Below are positions 1 through 50,275 of a stretch of 50,275 bases of DNA, piece after piece. A program made the translations under genes and the position numbers. Every line of letters starts with the position of its first letter. The first letter of the stretch is position 1. Source of the DNA: a virus; the IMG/VR virus record IMGVR_UViG_3300045010_000280, positions 1 to 50,275 of that record. One strand, 5' to 3'. The notes beneath the pieces are model-generated. The model saw only the letters and a list, made by a program, of their open reading frames with translations, was not told the DNA's origin and searched no databases.

Positions 1-30
1 CATCATCGTATCCTGGACAACATCCAGTAA
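1..30 (+). CDS. 3' end of an unidentified CDS
   Basis: Frame 1 reads nine codons (HHRILDNIQ) and then TAA at 28-30. It is followed 15 bases later by a hairpin with a T tract, as expected for the end of a plus-strand transcription unit. Too little remains to identify the product. Confidence 0.5.
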   Translation, partial: HHRILDNIQ

Positions 31-45
31 GGAAATAAAAAAAAG

Positions 46-76
46 AAAACCCTGATCCAAAAACTCAGGGTTTTTT
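46..76 (+). terminator. Rho-independent terminator, probably bidirectional
   Basis: The 10-bp arms AAAACCCTGA (46-55) and TCAGGGTTTT (65-74) flank a 9-nt loop, with T's running on to 76. The A-rich 5' flank gives a T tract on the other strand as well. It lies between the plus-strand CDS ending at 30 and the minus-strand gene ending at 90, so it can serve both. Confidence 0.85.
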
Positions 77-89
77 ATTTTATCTTGAT

Positions 90-500
90 TTAATCTGTTT
101 GTCTACTAAAATATAGCATTGGATCTCGTCTAGAATCTAATCCAATATCAATTAATCTTGTTCCTCTTAATCTATGATATCTTGGTTCAGTAGGTTTTGG
201 AGGGTTGTATGGTCTTCCAATATCTGGATTTGTTTCAGATCCTGAACCAGATCCAATTGTGGTAGAAAAGTCATCATCATCCAATGAAGAACCAGATCCA
301 ATTGTGGTAGAAAAGTCATCATCATCCAATGAAGAACCAGATCCAATTGTGGTAGAAAAGTCATCATCATCCAATGAAGAACCAGATCCAATACCACCAG
401 CAGTTAAATCTTCTAATAATTTATTTTCGTGCTCAAGTTTTTTTATTTGCTCTAATAAATTATTATATTTTCTTACGTAATATTCTGTTTGTGCGTCCAT
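90..500 (-). CDS. Coiled-coil protein with three acidic 15-residue repeats
   Basis: This 136-residue protein matches no family I recognise. Residues 1-33 look like a short coiled coil rich in Leu, Lys and Glu (YYVRKYNNLLEQIKKLEHEN). Three perfect 15-residue copies of IGSGSSLDDDDFSTT follow, then a Gly/Ser stretch and a Pro/Arg-rich tail. It is transcribed away from the neighbour at 521 across a 20-bp gap, and the terminator at 46-76 closes it. There is no Shine-Dalgarno before the ATG; a TATACA hexamer lies 6 nt upstream. The coiled coil plus flexible acidic spacer suggests a structural or linker role, but that is inference. Confidence 0.6.
   Translation of the reverse strand: MDAQTEYYVRKYNNLLEQIKKLEHENKLLEDLTAGGIGSGSSLDDDDFSTTIGSGSSLDDDDFSTTIGSGSSLDDDDFSTTIGSGSGSETNPDIGRPYNPPKPTEPRYHRLRGTRLIDIGLDSRRDPMLYFSRQTD
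244..393 (-). repeat. Tandem 45-bp repeat (3 full copies plus a partial)
   Basis: Perfect 45-bp units lie at 244-288, 289-333 and 334-378, and the first 15 bases of a fourth at 379-393. They are in frame and encode the acidic GSGSSLDDDDFSTTI repeat of the gene at 90-500. The perfect identity suggests recent expansion by slippage or unequal recombination. There are no spacers, so this is not a CRISPR array. Confidence 0.95.
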
Positions 501-506
501 ACTTTA

Positions 507-514
507 TGTATATA
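507..514. promoter_or_regulatory. Candidate overlapping divergent -10 boxes
   Basis: Only 20 bp separate the start codons at 500 (minus) and 521 (plus). The stretch TGTATATA yields TATACA exactly 6 nt before the minus-strand ATG and TATATA exactly 6 nt before the plus-strand ATG. This is the same geometry as the better promoters elsewhere in the window. No convincing -35 box is visible, and AT-rich sequence produces such hexamers by chance. Confidence 0.3.
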
Positions 515-520
515 TAACAT

Positions 521-1231
521 ATGGGACTATTTGAAAATAGAATTAAATCGTTAGAATCAGCAGCGTATAAATTGTTAAACGAGTACGCTCCTCCGACAAA
601 CCCCTTTTTGAAGAATAGACAACCTGAAGTCTCGACATTGGAAGATAGAGAAAGACAAATAGGACTTCAAAAAGGTTTATCTATTTTATTCGGTGGAGGA
701 TCTTTACCGAGTAAGGTAAGAGAATTATTAAACCTTGGTAAAAAAACTCCGCTCCTTAGTGGTATTAATCCAAACGATCCCAAACCCCCATATGAAAGTG
801 ATGATATGGAAAGCAGAAGAACCCAGCCCGGTTATGGAATTTCTCCCCCAACAACTCCAAGCGGAGGTTTTGGGTTTGGCGGAAAGACAAGACCTAATTA
901 TGTTTTTCCCTCCAATGTTCAGGGAAGAACAACTCCGAGCACATTCAAATCATATGGTTCTGAAAATGAATTCTTCGAAAGAATGGCAACTCTAAGAAGT
1001 AAGCAAGCTGATTTGAGAAGAGAAAGAGCAAGTCTTAGAAAAACCATGACTGGAGACAAAACCAGCGGAACTCAAACACCAGATATTCAAAATAAAATTG
1101 CTGACTTAAGAGGTCAAGAAATTGCTGCTGGAGAAGAAGCTCAGTTCCTAAGAGCACAAAGAGGTAGACAAAAATCAAGAGAAATGACTGATAAAGGAAT
1201 CGCCCAATCTAGAAGATTAGCTGGAAGATAA
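521..1231 (+). CDS. Hypothetical Gly/Pro-rich protein with charged C-terminal helix
   Basis: A 236-residue protein of no family I recognise. The N-terminus (MGLFENRIKSLESAAYKLLNE) is an amphipathic helix. Residues about 75-150 are Pro/Gly/Ser/Thr-rich and probably disordered, and residues 150-236 form an Arg/Lys/Glu/Gln-rich helix or coiled coil. The composition resembles phage scaffold or internal virion proteins, but no motif proves this. The start is the first ATG; there is no Shine-Dalgarno and a TATATA sits 6 nt upstream. Transcription probably ends at the hairpin 1268-1292, inside the opposite-strand gene. Confidence 0.6.
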   Translation: MGLFENRIKSLESAAYKLLNEYAPPTNPFLKNRQPEVSTLEDRERQIGLQKGLSILFGGGSLPSKVRELLNLGKKTPLLSGINPNDPKPPYESDDMESRRTQPGYGISPPTTPSGGFGFGGKTRPNYVFPSNVQGRTTPSTFKSYGSENEFFERMATLRSKQADLRRERASLRKTMTGDKTSGTQTPDIQNKIADLRGQEIAAGEEAQFLRAQRGRQKSREMTDKGIAQSRRLAGR

Positions 1232-1233
1232 AA

Positions 1234-1398
1234 TTATTTTCCTCTTTTAGCTTTAGAGATTTTAATAGCGGCCAGTTGTTTGGCCGCTTTTTCTTTGGTT
1301 GGATGGGTTCCCAAAACTTTCTCTCCAGAAGAATCTAAAACTTTGTACTTATTTCCTACTTTACGAATCATTTCTACCAATTGTTGAAAGTTTTTCAT
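1234..1398 (-). CDS. Small basic 54-residue protein with T4-type capsid-targeting-like leader
   Basis: An intact minus-strand reading frame of 54 codons plus TAA. It begins MKNFQQLVEMI and ends in a Lys/Ala-rich helix (KEKAAKQLAAIKISKAKRGK). Short phage proteins of this form (a KYKVLDSSGEKVLGTH-type strand-turn, then Lys-rich helix) are common, function unknown. Support comes from a perfect TATAAATA on the same strand 5 nt upstream of the ATG. The first residues match the pattern of T4 internal-protein leaders. The stop is 2 bp from the convergent stop at 1231, and the reading frame contains that neighbour's terminator in antisense. Confidence 0.65.
   Translation of the reverse strand: MKNFQQLVEMIRKVGNKYKVLDSSGEKVLGTHPTKEKAAKQLAAIKISKAKRGK
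1268..1292 (+). terminator. Rho-independent terminator inside an antisense gene
   Basis: The 7-bp GC-rich arms GCGGCCA (1268-1274) and TGGCCGC (1281-1287) flank a 6-nt loop and are followed by T5 (1288-1292). The orientation fits the end of the plus-strand gene 521-1231, 37 bp downstream of its stop. The same bases encode part of the minus-strand 54-residue protein. Confidence 0.85.
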
Positions 1399-1425
1399 GG
1401 AAATATTTATACAGTGGTGTATACT
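1398..1425 (+). promoter_or_regulatory. Candidate sigma70-like promoter for the HNH gene
   Basis: TGGAAA (1398-1403), a 16-bp spacer, then TATACT (1420-1425). The predicted start near 1432 is 2 nt before the GTG at 1434. The -35 box is weak. It overlaps the minus-strand late promoter at 1404-1411. Confidence 0.35.
1404..1411 (-). promoter_or_regulatory. T4-type late promoter TATAAATA, abutting the ATG
   Basis: A perfect TATAAATA reads on the minus strand, with its last A at 1404. By T4 geometry (the box spans -13 to -6), +1 falls at 1398, the A of the start codon of the 54-codon gene. The 5-nt spacer (TTTCC) contains no Shine-Dalgarno. Confidence 0.7.
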
Positions 1426-1433
1426 TTTAGAGC

Positions 1434-1958
1434 GTGAAACCTAAATATAAGCAGATGAGTAAAAGAGTACTACTCTTAAATGCATCCGAAGAAGTGGTGA
1501 ATATTATCGAATGGAATCGTGCCGTCAAATTGCTCTATAGCGGCAAAGCACTGGAGCATGATGTTGACGAATTTTACGAAATCAAACTACCCAATAAAAC
1601 TATTCGTCTTCCGAAGATCATCATTCTTCGAAATTATATTCGCATTCCTTATAGACGAATTACTCCAAATCGTAAGAATATTTTTCTACGAGATCAATAT
1701 AGTTGCCAATATTGTGATGATAAGCTCACAGAAAATACGGCAACAATTGATCATGTCACTCCCCGTAGCAAGGGTGGAGGTTCTACATGGGAAAACATGG
1801 TAACTTGTTGCCGCAAATGTAATCTAAAAAAGGCAAACAACTATCCAAAGGATGTTGGACTCAAGCTACATAAGAAGCCAAGACCACCACTCGTAAATGT
1901 ACTTGGTTTAAGAGAATTGATCGAATTAAACAAGTGCTGGTCCAAATTTGTAGGATAA
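1434..1958 (+). CDS. HNH endonuclease (zinc-finger type)
   Basis: The HNH core runs over residues about 88-132: CQYC (91-94), the IDHVTPRSKGGGSTWENMV block with His107 and Asn121, then the second zinc pair in CCRKCN (126-129). This is the common stand-alone HNH family whose N-terminus reads roughly RVLLLNAS, then a short beta domain. Such proteins cut or nick DNA using one metal ion; in phages they act in packaging, genome processing or as free homing enzymes. The role here is not determinable. The listed start is GTG. The ATG at 1455 would give MSKRVLLLNAS and fits the family start equally well; neither has a Shine-Dalgarno. The FmdB-like gene follows after 3 bp. Confidence 0.85.
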   Translation: MKPKYKQMSKRVLLLNASEEVVNIIEWNRAVKLLYSGKALEHDVDEFYEIKLPNKTIRLPKIIILRNYIRIPYRRITPNRKNIFLRDQYSCQYCDDKLTENTATIDHVTPRSKGGGSTWENMVTCCRKCNLKKANNYPKDVGLKLHKKPRPPLVNVLGLRELIELNKCWSKFVG

Positions 1959-1961
1959 ATT

Positions 1962-2261
1962 ATGCCAACATACAATTATGAATGTACAAAATGCCAGCAC
2001 CTGTTCGAACAAGTAGAAACAATTTCAAACAGAAATGTTCCATGTGATAAACCTTGCCCCAAGTGTAATGAAATGGGTGTAGAGAAGAGCTGGGTCGGTC
2101 AAACCCCAGGTTTAGCCGCAGACTCAACTCTTACTCCAGATAAGAAAACTGGTGGCCAATGGGGTGAATTGATGTCCAAGATGAAGCGAGGTATGCCTAA
2201 GAGATACCATAAAAATATGGATAGAGCCACAAATGTTTCTGGGTCAAAGTGGCAGAGATGA
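1962..2261 (+). CDS. FmdB-family zinc-ribbon protein
   Basis: The 99-residue protein opens [16 protein letters not shown], typical of the CxxC-CxxC FmdB zinc-ribbon family. The cysteine pairs are C8/C11 and C32/C35. The basic tail (residues 70-99) may contact nucleic acid. FmdB-like proteins are called putative regulators, but their biochemistry is poorly known; T4-like phages of aquatic bacteria often carry one. It starts 3 bp after the HNH gene stop with an AGGA Shine-Dalgarno, and its TGA overlaps the downstream ATG (ATGA), so the three genes look co-translated. Confidence 0.85.
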
Positions 2262-3664
2262 TAAATAAGGATATGAAAAGCCTCAATGACATTATTAAAT
2301 TTACTACAAAAGTAATCACAGAAGAAGATAATAAAAATAATAAAATTGATCAAATTGTAGAAACATTACAATTAGCAGAATCATATTTGGGGAGAAAGTT
2401 AAACAAACACGAAGTAAGTAACTTCACCGATATAATTCTTGAAGCTGATGAAGTAATGGAAAAACAAAAAAAAGATACTGATGTTTTGTTTAAAAGAGGA
2501 AAGTATACAATTGAAATAATTACTTCTGATGGTAAATTAGTCAAATCGGCCACTTCTCAACAAGGCATATTAAATGTAATTCATGGCGAAAAACAATATA
2601 GAGTTCTTGATGGAAACAATAGAGATATAACTGCTAAATTAAAATCATTTATTAGGCAAAAACAAAAGCAAGAAGAACTAAAGAAAAAATACGCCAAAAA
2701 GAAAAAAAAAATTCGAACTGAGTCGGTAAATTATTTGAATGAATTTGCTGGTGGTTCAGGCATAAAGAGTGTCGCAAAATTAATTGATTTGTTTGGTGGT
2801 GTAGCAAAGGCATCTACTAGAGAAGTAGGACAAACAGCTGCAACAAGAACTGGTTCTAAACTATTAGATGATTTGACGGCTGCGGCTGGGAAAAACTATT
2901 TTCCTAAAATAGAAATAGATGGTTCTCCTATTACTCCAGCAAAAGCTACTATGCCTCAACAACCAGCACCTGTGCCAGCACCAAAGCCAATTCGAGAACC
3001 AGAACCTGGATTTAAGCCTTTTCGAGAACCAGAACGTGAATTTAACCCCTTTACTGTTCCTGTTTTTGAACCACCAGTTCCATATAAACCAAAAGTAGAA
3101 CCAATGGTTCCCTCAAGAACAACTCCAGAACCTAAACCAAAAGTAGAACCAATGGTTCCCTCAAGAACAACTCCAGAACCTAAACCAAAAGTAGAACCAA
3201 TGGTTCCCTCAAGAACAACTCCAGAACCTAAACCAACTCCAGAACCTAAACCAACTCCAAAGCCTAAACCAACTCCAGAACCTAAACCAACTCCAAAGCC
3301 TAAACCAACTCCAGAACCTAAACCAACTCCAAAGCCTAAACCAACTCCAGAGCCTAAACCAACTCCAGAACCTAAACCAACTCCAGAACCTAAACCAACT
3401 CCAGAACCTAAACCAACTCCAAAGCCTAAACCAACTCCAGAGCCTAAACCAACTCCAAAGCCTAAACCAACTCCAAAGCCTAAACCAACTCCAAAGCCTA
3501 AGCCAGAGGACACAGACTTTGATACACCATTTGTTGGTGGCGGTGGGGGAGTGTCTTCAATTGTTTCAACCGATATACTAAATGTTGATACAAACACTCT
3601 TGTTCCAAACAACCTTTACAAATATAGAAAAACTGGTATATTTGGACTTCCAACTAATTATTGA
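2258..3664 (+). CDS. Long protein with Pro-rich PTP(E/K)PK rod
   Basis: A 468-residue protein, probably virion-associated. Residues about 1-165 are charged and helical, ending in a run of Lys. Residues 165-225 are small and Gly/Ala-rich. From about residue 230 it becomes Pro-rich, with three 16-residue [16 protein letters not shown] units and then 15 PTP(E/K)PK units. A Gly-rich tail follows. A PTPEPK array should form an extended polyproline rod, as in TonB-like spacers and some phage structural linkers. The listed start overlaps the previous stop (ATGA). The ATG at 2273, just after GATAAATA, is an equally good alternative and gives [10 protein letters not shown]. Function unknown. Confidence 0.7.
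2260..2267 (+). promoter_or_regulatory. Late-promoter-like GATAAATA, 5 nt before an ATG
   Basis: GATAAATA is followed by AGGAT and the ATG at 2273. It matches 7 of 8 bases of the late consensus and has the same 5-nt spacing as 4875-4882 and 1404-1411. It overlaps the upstream stop codon, so part of the match may be coding constraint. Confidence 0.35.
3089..3232 (+). repeat. Three tandem 48-bp coding repeats
   Basis: Units at 3089-3136, 3137-3184 and 3185-3232 are identical or nearly so and encode [16 protein letters not shown]. They lie directly before the 18-bp array. The last six residues of each unit resemble the PTPEPK unit, so the arrays may be related by expansion. Confidence 0.95.
3233..3502 (+). 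repeat. Fifteen tandem 18-bp repeats encoding PTP(E/K)PK
   Basis: Fifteen contiguous units of the form CCAACTCCA(GA/AA)RCCTAAA encode PTPEPK or PTPKPK. In order, the variable residue is E K E K E K E E E E K E K K K. Copy number is expected to vary between isolates. Confidence 0.95.
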
Positions 3665-4332
3665 TGATTCAAAAAACTTTTAAACATAATTTTACCCTCT
3701 CTGAGAGAGACATATCTGCTACTGAATTTAATATTGGTAGATGTTATGTAACAGAGGATGGTATTTTTCCTAGCGTAACTACGGTTGTAGGCTGGGAAAA
3801 GCAAGCATTCTTTAAAACGTGGAGAAAACAAAATCCAGAAGAAGCAAAGAGAGTTACAACAAGGGGTAATGAACTCCATTCAACGATTGAAAAATATCTT
3901 AAAAACGAAGATATTGCATCTCTTGAATTAATGCCCAATGATCTTGAATTATTCATTCAAATTAAAGAAAATTTAGATAAAATTGATAACATAAAAGCTC
4001 TTGAATTTCCTTTGTTCGGTAAAATTATTGGTCTTGCTGGTAGAGTAGATTGTGTCGCAGAATACAACGGAAAGCTTTCTATTATTGATTTCAAAGGAAG
4101 TACAAGAGAAAAAAGAAAAGAAGACATAGACAACTACATGTTGCAGGCAACCGCTTATGCTCTATTATGGAGAGAGACAACTGGCGAAAAAATAGATAAT
4201 TTCGTAATTCTTATTTCTTGCGAAGACGGAACTACTCAGATATTTGAAGACAACCCAATAAACTATGTAAGTTCTTTAATCGAAGCGATAAAAAAATATA
4301 GGATGAACAATGAACGAGAAAGATCAAGTTAA
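3664..4332 (+). CDS. PD-(D/E)XK nuclease, MGME1/Cas4-like
   Basis: The 222-residue protein has the RecB-type nuclease order. A His in GNELHSTIEKYL (about residue 72) is followed by Glu114 (ALEFPLF), GRVD (Asp129), IDFKGS (Asp142, Lys144) and a QATAYA motif after residue 161. This fits the phage nucleases related to mitochondrial exonuclease MGME1 and Cas4, which degrade single-stranded ends. A role in recombination or DNA end processing is inferred. The true start is the ATG that shares one base with the preceding stop (TGATG). Confidence 0.8.
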   Translation: MIQKTFKHNFTLSERDISATEFNIGRCYVTEDGIFPSVTTVVGWEKQAFFKTWRKQNPEEAKRVTTRGNELHSTIEKYLKNEDIASLELMPNDLELFIQIKENLDKIDNIKALEFPLFGKIIGLAGRVDCVAEYNGKLSIIDFKGSTREKRKEDIDNYMLQATAYALLWRETTGEKIDNFVILISCEDGTTQIFEDNPINYVSSLIEAIKKYRMNNERERSS

Positions 4333-4711
4333 TAGGAGAAATACCAGAGTTTGGGTAAAAATGAATGAAGATGCCAAATCTTCATATTTTAGAAATCAAT
4401 TTATTCAAAAATATGGTGGTAAATTTGTAAAAGAAGGAAAACACTGGAAATGGGTGGAAATAGATTTCGAAAAGCTATTGATAGAAGATTTCGAAAAACA
4501 AGTAAAAGAATTTAAACCACCAGAACCAGTAATCAGAATAGAACGAGGGAAAAACTATGTTTTCCTCAATAAAGAGGGAAAAGAAGTCTATATCAAAAAT
4601 TTATTAGATTTTTGCACGGAGAATAAGTTAGTTCGCGGAGCCATGTATGATTTAATGAGTGGAAAACGAAAGACCTACAAGGGTTATAAGTTTTTAAAAA
4701 AGGAGGAATGA
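4310..4711 (+). CDS. Hypothetical protein with C-terminal helix-turn-helix-like region
   Basis: A 133-residue charged protein. Residues about 85-130 (NKEGKEVYIKNLLDFCTENKLVRGAMYDLMSGKRKTYKGYKF) resemble the small DNA-binding repeats found at the ends of phage homing endonucleases and replication proteins, in which a helix-turn-helix is followed by a YKG(Y/W)K(F) strand. No nuclease motif is visible in the N-terminal part. It overlaps the nuclease gene by 23 bp and has an AGGA Shine-Dalgarno. DNA binding is inference. Confidence 0.6.
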   Translation: MNEKDQVNRRNTRVWVKMNEDAKSSYFRNQFIQKYGGKFVKEGKHWKWVEIDFEKLLIEDFEKQVKEFKPPEPVIRIERGKNYVFLNKEGKEVYIKNLLDFCTENKLVRGAMYDLMSGKRKTYKGYKFLKKEE

Positions 4712-4712
4712 T

Positions 4713-4841
4713 ATGGAATTAGTAATTAGCGAATCTCTAGGCACTATTTTCTATAGCGTAGTTGTTTTTGTAACTGGTGCGCTGATAGGCCAGGGCCTTT
4801 GGACTTGGGTATCCAAGTTCTTCCCGTGGAATCGGAAGTGA
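4713..4841 (+). CDS. Small 42-residue single-span membrane protein
   Basis: A strong AGGAGG lies 7 nt upstream of the ATG. The protein has one hydrophobic helix (about residues 10-32, TIFYSVVVFVTGALIGQGLW) and a basic C-terminus (FFPWNRK). The gene begins right after the stop at 4711 and is closed by the terminator at 4846-4871. Function unknown; small membrane peptides of phages include lysis modulators and inner-membrane effectors. Confidence 0.7.
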   Translation: MELVISESLGTIFYSVVVFVTGALIGQGLWTWVSKFFPWNRK

Positions 4842-4845
4842 ATTG

Positions 4846-4871
4846 GGCGAGTCGAAAGACCCGCCTTTTTT
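4846..4871 (+). terminator. Rho-independent terminator
   Basis: The arms are 4846-4853 and 4858-4865 (seven GC-rich pairs and one A/C mismatch), with a GAAA tetraloop and T6. It ends the operon that includes the 42-codon gene. It excludes a start upstream of 4875 for the next gene: the in-frame extension to 4843 would run through this hairpin. Confidence 0.9.
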
Positions 4872-4874
4872 GTT

Positions 4875-4882
4875 TATAAATA
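4875..4882 (+). promoter_or_regulatory. T4-type late promoter TATAAATA, abutting the ATG
   Basis: A perfect TATAAATA directly follows the terminator and is followed by CCAGT and the ATG at 4888. T4 geometry puts +1 on the A of that ATG. No Shine-Dalgarno is possible in so short a leader. Confidence 0.85.
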
Positions 4883-4887
4883 CCAGT

Positions 4888-7104
4888 ATGAGTGATACTT
4901 GGTTCGATCCTACTTTCATCAAAAACTATACCCGTAATATTCTTCCTCATATTAATAATTTGGAAGAGGGCTATTTCTTAAAACAAGAAAAACAAAGCCA
5001 AGCAATCGAAAGATTTATCGCAAGAAAAAAGAGAGATAGAGAGATTCGAACTGCTCGTAACAGAGTTAGGCAACAAAGAGCTGTTCATGCAGCCGAAAGA
5101 GGAAAGGCCAGAGAAATGGACATTCGCACAGGACAACCAATATCAGGAAAAGGAGCTGGTGGATTCTATGAAGAAGTAGAAAAAATATTTGAAAATAAAA
5201 AATCTGGAGAAACAAAAAAGCACAACGAAAAGTTCCGTGGCTTCAAAGATTTCAGAAAGGACTTTAGATTATCTACAAGAGCTGCAATTAAAGGAGATGA
5301 CCGCGAAAAGGATAAACTAAGAAAAAGAGAAGAACGAAGATTAAATGAATTATTTTCAATTCAATCAATAAAGGTAATAAATGAGCAAGAAGAAGAACAA
5401 ACAGAAGATCAACCAGCCGATCAAGGACAAGAAGAAGCTTCTCAAGGAGAGGGAGCTATTCAACAAGAAGGTCTTGTTCCTCCTCCTTTTGAACTCATCT
5501 TCGAACAACTTAAAGGACTTAGATCTAAAGTAAAAAACGTATTCGAAAATCTCAGTAACATTTCCTATAAGATTCTATCGGAAAAATTTAGAGTGTTTTC
5601 AGTAAATAAAGATGATAGAGATTTTCAGATAGAAAATGCTGTTATTCTAATTTCTAGAATTTGCTCTGGTGCTTCTGAGCAAGAACTACAAATTATGCAG
5701 CAATTTGAGGGTGGTAGATTCTTTGACTTTGATGAGGAAGCATTTGAAATTGCTAGAAATCTTCTATCCAATCTAGGCGAATCTTGCTTTCAGAATCTAA
5801 TTTTTATAAACGAACTGGGAACACAAGCTGATATTCCTGGTGGAGGAAGAACACAGATTCTTTGCGGTCAAAATACTTTTAAGATAGTGACCGGGAAAGT
5901 TTATGTGAAAGAAAGTACAGATTCTCCGAACTATGGTGTTAAATTGCAAAATGTAATTAGAATGCTAATTCCAATGAGTATTCCAAACACACCAGAGACA
6001 GAACAGTTTGATCAGATGCATATGTTTATCGAACCACTAAGACGGCAGCTGTTAAAGTTCTCAAGTGTTCTGGTAGATGATACAAATCCACTTACACAAA
6101 CACCAGAGGGAATGCAAATTGTTTATGCAAATGGTTTACTACAGAATAATCAAATTCCTGAAAATGCAAAACTTTCTACAGTAAACAATTTGATACAGCA
6201 GTATGCTAATCAAATAATGAGTGATGTAAAAACATTCAAGAAGTCATTTTTCATGGAAAATCTTAAACTTATGTTGACGAGATATTTCCTATCTGGATTT
6301 AATCAAATGGATCCAAGAAATAATGCTACTCACCTTTTAACTGATAATGGGTTATTCCTAATCAGTGATGATTTGATTGCTTCATACACAAAAGAAGCTG
6401 ATATAGAAATAAGACTAAAAAAATCTAAAAAGTCTTCTATTGGTAGAAAAGAAAAGGGAAGCACTATTTCCAAGTCTATAGAAAAAAATAGAGCAATAGT
6501 AGAGCAAGTTATGCAAGACATGCAACCAGTCTTGACTCCAGATCAAATCTTGATAGATGGGGGAGAAGTAATAAGAAATCTTGACTTTACTTTCTACACA
6601 ATGATCTTAGATAATTTTGACTTGGATTTTAGCATGTCTCTAAATCCAGGATATACTGTATCAACAAAAGAAAAGAAGAAAAACGAATACAACATAGTAA
6701 AAATAAAGGATAAAGAATTTAAAATTCCTGTGCGTATGGATCGCGGAGACATGAGCACAAAAACAATAAAAGAAGAATTTGAGACTTTATTCTCTTTAAG
6801 AGAAAAAAAAGAACTTATAATTGAAAAGCTCAGGGGATACGAAAAGAAATACTCTCAAAAGACCAGTCATCACAGATCAAATAGAAATAAGGCTAGAAGA
6901 GCCGCAGAGAAAAAATTCGGTGCTGCCGCCATGAAAGGTAAGGATGTGGACCACAAAGACGGTAACCCCATGAATAATTCCCCAAGTAATCTTCGTCTAA
7001 GAAGCAGGGGCGAAAATAGATCCGATAATGGTCATCACAAGGGAGAACCCCATAAGAAGGCCATGAAAGGAATCACTAATACATTCAAAGGGAAGGATAA
7101 GTAA
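4888..7104 (+). CDS. Large late protein with C-terminal HNH-type domain
   Basis: The 738-residue product starts MSDTWFDPTF. Residues 20-165 are very basic and helical, and residues about 168-196 form an acidic Gln/Glu linker. Residues 200-560 look like a folded domain of no family I recognise. Residues about 661-730 are basic and contain DVDHKDGNPMNN then SNLRLRSRGEN, the core of HNH_3-type domains (Asp688-His689, Asn693, Asn701). The late promoter makes this a late, probably virion-associated protein, so it may be an injected or capsid-bound nuclease, or the HNH fold may only bind DNA. The start was chosen because the terminator and TATAAATA lie immediately upstream. It shares one base with the next gene. 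Confidence 0.75.
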   Translation: MSDTWFDPTFIKNYTRNILPHINNLEEGYFLKQEKQSQAIERFIARKKRDREIRTARNRVRQQRAVHAAERGKAREMDIRTGQPISGKGAGGFYEEVEKIFENKKSGETKKHNEKFRGFKDFRKDFRLSTRAAIKGDDREKDKLRKREERRLNELFSIQSIKVINEQEEEQTEDQPADQGQEEASQGEGAIQQEGLVPPPFELIFEQLKGLRSKVKNVFENLSNISYKILSEKFRVFSVNKDDRDFQIENAVILISRICSGASEQELQIMQQFEGGRFFDFDEEAFEIARNLLSNLGESCFQNLIFINELGTQADIPGGGRTQILCGQNTFKIVTGKVYVKESTDSPNYGVKLQNVIRMLIPMSIPNTPETEQFDQMHMFIEPLRRQLLKFSSVLVDDTNPLTQTPEGMQIVYANGLLQNNQIPENAKLSTVNNLIQQYANQIMSDVKTFKKSFFMENLKLMLTRYFLSGFNQMDPRNNATHLLTDNGLFLISDDLIASYTKEADIEIRLKKSKKSSIGRKEKGSTISKSIEKNRAIVEQVMQDMQPVLTPDQILIDGGEVIRNLDFTFYTMILDNFDLDFSMSLNPGYTVSTKEKKKNEYNIVKIKDKEFKIPVRMDRGDMSTKTIKEEFETLFSLREKKELIIEKLRGYEKKYSQKTSHHRSNRNKARRAAEKKFGAAAMKGKDVDHKDGNPMNNSPSNLRLRSRGENRSDNGHHKGEPHKKAMKGITNTFKGKDK

Positions 7105-7730
7105 TGTTTGAATTTGACCCTAGACTTATAGAATACGGTATAGCTACCGCTTCATTTCTTGTTGGTGCTTATTTCGGAATAAAAAAGATCAAGGATAAAC
7201 TTTTATCCGATAAAAAGAAAAAAGAAGGTAAGGAATACTGGAATATTCATTCAGAGATTCACGAAATCCTTACCGAACTTCGTATTCGTACAGACGCTGC
7301 AAGAGCACAAATCATTCAATTCCACAACGGCGAATATTTCATGGATGGTGTATCGATGAAGAAAATGAGCCTGACTCACGAATCTCTTCGTTCTGGCATC
7401 AGTGCAGAAGTATATCAAAAGAAAGATGTTCTTATCTCTGCCTATATCGATTTTATTCGTTCTATATTGGACACAAAATATAAGTTTGAAATTGTGGCCG
7501 CAATGAAAGAATCATATCAGAAGCAGCTTTTCATCTCAAGTAATGTTATTGCTTACATGGCAATTCCTCTTCAAAGCAAAGGGGTAAATGTTGGCTATAC
7601 GATAGTACATTGGTGTAGCGACGAAAAAGTAAGTCAACTAAAAGAACAACTTGCTGCTGAAGAAATCAAACACGCAAAAGATAGAATCGAAGTTCAATTG
7701 AGTCATCAAATAGTACTAGGAACATCATGA
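7104..7730 (+). CDS. Membrane-anchored GAF-like domain protein
   Basis: The 208-residue protein has an N-terminal membrane helix (about 9-27) and a basic stop-transfer segment. A domain from about 50 to 190 follows, with the sequence RAQIIQFHNGEYFMDG and later a run of hydrophobic strands (VIAYMAIPLQSKGVNVGYTIVHW). The FHNGxYF pattern recurs in membrane-anchored GAF-like proteins of aquatic phages as I remember them. GAF folds bind small ligands, but no ligand can be read here. The Shine-Dalgarno AAGGA lies 6-8 nt upstream. It sits in a late operon with virion-like genes, so the role may be in the virion or at the cell envelope. Confidence 0.65.
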   Translation: MFEFDPRLIEYGIATASFLVGAYFGIKKIKDKLLSDKKKKEGKEYWNIHSEIHEILTELRIRTDAARAQIIQFHNGEYFMDGVSMKKMSLTHESLRSGISAEVYQKKDVLISAYIDFIRSILDTKYKFEIVAAMKESYQKQLFISSNVIAYMAIPLQSKGVNVGYTIVHWCSDEKVSQLKEQLAAEEIKHAKDRIEVQLSHQIVLGTS

Positions 7731-8617
7731 AATTTATAAATGAAGTCTATCGTAATTCAGGTCTTGGAAAATGGTTCCATGATGAATCAGCCGGGGGTAA
7801 ACCTGGATGGGATAGATATAACTCTAAAGGAGAGCGTGTAGGTGAGTGTGGTGATGCTAAGAAAGGTGAACCTTATGCAGCCTGCCTCTCAAAACAAAAG
7901 GCCGCAAAACTAGGAAAAGAAAAGATAGGAAGTTTTGTGGAAAGAAAAAGAGCTGCACAATCTAAAGCTGGTAGAGGTAAGAAGGGTTCTGGCCGCAAAG
8001 GAAAGAAGCCCATCAATGTCGATACTGGTGTAAATGAACAGTATGACGTAGATAAAAAAGGTCCTTCAACAACTCCGGGCCAAAAAATGGACATTGATAA
8101 GCGCAATAAACGGTTTAAGACTCCACCTTGCATGATAGATAATAAACAAGTGGAGCAACCAGAATATATGGATAAAATTATAAAAAATAAATCTGTTCGC
8201 CAAATAATAGAAGAAGCTAAAGAAATAAACGAAATGATGGAGCTTCTTGAAAAGAACAGTCCAACTAATAAGAAATTGTGGTCTAAGGCAAAGTCTCTTG
8301 CTCGACAGAAATTCGATGTATATCCTAGCGCATATGCTAATGCTTGGGCAGCAAAATGGTATAAAAAGAAGGGTGGGGGGTGGAGAGCCTTAAAAGAAAA
8401 CGAAGCACCATATGTCGATTCTGCTCAAGACATTGATTCTGATCCAGAAGAGGCAAAAATGGCAAATGATTCTGCATTTAAACCAGAAAAATTAGAGGAT
8501 GATTTACCAGTCGAAAAATTATTAAAAAATAGAAATAAATTTAATAATATTAAGCTACGTTTAGAATATTTTAAAAATTTAATAAATAGATCAAAGGAAC
8601 TCAATGAAGAAATTTAA
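7727..8617 (+). CDS. Basic two-module protein of unknown function
   Basis: A 296-residue, strongly basic protein. Module one (residues 1-90) has GKWFHDESAGGKPGWDRYNSKGERVGEC and then PYAACLSKQKAAKLGK, a Gly/Trp/Cys-containing basic segment recurrent in aquatic phage genomes. Module two (about 181-222, LWSKAKSLARQKF then YPSAYANAWAAKWYKKKGG) resembles small Lys-rich domains, often annotated as DUFs, in phages and giant viruses. Neither has a known activity; the charge suggests nucleic-acid binding. It overlaps both neighbours (4 and 14 bp) and has an AGGA Shine-Dalgarno 5 nt upstream. Confidence 0.65.
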   Translation: MKFINEVYRNSGLGKWFHDESAGGKPGWDRYNSKGERVGECGDAKKGEPYAACLSKQKAAKLGKEKIGSFVERKRAAQSKAGRGKKGSGRKGKKPINVDTGVNEQYDVDKKGPSTTPGQKMDIDKRNKRFKTPPCMIDNKQVEQPEYMDKIIKNKSVRQIIEEAKEINEMMELLEKNSPTNKKLWSKAKSLARQKFDVYPSAYANAWAAKWYKKKGGGWRALKENEAPYVDSAQDIDSDPEEAKMANDSAFKPEKLEDDLPVEKLLKNRNKFNNIKLRLEYFKNLINRSKELNEEI

Positions 8618-9086
8618 AGAAATATTATCTCTTATAGAATCTGAATCTTTTGATGGTGGTGGATTTGGTGAGCCATTCCAACCAACAAAAACAACCAGAA
8701 CCGCAGCAAGTGATTTTGGTGTTCATCGTGTAGAAAACGATACACAACAAAATAGAATAAATGCATTTTTATCAACCTTCGCTGGTAGAGAATATATCGA
8801 ACCAAGGGGTGCTTTATCTCTTCTGAGAGCAAAAATGAACATTATGGGTTTAGATTTTGATTTTACTCCAAAGACAAAATTAATGCCTGGACCAAATATT
8901 TTTACTCTAAAACGATTTGGAGGAACATTTGGAACTACTCCAGAGCATGATCTACTAAAAGATGGATTCCTAGTAACTGATGGAATAAAAGAATTTAATA
9001 ACGGTAAAGGTTTAAACCTAATTATTGATGTAGTAATAACAGCAAATAACTTGTATAAGTTTAATTTTTCATTAGTACCTAATTAA
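8604..9086 (+). CDS. Hypothetical virion-type protein with prohead-protease-like leader
   Basis: A 160-residue protein beginning MKKFKEILSLIESES. The leader resembles the capsid-targeting sequence of T4 internal proteins (MKTYQEFIAEA type), and LIE-S fits the gp21 protease consensus (L/I)-x-E|(A/G/S). The rest is Gly/Thr-rich and beta-like, with no known domain. Cleavage and packaging are inferred. It has an AAGGA Shine-Dalgarno 6 nt upstream, overlaps the upstream gene by 14 bp, and its stop shares a base with the next start (TAATG). Confidence 0.65.
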   Translation: MKKFKEILSLIESESFDGGGFGEPFQPTKTTRTAASDFGVHRVENDTQQNRINAFLSTFAGREYIEPRGALSLLRAKMNIMGLDFDFTPKTKLMPGPNIFTLKRFGGTFGTTPEHDLLKDGFLVTDGIKEFNNGKGLNLIIDVVITANNLYKFNFSLVPN

Positions 9087-9472
9087 TGAACGACTTTTGT
9101 ATGCTGACGGAAAAAAATTTTGAAATATTTGCTAAATTAAATTACAATAACCCGTCTTGTATATCCATTGATGAATTTAATGATGATATAAAGAGAATAA
9201 AATATATTAAGAGATTGTTTTTAAAATACGAAACAGAAAGGCAACTAAAAGATACTTTAATAAAGAATCATATTTTAATCTTAACAAATTTGTTTGGTAT
9301 AGAAAATACTATTAGAATGTTATATTTTAAAATAGAGAAAAAATATCACGGATTCCTAAAAGCATTTTTATTAAGCCTTGAAATACTACCAGCAAAGATA
9401 CCAGAAGTAAATCTAGACTTAATTCAGCCCGATCCTAGAATACAAAGACTAATACAAAAAAATGATAAATGA
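9086..9472 (+). CDS. Conserved phage protein, DUF7207-like
   Basis: A 128-residue, mainly helical protein (LTEKNFEIFAKLNYNNPSC, then IKRIKYIKRLFLKYE and LIKNHILILTNLFG). The pattern resembles a family recurrent in aquatic myoviruses that I recall as DUF7207; the name is from memory and not verified. It has no catalytic motif. The start overlaps the upstream stop by one base; the ATG at 9101 (MLTEKNF) is an alternative. It probably belongs to the late virion operon. Confidence 0.65.
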   Translation: MNDFCMLTEKNFEIFAKLNYNNPSCISIDEFNDDIKRIKYIKRLFLKYETERQLKDTLIKNHILILTNLFGIENTIRMLYFKIEKKYHGFLKAFLLSLEILPAKIPEVNLDLIQPDPRIQRLIQKNDK

Positions 9473-9995
9473 ATCCATATCATCTGCTGGACTTTTGGTT
9501 AGATCTTTTACGATCTACAAGTTTTTGATGTTGCTAGCAGCCCCGTATACCAGCATGGATGCTTTTCAAAAAGGGTACATTGACATGCGGGGTAATTTTA
9601 AGCAAAATTTAGACCTATTATTGAGAGCAAATAAAATAGATCCACTTGAAGTTATAATTATTAAGCTTAAAAAGTTTTTATCAATGGTTCCAAATCCTGG
9701 AGTTAGAGGATCACTTAATAATCAATTAGCTATTTTAGATTTATTTTTAAGTGAAATGTACAAATATGAAGTAAATCCACACGAATCATTATATTTGCTT
9801 GAAACTCACTGTTTAAAAGAAGGATTTTCTCTATTGGATTTCCTTGTTGAAGATATGACTGTTGGTAGTGGGGATGTTGCTGGTCTTTTAATTACTGATA
9901 TTATTGGACCAAAACAAGAAGAATTAAAAGATCCATATAGAGAAAAAAAGAAGCTTTTGAAAAGAAAGCCTCTAGAAGATCAAATCGAAGAATAA
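9462..9995 (+). CDS. Conserved phage protein of unknown function
   Basis: A 177-residue protein. The segment SFTIYKFLMLLAAPYTSMDAF followed by GYIDMRGN is typical of a helical family common in T4-like and other large aquatic phages, in which FLxLLxxPF is followed by AxxLGIID. Function unknown, possibly structural. It starts 10 bp inside the upstream gene and ends in a charged Lys/Glu tail. A late promoter follows its stop, so this is the end of one translation block. Confidence 0.6.
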   Translation: MINESISSAGLLVRSFTIYKFLMLLAAPYTSMDAFQKGYIDMRGNFKQNLDLLLRANKIDPLEVIIIKLKKFLSMVPNPGVRGSLNNQLAILDLFLSEMYKYEVNPHESLYLLETHCLKEGFSLLDFLVEDMTVGSGDVAGLLITDIIGPKQEELKDPYREKKKLLKRKPLEDQIEE

Positions 9996-10001
9996 TCTCA
10001 G

Positions 10002-10009
10002 TATAAATA
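10002..10009 (+). promoter_or_regulatory. T4-type late promoter TATAAATA with a minimal Shine-Dalgarno leader
   Basis: A perfect TATAAATA. The predicted +1 at 10015 gives a 10-nt leader that begins with GGAGG, followed by TTATT and the ATG at 10025. This contrasts with the leaderless arrangement at 4875 and shows that ribosome binding sites are used where a leader exists. Confidence 0.85.
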
Positions 10010-10024
10010 ACTCTGGAGGTTATT

Positions 10025-10459
10025 ATGCCGACTGAGTTGATTTCATTGATAGGCGGAAGCCTTACTGGATTTTTATTCAGATTCATGGCTCAAAAGAGCC
10101 AGGATCAGAAGGAAATTTTTGAGCGTCTAATTACTGCTAACAAGCAGACCACTGAGAACCAAAACAAGGCGGCTCAAAGAGTTCCCCTAGATGTCGGCAA
10201 GGGAGTGCGACAGCTAATCGTTCTAACCGTTCTATTCGGAACCATTGCTGCTCCTTTCATTCTTCCTTTCTTTGGAGTTCCTACCTTCGTTGAAGTTGAT
10301 AGCAGCAATCCAGAAGCTATTTTTGGTTTGATTCCAGAAACTACCAAGAAGTATTTTGTTGAGATCAACGGATATCTTTATACTTCTGAGAACAGACAAA
10401 TTCTAGTTGCAATCGTAGGATTCTATTTCGGTACAGCCGCAGCAGGGAGGAAGTCATGA
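10025..10459 (+). CDS. Holin-like membrane protein
   Basis: The 144-residue protein has an N-terminal amphipathic helix (LISLIGGSLTGFLFRFMA), a charged helical segment (25-60), a membrane helix at about 63-87 (LIVLTVLFGTIAAPFILPFFGV) and another at about 122-141 (ILVAIVGFYFGTAAAG). This layout resembles holin-like proteins of aquatic myoviruses that have a soluble helical part between membrane segments. The next gene encodes a lipoprotein with a C-terminal membrane helix, so the pair could be a lysis cassette. No endolysin is in the window, so holin function is inference. Confidence 0.5.
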   Translation: MPTELISLIGGSLTGFLFRFMAQKSQDQKEIFERLITANKQTTENQNKAAQRVPLDVGKGVRQLIVLTVLFGTIAAPFILPFFGVPTFVEVDSSNPEAIFGLIPETTKKYFVEINGYLYTSENRQILVAIVGFYFGTAAAGRKS

Positions 10460-10698
10460 GAAAATTTTGGGCATTAATTCTAGTCATAGCATTGGCCTTT
10501 GCTGCCTGTGCCACCAACCCAGAAATAGTTCCAGATACAACTGGAGACAGTGTAATCATGCTGGACATCAAGAGCCAGATCGAAAACAACAAAATGGTAA
10601 GGGATGATTATGGCTGGGTAATCTGGTATCTACCAGTTCTTTTCCTTGTTGTTGCCTGGGGTTGGAAAGAATTTTTCGGTAAGAAAAAGGGAGAATAA
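10456..10698 (+). CDS. Small lipoprotein with C-terminal membrane helix (spanin-like architecture)
   Basis: The 80-residue protein has a signal peptide (residues 1-17, hydrophobic LILVIALAFAA) with a candidate lipobox ending at Cys18, a short periplasmic stretch (19-52), and a second hydrophobic helix at about 53-71 (WVIWYLPVLFLVVAWGW) before a basic tail. Outer-membrane lipidation plus an inner-membrane anchor is the layout of unimolecular spanins. At about 35 residues, however, the linker is too short to span a normal periplasm alone. It follows the holin-like gene with a 4-bp overlap and a GGAGG Shine-Dalgarno. Confidence 0.5.
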   Translation: MRKFWALILVIALAFAACATNPEIVPDTTGDSVIMLDIKSQIENNKMVRDDYGWVIWYLPVLFLVVAWGWKEFFGKKKGE

Positions 10699-12851
10699 TG
10701 CGCTCATTTGCACAATTCTTAGCAGAAAACATTAGAGATATTTCTGATGAAGTTATTCAGAGAGTTTTAGATTTACTTACCCCCGAAGAACTTGCTTCAC
10801 TTGATAATCCTTCTCCTGAAACAAACAAAAAAATATTCAGAAGATTAGCCAGGGAATTACATCCCGACATAACTGGCAAGCCTATGGGTGATGTTGAAAA
10901 TGCTGCTCTTAGAATTTTTGGAAAAGATGAAGCTTCAAATGCCAAAACATTTAATAGACTAAAACAAGTAAAACAAACTACTCAAGCCTCCGCTCAAGCA
11001 GAAGCAGGAAGACCTAAAACAGCAGATGAAGTTAGAGCAGAAGCTAATGCACAAAGAAGAAAAGAGTGGCAAGAGGGAGAAGCATGGAGTAGAGAAGAGA
11101 GAGAAAGAGTAAAGAGAGAAGCGCAGGCAAGAGAACAAGCGCGAGCAGATAAAGCAAAGGCAGATGCCCAAGAAGCGGAAAGAGCTAGAGTTGGAAGAAA
11201 GCAGGCAGAAGCAGCTAAAAAAGCAAAATCTGGACAAACTGCACAACCTCAAACACCACCACAACCACCTCCATCAATTCAAGATGAAGTTTCTTCTGCT
11301 GCTGCTCAAGGAGAACAAAATGCTGCTCAAAGATTTGGAAGAAAGGCAATTGACACTACAAAGAAAATAGTAGGAGAATTTGCCCAAGGAGCAAAAAAAG
11401 AAGCAATTAGTATTGGTAGAGATCTAAGCCAAGGTGGGTTTGGAATAGGGGGAGGTAAAGCACCAGTCAGTGTTACTAGTAGAGTTTTACCAATTGGTGC
11501 TGGAGCTGATCTTGCATTAAAGATTGGTATGGATCTTTATGATATGCACAAAGATCCACTATGGATCTATAAACCTCCAACCTATTCGGATGCTATTAAA
11601 AATGAGTTAATAGGAGTAGGAATATCCACTGCCGCTGGTGCTGGTATCGGAGCTCTTTTAGGTGGAGCCCCTGGAGCAGGGGCTGGAGCAGTTGCTGGTG
11701 CTGTTGAGGGAATTGCAACTGCTTCATATGGATTAGCTCAAGTTCCAATGAAGATGGGTTATTCTGAAAGACAAACATTAAATAATCTAAAGAGCAGATT
11801 GGACACCACAAAAACTTTACAGAAAAATAATCCAACTTTGGATTATACAGAAATAATTTCAAATCTCGAAAATGCTATTTCACAAATGGAGCAGGGAGAA
11901 TCAGTTGAATCTAAGTTATCAAAGGGAGTTGATGCTGCCGTTCGTAGTATAGGATTGTCATCTTCTGATGCTGAAGTTGCAGCAAGAGAGACTAGAACAC
12001 CAGAACAATTAAGAGCTGAAGCTGAGGCTGCATTTGCAGAAAGATACCCACAAGGAATTCGTGGTGGTCTAGCTCCAGGTAAATCAGCTGCTGAAGTAGA
12101 AAAAGAAGCGGCTACCGATATAATCAATAGACTAAATGCTGGTGCTAAACCAGAAGATTTATCAAAAGAGTTGGGATGGGAAAAAGACCATGTTGAAAAG
12201 TTTAGACAAAAAAGAGTACAAAAAGAAGTTGAATTGATGGTTTCTGATCCGGAAAAGTATGGAAAGATGAGTGAAGATCAATTGAGTGCCGCAGCAGGTG
12301 AAAAAGTATTAGATGAACTCAGAAAAACAATAGATGCCGAGCTAATAGGATACGCCAGAAGAAGGGAACAGGAAGATGCTGATCGTAAAGCAAAGATTGC
12401 TGCAGAAAAAGCTGTTGAAGATGCACAAGATGCTCAACAAGCTTACGAGAGGCAGCAAATAAAAGATGCTTTGGCAAAGAAGATTGCAATAAATCAAGGT
12501 CTTGCAAACGAAAGAAGAGCCGCAGAATCTAAGAGAAAAGCAGACCTTGCAACCATAGACGCAGAAAACGCAGTACAGAGAGCTAAAACAGAAGCTGAAA
12601 TTGCTAAGAAAAGAGAGCAAGAAAAACGACAAGAAAATGTTAACAGATATTTAGATAGAAAAAATTTCAAAACTGATGCTGAGAGAACAGATTTTTTAAA
12701 ACGAATGTCTAAAGAAGAAAGAGCTATGCTTGTCAAAGAATTAAACAGACCTATTGAGACTAGATATCAACCAGAACCACAACCACAAGAAAAAGTAAGA
12801 AGATCAAAATATGGTCATTTAGTTAGTGATGGTGAAGGCTGGGGCGGATAA
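10698..12851 (+). CDS. J-domain protein with long coiled coils and Gly/Ala membrane-like segment
   Basis: A 717-residue protein. Residues 1-11 (MRSFAQFLAEN) resemble the T4 capsid-targeting leader. Residues about 25-95 carry a J-domain signature: FRRLARELHPDI with His-Pro-Asp at 55-57, and a following helix. Residues 100-175 are Lys/Glu/Arg/Ala coiled coil, then a PQTPPQPPPS linker. Residues about 308-345 are Gly/Ala-rich and hydrophobic. The remainder is charged coiled coil. J-domains stimulate DnaK-type Hsp70 ATPase, and HPD is the essential motif. Position in the late block suggests a virion or assembly protein that recruits the host chaperone, which is inference. It has a GGGAGA Shine-Dalgarno. 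Its stop abuts the convergent resolvase stop with no gap. Confidence 0.7.
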   Translation: MRSFAQFLAENIRDISDEVIQRVLDLLTPEELASLDNPSPETNKKIFRRLARELHPDITGKPMGDVENAALRIFGKDEASNAKTFNRLKQVKQTTQASAQAEAGRPKTADEVRAEANAQRRKEWQEGEAWSREERERVKREAQAREQARADKAKADAQEAERARVGRKQAEAAKKAKSGQTAQPQTPPQPPPSIQDEVSSAAAQGEQNAAQRFGRKAIDTTKKIVGEFAQGAKKEAISIGRDLSQGGFGIGGGKAPVSVTSRVLPIGAGADLALKIGMDLYDMHKDPLWIYKPPTYSDAIKNELIGVGISTAAGAGIGALLGGAPGAGAGAVAGAVEGIATASYGLAQVPMKMGYSERQTLNNLKSRLDTTKTLQKNNPTLDYTEIISNLENAISQMEQGESVESKLSKGVDAAVRSIGLSSSDAEVAARETRTPEQLRAEAEAAFAERYPQGIRGGLAPGKSAAEVEKEAATDIINRLNAGAKPEDLSKELGWEKDHVEKFRQKRVQKEVELMVSDPEKYGKMSEDQLSAAAGEKVLDELRKTIDAELIGYARRREQEDADRKAKIAAEKAVEDAQDAQQAYERQQIKDALAKKIAINQGLANERRAAESKRKADLATIDAENAVQRAKTEAEIAKKREQEKRQENVNRYLDRKNFKTDAERTDFLKRMSKEERAMLVKELNRPIETRYQPEPQPQEKVRRSKYGHLVSDGEGWGG

Positions 12852-13415
12852 TCAAATATTATTTTTGTTATTATCATAAACTGATTTGCAGATGTAAAAG
12901 GAGTCAACGATATCCGTAATAGGATTCTTGACTTCTTTTCCTATCTGATCAAAATGGATTCTTAAATCAGTTCCAGTCTCTTTAACAAATGCCTCAAACA
13001 TTTCTTGTTTACTGGCATTTCCCTTTCCGCTTGCAAGTTTCTTGACTCTGGTTGGTTGAACAACATCAAGAGGAATACATTGTTGCCAGAGCTTATATTT
13101 TAGAATACCTGTGTTCTCTGCTATATGAAAAACTCTTCCTTTGGCGGCATATGCATAGTCCTCAAGGACAACCCGGTCACTTCCAATCAGCAGTTCCACT
13201 GCCCAGTCTGAGATGCTATCGTATCTACTACATTCTGCGGTATAGTCAGGAAACAATTCTCCGCGAATATTGTTATTAAACATTGTGGCATTCTTTTTAA
13301 TATCAGTTAGAAAATAAAAAGAACAATTTTTATAACAAAATTCCCCGTGCAATCTGCCATTGAAGATACAGATGCAAGGGGAAGTCAAAGAGTAATCTAT
13401 ACCAGCGATTATCAC
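12852..13415 (-). CDS. RuvC-like Holliday junction resolvase
   Basis: The 187-residue protein has the RNase H-fold pattern of RuvC: GIDYSLTSP with Asp6, VVLEDYA with Glu85, and PITDIVDSFYI with Asp168 and Asp171. Phage members of this family cut branched recombination or packaging intermediates; T4 itself uses the unrelated gp49. The start is GTG at 13415, 7 bp after the neighbour's stop; the adjacent ATG leads straight to a stop. There is no Shine-Dalgarno, and GATAAATA lies 4 nt upstream (overlapping that stop). It is the last gene of the long minus-strand block. Confidence 0.8.
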   Translation of the reverse strand: MIIAGIDYSLTSPCICIFNGRLHGEFCYKNCSFYFLTDIKKNATMFNNNIRGELFPDYTAECSRYDSISDWAVELLIGSDRVVLEDYAYAAKGRVFHIAENTGILKYKLWQQCIPLDVVQPTRVKKLASGKGNASKQEMFEAFVKETGTDLRIHFDQIGKEVKNPITDIVDSFYICKSVYDNNKNNI

Positions 13416-13422
13416 ATATTAT

Positions 13423-14355
13423 TTATCGACTAAGAGCATTAGAAGATTCTAAATGGTTTGTTATTCCTTCTAATGTATATCTATCCACATACTGTGATAA
13501 TACGCCAAGCTCATCTACATTAATTTCCAAATTTTTTAAAACTTGAGGATCAACGACTTTAAATATTTTTGGAAGTGTAGCATTGGCTTGTATAGTTGCT
13601 GTTTTTGCTTGTGATTCAAAATACGGAGGTTTTAATGTTCCTGTTTGTTTTACTGCTTGTTTTACTATTTCATTTGGTACACTATACACCACACTTCTTG
13701 GTCCTTTAAGTATAAAATTACCCAAAATTCCTCTTAAAGCAATATCCATCGTACCTTGTCTGACATCATTATTTGCGTTTATATCTCTAATTGTTTCGGT
13801 TGTTTTTCCTTGTTTATCTAAAAATTCTTGAGAGGTTGGACTATATTCCCGTGCTGCACTTCTAAGGTTAGCTATTCTTCTGTTTAAAGAATCTGGATGC
13901 CAGCTAACTGGAACAGTTGTTGGAACTGCTCCAACAGTTATTTCTGTGTCTGGTTCAAATCCACGAAGTTTATCTACATCTGATATTTCCGGTACAGCTA
14001 ATCTTTTTCCTACTGCTGATCTTAATCCTTTAATTTCTATTGACTTTGTTTCTAATTGTCCTTTGTCATTTAATTTTATAATTTTGCTATCATGCCCTCG
14101 CTCGTTTGCATTTTTTCCCACCAATTCTCCAAAAGTATCGACAAAAACACCCAATCCTCTTTGAGCAGAATGAACTGTACCTAAAGATTTAATTGCTGTA
14201 ATTAGCCTAACAGTATGTTCAGTATTTGCACCTTTTGTTGTATCGATGTTATTTCCAGCAAGTTTACCTAATATTGTTCTAAAAATAGTATTAACGGATT
14301 CTTTGTGATCTTTCTGCTCAATCAAATATTTTACTAGTTTAAGTCTATGGTCCAT
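13423..14355 (-). CDS. Unknown protein with possible PD-(D/E)XK nuclease core
   Basis: A 310-residue protein I cannot place in a family. Residues 70-112 contain TFGELVG (Glu77), then RGHDSKI (Asp89) and KSIEIKGL (Glu107, Lys109). The D-x17-ExK spacing inside alternating hydrophobic strands fits a PD-(D/E)XK core. The C-terminal 150 residues show no motif. It lies between the resolvase and the ribonucleotide reductase, 3 bp after the latter, consistent with DNA metabolism. Nuclease activity is a hypothesis from motif spacing alone. Confidence 0.55.
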   Translation of the reverse strand: MDHRLKLVKYLIEQKDHKESVNTIFRTILGKLAGNNIDTTKGANTEHTVRLITAIKSLGTVHSAQRGLGVFVDTFGELVGKNANERGHDSKIIKLNDKGQLETKSIEIKGLRSAVGKRLAVPEISDVDKLRGFEPDTEITVGAVPTTVPVSWHPDSLNRRIANLRSAAREYSPTSQEFLDKQGKTTETIRDINANNDVRQGTMDIALRGILGNFILKGPRSVVYSVPNEIVKQAVKQTGTLKPPYFESQAKTATIQANATLPKIFKVVDPQVLKNLEINVDELGVLSQYVDRYTLEGITNHLESSNALSR

Positions 14356-14358
14356 ATT

Positions 14359-17016
14359 TTATTTAGTCAGATCAACCAGTTCACATGCCCCAGCCGCGCA
14401 GCTGAAAGTCTGGGTTCCTGTGGTGTTGTCTTCCTTCTCATACTTGGACAATTCGCTCCAATCAACATCCTTTGGAAGCTTGGCAAGCATGGTTTCGTAC
14501 TGCTCCTTGGTGCAGTCTTCATAAGGAGCCTGACGATAGGTGTGGTCTGAGTGCGGAAGAAACGAAATACCGCTGATCTCGTCAAAGTGCTTATAGACCC
14601 AGGCCCCGACTTCCATCCACTCCTCGTCACGAACAGTGATGGTGACGCTTGGCTTGTGTTCGCACCAGTACTGCTGATAGGTGAGCCAGAGTTGTAACTG
14701 TTCAAGAGCAGTCATGTCATTACGGGTGATGCAATGCTCAGGAGCCTTCATTGGGAATGAGAAGACCACTGTGTGGTTTGGCTTCATGACGCATGGCTCG
14801 GCAGGGAATCCCTTGTCAATCATAAACTGGCAGATTGGATCCTTGCGGTCAGCGCGAACACGACGAATGTAATAACTAGCGTGACGAGCATGAATACCTG
14901 AAGCAGCATCTACTAATTGTGAAACTGTGCCAGAAGGTTTGCAACAAGTGATTGCAGCAGACTCGTTGATCTTTAGCTTATGGGCATATTCCTTATTGGT
15001 ATCCACCGCAACATGGCGTAGATGCTCAAGTAGATCGGGTAGATCACCAGCACGGCCATTAGTGATCTCGTTGTCCATGATACCAGTCAGAGACACCCCA
15101 AGCAGACGCTCTTCTTCACAGTTCTTCTTCCAGTCACTTGACAGATAACGGAAGTTAGTAAGTGTAGATTGGAATGTACCAAGAATGGTAGCAAGACGAA
15201 CCTTACGAGCAAGAGTATCTGGAGTATCGTCAGCACGAATCACGACTTCAGATAGATTACAAAACTCACGATCACGCAAAATAATTTCTGAGCAATTATG
15301 TACTATGATAAAGTCTGCAACAAAATTGTGTGTTTCTTCTACCGTCAAATCATACACATCAGTTATAGGACCGTCAGTAATTTCTTCTACTGTAGCATAC
15401 TGGTGCAGATTCGATTTCAGTTCTTCTGGCATCGAAACAATTGTTTTTGTTCCGTGGCGGCTCAATGTTCCACTAACAAATCCATACTTTCCGCTTTCCA
15501 TATAACCTGTAACCATATGATTGTTCGGCTGATTTAGAGCAGTTACTCTAGCATGTTCTGAATGAGACAAACATTCCAAATTATCGATAGAGTTGTTATA
15601 GGTGTCGCCATCAATATGGTGAATATCATATCCGTTTGGAATTTTCCCATATTGGCTTTCATAAACCAAACGATGTTCCATAATAAAATCACGCTTGTCT
15701 TGCGTCGAAAGTTTTACTCCTGAATATGCTGCCCCTCTTCTATTTCTGACTAGATGAACTACTCTATCTCCAATCTCAATATTCTGTGCTTCCACCCAAC
15801 CACGACCAACAATATAGATCTTATGATCTGGAGTACAGGTTAAGACTTTACCAGAAGAGATATGAACTTTGATGGTTTTTGTATTCTTCTTGCTAATCCA
15901 CGACGCTGATGCTTTACGGATGCATAGCTTTCCATCTTTGCCCATGGAATATACCATAGTTGGTTCAGTGATATCTTTGATCTTTACTCGACCATTAATA
16001 GTCTCGACCATAGTATCTGGGTGAAGACATGGATTTGTGCCAAACTCATAGTTTGGATTGCGACGATCACCAAGACGTTTGATCTGATTCTTTGCAGCCT
16101 GACGATTGAAGATACCGCGCTCACCACTCTTACTCTTCACAAGAGCAACCCATTCGTCCATGAATGTTTCCATGTCTGGCTTGCTCTTATATGAAGCAGA
16201 GTTATTTGCTAGTGCGCGTTGACCATTCTTCTCCCACCATGCTCCACTCTTTGCATTACGCATGCGGTCATCGTCAAGTGACGATAAAGAGATAAGAGCA
16301 GAACGACGAACACCCCCGACAACTACAATTTCAGCAATTTTGCATACGATATCGTGGCATTCGACCGTAGTGAGCTTTCTACCAGCCGCCTTACGGAAGG
16401 TTTCAACGGTAAATCGGAAAAGGTCTTCCAAAGGTTCAGGTCCCGATGCTCGTCCACCGAAGATTTTAAGTCTCGCTCCAGCAGGACGAATTTTTGAAAT
16501 GTCCCATCGCGGAATCTGACCACCAATGAGTAGCGAGAAGAGTTCTTTGTAAGCCTTGGCCCAGCCAATCTTAGAGTCCTCCACAACAATGAGCGAATCA
16601 CTGTCGGTAAATTCTTCAGCAATAGTAGGAAGTTTTTCAACGAAATCCCTTTCGACGGAGAATCCAACACCTGTACCGCACATTAAGATATATAGAATCT
16701 CATCAAACGAGCGAACCTTGCTCGTAGAAACATAAGAGCAATTATACCCTGCTACATGGTCGCGCTCCAATGCCTCGCCTGCGGTCATGAGGCAGCGCAT
16801 AGACGGCATCACTTCCAAATTCAGAACAGCTGTTTCAAGCTCCTTGCGTAGATCCTTGGACAACTTGTAGTTGCAGCTTTCCTTGAGGTGCTTTTCAAAG
16901 AAGTCGAAGTAACGAGTTACAGTTTCGTTCCACGACTCCCTTCGTGTTTCCTCATCGATCCAACGAGCATAACGGGAAGCGTGAATAAAACTCTGATATG
17001 GAGTTGGTAGTGACAT
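14359..17016 (-). CDS. nrdJ: Class II (B12-dependent) ribonucleotide reductase interrupted by an intein
   Basis: The 885-residue precursor becomes about 640 residues after removal of the intein at 330-574. The extein resembles monomeric adenosylcobalamin-dependent RNR. It has NCS (Cys93), GTNP-CSEI with the radical-site Cys directly after the intein (Cys575), a second active-site Cys 11 residues later (Cys586) as in the L. leichmannii enzyme, and a C-terminal redox pair (CAAGAC, 873 and 878). It reduces ribonucleotides to deoxyribonucleotides with thioredoxin-type electron donors and needs cobalamin from the host. No metal-radical subunit gene is nearby, as expected for class II. An AAGGA Shine-Dalgarno precedes the ATG. 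ThyX lies just upstream. Confidence 0.9.
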   Translation of the reverse strand: MSLPTPYQSFIHASRYARWIDEETRRESWNETVTRYFDFFEKHLKESCNYKLSKDLRKELETAVLNLEVMPSMRCLMTAGEALERDHVAGYNCSYVSTSKVRSFDEILYILMCGTGVGFSVERDFVEKLPTIAEEFTDSDSLIVVEDSKIGWAKAYKELFSLLIGGQIPRWDISKIRPAGARLKIFGGRASGPEPLEDLFRFTVETFRKAAGRKLTTVECHDIVCKIAEIVVVGGVRRSALISLSSLDDDRMRNAKSGAWWEKNGQRALANNSASYKSKPDMETFMDEWVALVKSKSGERGIFNRQAAKNQIKRLGDRRNPNYEFGTNPCLHPDTMVETINGRVKIKDITEPTMVYSMGKDGKLCIRKASASWISKKNTKTIKVHISSGKVLTCTPDHKIYIVGRGWVEAQNIEIGDRVVHLVRNRRGAAYSGVKLSTQDKRDFIMEHRLVYESQYGKIPNGYDIHHIDGDTYNNSIDNLECLSHSEHARVTALNQPNNHMVTGYMESGKYGFVSGTLSRHGTKTIVSMPEELKSNLHQYATVEEITDGPITDVYDLTVEETHNFVADFIIVHNCSEIILRDREFCNLSEVVIRADDTPDTLARKVRLATILGTFQSTLTNFRYLSSDWKKNCEEERLLGVSLTGIMDNEITNGRAGDLPDLLEHLRHVAVDTNKEYAHKLKINESAAITCCKPSGTVSQLVDAASGIHARHASYYIRRVRADRKDPICQFMIDKGFPAEPCVMKPNHTVVFSFPMKAPEHCITRNDMTALEQLQLWLTYQQYWCEHKPSVTITVRDEEWMEVGAWVYKHFDEISGISFLPHSDHTYRQAPYEDCTKEQYETMLAKLPKDVDWSELSKYEKEDNTTGTQTFSCAAGACELVDLTK
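15295..16029 (-). other. Intein with HNH homing endonuclease, inside nrdJ
   Basis: 245 residues from Cys330 to Asn574 of the precursor. It begins CLHPDTMVETINGRVKI (block A) and contains TPDHKIYI (block B with the TxxH motif). It ends VYDLTVEETHNFVADFIIVHN followed by Cys (blocks F and G, His-Asn|Cys). Residues about 447-490 carry an HNH homing domain (EHRLVYESQYG, GYDIHHIDGDTYNN, NLECLSHSEH). All splicing residues are present, so it should be active. It interrupts the codon pair at the radical-generating cysteine, so no active enzyme forms before splicing. Confidence 0.93.
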
Positions 17017-17039
17017 ATGAAAATCCTTAAAGTTGTGGC

Positions 17040-17067
17040 ATTCTAGCCGTGTTGGATATTTAGTCGA
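17040..17067 (-). promoter_or_regulatory. Sigma70-like promoter for nrdJ
   Basis: TCGACT (17062-17067), a 16-bp spacer, and TAGAAT (17040-17045) on the minus strand. The predicted start leaves a leader of about 18 nt containing AAGGA before the ATG at 17016. Confidence 0.5.
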
Positions 17068-17070
17068 TAT

Positions 17071-17775
17071 TTACTTGGTAAGTTCAGCCCAAGAGACTGG
17101 AAAATAAGGCTGAATTAGGTTGCCAATGGCATTTGCGTATTCCCGAACCTCCCATTGAGCATGGGGGTCGATTCTTTGCTTAAAAACACGCGCATAAGCT
17201 GCCAGAGAACCAGTCCAATACCATTCGGTGTATGTACCCTGGGGTAGAACGAACCGGGCCTGTTCTGGAGCAATCCCAGCCTTTAAAAGGCCATTGTAGC
17301 GATTGAGAGCCAAGGTTATCGATTCCTTATAGTCTTTAGTAAGCAAAACACAATCAAGCCCTTCTTCCAAAAAATCTTCCGAACCCTGCTTGGCTCCATT
17401 TGTGGGCTTGGAACGCCACTTTGGAATGTAAATTTCTGGTTCTTCGGTTACATACCGACGAGAAATTTCGTTCTCAACGAATCCTACCTTGTGCTTAAAA
17501 AGTTGAGCACGAATAGAAATAGGAGCCTTGGTGTGAAGCATAATCTGAGGATGGGCAAAGGGAGTCCAATGCTTATGCTTGGCCAGATAAGAAATAAGCT
17601 TCGTATCCTTGTTCGATAGCGTCTTACCAATAATTGATTCGGTCCAGTTCTGTTCTCCATCCCAAGATGATTCCTTGTGGAAAGAAACTCTGGCCGCATT
17701 TACAACCGTCAAATCAGAACCCATCACTTCGATGAGTCGAACAAACCCCTTGTCTAGCACATTTACTTTTTCCAT
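17071..17775 (-). CDS. thyX: Flavin-dependent thymidylate synthase
   Basis: A 234-residue protein with the ThyX core QLFKHKVGFVENEISRRY (91-108). The family motif is RHRx7S; here the first triplet is KHK and the Ser105 within NEISRR is kept. Lys substitutions occur in phage ThyX proteins as I recall. It methylates dUMP to dTMP using methylene-tetrahydrofolate, FAD and NADPH. T4 uses an unrelated thymidylate synthase, so this is a replacement. It overlaps the primase gene by 13 bp and has a GAGG Shine-Dalgarno 8 nt before the ATG. With RNR and dUTPase it forms a dNTP supply set. Confidence 0.93.
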   Translation of the reverse strand: MEKVNVLDKGFVRLIEVMGSDLTVVNAARVSFHKESSWDGEQNWTESIIGKTLSNKDTKLISYLAKHKHWTPFAHPQIMLHTKAPISIRAQLFKHKVGFVENEISRRYVTEEPEIYIPKWRSKPTNGAKQGSEDFLEEGLDCVLLTKDYKESITLALNRYNGLLKAGIAPEQARFVLPQGTYTEWYWTGSLAAYARVFKQRIDPHAQWEVREYANAIGNLIQPYFPVSWAELTK

Positions 17776-18770
17776 TTCATAAACCTCAATTTTGCTTCAA
17801 GTCCAGAGTGCGTATTGGAGCGTATCATAGCCATCGGATCACCAAACGCAAGAACATAATCGTTAATATCCTTGACCTTAACATCTGGCCAAATAAGAAT
17901 CTTATGACCCTTCTCAATGACAGTTTCCATAAACGCACATATCTGTTTATTGCGCTTCTCGTTGTCAAAGACATAGATCACCTCGCTGTTCGCAATCTTC
18001 TCAGGAAGCTTCATGTCCCCGGCAGCACCAACCATCGCAAGAGCGTTAGGTAGAAAGATGCTGTCAATCGGTCCTTCTGTGATGTAGATTGGTTGTTCTG
18101 GATTTACTCTCCAAAGTCCATACCATAATTTTTCCACCGAATCTTTCTTGAGAGTAATATAGCGGATTTTGGAATCTGCTTCCAACGCACGACCTTGAAC
18201 TCCGATAAGTTCTTTTGAGTCGTTGTAGAATGGGATGACCAATCTTGGCTCTCTCTTGAGTTCGTAGTCACCGCTAAAGCCCTTGGCAACTTCGGAGAAG
18301 TCTTCGGCGTAATAAAAGTAGCAGAACGATTCGTCAGGGATCTTTCGCTTCTCAAGATATTTGACGATTGGATGTGCAAAATCAAGGTCACAAACATTGA
18401 CGCAATTCTTAGGCACTTCGAATGTAGTGATCTTTTTAGTTGGAACAAAGAGATCTTCCTGCTTTGGTTTCTTGTAATTTGATCTTCCATTTTCACCTTG
18501 TGTAAATCTCTTAAAAGCATACTCCTTGGCAAGCAATGGATTGATCGCTTCAAGGAAATTGTACATGTTTGTTCCGTGGCCACAATTGTGGCAACGGAAA
18601 AAGAAGTCATTACCCTTTTGGTAGAAATACCCACGGGCAATGTTCTTACGCTTCTTGGAATCGCCGCAGAAGGGACATCGACAATTGGCAAGATTATCCT
18701 TCTTCCACTTGAATTTCTTCAAGTATTCTGAAGCAATGTTAATAAACACCTTGTCGATATATGCGCTCAT
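17763..18770 (-). CDS. 61: DnaG-type primase (T4 gp61 homologue)
   Basis: A 335-residue protein with an N-terminal zinc-binding domain (CPFC at 32-35, CHNC at 60-63) and a TOPRIM-like region in the second half (YITEGPIDSIFL, then VIYVFDNEKRN). This is the DnaG/gp61 arrangement for RNA primer synthesis at the fork. It follows the helicase gene, as in T4, and the two act together as the primosome. The ATG chosen overlaps the helicase stop (ATGA); an in-frame TTG 9 nt earlier is less likely. Confidence 0.9.
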   Translation of the reverse strand: MSAYIDKVFINIASEYLKKFKWKKDNLANCRCPFCGDSKKRKNIARGYFYQKGNDFFFRCHNCGHGTNMYNFLEAINPLLAKEYAFKRFTQGENGRSNYKKPKQEDLFVPTKKITTFEVPKNCVNVCDLDFAHPIVKYLEKRKIPDESFCYFYYAEDFSEVAKGFSGDYELKREPRLVIPFYNDSKELIGVQGRALEADSKIRYITLKKDSVEKLWYGLWRVNPEQPIYITEGPIDSIFLPNALAMVGAAGDMKLPEKIANSEVIYVFDNEKRNKQICAFMETVIEKGHKILIWPDVKVKDINDYVLAFGDPMAMIRSNTHSGLEAKLRFMKWKK

Positions 18771-20164
18771 ATAGTCCAATCGTTCACTTTGACTAACTTA
18801 GGAATTTCACGCGGAGAATAGCCTTGGCCGTATCCATCGGGATTGTTCTGATTGGAATCGGCAATGCCATCTTGTTCATCTCGTTTGGCATCATACAGCT
18901 TCATCTTGGAGCGGTCAATACCAATTACAAACTTTTTATTCACAGTCGCACTATTGTAACGATTCTTGAGTTGCTTGACTAGAATCTGACCAGTCTGCTC
19001 TAGATCTTCTGTGCTGATAAGAGCAACAAAGAAATCTGCTGTGGCAGGAAGACCAAACGACTCTGAGGTGTCTTCAAGACCGAAATCGCTATTAGCAAAT
19101 CCAGTTCGATTGACCTGAGTTGCCGAGAATATTGGTACATTGTATTCTACAGCCAATCCGCGAAGTTCTTCTGCAACAGACTTGATATAGAAGTAGCTGT
19201 TTGTGTTTGCGTTTTGCTTGATTCTAGCAGAAGAGCAGATGTTGATGTAGTCAACAAAGATAACATCTGGAACAAATCGCTTCTTGATCTTGAGTTCGTC
19301 AAGAAGATACTTAAAGTTAGCCACTGATGCACTGGCAGTAGGATATTCCTTGATGATTAACTTACCATGCACCTTTTTCTTCAGTTGCTCCATCTTCTTG
19401 TCGTAAATATTCTTTGGAAGATCTTTTAGACTATCCAAAGTGATGTCTAGAAGATTAGCATCAATTCGCTCTGCGATTCTTTCTTCTGCCATTTCGCATG
19501 TGATATACAGAACATTCAGATTCTGTACAAGACAATTTGCTGCATGGTGGCAGAGGAATAGAGACTTACCCACACCCGTACCAGCCATTATGATGTTGAG
19601 AGTCTTTGACGGGACTCCACCGCCAGTGATGGCATTGAAGAATTCAAGATCAAACGGAATACGCTTCTCTAACTGATGATAGAACTCAAAGCGTCGATCA
19701 GCATCATCAATGTAGTCGTGACCAATATGGTTGTCAAATGACACAGACAGAGCATTAGAAAGAATACTAGGGATTGCGTTCTTTGTATGTGTCTTTGATT
19801 TTCCATCGAAAATATGAATAGAATCCATAATAGCATTATAAACGGCCTTATCCTTTACATGATTCTCAGTCTGTTCAATCAGCCAAGTTAGATCGGTCTG
19901 TTCTGGATTGGAATACAAAGATTCAACACACTTGGAGCATTCCGAGAACTCGTCTTCTGAAACAAGGTCAAGCTTACCAAGGCTGATATCAAGAGCCTCC
20001 CTTGTGGGGAGGCTGTTATACTTAGTAATAAATTCTGAAACCAGATTGAAGATCTTTTTATTTACATTGTTACTGAAATATTCTTCCTTGAGGAATGGAT
20101 GTACTTTACGAACATATTGCTCATTCGTTGCCAGATTCTTCAATATAACTGATTCCATCGTCAT
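18767..20164 (-). CDS. 41: Replicative DNA helicase (T4 gp41, DnaB family)
   Basis: A 465-residue protein. Residues 1-130 match the DnaB N-terminal domain, and the RecA-like motor has Walker A GTGVGKS (195-201), an FVDYINIC Walker B and an ATQVNR sensor motif. It unwinds the lagging-strand template 5' to 3' and binds the gp61 primase. It starts ATGACGATGG, overlapping the end of the upstream gene by 44 bp. Position directly before the primase is as in T4. No loader (gp59) is seen in the window. Confidence 0.93.
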   Translation of the reverse strand: MTMESVILKNLATNEQYVRKVHPFLKEEYFSNNVNKKIFNLVSEFITKYNSLPTREALDISLGKLDLVSEDEFSECSKCVESLYSNPEQTDLTWLIEQTENHVKDKAVYNAIMDSIHIFDGKSKTHTKNAIPSILSNALSVSFDNHIGHDYIDDADRRFEFYHQLEKRIPFDLEFFNAITGGGVPSKTLNIIMAGTGVGKSLFLCHHAANCLVQNLNVLYITCEMAEERIAERIDANLLDITLDSLKDLPKNIYDKKMEQLKKKVHGKLIIKEYPTASASVANFKYLLDELKIKKRFVPDVIFVDYINICSSARIKQNANTNSYFYIKSVAEELRGLAVEYNVPIFSATQVNRTGFANSDFGLEDTSESFGLPATADFFVALISTEDLEQTGQILVKQLKNRYNSATVNKKFVIGIDRSKMKLYDAKRDEQDGIADSNQNNPDGYGQGYSPREIPKLVKVNDWTI

Positions 20165-20438
20165 TGATTACCTCTCCATCAAAGCCATCACCGATCATGC
20201 TATTCTGTTCTTCTAGAAACTGAACTAGAAGATTGCCTACGACGTTGTTGAACTCTTCCTTTTCTGACTCAAGGATTGTACCCTTAACTACGTCATAGTT
20301 AAAGTTTAAAAGAAGATTATTATCCTTCTCTTCAAGTCTTACAATTCCATATTGAATTGCAATGCCCTTAAATCTGCCTTCATCAATTTCGATATGAGCA
20401 TTTCCATCCCCTTCATTTTGAATAATATTAAACTTCAT
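20121..20438 (-). CDS. Hypothetical acidic protein
   Basis: A 105-residue acidic protein with no recognised motif ([20 protein letters not shown], mixed beta strands, then a Glu/Asp-rich tail). The start at 20438 overlaps the upstream stop by 11 bp and is favoured over the longer extension, which runs antisense-like through the upstream gene. It lies between uvsX and gene 41, where T4 has the unrelated gene 40. Confidence 0.6.
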   Translation of the reverse strand: MKFNIIQNEGDGNAHIEIDEGRFKGIAIQYGIVRLEEKDNNLLLNFNYDVVKGTILESEKEEFNNVVGNLLVQFLEEQNSMIGDGFDGEVINDDGISYIEESGNE

Positions 20439-20691
20439 ATTCTTCTGCTCTTTCTTTTGCTTCTTCGATTGACATGTCTTCGATGAAGCAAGGAGTTCCA
20501 GAGCCAACCCAGGCTCCAATGATATTGAACTCAAAATACTCCTGTGCTTCATCAAAAGTCATACCATCTGCCATCAAATTTTCAATGATCTTTTTTTGGC
20601 TATATGCTGCGATTGGTTCGTTTTGGCCAAATCTCCACATGAAACCAATAAAAGCGTTGTCGTGACCATCGCAAAATAAAATTTCACCCAT
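20428..20691 (-). CDS. Hypothetical small protein following uvsX
   Basis: An 87-residue protein beginning [22 protein letters not shown]. It is acidic, with a helical C-terminus ([15 protein letters not shown]). Its ATG overlaps the uvsX stop by 8 bp, so it is probably coupled to UvsX translation. The beta-rich N-terminus with GHDNA resembles small phage proteins conserved in position, but I know no function. The longer in-frame extension would overlap uvsX by 38 bp and is not needed. Confidence 0.6.
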
Positions 20692-21694
20692 ACTTAAAAT
20701 CCTCTTGAACGCGCTCATCAATTTTCTTTAGAATCTCCTGAGTGAAATACTTCTCAGGCTCTTCGTTGATATGCTTTTCAAACACTTTTGTACCATCAGG
20801 AAGCTCAATCTTAGTAGAGTTCTTCTTGAAGATACCGTAATCCAAGGCAAGGTCAACAAGACCGTAATAACGGTTCAAGCCGCTATCGAAATTTAGTTGA
20901 ACCTGAACGATCTTGTTCTCCTTGGTTAGTCGGCTCTTGTAAAGTTTGCAAGTAATTAGATTACCTACAACTTCATCGTCCTGCTTATCCTTCTTCTTGG
21001 ACAGAGTTACGATAGTAGAAGCCGCATATTTTAGACCAGATCCACCACCAAGTTCCTTAGTTGGAACATAGGCTCCTACTACATCGTAGGTATGGTTTGT
21101 CATAATCATGGGAATCTTGGCCTTGCCAAGCTTCAGCGTTAGAACGCGGAAGGTTCCCTTGATGACTTGTGCGCGTGTCATATCGCGGGTATTCTTACCT
21201 TCAGCAACATCATTCATTTCCTTGGCAGTGCTTAACATGCCTAGCGAGTCAAGAACAATCATCATTGGCTTGCGCTCAGATTCGTCTGTCGCAAGAACCT
21301 TATCAACGATTGTCAGGCACTGGTGGCGGAATTCTTCGACTGTCTCCACCGGAAACACGGCAACCCGCTTTGGGTCAACTCCGCGCTCAGTAAACATGTC
21401 GCTGGTTACTGCTTGTTCTGTATCGAAGTAAAGAACGATACCTTCTGGATTCGCTTCCAGAAATTGTGCAACAACACCAATACTGAAGTAAGTCTTGCCA
21501 GTAGCAGATTCACCAGCCAAACAGGTAATTTTGTTACTAGGTAAACCATCGAATAGGCTACCAGATAACAGAGCATTAAAAGCATAAGACCCAGTATCAA
21601 TATAGCCGCAAACGTCAGATCCATCAAGTCCATCTTCGACTTTACTTGCGAATTTGTTTCCTGAGACATTAATCATTTCCTTTAAAAAGTCCAT
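20684..21694 (-). CDS. uvsX: UvsX recombinase (RecA family)
   Basis: A 336-residue protein with Walker A GESATGKT (61-68), Walker B-type MIVLDSLG and the L2-region pattern [11 protein letters not shown]. It matches the T4 UvsX layout of strand-exchange proteins, which coat single-stranded DNA and drive recombination-dependent replication. It sits between the small gene at 21694 (TAATG overlap) and the helicase block. A candidate UvsY is not recognised in the window. Confidence 0.93.
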
Positions 21695-22260
21695 TACTTA
21701 TTTTCCTTAATATCATAGTAGTAATTATCATCATGTCCGTCAATGATCCATCGATCACTTTCTCCCTCACATCTCCAACTAGTATTATCAACTTTGAAAT
21801 CGGGTTTTGTAGGGAAAGGTTTAGTTACAAATGACATATTCTTCCAATACACCCTATTATTTGGTTGTAGTGTGTAGTTGCCGTTATCCAAAGCAATCAT
21901 ATGAAGACATTTATATTGAGATGGTTCGTCGGAATAAGAATTGCGATACCAATCAAATGTCATAACGTATTCTCCCCAATGCTCTGACTTATCTTTGAGA
22001 ATAACCTTTGATCTTGTATCAAACAAAGCATCATATTCTACAACAGAAACATTTTCGTGAAAGCAATCCCACAACTGCAAGTAATCAAGAGGCATTAAGG
22101 GAGCGTCTTGTTTCCAACAAAGCATATGTATTGGCACTCTACTTCTTACCAAACCATAATCAGTCATTACATGAAAAGTCATAGCACTTCCAGAACAAGA
22201 TTGTGCTCCAAAGACCATAACTTTATCAAATTCACCAATATGGTCTTGGTGCTGATACAT
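21694..22260 (-). CDS. Conserved phage protein of unknown function
   Basis: A 188-residue protein conserved, as I recall, in many T4-like and other aquatic phages next to DNA polymerase or recombinase genes. The pattern includes [54 protein letters not shown] and a closing [13 protein letters not shown]. It is beta-rich with many Trp and Asp; no activity is known. The start at 22260 has an AAGGA Shine-Dalgarno 5 nt upstream and gives a 43-nt gap to gene 43. A longer extension would overlap gene 43. Confidence 0.7.
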
Positions 22261-22303
22261 GTGTTCCTTGCGAAGAAAGCAATAAAATTGATTAATGTTT
22301 ACG

Positions 22304-24841
22304 TTATGCAAATAAAGACTCCAAAGTGTTTCGTTTTTCTGTCTGCCATCCGATAGCATCCACAATGCTTTTGAGCGGATCTAGAAATGCCTTTTCAAAC
22401 TGCGTATCATAGTCGATGTAGTTCTTTAAGTCAAACTCTTTCGGCAAAGAAGTCATGAATGAAATTACACAATCCTTGCCCGTGATTCCACCAACTGGGT
22501 TGGGAGACTTAAGATATAGGAACTTAATCTTGTCCGCATCACAAATGAACTGGTATTTCTTTCCGAGATCATACTTCTTGATATAGTAGTTGAACAGGAG
22601 TGCTCCCTTGACGGCGATTGGAGTACCCTTCTTATAGATCGTAAACGAATCTGTATAGTCCTTGACTCCGTTCACTGAACGAGGGAATGCAATATCCTCT
22701 GGAGCAAGCTTTCGGAACTTCTTTCTGAAGCTTTCTATGTAATCGATCAGGGTTGCATTGTCATTGGTCAGAATGATATCGATACACTTCTTTAATTCCT
22801 CACGCACAACCTGTGGAGTAGATGAACGGGATGTTTCGATGCCCATGATCTTGGTCTTTGGCTTGGTGTAGCGAACACCTTCAGAGTCGTGAACCAGGAG
22901 CATGTACCGCTTCTTTGCTGTCCAGATACCCTTTGATGCAATAGACTCTCGCTTCATGAACATCTTGTTGTCATAGGCATTCATGAACTCAGCAAGTTCG
23001 TCATAGGATTTCTTGATATACGGCTCCACGATTTCCTTGCAGCATTTGTCCAGATAGGTCACGATTTCTTCTACTGACTTGCCCTTGGCAAGAGTATTTA
23101 CTAATGGACCCATGTTGATATAGATTGAGTCTGTGTCGCTGGCAACGACATAATCGTGGTTTGTCTTGAGCATCTTGTTCAAGAACTCATTGATCTTGTT
23201 TTCGATCCAACGAATTGAAAGCTGACCAGATAGAGTAATAGCTTCGGCAATCTCTTCATCGTAATACCGGAAGTATTCATTTCCAATCGCACCATAAGCG
23301 GAGTTTAGCTGAACCTTACGGGACATCTGGAAATTGTTGAACTTAGCAATCTGTAGTTCCAGATCTTCTCGCTCTGGACTTTCTGGGCCAAGCTTCTCAA
23401 GCTTCTTCTGGCAGTCAATCATCTGCTTCTTGTACTGGCTTCGTTCAGCATACATCTTCTCCATGAGTCGAGGAAGAAAGCCCTGATTGGTCTTGGTGAA
23501 ACCAACTCCATTTGCAGCAACCGAAATACCATGTGTCTTGGCTAGTTCTAGGTACTGGACAGCCTTAGAATTTTTTTCCAGAATATCCATGGGCTTCAGA
23601 CCATTACGAACAAACAAGAACGACTTGTCTTCCTTTGTTTCAGGAGACAGATTATATTGCATGATGAGGTGTGGATAGAGGCTATTCAAGTCGAATGAAA
23701 CGATCCAGTCATTCATGCCGAGAATTGGTTCCTTGACGTATGCACCTTCGTACTGCTGTTCCTTGATCGCTGTCTTCTTTGGAGGAATTACAATCTTATC
23801 CTTGAGGAGTTCATTGTAGATGATCGTGTCCCAAGTACGAACCTGACTGAATACATCGTCGTAGTTTACCTTGGCAGAATATGCCACGGCAAGAACAAGT
23901 TCAATCAGCTTCATCTTGCGTTCAAGCTTATAGACTAGCTCGACATCGTGGAAGTTATACTGCACGAACTTATTGAAATCGTTCTTATAGAACTCCTTCA
24001 GGTTGTCATACTCATCATAGGACAACTTACGCTCACCTAATTCCACTGAGGCAATGTAATCAAGACGATACGATTCCTGCTTGCTGTATGTGAACTTCTG
24101 ATATAGTTCGTAATAGTCCAGAGTAGATACTCCAACCATCTCGTAGCACTTCTGAGGACCACGGCTAGTCTGAATCGTCTTTTCGTAGATTCGTTCAAAT
24201 GGAGATAGCTTCAGGACTTCATCTGATCCTAGAACTCTTACAATACGATTGTAGAGATATGGAATATCGAAGAACCGGACATTCCATCCGGTGATAATGT
24301 CTGGAGCATGCGACTCCCAGAAGAACAAAAACTCTTCCAGCAGTTGCTTTTCGTTGTCATACTTCTGGCAACGAACATTTGGATCATCGATATTAAATTC
24401 GCCAAGACCAAACACATAGGAACGATCATTGATACGAACAGTAATTGCAATCACTTGCTCCGAGGGATTACTGATCTGCGGGAATCCATCTTCACAAGTA
24501 GTTTCGATATCAATATACGCAATTACAATCTTACGAATGTCATATGAAATGTCTTGGGGAAATTCTGTGGCGATGAACTGATAAACAAAGTCAGTCTGGC
24601 CATAGATCTCAAAGCCAATGACATTCTTATACTTGTCGATGAACTCACGGCATTCGTACATGCTACCGGGCTGGATCGGTTCTAGACGAACTCCATCGAG
24701 TGTTCTCCACTCAGTCTTGTTCTTGGTTGGAATAAAAAGAGTCGGGTTAAAGGGGATTGCCCTTTGAACCCGAACTCCATTTTCCACCCCTCTGTAGAGG
24801 ATCTTAGATCCGTGGCTCTCGACGCATGTGTAGAATGACAT
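22304..24841 (-). CDS. 43: DNA polymerase (T4 gp43, family B)
   Basis: An 845-residue protein (T4 gp43 has 898). The 3'-5' exonuclease motifs are IAYIDIET and GWNVRFFDIPYL. The polymerase motifs are FDLNSLYPHLI (A), QLNSAYGAIGNEYF (B) and ASDTDSIYIN (C). It ends with residues typical of the clamp-binding tail (LESLFA). All catalytic acidic residues I can see are intact. A near-perfect sigma70-like promoter lies 6 nt before the ATG. In T4 this gene follows regA; here the order is 43 separated from regA by about 17 kb. Confidence 0.97.
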   Translation of the reverse strand: MSFYTCVESHGSKILYRGVENGVRVQRAIPFNPTLFIPTKNKTEWRTLDGVRLEPIQPGSMYECREFIDKYKNVIGFEIYGQTDFVYQFIATEFPQDISYDIRKIVIAYIDIETTCEDGFPQISNPSEQVIAITVRINDRSYVFGLGEFNIDDPNVRCQKYDNEKQLLEEFLFFWESHAPDIITGWNVRFFDIPYLYNRIVRVLGSDEVLKLSPFERIYEKTIQTSRGPQKCYEMVGVSTLDYYELYQKFTYSKQESYRLDYIASVELGERKLSYDEYDNLKEFYKNDFNKFVQYNFHDVELVYKLERKMKLIELVLAVAYSAKVNYDDVFSQVRTWDTIIYNELLKDKIVIPPKKTAIKEQQYEGAYVKEPILGMNDWIVSFDLNSLYPHLIMQYNLSPETKEDKSFLFVRNGLKPMDILEKNSKAVQYLELAKTHGISVAANGVGFTKTNQGFLPRLMEKMYAERSQYKKQMIDCQKKLEKLGPESPEREDLELQIAKFNNFQMSRKVQLNSAYGAIGNEYFRYYDEEIAEAITLSGQLSIRWIENKINEFLNKMLKTNHDYVVASDTDSIYINMGPLVNTLAKGKSVEEIVTYLDKCCKEIVEPYIKKSYDELAEFMNAYDNKMFMKRESIASKGIWTAKKRYMLLVHDSEGVRYTKPKTKIMGIETSRSSTPQVVREELKKCIDIILTNDNATLIDYIESFRKKFRKLAPEDIAFPRSVNGVKDYTDSFTIYKKGTPIAVKGALLFNYYIKKYDLGKKYQFICDADKIKFLYLKSPNPVGGITGKDCVISFMTSLPKEFDLKNYIDYDTQFEKAFLDPLKSIVDAIGWQTEKRNTLESLFA

Positions 24842-24885
24842 GCTTGGATTATAGCCACAAATCTTTGTAAATCAAGCCTTATCCT
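24826..24885 (-). repeat. 60-bp direct repeat, copy A (promoter and start of gene 43)
   Basis: Identical to 25970-26029 except for 2 mismatches, with the first 40 bp perfect. It covers the end of the upstream gene, the TTGATT/TATAAT promoter and the first five codons (MSFYT) of gene 43. Confidence 0.97.
24848..24875 (-). promoter_or_regulatory. Sigma70-like promoter for gene 43, predicted leaderless
   Basis: TTGATT (24870-24875), a 16-bp spacer, TATAAT (24848-24853), then CCAAGC and the ATG. With -10 at -12 to -7, +1 is the A of the start codon at 24841. No Shine-Dalgarno is present. Confidence 0.7.
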
Positions 24886-25192
24886 TGGACTTTACATAAG
24901 CCGAGAATAGAACGCAATAGTTCATAATGTCTAGAATTGCGTCCTGATAACCTTCATTATCAACTACAAGCTTACCAGCACTTGCGAAAGTGCTAAGACG
25001 AGATACCTTATCTGTGATTCGTACAAGGAATCCCTGTTCTGTACTGCAAATACCCATTGCTTCGCATCTTTCAAAATTTGCAAATGGTTGTTCACCGCTA
25101 TTACCAGCGTAGTCGTGATTCTTCTTCTTCATGATATGAAGAGCAGTCTGCGAAAGCTCTTCGTGATGCTTAAAAAGTTCTTCTCTATTCAT
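24872..25192 (-). CDS. NMAD1/DUF1599-like protein
   Basis: A 106-residue protein containing KNHDYAGNS and FANFERCEAMGI then RITDKVSRLSTF, and DAILDIMNYCVL. This pattern matches the DUF1599/NMAD1 domain (nucleotide modification-associated domain 1), related in fold to MazG-type pyrophosphatases. The usual inference is a role in modified or altered nucleotide metabolism. It overlaps the dUTPase gene by 4 bp, so both probably act on nucleotides. Its stop codon overlaps the -35 box of the gene 43 promoter. Confidence 0.8.
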   Translation of the reverse strand: MNREELFKHHEELSQTALHIMKKKNHDYAGNSGEQPFANFERCEAMGICSTEQGFLVRITDKVSRLSTFASAGKLVVDNEGYQDAILDIMNYCVLFSAYVKSKDKA

Positions 25193-25695
25193 ACTCCTGT
25201 GCTCCCAAAGCCACCGCTTCTATTTGTCTTCTGTATAGGTCTTTCAAAGATGTGATTATAAACAAAATGTTCAGTACGAACAAGTTCCATTTGGGCAACT
25301 CGTTCTTGATGGCCGATATCATACGAAATATCGCTTGTGTTGACTAGAGGAATCATAAGTTCTTCCACATAATCAGAATCGATTACGCCTTCGCAGTTGA
25401 CCAGAGCCAGACCCTTCTTGATTGCAAGACCAGAACGAGGGTGCATACGCACCGAGAAGTGCTTTGGAATGTCTAGAATGATTCCTGTGGGAACCAGGAT
25501 TCTTTCCTTTGGTCCTATACGAATAGAGACTGAATTATCATCAGTCTTGATTGTACTCTTGTTATTGTACCGATCATAGACGGTAATTTCTTTGCCTTGA
25601 ATGAAGGCAAACACATCAACGCAAGCCGAATCTTCTGTAGAAAAGCTGGGTGATTGTACAGTAGGATGAAGCTTATAAATTCCTATTGATTCCAT
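25189..25695 (-). CDS. dut: dUTPase
   Basis: The 168-residue protein has trimeric dUTPase motifs. VDVFAF is motif 1-like, HPRSGLAIKKG is motif 2, and LVNCEGVIDSDYVEELMIPLVN is motif 3-like. VAQMELV follows, then the C-terminal RSGGFGSTGV Gly-rich motif 5. It hydrolyses dUTP to dUMP, protecting phage DNA from uracil and feeding ThyX. A residue 20-60 insertion (ITVYDRYNNKSTIKTDDNSVS) makes the N-terminal part longer than in minimal dUTPases. It has a sigma70-like promoter with the -10 box 6 nt before the ATG and no Shine-Dalgarno. Confidence 0.93.
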   Translation of the reverse strand: MESIGIYKLHPTVQSPSFSTEDSACVDVFAFIQGKEITVYDRYNNKSTIKTDDNSVSIRIGPKERILVPTGIILDIPKHFSVRMHPRSGLAIKKGLALVNCEGVIDSDYVEELMIPLVNTSDISYDIGHQERVAQMELVRTEHFVYNHIFERPIQKTNRSGGFGSTGV

Positions 25696-25701
25696 AGTAA
25701 A

Positions 25702-25729
25702 AGTTTACACTAAAATGAGTAAAAGTCAA
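25702..25729 (-). promoter_or_regulatory. Sigma70-like promoter for dUTPase, predicted leaderless
   Basis: TTGACT (25724-25729), a 16-bp spacer, TAAACT (25702-25707), then TTTACT and the ATG. Predicted +1 is the A at 25695. Confidence 0.6.
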
Positions 25730-25763
25730 GCGTCTGTAGCGTCAGAAAATTCTATGTTTGCTT

Positions 25764-25985
25764 TTATCCTTCCCAAACACCAACCCAATCACAATAAGGA
25801 GAATATTTTTGTATAATAAACTCTTTATACTGTTCTTGTGTATGAGAGTTGAGTGTGCTGTTTCCTCCTGCACCTCCACTACTTGATCCACTACCAGCAG
25901 ATCCTGCGGTTCCCACGGTAAAGTTGAGAGTGTCTCCTACTTTAAATCCGTCATGAAGACTTCCTCTGTATGTGTAGAATGACAT
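25764..25985 (-). CDS. Small Gly/Ser-rich protein sharing its 5' end with gene 43
   Basis: The 73-residue protein starts MSFYTYRGSLHDG. Residues 27-48 are Gly/Ser/Ala-rich, then QEQYKEFIIQKYSPYCDWVGVWEG. The first five residues and all upstream promoter bases are copies of the gene 43 start (60-bp repeat). The rest has no recognised similarity; the Gly/Ser stretch suggests a fibre-like or linker protein. It may have been created by fusing a copied promoter and start to other sequence. It is probably real because the promoter, start and frame are intact, but expression is unproven. Confidence 0.55.
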   Translation of the reverse strand: MSFYTYRGSLHDGFKVGDTLNFTVGTAGSAGSGSSSGGAGGNSTLNSHTQEQYKEFIIQKYSPYCDWVGVWEG

Positions 25986-26029
25986 GCTTGGATTATAGCC
26001 ACAAATCTTCGTAAATCAAGCCCTATCCT
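25970..26029 (-). repeat. 60-bp direct repeat, copy B
   Basis: The second copy of 24826-24885. It spans the end of the gene at 26016-26252, a promoter identical to that of gene 43, and the start of the small gene at 25985. The pair flanks a 1.1-kb segment with the NMAD1-like, dUTPase and small genes. Confidence 0.97.
25992..26019 (-). promoter_or_regulatory. Duplicate of the gene 43 promoter
   Basis: TTGATT (26014-26019), a 16-bp spacer, TATAAT (25992-25997), then CCAAGC and the ATG at 25985. Both boxes and the 6-nt -10-to-ATG gap are identical to copy A; the spacer differs by one base. Confidence 0.65.
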
Positions 26030-26252
26030 CTATTACATTTATCTCCCAAGACTGGTGAACTGTTCCGTCCCCTATTGTGTAGACAGGAACAATGTAATGA
26101 GTAGAATCGTCGTGTTCGGGAACGGAGTCTACCGTAAGACTGTAAAATTGAGATCGCTTTGGATTGTTATTCTTTTCAAGACCTTCTATCCAGTTTGGAT
26201 CTAGTTCCAAAGTTTCTACTATTTCTCCGTTTTTCACTCTTGCGTACTTCAT
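26016..26252 (-). CDS. Hypothetical small protein of the fibre cluster
   Basis: A 78-residue protein ([25 protein letters not shown], then THYIVPVYTIGDG and WEINVIEDRA). Short proteins with this kind of beginning often follow tail-fibre genes in phages and may be fibre accessory or assembly factors. No motif settles this. An AAGGAGAT Shine-Dalgarno precedes the start, and the ATGA overlaps the LamG-like gene stop, so it is translated as part of the fibre operon. Confidence 0.6.
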   Translation of the reverse strand: MKYARVKNGEIVETLELDPNWIEGLEKNNNPKRSQFYSLTVDSVPEHDDSTHYIVPVYTIGDGTVHQSWEINVIEDRA

Positions 26253-26995
26253 CCGTATCTCCTTGGGTGTTCTGCGCTTGTTGGTGTGTATGCGGTTCCG
26301 AAATTTGTTGCAGTGGCAGTGCTGTGATTTCCCGTTATATCTATTACTGCTGATCCTGATTGTCTAATCAGAGGATTATAGAACACCAAATTTTTGTTGC
26401 TTACAACATTTGGCTTTACCCCACGACTTAAAGCCAAGATTTCATCCCCCGATAGTTCCTTGTTCCAAACTGCTACTTCGGCAAGCCTCACATTCTGTCC
26501 CGCGCCGTCGTGACCGTACTGTGCGAGAGCAATTCCTATTCCGCTATTGATGTAAAAAATGGGATCAGAGAAATTTGATCCAGTTTTTGCTGTGGTGTTT
26601 GTTGCGGAATTTCCCCCGTTCAGGTACGCTGTTCTGCTGGCTCCACCAATTCGGAACACCCCACATGCGTGTGTCCAAGTATTTGTTGCCCACCCTACCC
26701 CAACTCCTGCTTGAGCGCGGGATGTGCCAGTACTAGTATAATGCCCTGCCTCTACTCGTCGTGAAGTGGTAGTTGCATTGCTTAAAATCGAAAGCCCGTA
26801 TTCGTAGAAATCCTCTGTGTTATTGTCTGCCATTTGAAAGGAAATCAGAGGTTCCCTTCCTGTAGTTCTGTTGGAGTAGAACCATACACTCATTGTTATG
26901 TCGTATGAGGTTAAATCCCAATACGATGTTGCAAGCACGCTTGGAAAATCTATTAATTGAGCCGTTATGACTCCACTGCCAAACTCAAGACTCAT
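26249..26995 (-). CDS. LamG/concanavalin-like adhesin
   Basis: A 248-residue, beta-rich protein. The LamG-3-type pattern is visible: [44 protein letters not shown], then [26 protein letters not shown], typical of concanavalin-like receptor-binding modules in phage fibres. It probably binds host surface glycans as a fibre tip or adhesin. A strong AGGAGTG Shine-Dalgarno and ATGA overlap link it to the upstream fibre gene. Confidence 0.8.
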
Positions 26996-28290
26996 GCGCC
27001 ACTCCTGACTTCAACAGAAATTAGTTCTGCGTCACCGCTCATTGTGTCGTTTATGGTGTCGCTCTGCTCTCTGTAAATTTTCAGTCGATAGAAATTCCCT
27101 GCTGCAAGGCCGTCTATGCTTGTTACTATTAGTTCGGTTGTTGTGGGTACGCCGCTTGTGCCGTTTGCGGTTCCGTTGCCCTCTGTTGCAGTATCAAAAG
27201 AATCCGAATCCAAATCGGTGTTTAGATTCATAAACTGCGCTCCCCAACGAACACTTCCGCTGGTTGCACTGGTCGCCATCCAAGTTAATCGCACCTTTAT
27301 TCCGCTACCTAAATTTGCGCCTTCAGGGATAACGCCAACAAAAATTGCGCTTTCGTCTGCTGAGGCGTCGGCAAAATCCAAAACCATTACAGAGTTTCGT
27401 GTGTCTATGGTTGCAAAGTTTGTTGTGGGCGGTTGATTGTCTGCGGGAGTGAATCGCTGAAATGTTTTTGTTCCAACACTGCTCCACGACAAAGTATCAA
27501 CACCATTTGTAGTGAGAACCTGACCATTTGATCCTACGGTTGCTGGAAAGATGTAGGACTCTACTCCATAATTAAAGCGTATAATCGATTCTATGTCATA
27601 GACTCCAATATATGTGAGGTTCCCATTGCCAATGTAATCACCAATATTGATCGGGCTGCCTATATCTGAATAGATATTTAATTCTGAGCCGTTTCTTGCA
27701 ATAATTTCATTAGGACTACCAGGTACAATACTAACATAGTTACTGTCACCAATTTGACGAACATCTAAAGTCTCAATCAGTGCAGTGGATGCAGTTAAAC
27801 CAGAAGCACTTATTCCGTGTGTAAATTGCTGCAATTCACTGAAAGATTGTGCAGCATTTGTGAATGCTACATCCGAAATCGCACCAGTATTTCCGTTGAT
27901 AGATGAAACGCCTTGTACTGCACCTGTGTATCCATTAAACGAAATGACATAATCGGTTGGTATTGCACCAGTAGCACCAGTATTTCCTTGAATGCCCTGT
28001 GGTCCTGTGCCGCCAGTTGCGCCAGTTGCGCCAGTAGCACCAGTTGCGCCCGTTGCTCCTGTGGCTCCAGTTGCGCCAGTAGCACCAGTTGCGCCCGTTG
28101 CTCCCACCGATCCACTTACCGATATTACAACTGGGCCAGTACCATTATAATTCGCAAATACGATCCCGCTCCCAGCAGATACTCCATAGATGCTCTTATT
28201 GACCCACCCATCACTATTAAAGACATAATGAATGCCACCATAATCGTAGGTGTCGCCGCTTGAAGGATTTGAAGGAAAGCTAATTGGCAT
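26992..28290 (-). CDS. Tail-fibre-like protein with Gly-Ala-Thr triplet repeats
   Basis: A 432-residue protein. Residues 1-50 resemble the [11 protein letters not shown] motif common at the starts of phage fibre proteins (also seen as FPSSPSNGQTY). Residues 63-107 are 15 Gly-x-x triplets, mostly GAT, then [12 protein letters not shown], which can form a collagen-like or other triple-stranded spacer. The C-terminal half is beta-rich and ends in a possible jelly-roll-type head ([28 protein letters not shown]). There is no Shine-Dalgarno; CATAAATA lies 8 nt upstream. It is likely a receptor-binding or structural fibre. Confidence 0.75.
27970..28104 (-). repeat. Gly-x-x triplet repeat, mostly Gly-Ala-Thr
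   Basis: Fifteen uninterrupted triplets (nine GAT in a row) in the fibre gene. The DNA is built from variable GGAGCC/ACTGG-type codons, so it is low-complexity but not an exact tandem copy. Confidence 0.85.
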
Positions 28291-28298
28291 AGGTCATA

Positions 28299-28306
28299 TA
28301 TTTATG
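28299..28306 (-). promoter_or_regulatory. Late-promoter-like CATAAATA before the fibre gene
   Basis: Matches the late consensus at 7 of 8 bases, in the 20-bp gap between two fibre genes. Predicted +1 at 28293 leaves a 3-nt leader before the ATG at 28290. Confidence 0.45.
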
Positions 28307-28310
28307 GTTG

Positions 28311-29492
28311 TTATCCGATCCAAACTTGGGATCCATTTTTGGTTACTGAAGTGTAAATTATCCCATCATCTGTATGATACCATCTGTCCCCAGGATTTGG
28401 ATTTGCTGGGGCGGTAGAACTTTCTGTAAATGTAGAATCACCTCCACCAGTAGCATCAACACGAACATTAGAACCAACTCTGGTAACAGTTAGATTGTTA
28501 CCAAAATCAATCATTCCAACACCAGTTCGAACAACTACGCTTCCGTTACTCCTGACCCCAAGACCACTACCACCGCTGTTGTGTAGAGGATCCGTGATTC
28601 CTGGGGCTGTTGGAATCAAAGCAAGTTTGTCGTTGATGAATTTTACATCGAAAGAAAGTTCTTTTTTCTTTTCGTCATATCTGAGCGGATAAACGGCTTT
28701 GGCGATTGAGTCTTCGCCAGCAGTACCTTGTTCGCCCTGAAGTCCCTGTTGACCTTGAGGTCCTTGGGGACCTTCTGGGCCTTGTTCTCCTTTTAGTCCT
28801 ATTGGACCAACTGGACCAACTTGACCGCGTTCTCCTTGTGGTCCCTGTGGGCCGATTGGACCTTCTGGGCCTTGTTCGCCTCTTTCTCCGGGTAGACCTC
28901 GTTCGCCCTGTGGTCCTTGAGGACCGGGATTGCCTCTAGGCCCACTCTGTCCCTGCTTTCCGCCAGTACCAGCTGGACCTTGTTCGCCTTGGAGTCCCTT
29001 TGGACCTTGTTCTCCCTGATGGCCTCTTGGACCCATGGGACCTTGTGGGCCTTCAGGACCGCGATCTCCCTTGTCTCCCTTTGCTCCGTCTTTACCATCA
29101 CTACCGGGAAGTCCATCAGAACCAGCATCCCCACGAATGCCTTGTACGCCTCTTGGCCCATGTGGACCTTGAATACCGGGAGGACCCGCCATTCCGGGAG
29201 TACCTGGAAGTCCAATCTGCTCAATGATTTGGGTTGTTCGTATGGGCTTTTTTGCTGGCTTTATTTGAGGTTTTGGTTCTGGAACTACATTAAAATATTC
29301 GTTCAGATTACCATCGTGCTTAATGCACAGAATATCACCAGAAGAATCCTTTAGAAATAGAGATTCCTTACCAGAGCCTATTTTATATCTTGACGAATAC
29401 CACTGAGCACCAACGCATTCAAATAACGTATCTCTTTTGAGATTTGCGAGGGTTCTCTTAAGAACTAATTTTTTTCCTAAAGAGAAGTTCAT
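28311..29492 (-). CDS. Collagen-like fibre protein
   Basis: A 393-residue protein. Residues 1-70 form an N-terminal domain ([34 protein letters not shown]), likely for virion attachment. Residues 94-261 are 56 uninterrupted Gly-x-y triplets, rich in GPQ, GER, GEQ and KGD, the pattern of a stable trimeric collagen-like stalk. Residues 262-393 hold a head domain ending in [16 protein letters not shown] and WIG, a short tag common in aquatic-phage fibres. It has a TAATG overlap with the upstream gene. Hydroxylation or glycosylation of the stalk is possible but not shown. Confidence 0.85.
28710..29213 (-). repeat. Collagen-like Gly-x-y coding repeat (56 triplets)
   Basis: 504 bp encoding 56 Gly-x-y triplets without interruption (residues 94-261 of the fibre protein), one of the longest uninterrupted stretches in the window. 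DNA copies vary at the third positions and at the x and y codons. Confidence 0.95.
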
Positions 29493-30871
29493 TATCTGTA
29501 GTGTCGCTCAACTATTACTTCTTTTTGAATTTTTACCTTTTTAATTGACCCACTAGGACAGTATTTATTGGTCTGTACAGTAGATTTTTTGTTGAACTTT
29601 TTGGTATTAATTTTCATAATGGTATATTCAGTGGAGGTTTGTGGAACGAAATCGTCAATTTTATATAGGCTATCATAATCAACGAATTCTGTCAGTGTTG
29701 GCTCACCAACAAGAGCTAAAAAATCATTAATATCATCTATTGCATATCTTCCATTAAATAGTTTCCAACACTCTTGGACATATTGTCCAGCTAATGCTCC
29801 AACTGGCCAAACATCCGTACCAGACTTGGAAAAATACATAAAATTTGTTCCGCTATCTCCCGTTACAACACCAAGAAACTTTGGTTGTCTTACATTTTTT
29901 ATAAATTCTTGGCTCTTACCAGATATCAATGGCTTATTGTAAGTAGTTTGTACATTTGATTGGTTCAGAGAATTAAATGTAGAAAATGGATAATATAAAA
30001 GAACAAAAACTCCATTTGCATTTACCATGAATGCAGCCAGTTCTTGATTTAAATCTTTTCCTGTCAAACCAATGTATTCTTGAAAAGAAAATGGATTTAA
30101 ATAATACTGATAATATGTTGGAAATGATACACCAGCTGTTCGTATCTTACCTATTCTCATATCTCTTTGATTTCTTAATTTTTGTGTGTATTGATTATAA
30201 TTTATAGGATATAAATCAACAGTAATATATTCAAACTGTTGAGTAGTAGGATTATAAACTCTTACTACTTGCTCAATTGCTGCTCCATCCCCTAAACAGT
30301 GAGCACAAAAAGACGCAACAGTCGGAGAAATAAAAGTAACAGTTGATTGACCTGGGCCATATAATCCTATTTTTTTTCGTGCTTTATCAATACCACCATC
30401 GCATATAGAAAATATTTCAATACGAAGCTGTTCTTCTATGTTTGGGTTTGGAAAACATGTTTCATCATAATTACCATCGCATTCTAAATTTCCAAAAAAC
30501 GCTTGTGAAAAATACGAAGCACCAAATGATCTTATAGAAACTGATTGTGGAAATTTTGGTTTTGCTGCGCTTTCAAATAAAGAATTAACCCAGCAATCGT
30601 TGTTTATTCCAAGAACGCTAACTGCGTAGGTTTGATTTGTTTGTCCAGTAGGAGCAACAGACGGATGAGTTATTCCATTTGTTACTTGATTTGTGTAGTA
30701 GGTATAATAATCCCAAGTAGAATCTACATGGTCTTGATATCTTGTAGGCGAATTTGCGTGAACGCATTCACACACAAAATCTCCAAGAATAGGAGTATGT
30801 TGTGGACCATCACCTTCGCCAAAGTCAAAGGATATTCCTCTAAAAGCAAAATCTTTGGCAGAGAGAAACAT
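29492..30871 (-). CDS. Hypothetical virion or adhesin protein
   Basis: A 459-residue protein of no family I recognise. It is rich in Tyr, Asn, Gln, Phe and Cys. The N-terminal part (MFLSAKDFAFRGISFDFGEGDGPQHTP) looks like an exported or virion surface protein without a signal peptide. Internal segments such as FCAHCLGDGA and KLFNGRYAIDDINDFLALVG have no match I know, though the latter could hold a small metal-binding or dockerin-like loop. Its position between the collagen-like fibre and the gene at 30878 makes a structural or receptor-binding role likely. Confidence 0.6.
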   Translation of the reverse strand: MFLSAKDFAFRGISFDFGEGDGPQHTPILGDFVCECVHANSPTRYQDHVDSTWDYYTYYTNQVTNGITHPSVAPTGQTNQTYAVSVLGINNDCWVNSLFESAAKPKFPQSVSIRSFGASYFSQAFFGNLECDGNYDETCFPNPNIEEQLRIEIFSICDGGIDKARKKIGLYGPGQSTVTFISPTVASFCAHCLGDGAAIEQVVRVYNPTTQQFEYITVDLYPINYNQYTQKLRNQRDMRIGKIRTAGVSFPTYYQYYLNPFSFQEYIGLTGKDLNQELAAFMVNANGVFVLLYYPFSTFNSLNQSNVQTTYNKPLISGKSQEFIKNVRQPKFLGVVTGDSGTNFMYFSKSGTDVWPVGALAGQYVQECWKLFNGRYAIDDINDFLALVGEPTLTEFVDYDSLYKIDDFVPQTSTEYTIMKINTKKFNKKSTVQTNKYCPSGSIKKVKIQKEVIVERHYR

Positions 30872-30877
30872 TTTAGT

Positions 30878-31306
30878 TTATAGCAATCCACCATCTTCAT
30901 TTGTCAAATCGAATCTTCCTCTACAAAGAGTATCAGAGAAAGTCGTACCCTTTATTACTTCGATGTTGTAGAAGTGTCTGCCTGACGGTAATCTATTCAT
31001 AACATCTGATTGGAAATCAAAAAATATAGACCCAGTAGCTGATGCGTTATTTTCATCTTTATTTGGTTTTATGAATTTTTTTGATGTGTCATGGGACACT
31101 CCAGAGACACCAGTGCTTAGATAGTATGTAACTCCAGTAATGCCAGCATACAATACCAAATTTTCCAAAGGAGGAACTGTTTTGAAGATTTTAAATTCGA
31201 TTTTTTCAAATGTTGCTGAAATAGCAACATCATTTTCGTCATAATAACTCAAAAGAAAGTTGAAATTATTACCTTTTATTGCGTTTAGATCGATCTCTGG
31301 TGTCAT
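30878..31306 (-). CDS. Hypothetical baseplate/fibre-associated protein
   Basis: A 142-residue beta-rich protein (DLNAIKGNNFNFLLSYYDENDVAISATF) ending CRGRFDLTNEDGGLL. Similar small beta proteins with a GRFDLT-type end occur next to fibre and baseplate genes in aquatic T4-like phages; this is recollection of context, not a family call. The AAAAAGG Shine-Dalgarno lies 8 nt before the ATG, inside the end of the upstream glycosyltransferase gene. Confidence 0.6.
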   Translation of the reverse strand: MTPEIDLNAIKGNNFNFLLSYYDENDVAISATFEKIEFKIFKTVPPLENLVLYAGITGVTYYLSTGVSGVSHDTSKKFIKPNKDENNASATGSIFFDFQSDVMNRLPSGRHFYNIEVIKGTTFSDTLCRGRFDLTNEDGGLL

Positions 31307-31307
31307 T

Positions 31308-32522
31308 TTATGCCTTTTTCTTCTTATTCTTATTTATCTTCTTAAGCTCCTTTTGTTTTTGCTTTTCCATCATTTCGGCTATACCTCTTTGTTGCTGAAT
31401 ATTAGCAACTACACTCTTATAAGATTCAAAATTTGTTTTGATTCTGGCTTCTTGATCCTCTGGATATTTCTTTTCACACAAAAGTTTATGACAAACTTGC
31501 ATTCCAAGATGGAATTTTCCGACTGTGTGGGCCACAGCACCAAGTTCATCTAAAATACCCCATGAATATGGAATTTCTTCAATGAAGAGAGTATCTTCAC
31601 TTGGTCTTGGAATTTCCATAGCAAGACGAGCATAATTGTATGCTGCTCTTGGTCTATTGTGCATTCTGTGCAATCTTGCTAATTGATAAAGTGGTTCGGC
31701 CCTAATTGGTCTTGCTTCATAAGAACGCATAAATGCGTCATAAATTTCTGACCAGGGATGTTGTAAGAATGTCTTACAAATTGCTACTCTATAAAGAGAA
31801 AAAAAGATTTCTTCTTCCCATCCACCCATTTCAGATCTTCTTTGATATGCTGCTAGTGCTTTATCCCATTGCTGTGAGTCAAAATAGCTCTGGGCAAGAT
31901 AGAACATATATCTAACATTTGTTGGATCATCAACAATAGCTTTTTCTAAAGCTTCAGCATCTCTAGAATACTTTTCTTTCGGATCAATTCCAACATTTCT
32001 TGCACCTTCTGTTCTAGCGACTATAGAATAGTTTCCATTCAATTTTTCTAGTCTATAGGGTTTTGGATCAGAATCTGGATATTCGTGAAGAACACCGACA
32101 TATCTCCAATCTCTATTATTCTTGAAAATTTGAGTTCTCCACCAAGTGAATTCCCCTCTGCTAAATTTCAGAGTATATGCGTCCACCTCAGTATCAGCAG
32201 GCATTGAGAATTTGCCTTCTACAGTATCGTCAGCGTCAATGACCCAAGCGTAATCTGCCTTGTTCTTGGCATTCTGGAACGCTTCTGTACGAGATCCAAT
32301 CTTTCCACCATGATCCCCGAATCCCTTCCAATCTGACTGATAGATTTCGCCAGGAATACCCTTTTCAGCAAAGAAATTGCGAATCATATCCTGAGTTCCA
32401 TCACTAGAACCAGTATCAGTGATGTCGTAACGGTCAATGTACTTGTAAATTGATTCAAGGCAACGAAGAATGACATGGGTTTCGTTCTTCACGATCATGC
32501 ATAGTGTAATTGTAGGTTTCAT
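31308..32522 (-). CDS. Family 2 glycosyltransferase with TPR-like C-terminal repeats
   Basis: A 404-residue protein. The GT-A domain has CMIVKNET (8-15), DTGSSDGT (about 36-43) and VIDADDTVEG (metal-binding DxD at about 94-97). Residues 190-340 are helical pairs resembling TPRs (YMFYLAQSYFDSQQWDKALAAYQRR and similar), and a Lys-rich tail follows. Such TPR glycosyltransferases are frequent in aquatic T4-like phages and may modify virion or surface glycans. It is preceded by a good sigma70-like promoter and is first of the fibre-side operon. Its sugar donor and acceptor are unknown. Confidence 0.85.
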   Translation of the reverse strand: MKPTITLCMIVKNETHVILRCLESIYKYIDRYDITDTGSSDGTQDMIRNFFAEKGIPGEIYQSDWKGFGDHGGKIGSRTEAFQNAKNKADYAWVIDADDTVEGKFSMPADTEVDAYTLKFSRGEFTWWRTQIFKNNRDWRYVGVLHEYPDSDPKPYRLEKLNGNYSIVARTEGARNVGIDPKEKYSRDAEALEKAIVDDPTNVRYMFYLAQSYFDSQQWDKALAAYQRRSEMGGWEEEIFFSLYRVAICKTFLQHPWSEIYDAFMRSYEARPIRAEPLYQLARLHRMHNRPRAAYNYARLAMEIPRPSEDTLFIEEIPYSWGILDELGAVAHTVGKFHLGMQVCHKLLCEKKYPEDQEARIKTNFESYKSVVANIQQQRGIAEMMEKQKQKELKKINKNKKKKA

Positions 32523-32530
32523 TTTCTGTA

Positions 32531-32558
32531 ATTATATATTTTTATTGATTAATATCAA
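32531..32558 (-). promoter_or_regulatory. Sigma70-like promoter before the TPR glycosyltransferase
   Basis: TTGATA (32553-32558), a 16-bp spacer, TATAAT (32531-32536). The predicted start leaves a 2-nt leader before the ATG at 32522; no Shine-Dalgarno is visible. Confidence 0.65.
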
Positions 32559-32579
32559 GAACTATTTATTAGGCAAATC

Positions 32580-33224
32580 TCAATCCCATTGATGCAATTT
32601 TATTCCAAATTTAGATAGAATATTTATATAATGATCGACTGACGGATATTTTACAGGATCATTAGGTAAATGTCTATGATGGAATTCACAATATAACTCT
32701 ATATTTTTTGCGTTTAATTTCTTACCCAATTCGCACTTACTGATAAAGTTATTTAAAATTAAAAATTCCGCTCCCTTGACATCTATTTTAACTATTAAAT
32801 TATCAAGTGGCTCTTTAATTTTTTCTTCTATGAATTTGAATATATCAACAGCCTTAACTTCTACAAATTCTCCGCTAAAATCTCTTGGTCTAGATCTTGG
32901 AACATCATCAATTATACTAGATCCCTGATGCATTTCATTGATATTTTTTTCTATTGAAAGTTTTGTTATTCCATCAAGATCAGCAGCAGCGGCGTTATGT
33001 CTATTAACGGACGGAAAAATTCTCATTGCTTCGTTCATATCATCAAATGAGTACGGATATCCAGCATATCTTTCTGTTGTACCAGTACCAGCTAGCTGAA
33101 ATAATACTGGTTGGGGTTCGAAGGTGTGTATTTCCCACGACTGCTCATTCATTGAATATTTACGAATAAACTTTAACAGGCCACTACCCATATGGGTTCC
33201 AAGATCTATAAATAAATTTTTCAT
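32580..33224 (-). CDS. FkbM-type methyltransferase
   Basis: A 214-residue protein with LFIDLGTHMGSGL (SAM-binding motif I), HTFEPQP (motif II) and LIVKIDVKGAEFLIL (the DxxGAE motif of the FkbM family). FkbM enzymes usually O-methylate sugars or polyketides. It lies at the end of the sugar cluster next to UDP-galactopyranose mutase (4-bp overlap), so methylation of a glycan is the natural guess. Confidence 0.8.
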   Translation of the reverse strand: MKNLFIDLGTHMGSGLLKFIRKYSMNEQSWEIHTFEPQPVLFQLAGTGTTERYAGYPYSFDDMNEAMRIFPSVNRHNAAAADLDGITKLSIEKNINEMHQGSSIIDDVPRSRPRDFSGEFVEVKAVDIFKFIEEKIKEPLDNLIVKIDVKGAEFLILNNFISKCELGKKLNAKNIELYCEFHHRHLPNDPVKYPSVDHYINILSKFGIKLHQWD

Positions 33225-34315
33225 AATTTTAATTCCTTCTCTGATCTATTTAGTGCAGATCCAACTACCTGATGCATGTCATAATATTTGTAATCTGCTA
33301 AACGCCCACCAAAAATATACTTATCTGTGTCTATTAATTCTTTATATTTTTGATATAAAGCATTGTTATTTTCATCATTTACTGGGTAATATTTTTCTTT
33401 CGTTGTATCCCATTGTTGGGGATACTCTTTTGTTATTACCGTAAAATTTTGTTTTCCAAATGTAAAATGCTTATGTTCTATTATTCTTGTATATGGTACA
33501 GAATAATCAGCAAAATTACAAGAAGCAAAACCCTGATAATCTGGAATATCCAATACCTCTTGATTAAAATTCAGACTTCTCCATTCCAGTGTTCCCAGCT
33601 CATATGCAAAAAATTCGTCTATTGGACCCGTATAAATTATTTTTTGTGCGATAGAATCTAATTGACTTCTGTTTTTCAGATAGTCTACATTTGTTTCCAC
33701 ATCAATTCCATCAATAAGTCTTTCAAAAATTTTGGTATACCCTTCCTCTGGCATACCCTGATACCTATCATCAAAATAATTATCATCCATAGTCAATCGG
33801 ATTGGCAATCTTTTTATGATGAATGAAGGCAATTCCTTCGGTTCTTTACCCCATTGCTTTTTTGTATATCCATAAATGAACTTTTGATAAAGCTCTTCAC
33901 CTATCTGGGATATGGCCCATTCTTCTAAATTTAATGGATTTTCTATTTTAATCTTTACGCTATCAAGCTTTTTCTTTGCTTCTTCTGGGTTTGAAATACC
34001 CCAAACTTGATAGAGTGTAAATAAATTAATCGGTAAAGAATACAATTTTCCATTAGACCAGGTTTTAACTCTGTTAACGTAGCTATTAAAAGAGGTCCAT
34101 TTATTCATGTAATTCCAAATTTTTAAAGAATTAGTATGAAAAATATGACCACCATATTGGCATGCATGAATGCCATTTATATTTTCACTATAGCAATTAC
34201 CGCCTATGTGATTTCTTTTTTCGACTATTAAACATTTTTTGCCAGCATCTGTTAACTCTCTAGCGCATATAGATCCAAATAAACCAGATCCGACTATTAA
34301 ATAATCATATTTCAT
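33221..34315 (-). CDS. glf: UDP-galactopyranose mutase
   Basis: A 364-residue flavoenzyme. The dinucleotide-binding motif is GSGLFGS at 9-15, with EKRNHIGGNCY, GGHIFHTNS and NGKLYSLPIN following, and FAYELGTLEWRSL, EYPQQWD and FGGRLADYKYYDMHQV near the end. All are strongly conserved in Glf, which interconverts UDP-Galp and UDP-Galf, the donor of galactofuranose. Full length matches the family. The presence of Glf implies a galactofuranose-containing glycan made with phage enzymes. Confidence 0.93.
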   Translation of the reverse strand: MKYDYLIVGSGLFGSICARELTDAGKKCLIVEKRNHIGGNCYSENINGIHACQYGGHIFHTNSLKIWNYMNKWTSFNSYVNRVKTWSNGKLYSLPINLFTLYQVWGISNPEEAKKKLDSVKIKIENPLNLEEWAISQIGEELYQKFIYGYTKKQWGKEPKELPSFIIKRLPIRLTMDDNYFDDRYQGMPEEGYTKIFERLIDGIDVETNVDYLKNRSQLDSIAQKIIYTGPIDEFFAYELGTLEWRSLNFNQEVLDIPDYQGFASCNFADYSVPYTRIIEHKHFTFGKQNFTVITKEYPQQWDTTKEKYYPVNDENNNALYQKYKELIDTDKYIFGGRLADYKYYDMHQVVGSALNRSEKELKL

Positions 34316-34950
34316 ATTGTAGAAACTATTCTTTTCACTAATTCATTGTCATGATTATGCCACAAACCGAAATTATCTATGTCTCTATATCTTGCTCCAT
34401 TTAAATTTGGATATCTTTGTATTTCAAGCACATTTAATTGATGCTGTTTTAAATTATCATAAAAATAATGTTCAGGTACACAATTTGGATTATTTCTCCA
34501 ATTATCGTGACACGAACTCAGAAAATTAATCTTTGTTTTAAAACAAAAAAAATCTGTATTATATGCCATTCTTCCTATGTGTAGGGAAGGAGAAACCATC
34601 ACATCAAACTCTTTATTGATTTCGTGTTCTAGCTTTGTCGTATCGGTAATGTAACAATCTGGATGTAATTGTATTACTGTAGAATACTGTCTGAATAATT
34701 CAAACAAATCTGAAGTAGCTTCAATTCCGCCATAATTATATCCTGTATTTTTTGTAGTGATAAGAATATCAACATTACAATCAAATTTAGCTTTATTTTT
34801 TATTTCATTTATAGTTCTATTTTGATTGTTACAATGTATAAAAACATCAAAATTTTCCTTTAAAAAATTATTTTTATTAAAAAATATTGATGAAAATTCT
34901 ATTTCATCGAATTGTCTATGGGCTGTGTAAAATAATAAATACGGATTCAT
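34312..34950 (-). CDS. Putative glycosyltransferase (GT-A-like), poorly characterised
   Basis: A 212-residue protein (NPYLLFYTAHRQFDEIEFSS). It carries TKNTGYNYGGIEATSDLFEL and STVIQLHPDCYITD, a strand-loop like the DxD region of nucleotide-sugar transferases (HPDCYI). It resembles small unclassified transferases of sugar clusters. It overlaps its neighbours by 4 bp on both sides. The reaction is unknown. Confidence 0.55.
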   Translation of the reverse strand: MNPYLLFYTAHRQFDEIEFSSIFFNKNNFLKENFDVFIHCNNQNRTINEIKNKAKFDCNVDILITTKNTGYNYGGIEATSDLFELFRQYSTVIQLHPDCYITDTTKLEHEINKEFDVMVSPSLHIGRMAYNTDFFCFKTKINFLSSCHDNWRNNPNCVPEHYFYDNLKQHQLNVLEIQRYPNLNGARYRDIDNFGLWHNHDNELVKRIVSTI

Positions 34951-35711
34951 ATATACTTTTTTAAATATTCTTGATTTTGATAATACTTTATAAGCTCTTC
35001 TTTATTCATTCTAATTAATCTAGAATGAAGCTCATATATTTCATCTTTATTATTTGGAGAATTTAGTGATGATGGGGGGTGTTCTTGGTGAAAGACTATA
35101 TTTTTGAACCAACCAACATTATATCCTAAATTCTTAAATCTAAATCCTCTCTCTTCATCCTCTGGACACCAGTGCCTATAGTTTTCGTTTTCCATAAACC
35201 CATCTTTGTAAGATTTAGTCTTAAAAAATTGTATGTGTCCAAATCTACAAAAACCAACCTTAATTGAGCTAGTTGGAATATCAGAAATATTTAAAGTAGT
35301 TTTAAACTTATCAAGATTTGCATCAATATCAATCATTCTTTGATCATATTGTTCAAATCCATATGGATATACTAAATCATAATTTTTATACAATATCAAA
35401 TGCTCTGCCATAATATATGATTCAGGTCTTAAAAAAACATCAGCGTCATAATTTACTGTAACTGGTGTTTTTACTTTGTGTAACATTTGATTGATCAATC
35501 TTGTTCTATGAAAATCTGAAGATTTTTCAAAAAAATATTGTATTCTATCTGAATTAAAAATATTATTGTTAAACTTTTGTTCTAAATCAGCTTCAGTGAT
35601 AATTATATCAAAATCTGTATGCTCAAGTAAAAATTTTAATGCGATTTCCACATTCTGTTTTCTTTTATCAGAATCTATTTTTATTGGGATTATTGCTGTT
35701 GATTCAGGCAT
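34947..35711 (-). CDS. Putative glycosyltransferase, GT2/galactosyltransferase-like
   Basis: A 254-residue GT-A-fold protein. VTVNYDADVFLRPESYI carries the DxD metal motif, followed by GHIQFFKTKSYKDGFMENEN and WCPEDEERGFRF, the pattern of the galactosyltransferase C-terminal half (G(x)nF with GxDxxEFG-like). Donor and acceptor are unknown. It belongs to the same AT-rich cluster, overlapping its neighbours by 4 and 8 bp. Confidence 0.65.
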   Translation of the reverse strand: MPESTAIIPIKIDSDKRKQNVEIALKFLLEHTDFDIIITEADLEQKFNNNIFNSDRIQYFFEKSSDFHRTRLINQMLHKVKTPVTVNYDADVFLRPESYIMAEHLILYKNYDLVYPYGFEQYDQRMIDIDANLDKFKTTLNISDIPTSSIKVGFCRFGHIQFFKTKSYKDGFMENENYRHWCPEDEERGFRFKNLGYNVGWFKNIVFHQEHPPSSLNSPNNKDEIYELHSRLIRMNKEELIKYYQNQEYLKKYI

Positions 35712-36693
35712 AAAGTTTTTTTAACGATTCAATATATTCATCTACTGTTTTTGTAATTTCAAATTTTCTATTAAAATATTCTAAAATATTTTTCTTTTGT
35801 TTTTCATTTTCAAGATTTATTCTTCTTACATCTTGAACAAAATTTTTCATGTCATTTTCATTATTGTGAGTGGAAACAAATGGAAGTCCAGACTCTATAT
35901 TTAATGATGCTGGAGAAGACAAGATTAGACTACACCCAGCAGCAACTGCTTCTTTCACAACAAGCACATCACCTTCAAAACTTGAAAGCAATATTAAGCT
36001 TGAATACTGTGGCATTTTTTCAAATACTTCTTGTCTAGACCATGTTCCAAGATATTTAGATTTTCCATAATTTGCTGGTATAAAATTAGGATCAGCAATA
36101 TGGCCTACAAAATCAATATCAAGATCATTTCCAAACATTCTTTGAATCGTTGCTTGATTTTTTCTTTTTTCTATTTTTCCTATGACTAAAGATCTACCAT
36201 TTCCCTTTTTGATTCTATAAGGTTTATATAAAGAGTCTGGTATTCCACATCTACACAGACCAATCTTTAGATCTTTTCTAAATCTTAATGCGTGATTGTT
36301 TGATATTTCAGATTGTCCAAAATACGCATCAACTGAATGAAATAATCGGTGAAAATGGAATCCTACGTCATTTTTCCATAGAGCTATGAATGGATGATAT
36401 GGAGAATGAGAAGTAGAAACTAAAGGACAATTTATTTTACCTTTTATTTCGTGTGCATAATCATCATAATGCACATGAACAATACAATCCTCGCTATTTA
36501 CTTCTTTTTGAATCTTTTCTAGATAATTGTTTTGTTCATTAATTAAAACATATTTTTGATTTCTTTTATCAAATTCTTGGATTATCCAAGTCAGAATATT
36601 CTCAATACCCCCCCATCCATTACTACCTGATACGGGAATTGGAAGAGTTCCTGGTCCTACTAATATTATTTTTTTATCAATTATTTTGCTCAT
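35704..36693 (-). CDS. Family 4-type glycosyltransferase
   Basis: A 329-residue GT-B protein. Its N-terminal domain includes VSGSNGWGGIENIL and HVHYDDYAH; the C-terminal domain has SLVIGKIEKRKNQ, DIDFVGHIADPNF, LGTWSRQEVFEKM and SSFEGDVLVVKEAVAAGCSLI, the standard GT4 donor-binding loop with Glu. It transfers a sugar from a nucleotide sugar with retention. The start codon lies 17 bp inside the upstream gene. Confidence 0.8.
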   Translation of the reverse strand: MSKIIDKKIILVGPGTLPIPVSGSNGWGGIENILTWIIQEFDKRNQKYVLINEQNNYLEKIQKEVNSEDCIVHVHYDDYAHEIKGKINCPLVSTSHSPYHPFIALWKNDVGFHFHRLFHSVDAYFGQSEISNNHALRFRKDLKIGLCRCGIPDSLYKPYRIKKGNGRSLVIGKIEKRKNQATIQRMFGNDLDIDFVGHIADPNFIPANYGKSKYLGTWSRQEVFEKMPQYSSLILLSSFEGDVLVVKEAVAAGCSLILSSPASLNIESGLPFVSTHNNENDMKNFVQDVRRINLENEKQKKNILEYFNRKFEITKTVDEYIESLKKLYA

Positions 36694-37480
36694 AGTACAT
36701 TTTAGTTAAAATTTTTAAAAGTGTTTGTGATAAATACTGGTTTTCTTTTTGAGCTATAAAAAAGTTATCGACAACAGCATCTATATTTTCTTTGTACAAA
36801 GAATCTGTTATGTTTTTAAGATCATTTAAATTTGATATTTTTTTTAAATCTATTATACCATTATAGTTAAATTTCTTAAAAACGCAAATACTACCCCAAT
36901 AAATTGGTATTGTAGATGTTAAAAAACAATCTAATATTTTTTCTGAGAAGTATGAGTCGGTGTCATCATTTTCAACAGCTATCGAATAATAATAATCAAC
37001 TAATCCTTCATCTTTATTTTCTATATCTTTAATTCCTCTACCATAAATATCAACAAAATTTTTTACTTTACTTAATATTTTTATACGATTCGCATGACCT
37101 GGTAAACTGATATTGTTTGACGATATCATACTTATCAATTTACTTTTAGGCGGTAAAAGAACTGGATTTTTAACCCACATAACATTAGATGGATGTATCC
37201 TTTCTACATTTTCCATCCCAACCAATTCATCTATACATGTATAAACTTTATTATAAATTTTAAAGCAATCTTTATTGTTTTTAACAAAATCTATTATTCC
37301 TCTAAATCTCAATACTCCAGGACTTTCCTGTAATACTAAAATATTATGTTTTTTATTTTTATCTAAAGAAATACAATTTATAGAAATATGCACATCTAAT
37401 TTATTCAGATGTGGCAATTCCTTTATCAGTTGAATTACTGACGGGGACCAATCATCAGTATCACAATATGCACTTATCAT
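36677..37480 (-). CDS. GT10-like fucosyltransferase
   Basis: The 267-residue protein carries the GT10 donor-binding signature YYYSIAVENDDTDSYFSEK then ILDCFLTSTIPIYWG (about 163-197), as in alpha-1,3/4-fucosyltransferases. It would use GDP-fucose (or a related donor) to decorate a glycan. The N-terminal acceptor half is poorly conserved, as is usual. The ATG chosen overlaps the upstream stop (ATGA); an in-frame GTG start 15 nt earlier is less likely. Confidence 0.75.
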   Translation of the reverse strand: MISAYCDTDDWSPSVIQLIKELPHLNKLDVHISINCISLDKNKKHNILVLQESPGVLRFRGIIDFVKNNKDCFKIYNKVYTCIDELVGMENVERIHPSNVMWVKNPVLLPPKSKLISMISSNNISLPGHANRIKILSKVKNFVDIYGRGIKDIENKDEGLVDYYYSIAVENDDTDSYFSEKILDCFLTSTIPIYWGSICVFKKFNYNGIIDLKKISNLNDLKNITDSLYKENIDAVVDNFFIAQKENQYLSQTLLKILTKMYYEQNN

Positions 37481-38376
37481 TGTGTTTCTAGCCACTCCAA
37501 TACATCAACAGATGGAGTCCAAACAGTGGCATTAAAGAATTTTTGATAAGAGCAAAGATTATTTTTTGCCTCACCAAGACGTTCAGGTATAAACACAATA
37601 TTATTTGATATTTTATTGGCAAGCTCTAAAACACTAATTTCCTTTGATGATCCTACATTAAAAACATCCGCATTTCCAAGAATTGGGGAAGAATCCCATT
37701 GTTCCATGCATTTAATATTTGCTTCTACTACATCCTTAACATAGATAAAATCTCTTTTTTTACTGCCATCACCAACAATTGTTAGTGGTTCTCCTGCCTT
37801 CTTTTGCCTCAAGAATATGCTAGTAACCAAGGCATATTGGCCCTTGGCTGGTGCTCTTTCGCCAAATACATTAAAATATCTTAAAATATTTGTACGCAAT
37901 CCATGCAGTTGAGTATAATTTCTAATCAAAAGCTCTGCTGCATATTTAGTCGAAGCATATGGATTTAAACAATCTTCTGGCAAGTTTTCTTTAATAGGTA
38001 GTTTATCAGTCAACCCATAAATGGAAGATGTAGATGAGAAAACAAGACCATTAATTTTATTTACTACACAGGCATCAAGTACAGATAGAGTTCCACCAAT
38101 ATTAACATCAACCGCCCTTCTTGGATCATTTATGGCATTCTGTAGTCTTGATTCTGCTGCTAAATGAAATGCAAACTCGCAATCTTTTGTTACGATTTGT
38201 AGCTTGGAAGAATCGCAGATACTAAACACATGGTTTTCTGCTTTTTCATTTACATAAAATTTTTCATTATTTGCAGATTGATCATCAACAACCACTACAC
38301 GGTGTCCAAGATCAACTAATCTATCGACTAAATGACTTCCAATAAACCCATGACCTCCGGTTACTAAAACTTTCAT
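37477..38376 (-). CDS. NAD-dependent sugar epimerase/dehydratase (extended SDR)
   Basis: A 299-residue protein with TGGHGFIGSHL (Rossmann motif), HLAAESR, and a catalytic triad in SSTSSIYG with YASTK (Ser116, Tyr140, Lys144). The overall layout matches UDP-glucose 4-epimerase-like enzymes. Likely substrates are UDP-sugars for Glf or another NDP-sugar; specificity cannot be read. It overlaps the fucosyltransferases by 4 bp on each side. Confidence 0.85.
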   Translation of the reverse strand: MKVLVTGGHGFIGSHLVDRLVDLGHRVVVVDDQSANNEKFYVNEKAENHVFSICDSSKLQIVTKDCEFAFHLAAESRLQNAINDPRRAVDVNIGGTLSVLDACVVNKINGLVFSSTSSIYGLTDKLPIKENLPEDCLNPYASTKYAAELLIRNYTQLHGLRTNILRYFNVFGERAPAKGQYALVTSIFLRQKKAGEPLTIVGDGSKKRDFIYVKDVVEANIKCMEQWDSSPILGNADVFNVGSSKEISVLELANKISNNIVFIPERLGEAKNNLCSYQKFFNATVWTPSVDVLEWLETQ

Positions 38377-39140
38377 ATTAAAATCATATCCTTTCTATAA
38401 ATTTCTTGCCAATTTTTTGGAGCAATTTTATTGTACCATCTAGATGGTGCTATAACAGTTTTACTCAAATTTTCATTTAACCAAGATCCCCACCAGGAAT
38501 AGCTGCTATTAGAAATAATATTGTGATCGCATAGAGACATCAAAATTAAATCAATCTCAGTATTATTATTCATAATAATTTTTGGAATATTAGCAAATTC
38601 TTTTGCACACCATTCTTTATCATCTGTAAATATTAAATAATAGTAATTATTACCAAATTGATTTATTGCGTTAATGTAATAATCTTTATCACAAACAAAA
38701 TGAGTATCGGCTTCGATCAAAAAATCAGTTCTTCTTACATGTATTGATACTAATTGTTTGTTTATTTTTTCTTTAACCATTTTTATAAATTTATGACATT
38801 TTTCCATTTTTTCAGAATCAAATGAATAAATGTTTTTTAGATCATATTCATAATCTTGAACAAATCTACTATTTTGAAAATATCCAATAAAATCAGTTTC
38901 ATCTGGTATTTTTTTAACATCAAAATAACCAAAATTACTTAATTCAGTTGCTTGGTGTTTTGCTGTAACAGAATCTGAGTTTTTTACAGGCAATTTGAAT
39001 ATTTTTGCAATTTCAGCATTATTTTTAAAATCAAATCCAATATCCAATCCTGTACTTTTTCCAACATTATACAGAAAGGCAAATTGAAACATTTGATTTC
39101 CAAGGCGACCATATTTTCCTAATTTTTTAAATGTTATCAT
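38373..39140 (-). CDS. GT11-like alpha-1,2-fucosyltransferase
   Basis: A 255-residue protein with GRLGNQMFQF (11-20), VSIHVRRTDF (131-140, HxRRxD motif I) and IISNSSYSWWGSWL (motif III), all typical of GT11. The family transfers fucose from GDP-fucose in alpha-1,2 linkage. With the GT10-like enzyme it implies a fucose- or deoxyhexose-containing glycan, though no GDP-fucose synthase is in the window, so the host may supply the donor. Confidence 0.85.
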   Translation of the reverse strand: MITFKKLGKYGRLGNQMFQFAFLYNVGKSTGLDIGFDFKNNAEIAKIFKLPVKNSDSVTAKHQATELSNFGYFDVKKIPDETDFIGYFQNSRFVQDYEYDLKNIYSFDSEKMEKCHKFIKMVKEKINKQLVSIHVRRTDFLIEADTHFVCDKDYYINAINQFGNNYYYLIFTDDKEWCAKEFANIPKIIMNNNTEIDLILMSLCDHNIISNSSYSWWGSWLNENLSKTVIAPSRWYNKIAPKNWQEIYRKDMILI

Positions 39141-39840
39141 AATATGAATAGTGAATAAGATTTTTTAATCTTGTAGTTGAATAGCCATGAGATCTACTTA
39201 TAAATTCTACTTTTATTGAAAGATTCTTTCCAGTATAAGAAGAATTTATGTAATCGTCACCTAAAAATCTAACATCAAATACCTTAGAACAAAGTAAATT
39301 TTCTAATTCAAGTTCTGTTTTATATGTAATTACATCGTCAACATTTTTCATAGAAAGAAGAATCTCTTTTCTTTCTTCGACTGTATGTACTGGTTTCTTC
39401 TTTGCTCTCTCTATAGAGGGATCTTCATGTAGTAATACAGTTAAATGGTCACATTTCTGTTTACACTCAGCAAACATTCTGCAATAACCGGGATGAATAA
39501 GATCAAATGCTCCAGCTAAAACTCCTTTGATACCACAGTTGGTCTTTCTCCACTCCAGAGCATTTATAGCCTTGTCATCTATTACAACATCATATGTTGG
39601 TTTTCTGTTGAGAATTAATTCATGATGCTTTATTCCCCATGAATATACTTGGGCTTTAGTTTTTTCTGTCCAGTCTATTCCGCTAGAAGAACCTCTACCA
39701 GTGAATATTACAATCTTGTGGCCTTGACTGTATAGATCGTTAACATAATCTATAGCCTTAAATAGTGGCTCGGCATCCATGTAATCGCCAGTATTCACAG
39801 AGGTACAAAGAGTACCATCCAAATCAAAACAATAAATCAT
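39127..39840 (-). CDS. HAD phosphatase fused to a nucleotidyltransferase
   Basis: A 237-residue fusion. Residues 1-105 form a HAD phosphatase of the capsule-biosynthesis type (YCFDLDGTLCTS; FTGRGSSS; YDVVIDDKAIN). Residues 108-225 form a cytidylyl/adenylyltransferase-type domain (GVLAGAFDLIHPGYCRMF; VRFLGDDY; ISRSHGYSTTRLK). HPGY stands where HxGH is usual, a variant I recall in phage and bacterial sugar clusters. Next to phosphoheptose isomerase and heptose kinase genes, the fusion could supply both the phosphatase and NDP-heptose synthase steps. That assignment is inference. Confidence 0.8.
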   Translation of the reverse strand: MIYCFDLDGTLCTSVNTGDYMDAEPLFKAIDYVNDLYSQGHKIVIFTGRGSSSGIDWTEKTKAQVYSWGIKHHELILNRKPTYDVVIDDKAINALEWRKTNCGIKGVLAGAFDLIHPGYCRMFAECKQKCDHLTVLLHEDPSIERAKKKPVHTVEERKEILLSMKNVDDVITYKTELELENLLCSKVFDVRFLGDDYINSSYTGKNLSIKVEFISRSHGYSTTRLKNLIHYSYYDNI

Positions 39841-40349
39841 TAGATTACCGAATGAAGAATTATTTCATGAGCGCATTCTACAATTCCATAATTAGTAGAA
39901 TCTACCCAAAAATCCAAAGTAGATGTTTTTTTAGTAAGAGTTCTTAGTTTATTATTTGGGTCAAATCCTGTCAAGATAATATGCTTCAAATTATTGTCAA
40001 GACAATATTGAGCACAATTTAAAATGTTCTTCGAATTACCAGAGGAACTAATTAAAACAATTAAAGAATTTTTTGTAGAAAACTCTTTTAAATATTGCAT
40101 AAATGCAAACTCATAACCATAGTCATTCGCATAGCATGTCAGTCTAGCTGCATCAGTAAAACAGATTGTCTTCTTGCCGAGTGCCTTTGTATAGTCCTCT
40201 GCAATATGAGAAGAAATTGCGTTGCTTCCGCCATTGCCAAGAATTACTACTTCGCTAATATTAGTTAATACTTCCTCTTTTAGCTTTTCTAAATCTAAAA
40301 TATTGATTGAATTTAATGTTTTTATTATATCATTTATAAAAATATTCAT
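39840..40349 (-). CDS. gmhA: Phosphoheptose isomerase-like SIS protein
   Basis: A 169-residue SIS-domain protein with VVILGNGGSNAISSHIAEDY, LTCYANDYGYEFAF and SSSGNSKNIL, as in GmhA, which converts sedoheptulose 7-phosphate to D-glycero-D-manno-heptose 7-phosphate. It is adjacent to a heptose kinase-like gene and the HAD-nucleotidyltransferase fusion, so the three form a heptose activation set. It is slightly shorter than bacterial GmhA. Confidence 0.85.
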   Translation of the reverse strand: MNIFINDIIKTLNSINILDLEKLKEEVLTNISEVVILGNGGSNAISSHIAEDYTKALGKKTICFTDAARLTCYANDYGYEFAFMQYLKEFSTKNSLIVLISSSGNSKNILNCAQYCLDNNLKHIILTGFDPNNKLRTLTKKTSTLDFWVDSTNYGIVECAHEIILHSVI

Positions 40350-41281
40350 ATTAATTGTTTCACTCCATCTGTATTTAGTTCTATTTTATGAAACTCTTTT
40401 GGAACTTCTGTTCCTTTTTTAAAGAATGCTAGGAAAAATCCACCATTTCCTGCCCCACAAAGTTTGTGTGCTGCACAATTATCATATGTTGATAGCCAAT
40501 TATCCAATCCCTTTATTTCTGGATTTTCTAGAACTGAAGTTGATGTTTTTTTCTTTTCTTCCCATCCATATTTTATTATATTCATAAAAGACTTATAATC
40601 CTCACTTATAATTGCGCTCTCTGCCTGTTCAACTAAAGGATTAAAGGAGTCTATAGTTGGTACTTTAACGCCCTTAAGTACTTCTGTGGAATTTCTAGTA
40701 TATCCAGTAAAATACAAATATGCATCATAAAAATTGAACAATTTTGTTGGTAAAAATGTATATTTTGGTAACTTATCTTTTACAAATTCAATTTTTTTAA
40801 ATCCGCCAACACAACATCCAAAAACATCTTGAAGGCCAAGCAGGGGATTGATGCTCTTTTCTAAAGAATGAGCCTGAAGCCCACATTCCATATTTGTTAT
40901 TTCTTTGCCCTTCAATTTGTTTATTACATAAACTAAAGAGCAAGCATAGGAAGATGATACTGCTAATCCAGATCCATGTGAAAAAATATCACTTGTCATG
41001 TGAATAGAACACGGAGCCATGAATGAGTTGGTTAAAAGTTCTCTGACTAGATCATTACTTATATCTTTAATAGAGCTAACTTCTTCTCTTTTTGAATAGT
41101 TTACAATATACTTTTTTTCTAAATTATTCTTTCCTAGAGTATCCTTATACGCAGAGACATATGTACAAAGATTTGGAGTAAAAGATATTACAGATCCTTT
41201 ACCATGTGTATCAATGTACGAATCAAGATCGCTTGAACCACCAATTAAAGAAATACGAACTGGTGTTGATACTGTTATCAT
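40346..41281 (-). CDS. hddA: GHMP kinase, D-glycero-D-manno-heptose-7-phosphate kinase-like
   Basis: A 311-residue GHMP kinase with TPVRISLIGGSSDLDSY (N-terminal sugar-binding signature), FSHGSGLAVSSSYACSLV (phosphate-binding loop, 100-117) and KLCGAGNGGFFLAF (C-terminal motif). It is closest in layout to HddA/fucokinase-type enzymes, which phosphorylate at C1. GmhA, a kinase, and HAD-nucleotidyltransferase in one operon support GDP- or ADP-heptose synthesis. The ATG chosen overlaps the upstream stop (ATGA); 33 further in-frame codons upstream lie inside the neighbour. Confidence 0.83.
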   Translation of the reverse strand: MITVSTPVRISLIGGSSDLDSYIDTHGKGSVISFTPNLCTYVSAYKDTLGKNNLEKKYIVNYSKREEVSSIKDISNDLVRELLTNSFMAPCSIHMTSDIFSHGSGLAVSSSYACSLVYVINKLKGKEITNMECGLQAHSLEKSINPLLGLQDVFGCCVGGFKKIEFVKDKLPKYTFLPTKLFNFYDAYLYFTGYTRNSTEVLKGVKVPTIDSFNPLVEQAESAIISEDYKSFMNIIKYGWEEKKKTSTSVLENPEIKGLDNWLSTYDNCAAHKLCGAGNGGFFLAFFKKGTEVPKEFHKIELNTDGVKQLI

Positions 41282-41559
41282 ATTAATGCCTTTATATGTT
41301 CTATTGCCTTTGTTCCCAAAGAAAAATTTACTTTTTTTATTTTTTCTGGAAGAGGAAAAAGCTGATACTTTGTGTACCATTCCACATCAAATTTAGATGT
41401 TTTATCTGGATCATACTGATAAAATATAGGATATTCTGGTGTTAAAATGGTAAATTCATCGTGGAGATCGCCTATTCCTATGTCGTATGGAATATTTTTA
41501 TCTAAAAAATATTTACCATTATCTACTATTTTTTGTGCATAATTTTTAAAGGTTATCAT
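41278..41559 (-). CDS. Stand-alone C-terminal fragment of a GT25-like protein
   Basis: A 93-residue protein. Its stretch NIPYDIGIGDLHDEF then EYPIFYQYD and VEWYTKYQL aligns with the last 70 residues of the neighbouring GT25-type transferase (HTPFDVGCAFLQRHF, NKPIFYQAD, WEYLTKCEL). It lacks the whole catalytic N-terminal part. It starts in ATGA overlap with the transferase gene. It could be a decayed duplicate or a small accessory subunit; the frame is intact. Confidence 0.6.
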   Translation of the reverse strand: MITFKNYAQKIVDNGKYFLDKNIPYDIGIGDLHDEFTILTPEYPIFYQYDPDKTSKFDVEWYTKYQLFPLPEKIKKVNFSLGTKAIEHIKALI

Positions 41560-42182
41560 GGTCTAATTTCTAATTCACATTTGGTTAGATATTCCCACTT
41601 ATTTGCGCTTTCTGCTGCATCTGCTTGATAAAATATTGGCTTATTTAGTGTAAAAACGTTGAAATGTCTTTGTAAGAAGGCACATCCAACATCAAAAGGG
41701 GTATGACGATTATACACCAAATCCTTTGACATCATTGAAACTTCTTTTCTATATCGCTCACTTGTGTATAAGATTGCATGGGTTGCTAGAATACCAGCAA
41801 TCCTCTTATAATCTACATTGTACTGTATGCAGCTATATGCTCTATTACCTATACTAACGCCGAGATATAGTGCATCAGTCTCATCTGGCAAATCAATGAT
41901 AGGATTGAAATTTTCTTCAATCACTTCTGCATCATCCTCAAGAATCAAAAATGGTGTTTTGAGTTCTTCTAGCTCAAAGATATCAATATGTGATTGAGCA
42001 CATCCGACATAGTGCTTATTTGCCTGAATTGTTTCAGGGGGGGATGGAATCACTCTAGCAGACTTTCTAATAGTGTTTTTGAAGCCTAGCTTCTCAAACA
42101 TCTTAGTCATTCGTTCTGCGTTTTTAGTTGCTGTGTCTAGATTGATCCAATATACGGGTATTTTACGAAGATCTATTTTCAT
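41556..42182 (-). CDS. GT25-like glycosyltransferase
   Basis: A 208-residue protein with VYWINLDTATKNAERMTKMFE (GT25 N-terminal motif), VGCAQSHIDIFE and PFLILEDDAEV (DxD-like site), followed by TPFDVGCAFLQ. GT25 includes bacterial LPS galactosyltransferases and the collagen galactosyltransferases of animals and mimivirus. Its natural acceptor here could be a lipopolysaccharide-type glycan or the collagen-like fibre encoded about 13 kb downstream in the same direction. It has a 20-bp overlap with the gene upstream. Confidence 0.8.
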   Translation of the reverse strand: MKIDLRKIPVYWINLDTATKNAERMTKMFEKLGFKNTIRKSARVIPSPPETIQANKHYVGCAQSHIDIFELEELKTPFLILEDDAEVIEENFNPIIDLPDETDALYLGVSIGNRAYSCIQYNVDYKRIAGILATHAILYTSERYRKEVSMMSKDLVYNRHTPFDVGCAFLQRHFNVFTLNKPIFYQADAAESANKWEYLTKCELEIRP

Positions 42183-42471
42183 AATTAATAAATTTGTTAG
42201 AGTATTCTAGAAGTTCTAGAGAATTTGTCAAGATAAAATCAAAACGAGATTCTACTTCTGCCAGATTCTGTAATGCAAATTCAGTTATTACTGGATCGTC
42301 TATAAAGGCCAGAGTAGTCTTAGTCTTATCCTTGCTATACAAGAATACAGCTTCGTCTATTCCTCTGCCCCAGTAGACTTCTACTGGCTTGGTAACATTT
42401 CTCTTATTTAAAAACTTGTAAACAATCTCTTTTATATCAAGAGGCATATAATCTTCATTGCAAATATACAT
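42163..42471 (-). CDS. Hypothetical protein
   Basis: A 102-residue protein with no clear motif (DIKEIVYKFLNKRNVTKPVEVYWGRGIDEAVFLYSKD). Weak strand-helix alternation and TTLAFIDDPVITEFAL suggest a small alpha/beta fold. Its start overlaps the regA stop (TAATG), so it is translated in the regA operon, but it overlaps the GT25 gene by 20 bp. An internal ATG at residue 9 is an alternative start. Function unknown. Confidence 0.55.
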   Translation of the reverse strand: MYICNEDYMPLDIKEIVYKFLNKRNVTKPVEVYWGRGIDEAVFLYSKDKTKTTLAFIDDPVITEFALQNLAEVESRFDFILTNSLELLEYSNKFINYENRSS

Positions 42472-42881
42472 TATTTTTTACCGATATTATATTTTTGAAT
42501 AAGTTGCCAATTCTTTTTTTCCGAATGAGGAATAATTTTAATTTGATTGATTCCCAACTGAGGTTCCTTATATTTATTCGCATCTACTGGTTGTATCAAG
42601 CCCCATTCAGTCAAAAGTTTCACAATTACATTCCTACGACCCAAATCGTTTTCATCCATATCGCTCTTGAGTCCATCAAGAACAAACATCTCCTTGAAAT
42701 GCATAATGGCATATCTGCCTCTCTTGTGCAGAATATGGCATGACTGGTATAGCTTTTTTTCTTGTCTGGAAGAAACTCCAATACGAGTAAGAGTTTCCTT
42801 TACCTTCAAAAAGTCTTGCTCAGACTTAAGTTTTACTTCTACACCCAAACCTTGAAAAATATCCTCATCAATTGTACTCAT
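42471..42881 (-). CDS. regA: RegA translational repressor
   Basis: A 136-residue protein matching T4 RegA: FLKVKETLTRIGVSSRQEKKLYQSCHILHKRG, then YAIMHFKEMFVLDG and RRNVIVKLLTEWGLI. RegA binds start regions of early phage mRNAs, including its own and gene 44 and 45 transcripts in T4, and blocks translation. Gene order 62-regA is as in T4. The ATG at 42881 has a GGAG Shine-Dalgarno 6 nt upstream; an in-frame ATG 15 nt earlier is not supported. RegA may be the reason several genes here lack long leaders, but that is speculation. Confidence 0.93.
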   Translation of the reverse strand: MSTIDEDIFQGLGVEVKLKSEQDFLKVKETLTRIGVSSRQEKKLYQSCHILHKRGRYAIMHFKEMFVLDGLKSDMDENDLGRRNVIVKLLTEWGLIQPVDANKYKEPQLGINQIKIIPHSEKKNWQLIQKYNIGKK

Positions 42882-42899
42882 AATATCTCCATACAAGGA

Positions 42900-42907
42900 T
42901 ATTTATT
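42900..42907 (-). promoter_or_regulatory. Weak late-like AATAAATA before regA
   Basis: 7 of 8 bases match the late consensus. The predicted start would leave a 13-nt leader containing GGAG before the ATG at 42881. It overlaps the gp62 stop codon, so chance is a real alternative. Confidence 0.3.
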
Positions 42908-43274
42908 AAATTTTAAATGTTTTGATATGATTTAGGATTTCCTGCTTTTGATCTTCGGTCAGAAGCTTTTCGTACTCCGAAGCCTTACGGTAAGAAACAT
43001 TGTAATACTTGATAATGGCATCAATTACATCGCTCTTGTCCTTCTTGACCCACCCGCTAAATCGTTTTCGCTTGCGAATAGACCCCTTGAGGTAGTCGTA
43101 CTGCATTCTCTTATCCAGGAATGGGTACTTGTTCATCTCGTTGGCATAGGCCACCGTATCCATGAAGTAAGACAAAGACTTATTAACTACAAAAGGAACA
43201 TAGTCCTTGCCATTTGGGTCAAGGACATCTTCCTTCGTATAGTTGATTGATTCTAGAACTTTATTTAAATTCAT
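42906..43274 (-). CDS. 62: Clamp loader small subunit (T4 gp62)
   Basis: A 122-residue helical protein (VDKS-free form; MNLNKVLESINYTKEDVLD, YDYLKGSIRKRKRFSGWVKKD). Basic residues and the layout match gp62 of aquatic T4-like phages, which are shorter than T4 gp62 (187). It forms the gp44/62 ATP-driven loader of the gp45 clamp. The assignment rests on the KGSIRKRKRF(S/A)(G/K)W segment plus position directly upstream of regA. It has a TAATG overlap with the preceding gene. Confidence 0.88.
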   Translation of the reverse strand: MNLNKVLESINYTKEDVLDPNGKDYVPFVVNKSLSYFMDTVAYANEMNKYPFLDKRMQYDYLKGSIRKRKRFSGWVKKDKSDVIDAIIKYYNVSYRKASEYEKLLTEDQKQEILNHIKTFKI

Positions 43275-43807
43275 TATATTTTTGCAACTAGAATATCATT
43301 TATAGTATGACCTTCTACAAAGTATACTTTATATTGACTATTAATCAATTTTATTCTTTGTATTAGACCATCCAAAGTAACACGCATATATCCATTATGC
43401 ACATCTCTAATATCATCAATTAAAATGATGTGATCTTTTCTTGGATGTTTTGCAATTATATCTAATTCTTTGTATAATGGAGATATTTCTTTTCCTAAAG
43501 CTGTATCTCCCCCACTGTAATGAGCGTCTAGCCAAAATAGTATCTGATCATTGATATCGCCTATCATCTCATGTATTTTTTGATCAGAACTTCCATTGTA
43601 TAGTTTTACATTAGAATTATTTTTAAATCTATTAACTGCTTTATTGAATAAATCGTTAGATAATTCTACTGTACGAATTTCTTTGAATCCCAAATCCAAT
43701 GCTTTTTGGGTAGTATCTCCGGTCCAAGTTCCAGTTTCCACAAAAATTAAATTTTCAGATTTTAGTGGAGTAATTATTTGTTCTATTGTTTGTTTAGTAA
43801 TTGACAT
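43274..43807 (-). CDS. Class I SAM-dependent methyltransferase-like protein inserted between genes 44 and 62
   Basis: A 177-residue protein. LIFVETGTWTGDTTQKALDLG resembles SAM motif I, IRTVELSNDLF motif II (acidic Glu), and ILFWLDAHYSGGDT then HIILIDDIRDV the later strands. Related enzymes accompany sugar clusters. In T4, gene 62 directly follows 44, so this is an insertion into a normally compact operon. It has an AGGA Shine-Dalgarno 7 nt before the ATG, and its TAA overlaps the gp62 ATG. Confidence 0.7.
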   Translation of the reverse strand: MSITKQTIEQIITPLKSENLIFVETGTWTGDTTQKALDLGFKEIRTVELSNDLFNKAVNRFKNNSNVKLYNGSSDQKIHEMIGDINDQILFWLDAHYSGGDTALGKEISPLYKELDIIAKHPRKDHIILIDDIRDVHNGYMRVTLDGLIQRIKLINSQYKVYFVEGHTINDILVAKI

Positions 43808-43825
43808 ATTTAATCCTAGTTAAAT

Positions 43826-44779
43826 TCATTGCTTGATTCCCTTAAACTCGCAATTCATCAGAATCTCCACCATCATGGCAGTCATGTTGATCTCATGGTC
43901 CGCGACGAAAGCAGCCTTGTACTGGTACTCTGCAATGATCGTGATGGCCTGCGGAATGCTAGTAGGAACTAACATATTGGATAGATTGTCGTAAACCTTA
44001 CGGAAGATATCCGTACTGTTATCCATATTCTTGACAATCCACTCACGAACTCCCTTGAAATCCTTCTTAGACATACACACAATCAGCTTGGCAACATCGA
44101 TATCCTTGACATCGGATAGAACACCGACATCAATTTCCCCAGATACAGAGTATCGTTGAAGTTCGTTCAGGACTCGGCGGAAGTCTGGAAAGTGCTTGAC
44201 TACTAGTTGCTGAACAGATTTTTCATTGTATTTAATCTTCTCTGTGTCAAGAATCTTACATGTACGCTTGTACATATCATTAGCAAGTTTTGGACTTTCG
44301 GATCCCCCCATGACGTTGAAGTTAACTTCAGTGCAACGAGAGTGCAGAGGCTCAATGATTCTATACTTCCAGTTGCATGTCATGATGAATCGGCAGTTGG
44401 CTGCAAACTCCTCAATGGCCCCACGCAACGCAGGCTGAATGCTTTGGGCATTGCTGTAATCGAACTCGTCCAGAATCACCACTTTCTTGGCATCGGTCAG
44501 AGATACAGTGCTAGCAAAGCTACGAATCTTAGTCCGTAGCGTATCGATATTGCCATCCTCCGAGCAGTTGATGAGGATATAGTCGCATCCTAGATCATTA
44601 CAAAGAGCCTTGGCAACGGTTGTCTTACCACAACCTGGGTTGCCAACGAACATCATGTTCTGCAACTCGCCGCTCTTAATCATCTGACTAAATGTTGATC
44701 TTAGTTCATTTGTCAAGATGCAATCAGATAGCGTCTGGGGTCGATACTTCTCGACCCACAGGAATTGATCAGCGTTCAT
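43826..44779 (-). CDS. 44: Clamp loader large subunit (T4 gp44, AAA+)
   Basis: A 317-residue AAA+ ATPase. FLWVEKYRPQTLSD is the canonical gp44/RFC beginning. Walker A is FVGNPGCGKTT (45-54), Walker B VVILDEFD (100-107), and the arginine-finger region has LHSRCTEV. It opens and loads the gp45 clamp with gp62. The ATG at 44779 has GGAG 6 nt upstream and lies 1 bp after the clamp gene stop. A longer in-frame extension overlaps gene 45 and is not needed. Confidence 0.97.
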   Translation of the reverse strand: MNADQFLWVEKYRPQTLSDCILTNELRSTFSQMIKSGELQNMMFVGNPGCGKTTVAKALCNDLGCDYILINCSEDGNIDTLRTKIRSFASTVSLTDAKKVVILDEFDYSNAQSIQPALRGAIEEFAANCRFIMTCNWKYRIIEPLHSRCTEVNFNVMGGSESPKLANDMYKRTCKILDTEKIKYNEKSVQQLVVKHFPDFRRVLNELQRYSVSGEIDVGVLSDVKDIDVAKLIVCMSKKDFKGVREWIVKNMDNSTDIFRKVYDNLSNMLVPTSIPQAITIIAEYQYKAAFVADHEINMTAMMVEILMNCEFKGIKQ

Positions 44780-44780
44780 A

Positions 44781-45491
44781 TCACTCTCCAGTCTTGCTAC
44801 CAGATTCCAGAGCAATCCAATAGGTGAGGTCTAGATTCTTTGAAGTGAACTTAGTGATGACCTTACTACCAACTTGAACATCGTAGCTGCCAGGAATTAG
44901 CTTGAGGTTTTCCATCTTAAGACGGAATTCAAAGTCATCGCTATAATCAGAATCTAGGCAGTCTTCAGTAGAACCAAGGCTGATAGAATAGCTGTTGGTT
45001 GTATTGTCCTTGCTGTCGCAGACCTTAGCAAAGACTTCTCCATCCTCTGCGTAAATCGACATATCAGATACCTGAAGAATGCTGGATGCCTTCTGTAGTT
45101 CCTGTAGCTTCTTCTCCGTCAGAGGGAACTGAAGGACTGCTGCTGGCATATTGAGTGCCTTTGGTGGTAGGCTGGTGATAAGCTTTGGCTCACAATAGAA
45201 ATACTTGACCGATGAGCCAGACTCGTTAGAGATTTCCATATACTTGTCATGGAACTCCAGTTCTGGCTGCTCAAAGAGCGAGACAATTCCAAGGAACTGG
45301 GATAAATCCCAGATACCAAATTCCTGTTCAAATGTCTCCTCAACCGTGGCTTCTGCCACGATATTCTTATAAGAGGACATAGTAACGAGCTTGTTTCCCG
45401 GACGAATCAGCAGATTGCTGTTGATAGCCGAAAAGTTCTTGAGAATTTGAATCGTTGGCTTGCTGAGAGTTAGTTTAGTTGTAGTTTTCAT
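44781..45491 (-). CDS. 45: Sliding clamp (T4 gp45)
   Basis: A 236-residue protein of the gp45/PCNA fold (MKTTTKLTLSKPTIQILKNFSAINSNLLIRPG). It has typical gp45 positions LSQFLGIVSLFEQPELEF and EFRLKMENLKLIPGSYDVQV. It encircles DNA, tethers gp43 and, in T4, activates late transcription with gp55 and gp33. An AAAGGTGA Shine-Dalgarno lies upstream. The in-frame TTG 21 nt earlier falls within that site. Confidence 0.93.
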   Translation of the reverse strand: MKTTTKLTLSKPTIQILKNFSAINSNLLIRPGNKLVTMSSYKNIVAEATVEETFEQEFGIWDLSQFLGIVSLFEQPELEFHDKYMEISNESGSSVKYFYCEPKLITSLPPKALNMPAAVLQFPLTEKKLQELQKASSILQVSDMSIYAEDGEVFAKVCDSKDNTTNSYSISLGSTEDCLDSDYSDDFEFRLKMENLKLIPGSYDVQVGSKVITKFTSKNLDLTYWIALESGSKTGE

Positions 45492-45512
45492 AATATAAAA
45501 TTCACCTTTCAA

Positions 45513-45674
45513 TCAGACATTGTCCTGCAAATAGTCATAAAAGTCAAGGCTTCCGTCACGCAAATCATGCATCAATTTCTTCGTGGTGTGACGTATATCA
45601 CGAAGTTTTTTCTTTCTAAAGAATCTTGTGAGTTTTCTAGCCCGAATGATTTTCCAAAGTGGATGTTTTTTCAT
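45513..45674 (-). CDS. Small very basic 53-residue protein between genes 46 and 45
   Basis: An intact frame MKKHPLWKIIRARKLTRFFRKKKLRD ending in an acidic tail DGSLDFYDYLQDNV. The start overlaps the upstream stop (ATGA). T4 has rpbA, a 129-residue RNA polymerase-binding protein, between genes 46 and 45; this protein is too short and different to call RpbA, but the position is suggestive. The extreme basic charge suggests nucleic acid or RNA polymerase contact. Confidence 0.65.
   Translation of the reverse strand: MKKHPLWKIIRARKLTRFFRKKKLRDIRHTTKKLMHDLRDGSLDFYDYLQDNV
45519..45547 (-). promoter_or_regulatory. Sigma70-like promoter for gene 45
   Basis: TTGACT (45542-45547), a 17-bp spacer, GACAAT (45519-45524), inside the end of the preceding small gene. 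The predicted leader is about 20 nt and contains AAAGGTGA, in contrast to the leaderless promoters elsewhere. Confidence 0.45.
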
Positions 45675-45976
45675 AGAATACCTATCCAAAAATACGAGTT
45701 ACCGTCATAAATGTACTCATATAACATACCATTCGTTGTATTAAGCCATCTCTGTCCGACAACTGGTTCGTAAGGGGCAGATCCTCCTGTATGTACTCCA
45801 GCAGAGTTTAAAAGTCTCCATCCCCTTTTTTCTCCATGCTCAGGAGAAAAACCGCTTGTTTCAAAAGCGGCAACAAAATATTTGCCCTCTTTCTCAACGA
45901 TTTCTCCTTCGCCATATACCTTGAGTGTACCATCAGGATTTGCAATTTTAAATTTTCCTAGAAATTGTAAATTCAT
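45671..45976 (-). CDS. Tail-fibre-tag-like protein between genes 46 and 45
   Basis: A 101-residue beta-rich protein (MNLQFLGKFKIANPDGTLKVYGEG). Its C-terminus, GQRWLNTTNGMLYEYIYDG then FWIGIL, matches the end pattern of fibre proteins (compare [16 protein letters not shown] then WIG in the collagen-like fibre). It overlaps the gp46 stop (TAATG) and the next gene (ATGA). A fibre-like module in the replication operon is unusual; it could be a small adhesin or a host-derived surface protein. Function unknown. Confidence 0.65.
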   Translation of the reverse strand: MNLQFLGKFKIANPDGTLKVYGEGEIVEKEGKYFVAAFETSGFSPEHGEKRGWRLLNSAGVHTGGSAPYEPVVGQRWLNTTNGMLYEYIYDGNSYFWIGIL

Positions 45977-47691
45977 TAGGTTTGTACCAGTCTACTAAAA
46001 TTGTTCTTCTTATCAAGAGTAACCATACTCTTGAACTTATCATGGAGTTGGTCTGTTTTGTGACTAATGACAAAGACGTTGCAACCCTTCTTAAGGTTGT
46101 TCAGCAACTTCATAAGTTCGTCTGTTCCTATAGAATCCAGCGACGAGTCAAATACTTCGTCGAGAATGAGTAGGTTGCAGTGAAGACTGTTCTTCATTCT
46201 TGCAACTTCTCGCCAAGCGAGGAGTAGAGAAATGTCGATTCTCATCTTTTCTCCTTCACTGAAGCTCAGATACGAAAACTCGTCACGATGCCGACTTTCA
46301 ATCTTTTCATTAAACTGTTCATCAAGATTGAACTTAACGAAGAATCCCATATTACTGAGATTCTTATTCACTAACTTATTTATAATCGGAAGATAGTGAT
46401 TAACAATCTTTCCTTTAATACCACCATCCTTCAATAGATTAACAACAATTTCGTGATCATTTTGTTGTTTTTCTAGTGAAGATAATGAATTTTCTTTACT
46501 TTTTCTTTCATTTTTGGCAGATTCTAGTTGAATCTTTACTTCATTAATTTGAGATTCGCTAATGGAGTTTTTATCCTGCTCATAGCCAGCCTTAACCTTA
46601 TCAAGATTGGCCATTTCCCGCTCAATAGACTTGACCTCACGCACCAGATCCTTGATCTGCTCCTCTGTTGTCTTCTTCTCCTTGAGGGTCGTGGCGTACC
46701 AGCTAATGGCGTTTATAAGCTCTTCCACATTAATAGCCAGCTTTGATAGCCTAGCCTTCTTATTGTCCGTAATCTGACACTTATGGTTCTTGTCGATGGC
46801 CTGCTTACATGTCGGACAAGACTCATTAGAATTAAAGAATTCTAGCTCTTCATTTATAGTATTTACATTTACAGTAAGATCAGCCTTCTTTTCTCTCAGT
46901 TCAGCCAGATCTTCGTCCGTAACAGTGTACTGTTCTAGTTTCTTGCCCTCTTGGAGGATTTGCTTGTTTAGAAGCTTAATCTTTGCTCTAGAATCTTCAA
47001 TCTCTTGAGCCGTTTCTTTAATCTTAGTGTCAAGTACCTCAATGTTTTTTTCAAAGTTTGACTGTAAATTTTTAAGCGTGGTTTCATACAGTTTTATCTT
47101 TTCGTCTGTAACTTTAAGGTCAATCTTAATACTTTTGATGTTCTCCCGTATCTGAGAAAGCTTGCCCTTCAGAATTAAGTTCATTAAAGAAAAGACATCA
47201 ATATCTAGGATTGTTTCAATGACTTGGCGACGATCTGATGGAGGCAATTCCATGAAAGGAACAAACGATGACTTGCCAAGAATGATGACTTGCATGAAGG
47301 TCTTTTTGTTCATCTTGAGAATCTGTTTCTCAAGGATTTCTTGATAGTCCTTCGTCTTGGCAGCTTGTTCGATCATCACTCCATTCTTATAGATCTCAAA
47401 GATTTTTGGCACAAGACCACGAATAATTTTGTACTGCGCTTTGTTGATTTCGAACTCAACTTCGACAACACAATTCTTCTTGTTTACGCTGTTTACCAGC
47501 TGTGAAATGTTGATGTTGCGGAAAGGAGTTCCAAACAAACCAAACGTGATCGCATCAAGAAAGGCAAAAGATTTTCCGTTTCCATTCGACCCACTTACCA
47601 AAGTGGTCGCACTTTTCTCAAAGTCAATCTCCGAGAAGTTATTGCCAAAGGAACCAAAATTCTTAAACCGTATTTTCTTGAAGTTAATCAT
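45976..47691 (-). CDS. 46: Recombination endonuclease subunit gp46 (Rad50/SbcC-like)
   Basis: A 571-residue SMC-like ATPase. Walker A is VSGSNGNGKS (32-41). Two long coiled coils flank a zinc hook CPTC (292-295) centred near residue 294. A signature region SFSEGEKMRIDISL and Walker B LLILDEVFDSSLD lie in the C-terminal lobe. With gp47 it resects DNA ends for recombination-dependent replication. It overlaps gene 47 by 8 bp. Confidence 0.95.
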   Translation of the reverse strand: MINFKKIRFKNFGSFGNNFSEIDFEKSATTLVSGSNGNGKSFAFLDAITFGLFGTPFRNINISQLVNSVNKKNCVVEVEFEINKAQYKIIRGLVPKIFEIYKNGVMIEQAAKTKDYQEILEKQILKMNKKTFMQVIILGKSSFVPFMELPPSDRRQVIETILDIDVFSLMNLILKGKLSQIRENIKSIKIDLKVTDEKIKLYETTLKNLQSNFEKNIEVLDTKIKETAQEIEDSRAKIKLLNKQILQEGKKLEQYTVTDEDLAELREKKADLTVNVNTINEELEFFNSNESCPTCKQAIDKNHKCQITDNKKARLSKLAINVEELINAISWYATTLKEKKTTEEQIKDLVREVKSIEREMANLDKVKAGYEQDKNSISESQINEVKIQLESAKNERKSKENSLSSLEKQQNDHEIVVNLLKDGGIKGKIVNHYLPIINKLVNKNLSNMGFFVKFNLDEQFNEKIESRHRDEFSYLSFSEGEKMRIDISLLLAWREVARMKNSLHCNLLILDEVFDSSLDSIGTDELMKLLNNLKKGCNVFVISHKTDQLHDKFKSMVTLDKKNNFSRLVQT

Positions 47692-48736
47692 CTATAGTAA
47701 GGGATTCGTGGTACAGATCTTTTATGATACTCTTGATATCGTCTTTATTCGTGATCTCAGATAGATCATCTATCTCTTTGCAGATCATCGTTATTGTATC
47801 CATATTCATATCAATATCAATAGATGAATAATTCATTTCAATTTCTTCATCTACCACCGTTACATCATACGGCTTTGCTTCGTTCAGCTTGGTTATAAAC
47901 TTTTCGTAGAACACTGGCTTGTTTCTTCTCTGAACGATCAATCTTACATACTTATCATTAAATTGAGAGAAGTCAAGATTCTCTAGTTGTTCTGGCAAAG
48001 AGTCATCGTAAATTATTCTATGAAATAGTTCTTCTGTATTCTGAATAAATTCAAGATCCCGTGTTTTGGTATCGAACACATGGAATCCTTTTCGTTCGTT
48101 TACATCCGTGAACCCCATCTGATATTGAGTACCAAGGTATTCGATATTCTTATGGCGAGACTTCAGATGGAAGTGACCTGACATAACAGTTTCGAATCTA
48201 TCGAACATTTCTCTCTGAAGTCCAGATTCGTGATATACCCCACGAAGAACTTCAAATCCAACAATCTCAAAATGGCCCAATAAAATATGGGCCTTGGAAT
48301 TCTTGATATATTCCAAACATTGAGGAAGATTGTCTTCGCAAATCCAGGGAACTGCACCAATCGTTACATCTGGATAAAGTATATCTTTTGGTTCGTTTAC
48401 TACTTCTATGTGAAAATATTTCTCAAGAAGTTCTTGAGGAGAGTTTGTTTTATTTGTATTTCTAAAATAGGTATCGTGATTTCCGATGATGATTTGCATT
48501 GACATGCCCATCTTTTCCATCGGTTCAATTACCCGAGTACGAACTTGCTTCAGAGTATTGAAGTTGATATATTTGCGACGATCAAAGAAATCACCCAGAT
48601 GAATTATTCGTTCAATATTGTTCTTTATACAATATGGAAAGAACTGCCTTTCAAAGAACTGAATAAAATGTTCTAGAAGAACAGGAGAATCATTCTTTGC
48701 TCCGAAGTGAGTGTCGTTGATAATTGATATCTTCAT
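47684..48736 (-). CDS. 47: Recombination nuclease subunit gp47 (Mre11/SbcD-like)
   Basis: A 350-residue metallophosphoesterase. Motifs in order: INDTHFGAK (DxH), HLGDFFDRRK (GDxxD), IIGNHDTY (GNHD), and LLGHFEIVG with MSGHFHLKSR (GHxH). All metal ligands are present. It forms the gp46/47 complex, a nuclease that generates 3' tails for UvsX. It overlaps both gene 46 (8 bp) and gene 55 (4 bp). Confidence 0.95.
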   Translation of the reverse strand: MKISIINDTHFGAKNDSPVLLEHFIQFFERQFFPYCIKNNIERIIHLGDFFDRRKYINFNTLKQVRTRVIEPMEKMGMSMQIIIGNHDTYFRNTNKTNSPQELLEKYFHIEVVNEPKDILYPDVTIGAVPWICEDNLPQCLEYIKNSKAHILLGHFEIVGFEVLRGVYHESGLQREMFDRFETVMSGHFHLKSRHKNIEYLGTQYQMGFTDVNERKGFHVFDTKTRDLEFIQNTEELFHRIIYDDSLPEQLENLDFSQFNDKYVRLIVQRRNKPVFYEKFITKLNEAKPYDVTVVDEEIEMNYSSIDIDMNMDTITMICKEIDDLSEITNKDDIKSIIKDLYHESLTIDD

Positions 48737-49329
48737 CTGACCTTTTTCTTCTTCTTTTTCTTATTCTTTTTTTTAGTATCTTCAAATTTATTTACATCGT
48801 TTTCTGTGAGATTGAAAATTTCTCTAAAGCTCACTGAACTATCTTTGGCAAAGTAATTTTCTTTGAACCATCGATGGAACTTTTCATCTGCATTGTCTTC
48901 CATAATTTTGTATTTAATATATGATTGCTTCTTTTCTTTTTCAATGCGTCTTAAAAAAGCAAAATATATGATTTGGGTAAAATAAGAAAATGGATTTTTT
49001 GATTTTTCTGGATCGAAATTGTGCGCGTACATCAAACAATTTTCTATTCCATCCCCTACCATTTCTTCTCTGTAGGGGTAGTTCATAAAGTTTGGTCTAT
49101 AGGAAAGATGCTCTGCGATCTTTAAGAAGGACTCTGCTATGTAATTTGATACTGGTGGTTTTTTACGCCCAGAATCTTCAGCTGCATTGTACTTCTTTTT
49201 CCATTTTATCATCTCAGCCAAAAATTCTTTATTATCCACATAGTGAGACTTTTCTTCTTCCTCCACTATTGGTATTAATTCTGGCTCTATTATGTCATCT
49301 GATTCTTCTATTTTTTTCTTTTTACTCAT
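48733..49329 (-). CDS. 55: Late-promoter sigma factor gp55
   Basis: A 198-residue divergent sigma factor. It shares with T4-like gp55 the stretch REEMVGDGIENCLMYAHNFDPEKSKNPFSYFTQIIYFAFLRRIEKEKKQ, corresponding to sigma region 2. It redirects host RNA polymerase to TATAAATA promoters, several of which occur in this window. The tail KKKNKKKKKKKVR is unusually Lys-rich. The ATG at 49329 is chosen; an in-frame TTG lies 6 nt earlier. A sigma70-like promoter has its -10 box 6 nt before the ATG and no Shine-Dalgarno. Confidence 0.93.
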   Translation of the reverse strand: MSKKKKIEESDDIIEPELIPIVEEEEKSHYVDNKEFLAEMIKWKKKYNAAEDSGRKKPPVSNYIAESFLKIAEHLSYRPNFMNYPYREEMVGDGIENCLMYAHNFDPEKSKNPFSYFTQIIYFAFLRRIEKEKKQSYIKYKIMEDNADEKFHRWFKENYFAKDSSVSFREIFNLTENDVNKFEDTKKKNKKKKKKKVR

Positions 49330-49335
49330 GCCCAA

Positions 49336-49363
49336 ATAATATCATCTTTCAGAAAAAAATCAA
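49336..49363 (-). promoter_or_regulatory. Sigma70-like promoter for gp55, predicted leaderless
   Basis: TTGATT (49358-49363), a 16-bp spacer, TATTAT (49336-49341), then TTGGGC and the ATG at 49329. Predicted +1 is the A of the ATG. Confidence 0.65.
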
Positions 49364-49422
49364 TTGACAAAATCTAGACTTCTGGATACACTTCGCTGTG
49401 TAGGCGATCAACAAGTAAAATT

Positions 49423-49438
49423 GTAACTAAATAGTTAC
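49423..49438 (-). terminator. Weak terminator candidate after the gene at 49435-50160
   Basis: On the minus strand, GTAACT and AGTTAC form a 6-bp stem with an ATTT loop, followed by AATTTT. It overlaps the stop codon. The stem is short and AT-rich, so read-through is likely. Confidence 0.3.
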
Positions 49439-50160
49439 TCTTTAGTATCCTCAGATATATCATCGATATACTTACGAGGATCATCGGGGAAGTCTTCCAA
49501 ATTAATTCCCTTTCTCCTCATCTTTTCTTTTTCTTTATCGGTGATAAATTCCATTTCAGGAATTAAAAGTTCTTCTTCCTCATCGTCATCCTTTAAAGAA
49601 CCAAACATATCAAAATCTAAAAGACCATTTTCGATCATTTCTTGGAATATATCCGGAGGGATCGAAAAAAACATTCCTATATTTGTATTTGGATTCATAA
49701 AAGGAAATGGCATTGATGGTGATAATTTTGTTAGCGGATTGCTAATTGGAGGTTCACTAGAATCTATTTCAATTATTTCATCAAATAATGATTTAAACAT
49801 ATCCTGTAGGCTATCAGGATTTTGTTCTATTTCTTTTTTCTTTTTTTCAACTTGCTTTAAGTTTTTTTTATAATTTTCTTCTGTTTTTACAAATTTTTGA
49901 TATAAAACTACTGTACTTTCTGAAGGCACAAGAACAGAAGCAATATGATCTCTTGGAAGATCAATATATTCTTGATCAGTAAATTCTAGCCAATTTTTAA
50001 GAACCGTTATTTCTCTAGTCACACCAAGAGAATCTGGAGAAATATGAGTTTTAATAACCATTGGTTTTAAAATGCTAATCGTTGAATCGCTTTCTCCGGA
50101 TAGCAATCCAAGAACTTCTTCACCACTCCTCAGCTTAAACAATCTGCAAGTAGTTTTCAT
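49435..50160 (-). CDS. Conserved T4-like phage protein with an Sm-like N-terminal segment
   Basis: A 241-residue acidic protein. Residues 1-60 (CRLFKLRSGEEVLGLLSGESD, then SILKPMVIKT) alternate strands around a (S/N)GE(E/L)(V/I) pattern resembling Sm/LSm or related small barrels. Residues 70-110 are charged helices, then a disordered Pro/Met/Asp/Glu region and a basic end. Similar proteins sit beside gp55 in aquatic T4-like phages as I recall. RNA binding is a hypothesis. There is an AAAGGA upstream and a GATAAATA 5 nt before the ATG. An intergenic stretch of about 105 bp separates it from gp55. Confidence 0.6.
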   Translation of the reverse strand: MKTTCRLFKLRSGEEVLGLLSGESDSTISILKPMVIKTHISPDSLGVTREITVLKNWLEFTDQEYIDLPRDHIASVLVPSESTVVLYQKFVKTEENYKKNLKQVEKKKKEIEQNPDSLQDMFKSLFDEIIEIDSSEPPISNPLTKLSPSMPFPFMNPNTNIGMFFSIPPDIFQEMIENGLLDFDMFGSLKDDDEEEELLIPEMEFITDKEKEKMRRKGINLEDFPDDPRKYIDDISEDTKE

Positions 50161-50165
50161 ATGAC

Positions 50166-50173
50166 TATTTATC
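50166..50173 (-). promoter_or_regulatory. Late-promoter-like GATAAATA, 5 nt before the ATG
   Basis: 7 of 8 bases match the late consensus. The last A at 50166 puts +1 exactly at 50160, the start codon of the Sm-like gene. AAGGA of a possible Shine-Dalgarno overlaps it, so translational coupling is an alternative. Confidence 0.4.
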
Positions 50174-50176
50174 CTT

Positions 50177-50275
50177 TCAGAGATCTATAGGGACTAATTT
50201 ATAATTGAAAGATTCGTTTTCGTAAATTTTAATTCGTTCAAGAAAATGATTAAATGCGTGATTTTGGTATTTTTT
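50177..50275 (-). CDS. 3' end of an unidentified CDS
   Basis: The minus-strand frame from the window edge reads 32 codons (KKYQNHAFNHFLERIKIYENE, ending NYKLVPIDL) and TGA at 50177-50179. It ends 17 bp before the next start, so they are probably in one operon. Too little is present for a family call. Confidence 0.6.
   Translation of the reverse strand, partial: KKYQNHAFNHFLERIKIYENESFNYKLVPIDL

Follow-up and report, generated by a model that had tools for sequence, protein, structure and literature searches.

The window analysed here, that is, the whole stretch of 50,275 nucleotides (AT content 63%), is a fragment of the genome of an uncultured T4-like phage. It belongs to the T4-like phages related to Kyanoviridae, as it encodes the T4-type replication proteins gp41, gp43, gp44, gp45, gp46, gp61 and UvsX; it also encodes gp55, an intein-containing nrdJ, thyX and dUTPase. 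No close match to its searched stretch was found among 50,697 phage records, and no near-identical cultured phage was found. The closest well-studied relatives of its gp43 are those of marine cyanophages (Kyanoviridae: S-PM2, Syn9, S-CAM4), with about 52% identity. However, in the gp43 tree the window groups with uncultured phages in a clade that has full support and is separate from cyanophages. This separate position and the presence of late promoter boxes exactly 5 nt upstream of start codons (see below) indicate that it does not represent a cyanophage. The window uvsX is most similar to that of Melnitz, a Methylophilales phage (62%), followed by that of HTVC008M, a Pelagibacter phage (60%). 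The host hints provided by individual genes differ: nrdJ points to alphaproteobacterial phages, uvsX to phages of OM43 and SAR11 bacteria, and thyX is uninformative. A scan of bacterial genomes with gp43 yielded nothing beyond a phage-like contig in a MAG of Flavobacterium (45%), a link that is unusable for assigning the host.

Promoter boxes of two classes lie next to start codons in the window. Those of the first class resemble the T4 late promoter box (TATAAATA), consistent with the presence of the gp55 gene. They are given below with their counterparts in related contigs G001–G007; N followed by a number denotes the nucleotides between the box and the start codon.

4845–4873, plus strand: terminator-like hairpin and T run, seen in the sequence, directly 5' of the late box
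4875–4882, plus strand: late box TATAAATA, N5 to ATG 4888; N5 retained by the homologues in G007 and G001
4888–7104, plus strand: late gene of 738 aa with a C-terminal HNH_3 domain, predicted leaderless
1404–1411, minus strand: late box TATAAATA, N5 to ATG 1398; identical string in G007
1234–1398, minus strand: gene of 54 aa (phrog_3684, E=1e-18), predicted leaderless
2260–2267, plus strand: late box GATAAATA, N5 to ATG 2273; N5 also in the G007 homologue
13420–13427, minus strand: late box GATAAATA, N4 to GTG 13415 (RuvC-like resolvase); N4 in G007 and G001
14360–14367, minus strand: late box ACTAAATA, N4 to ATG 14355; N4 in G007
28299–28306, minus strand: late box CATAAATA, N8 to ATG 28290 (tail fibre-like), predicted 3-nt leader
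50166–50173, minus strand: late box GATAAATA, N5 to ATG 50160

The order of hairpin, T run, late box and ATG seen at 4888 recurs in G007, G001, HTVC008M (at 6280) and Mosig, and the N-terminus of the 4888 product is conserved from its ATG (MSDTWFD, MPNSWFD or MNDSWFD). The late box at 1404–1411 and a sigma70-like promoter, which serves the gene at 1434, are arranged back to back. By eye, the late promoters appear to lack a conserved -35 element.

The second class comprises sigma70-like promoters:

24848–24875, minus strand: gp43 promoter, TTGATT-N16-TATAAT, N6 to ATG 24841
22304–24841, minus strand: gp43 DNA polymerase gene, predicted leaderless
25967–26022, minus strand: copy of the gp43 promoter with the ATG and the first ~5 codons, before a 73-aa ORF (25764–25985)
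25702–25729, minus strand: dUTPase promoter, TTGACT-N16-TAAACT, N6 to ATG 25695; N6 in G001, G002, G006 and L019
25189–25695, minus strand: dUTPase gene, predicted leaderless
49336–49363, minus strand: gp55 promoter, TTGATT-N16-TATTAT, N6 to ATG 49329; N6 in L048–L064, L096 and L113
48733–49329, minus strand: gene of the late sigma factor gp55 (phrog_234, E=1.6e-60), predicted leaderless itself
1420–1425, plus strand: -10 box TATACT, N8 to GTG 1434 (HNH endonuclease), predicted 2-nt leader
32531–32558, minus strand: TTGATA-N16-TATAAT, N8 to ATG 32522 (glycosyltransferase), predicted 2-nt leader

All the boxes named in the preliminary description were found where it had placed them: TATAAATA at N5 before 4888 and 1398, GATAAATA at N5 before 2273 and 50160, and the sigma70 -10 box at exactly N6, with a 16-bp spacer, before gp43, its copy, dUTPase and gp55. 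The three sites described as near-leaderless (32522, 28290 and 1434) are present as well, all at N8, and the N4 boxes before 13415 and 14355 are two additions. Two of these cases call for correction, one of them with respect to the Shine-Dalgarno (SD) sequence. The site at 25985 is a copy of about 60 nt of the gp43 site, and so it does not count as an independent case. The copied block of promoter, ATG and five codons precedes an ORF that in L011 and L018 belongs to a longer gene, which is what a self-sufficient expression unit would be predicted to show. The gene at 50160 has the N5 arrangement in four contigs (it is kept in G003–G005), but carries AAGGA 11 nt 5' of its ATG, and its G001 and G002 counterparts have a leader with GGAGG. 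Clearly, it is a weaker case, and it indicates that single genes can change the mode of initiation.

The window is not enriched for the TATAAATA box as such (6 occurrences versus 4.5 expected from shuffled sequences), and therefore we tested the spacing, in which the signal resides. Distances from boxes to in-frame ATG codons of long ORFs were collected in histograms. As every in-frame ATG near the start was counted, the choice of start codon could not create a peak. Late boxes (NATAAATA/NCTAAATA) peaked exactly 5 nt, and sigma70 -10 boxes exactly 6 nt before ATG. In the window and 127 loci, TATAAT occurred at N6 21 times and ATAAATA at N5 27 times, versus about 2 expected in each case; after de-duplication by protein N-terminus, 14 and 15 cases remained, respectively. 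The same de-duplication was applied to the window lineage, represented by the window and the seven related contigs. Here, 11 genes had a late box at N5 (versus 0.77 expected at any one spacing; P=7e-10), and 10 had a sigma70 box at N6 (1.65 expected, P=9e-6), while permuted motifs gave no excess, with at most 2 genes at N5 or N6. Complete sigma70 promoters, with both -35 and -10 boxes, preceded 12 genes of this lineage at N6 and about one at each other position, and the spacer was of 16 bp in 8 of the 10 sigma70 N6 promoters. Thus, the excess of N5 and N6 spacings that had been proposed as a sign of leaderless mRNAs from two promoter classes was present by a wide margin, and the arrangement is conserved across related phages.

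The distance to ATG is better conserved than the letters that fill it. The N6 and the 16-bp spacer of the gp43 promoter are kept in relatives of 72–100% identity, even though the letters of the spacer vary and the six nucleotides before ATG read CCAAGC, CGCCGC, CGACAC or CACCGC. The N6 of gp55 is kept in relatives at ~95%, 90% and 69% identity, and also in L096 (61%) and L113 (56%). The codons right after ATG show synonymous changes among relatives, and the frames are conserved from ATG.

To compare ribosome binding sites, we called SD when the predicted pairing was -4.4 kcal/mol or better. Among late genes with the box at N4–6, SD was present in 9 of 34 in the window lineage and in 1 of 19 in phages of SAR11 and OM43 bacteria. 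In contrast, among late genes with the box at N12–34 it was present in 27 of 32 and 34 of 45, respectively. Clearly, the same phages use two designs of late genes: one in which the box abuts ATG and SD is mostly missing, as would suit leaderless genes, and another in which the box is followed by a leader with SD. SD-like letters remain at some sites of the first kind, such as 50160. The remaining genes of the window overlap or abut the previous gene in 41 of 50 cases, and an SD-like motif precedes only 22 of the 50. The proposal that the initiation mode tracks the position in the transcription unit was only partly right. Promoter-headed genes are of two kinds, N4–6 mostly without SD and N12–34 mostly with it, and thus the clean rule is that the mode tracks the distance from box to ATG.

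In the standard geometry of bacterial promoters, an 8-bp late box followed by N5, or a sigma70 hexamer at -10 followed by N6, places +1 on the A of ATG, and mRNAs with a 5'-terminal AUG are translated in bacteria. The N5 and N6 peaks thus correspond to the fixed distances at which +1 coincides with the start codon. In T4, the late TATA box occupies the -10 position, and the start site follows about one helical turn further downstream (PMC2988020). From the spacing peaks, their conservation and distribution among lineages, and the contrast in SD, we infer both where exactly +1 lies and that translation takes the leaderless route: the promoter–start-codon units very probably make leaderless mRNAs, with transcription predicted to start on the A of ATG. 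Host RNA polymerase would recognize early promoters by means of the primary sigma factor of the host, and late promoters (TATAAATA box) by means of phage gp55. Transcription would begin roughly one helical turn past the box, at the A of ATG at N6 (sigma70) or N5 (late), so that mRNA would begin with 5'-AUG and have no SD. Ribosomes, as 70S or as 30S with initiator tRNA, would bind this 5'-terminal AUG. The remaining genes would be expressed from late boxes 12–34 nt upstream with the help of SD, or reached as operon-internal genes. At N4 or N8 sites the transcript would start inside the codon or carry a leader of 2–3 nt.

A less probable explanation, to which we assign a small but real chance, is that the boxes are true promoters from which initiation wobbles 1–4 nt upstream, giving most mRNAs a tiny leader without SD. 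Minor late peaks at N4 and N6 and the few N8 sites would fit such a wobble, as would the alternation between homologues: N8 in the window versus N4 in G001 and G002 at 28290, and N8 versus N6 in the same contigs at 32522. A homologue of the gene at 1434 in G001 has TATAAT-N6-ATG. Additionally, gp55 of the window lineage could set +1 a few bases off. However, the main peaks, N5 and N6, are one base wide, and both are at the distance at which +1 is predicted to coincide with A. Functionally, such short leaders and leaderless mRNAs would be nearly equal.

It is very unlikely that the boxes serve only the downstream operon, the first gene being translated from read-through mRNAs and its spacing to the box being incidental. 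Read-through is possible where a promoter overlaps the end of the upstream gene, as the gp43 promoter does (24870–24875), and it could carry the same starts on longer mRNAs. Nevertheless, the distance of promoters to their own ATG is kept despite the divergence of sequences. Moreover, several N5 boxes are abutted by a terminator hairpin and T run, which would insulate the genes behind them from read-through, and these genes lack SD. As to the possibility that AT-rich words align with ATG by chance, or that start codons were miscalled, the 63% AT content and the lack of TATAAATA enrichment over shuffles might seem to allow for it, but the pooled P values (1e-5 to 1e-15), the permuted-motif and spacing controls, the conserved N-termini and the independent annotation of HTVC008M coding sequences reduce it to a negligible probability.

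The late class of predicted leaderless genes is independently visible in isolated phages. HTVC008M and Mosig, which infect SAR11 (Pelagibacter), and Melnitz, which infects OM43 (Methylophilales), together have 20 late boxes at N5 versus 1.74 expected (P=5e-15), and, as in the window, their late N5 genes without SD are mixed with leadered late genes. All 11 N5 sites of HTVC008M, which precede the ATGs at 6280, 7562, 11972, 16007, 18916, 18943, 19456, 31132, 49760, 75830 and 142360, coincide with annotated CDS starts; the genes include homologues of gp2, gp3, gp4, gp25, tape measure and csgF. In contrast to the window lineage, which has both classes, these three phages have the late class only: sigma70 boxes at N6 were not in excess (5 versus 4.74). 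Thus, the two classes are separable, which argues that they evolved separately. Either a host trait or a phage strategy, the two origins suggested in the preliminary description, may underlie the arrangement. Taken together, the data are best explained by predicted leaderless expression, which in the window lineage would involve both promoter classes and in SAR11 and OM43 phages the late class alone. No late N5 box was found in T4 and 44RR, where boxes are at N12–N37, or in S-PM2, Syn9 and S-CAM4, where they are at N16–N40, and no N5 peak was found in P-SSM2. As these cyanophages lack N5 late boxes, a cyanophage host or habit can be ruled out as the source of the spacing trait. In the alphaproteobacterial T4-like phages phiM12, phiM9 and Cr30, ATAAATA boxes were too few for the spacing test.

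Phage-encoded ribosomal protein S21 is present in HTVC008M, Mosig and Melnitz; it was not found in T4 and the three cyanophage genomes searched, or in the contigs of the window lineage, which are incomplete. We tentatively consider it possible, although on balance unlikely, that an entire aquatic T4-like branch with streamlined hosts has shifted much of its promoter-headed expression, of early replication genes as well as of gp55-driven late genes, to leaderless mRNAs within the framework of a phage-driven change in ribosome initiation, in which S21 could take part. If many mRNAs start at AUG in this large and abundant aquatic branch, the annotation of its genes, with respect to starts, promoters and operons, would change. 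ATG-abutting promoters also permit very compact genomes, as exemplified by HTVC008M gp2 and gp4, the start codons of which are separated by 26 bp containing two divergent late promoters. Pelagimyophages, for which late promoter prediction was reported as 'unsuccessful' (PMC7029224), gain such predictions here. In the paper on Melnitz promoters are listed, while leaderless mRNAs are not mentioned (PMC9004378). HTVC008M, Mosig and Melnitz are isolates and thus make leaderless initiation during infection directly testable.

Leaderless mRNAs are already known from phages of Thermus, and so, separately, are late promoters of the T4 type. In the literature searched, we found no gp55-type late promoters abutting ATG across an aquatic T4-like branch, nor early genes arranged likewise. 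T4 serves as the textbook example of a phage whose transcription feeds SD-led translation. Its gp55-dependent late promoters have the same box as those of the window, but T4 and 44RR genes are leadered and have SD; in cyanophages S-PM2, Syn9 and S-CAM4 the late boxes are of the [AC]TAAATA type, as in the window, but are positioned further upstream. The middle and late mRNAs of Thermus phage P23-45 are leaderless. Those of Thermus phage phiYS40 are mostly leaderless too, and their appearance is accompanied by an increase in host IF2 and a decrease in IF3 (reviewed in PMC3594737). Both are lytic phages with leaderless later mRNAs, but they and their promoters are unrelated to those described here, and the window involves the T4 gp55 promoter class as well as early replication genes (gp43, dUTPase and gp55). 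In the alphaproteobacterium Sinorhizobium meliloti, 171 leaderless genes, with transcripts starting on the A of AUG, were mapped by RNA-seq (PMC3616915). Like the predicted leaderless phage genes of the window, these mapped host genes have no SD.

The promoter of gp43, together with its ATG and first codons, is present a second time in the window, as a copy of about 60 nt.
Window 25764-26022, minus strand: gp43-derived promoter-start block ahead of a 73-aa ORF.
This copy, which is predicted to drive the ORF, is a natural capture of a promoter-start cassette. The counterpart of the ORF in the related loci L011 and L018 is a portion of a larger gene.

Two late promoters are tightly packed in the SAR11 phage HTVC008M, between start codons that lie 26 bp apart.
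HTVC008M 18916-18943 (L128): divergent late promoter pair of the gp2 and gp4 homologues.
Both promoters fall inside the gap, each with its box 5 nt from its ATG (N5). All three phage isolates with predicted leaderless late genes also encode ribosomal protein S21, which was sought and not found in T4 and the cyanophages S-PM2, Syn9 and S-CAM4.
HTVC008M 91237; Mosig 9983; Melnitz 35461 (L234-L236): ribosomal protein S21.

HNH_3 domains were matched in two window genes.
Window 4888-7104, plus strand: large late gene, 738 aa, C-terminal HNH_3 domain.
Window 14359-17016, minus strand: intein-bearing nrdJ (B12-dependent ribonucleotide reductase; domain matches).
In the 738-aa protein the domain occupies residues 670-710, and the remainder had no match. 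In nrdJ, it marks a homing endonuclease (448-490) within the intein (Intein_splicing, 343-574), and the extein is about 64% identical to nrdJ of alphaproteobacterial phages. Separately, the late gene starting at 2273 carries a proline-rich repeat resembling a 12-letter protein motif (window 3000-3520), and the 90-500 gene a tandem repeat with a unit of about 45-48 nt (240-400).

Sigma70-like promoters of the window lineage (contigs G001-G007) favour a 16-bp -35/-10 spacer (18 of 32 located at least 12 nt from the start codon), which is perhaps a hint to the host. In contrast, both the cyanophages and the SAR11/OM43 phages prefer 17 bp.
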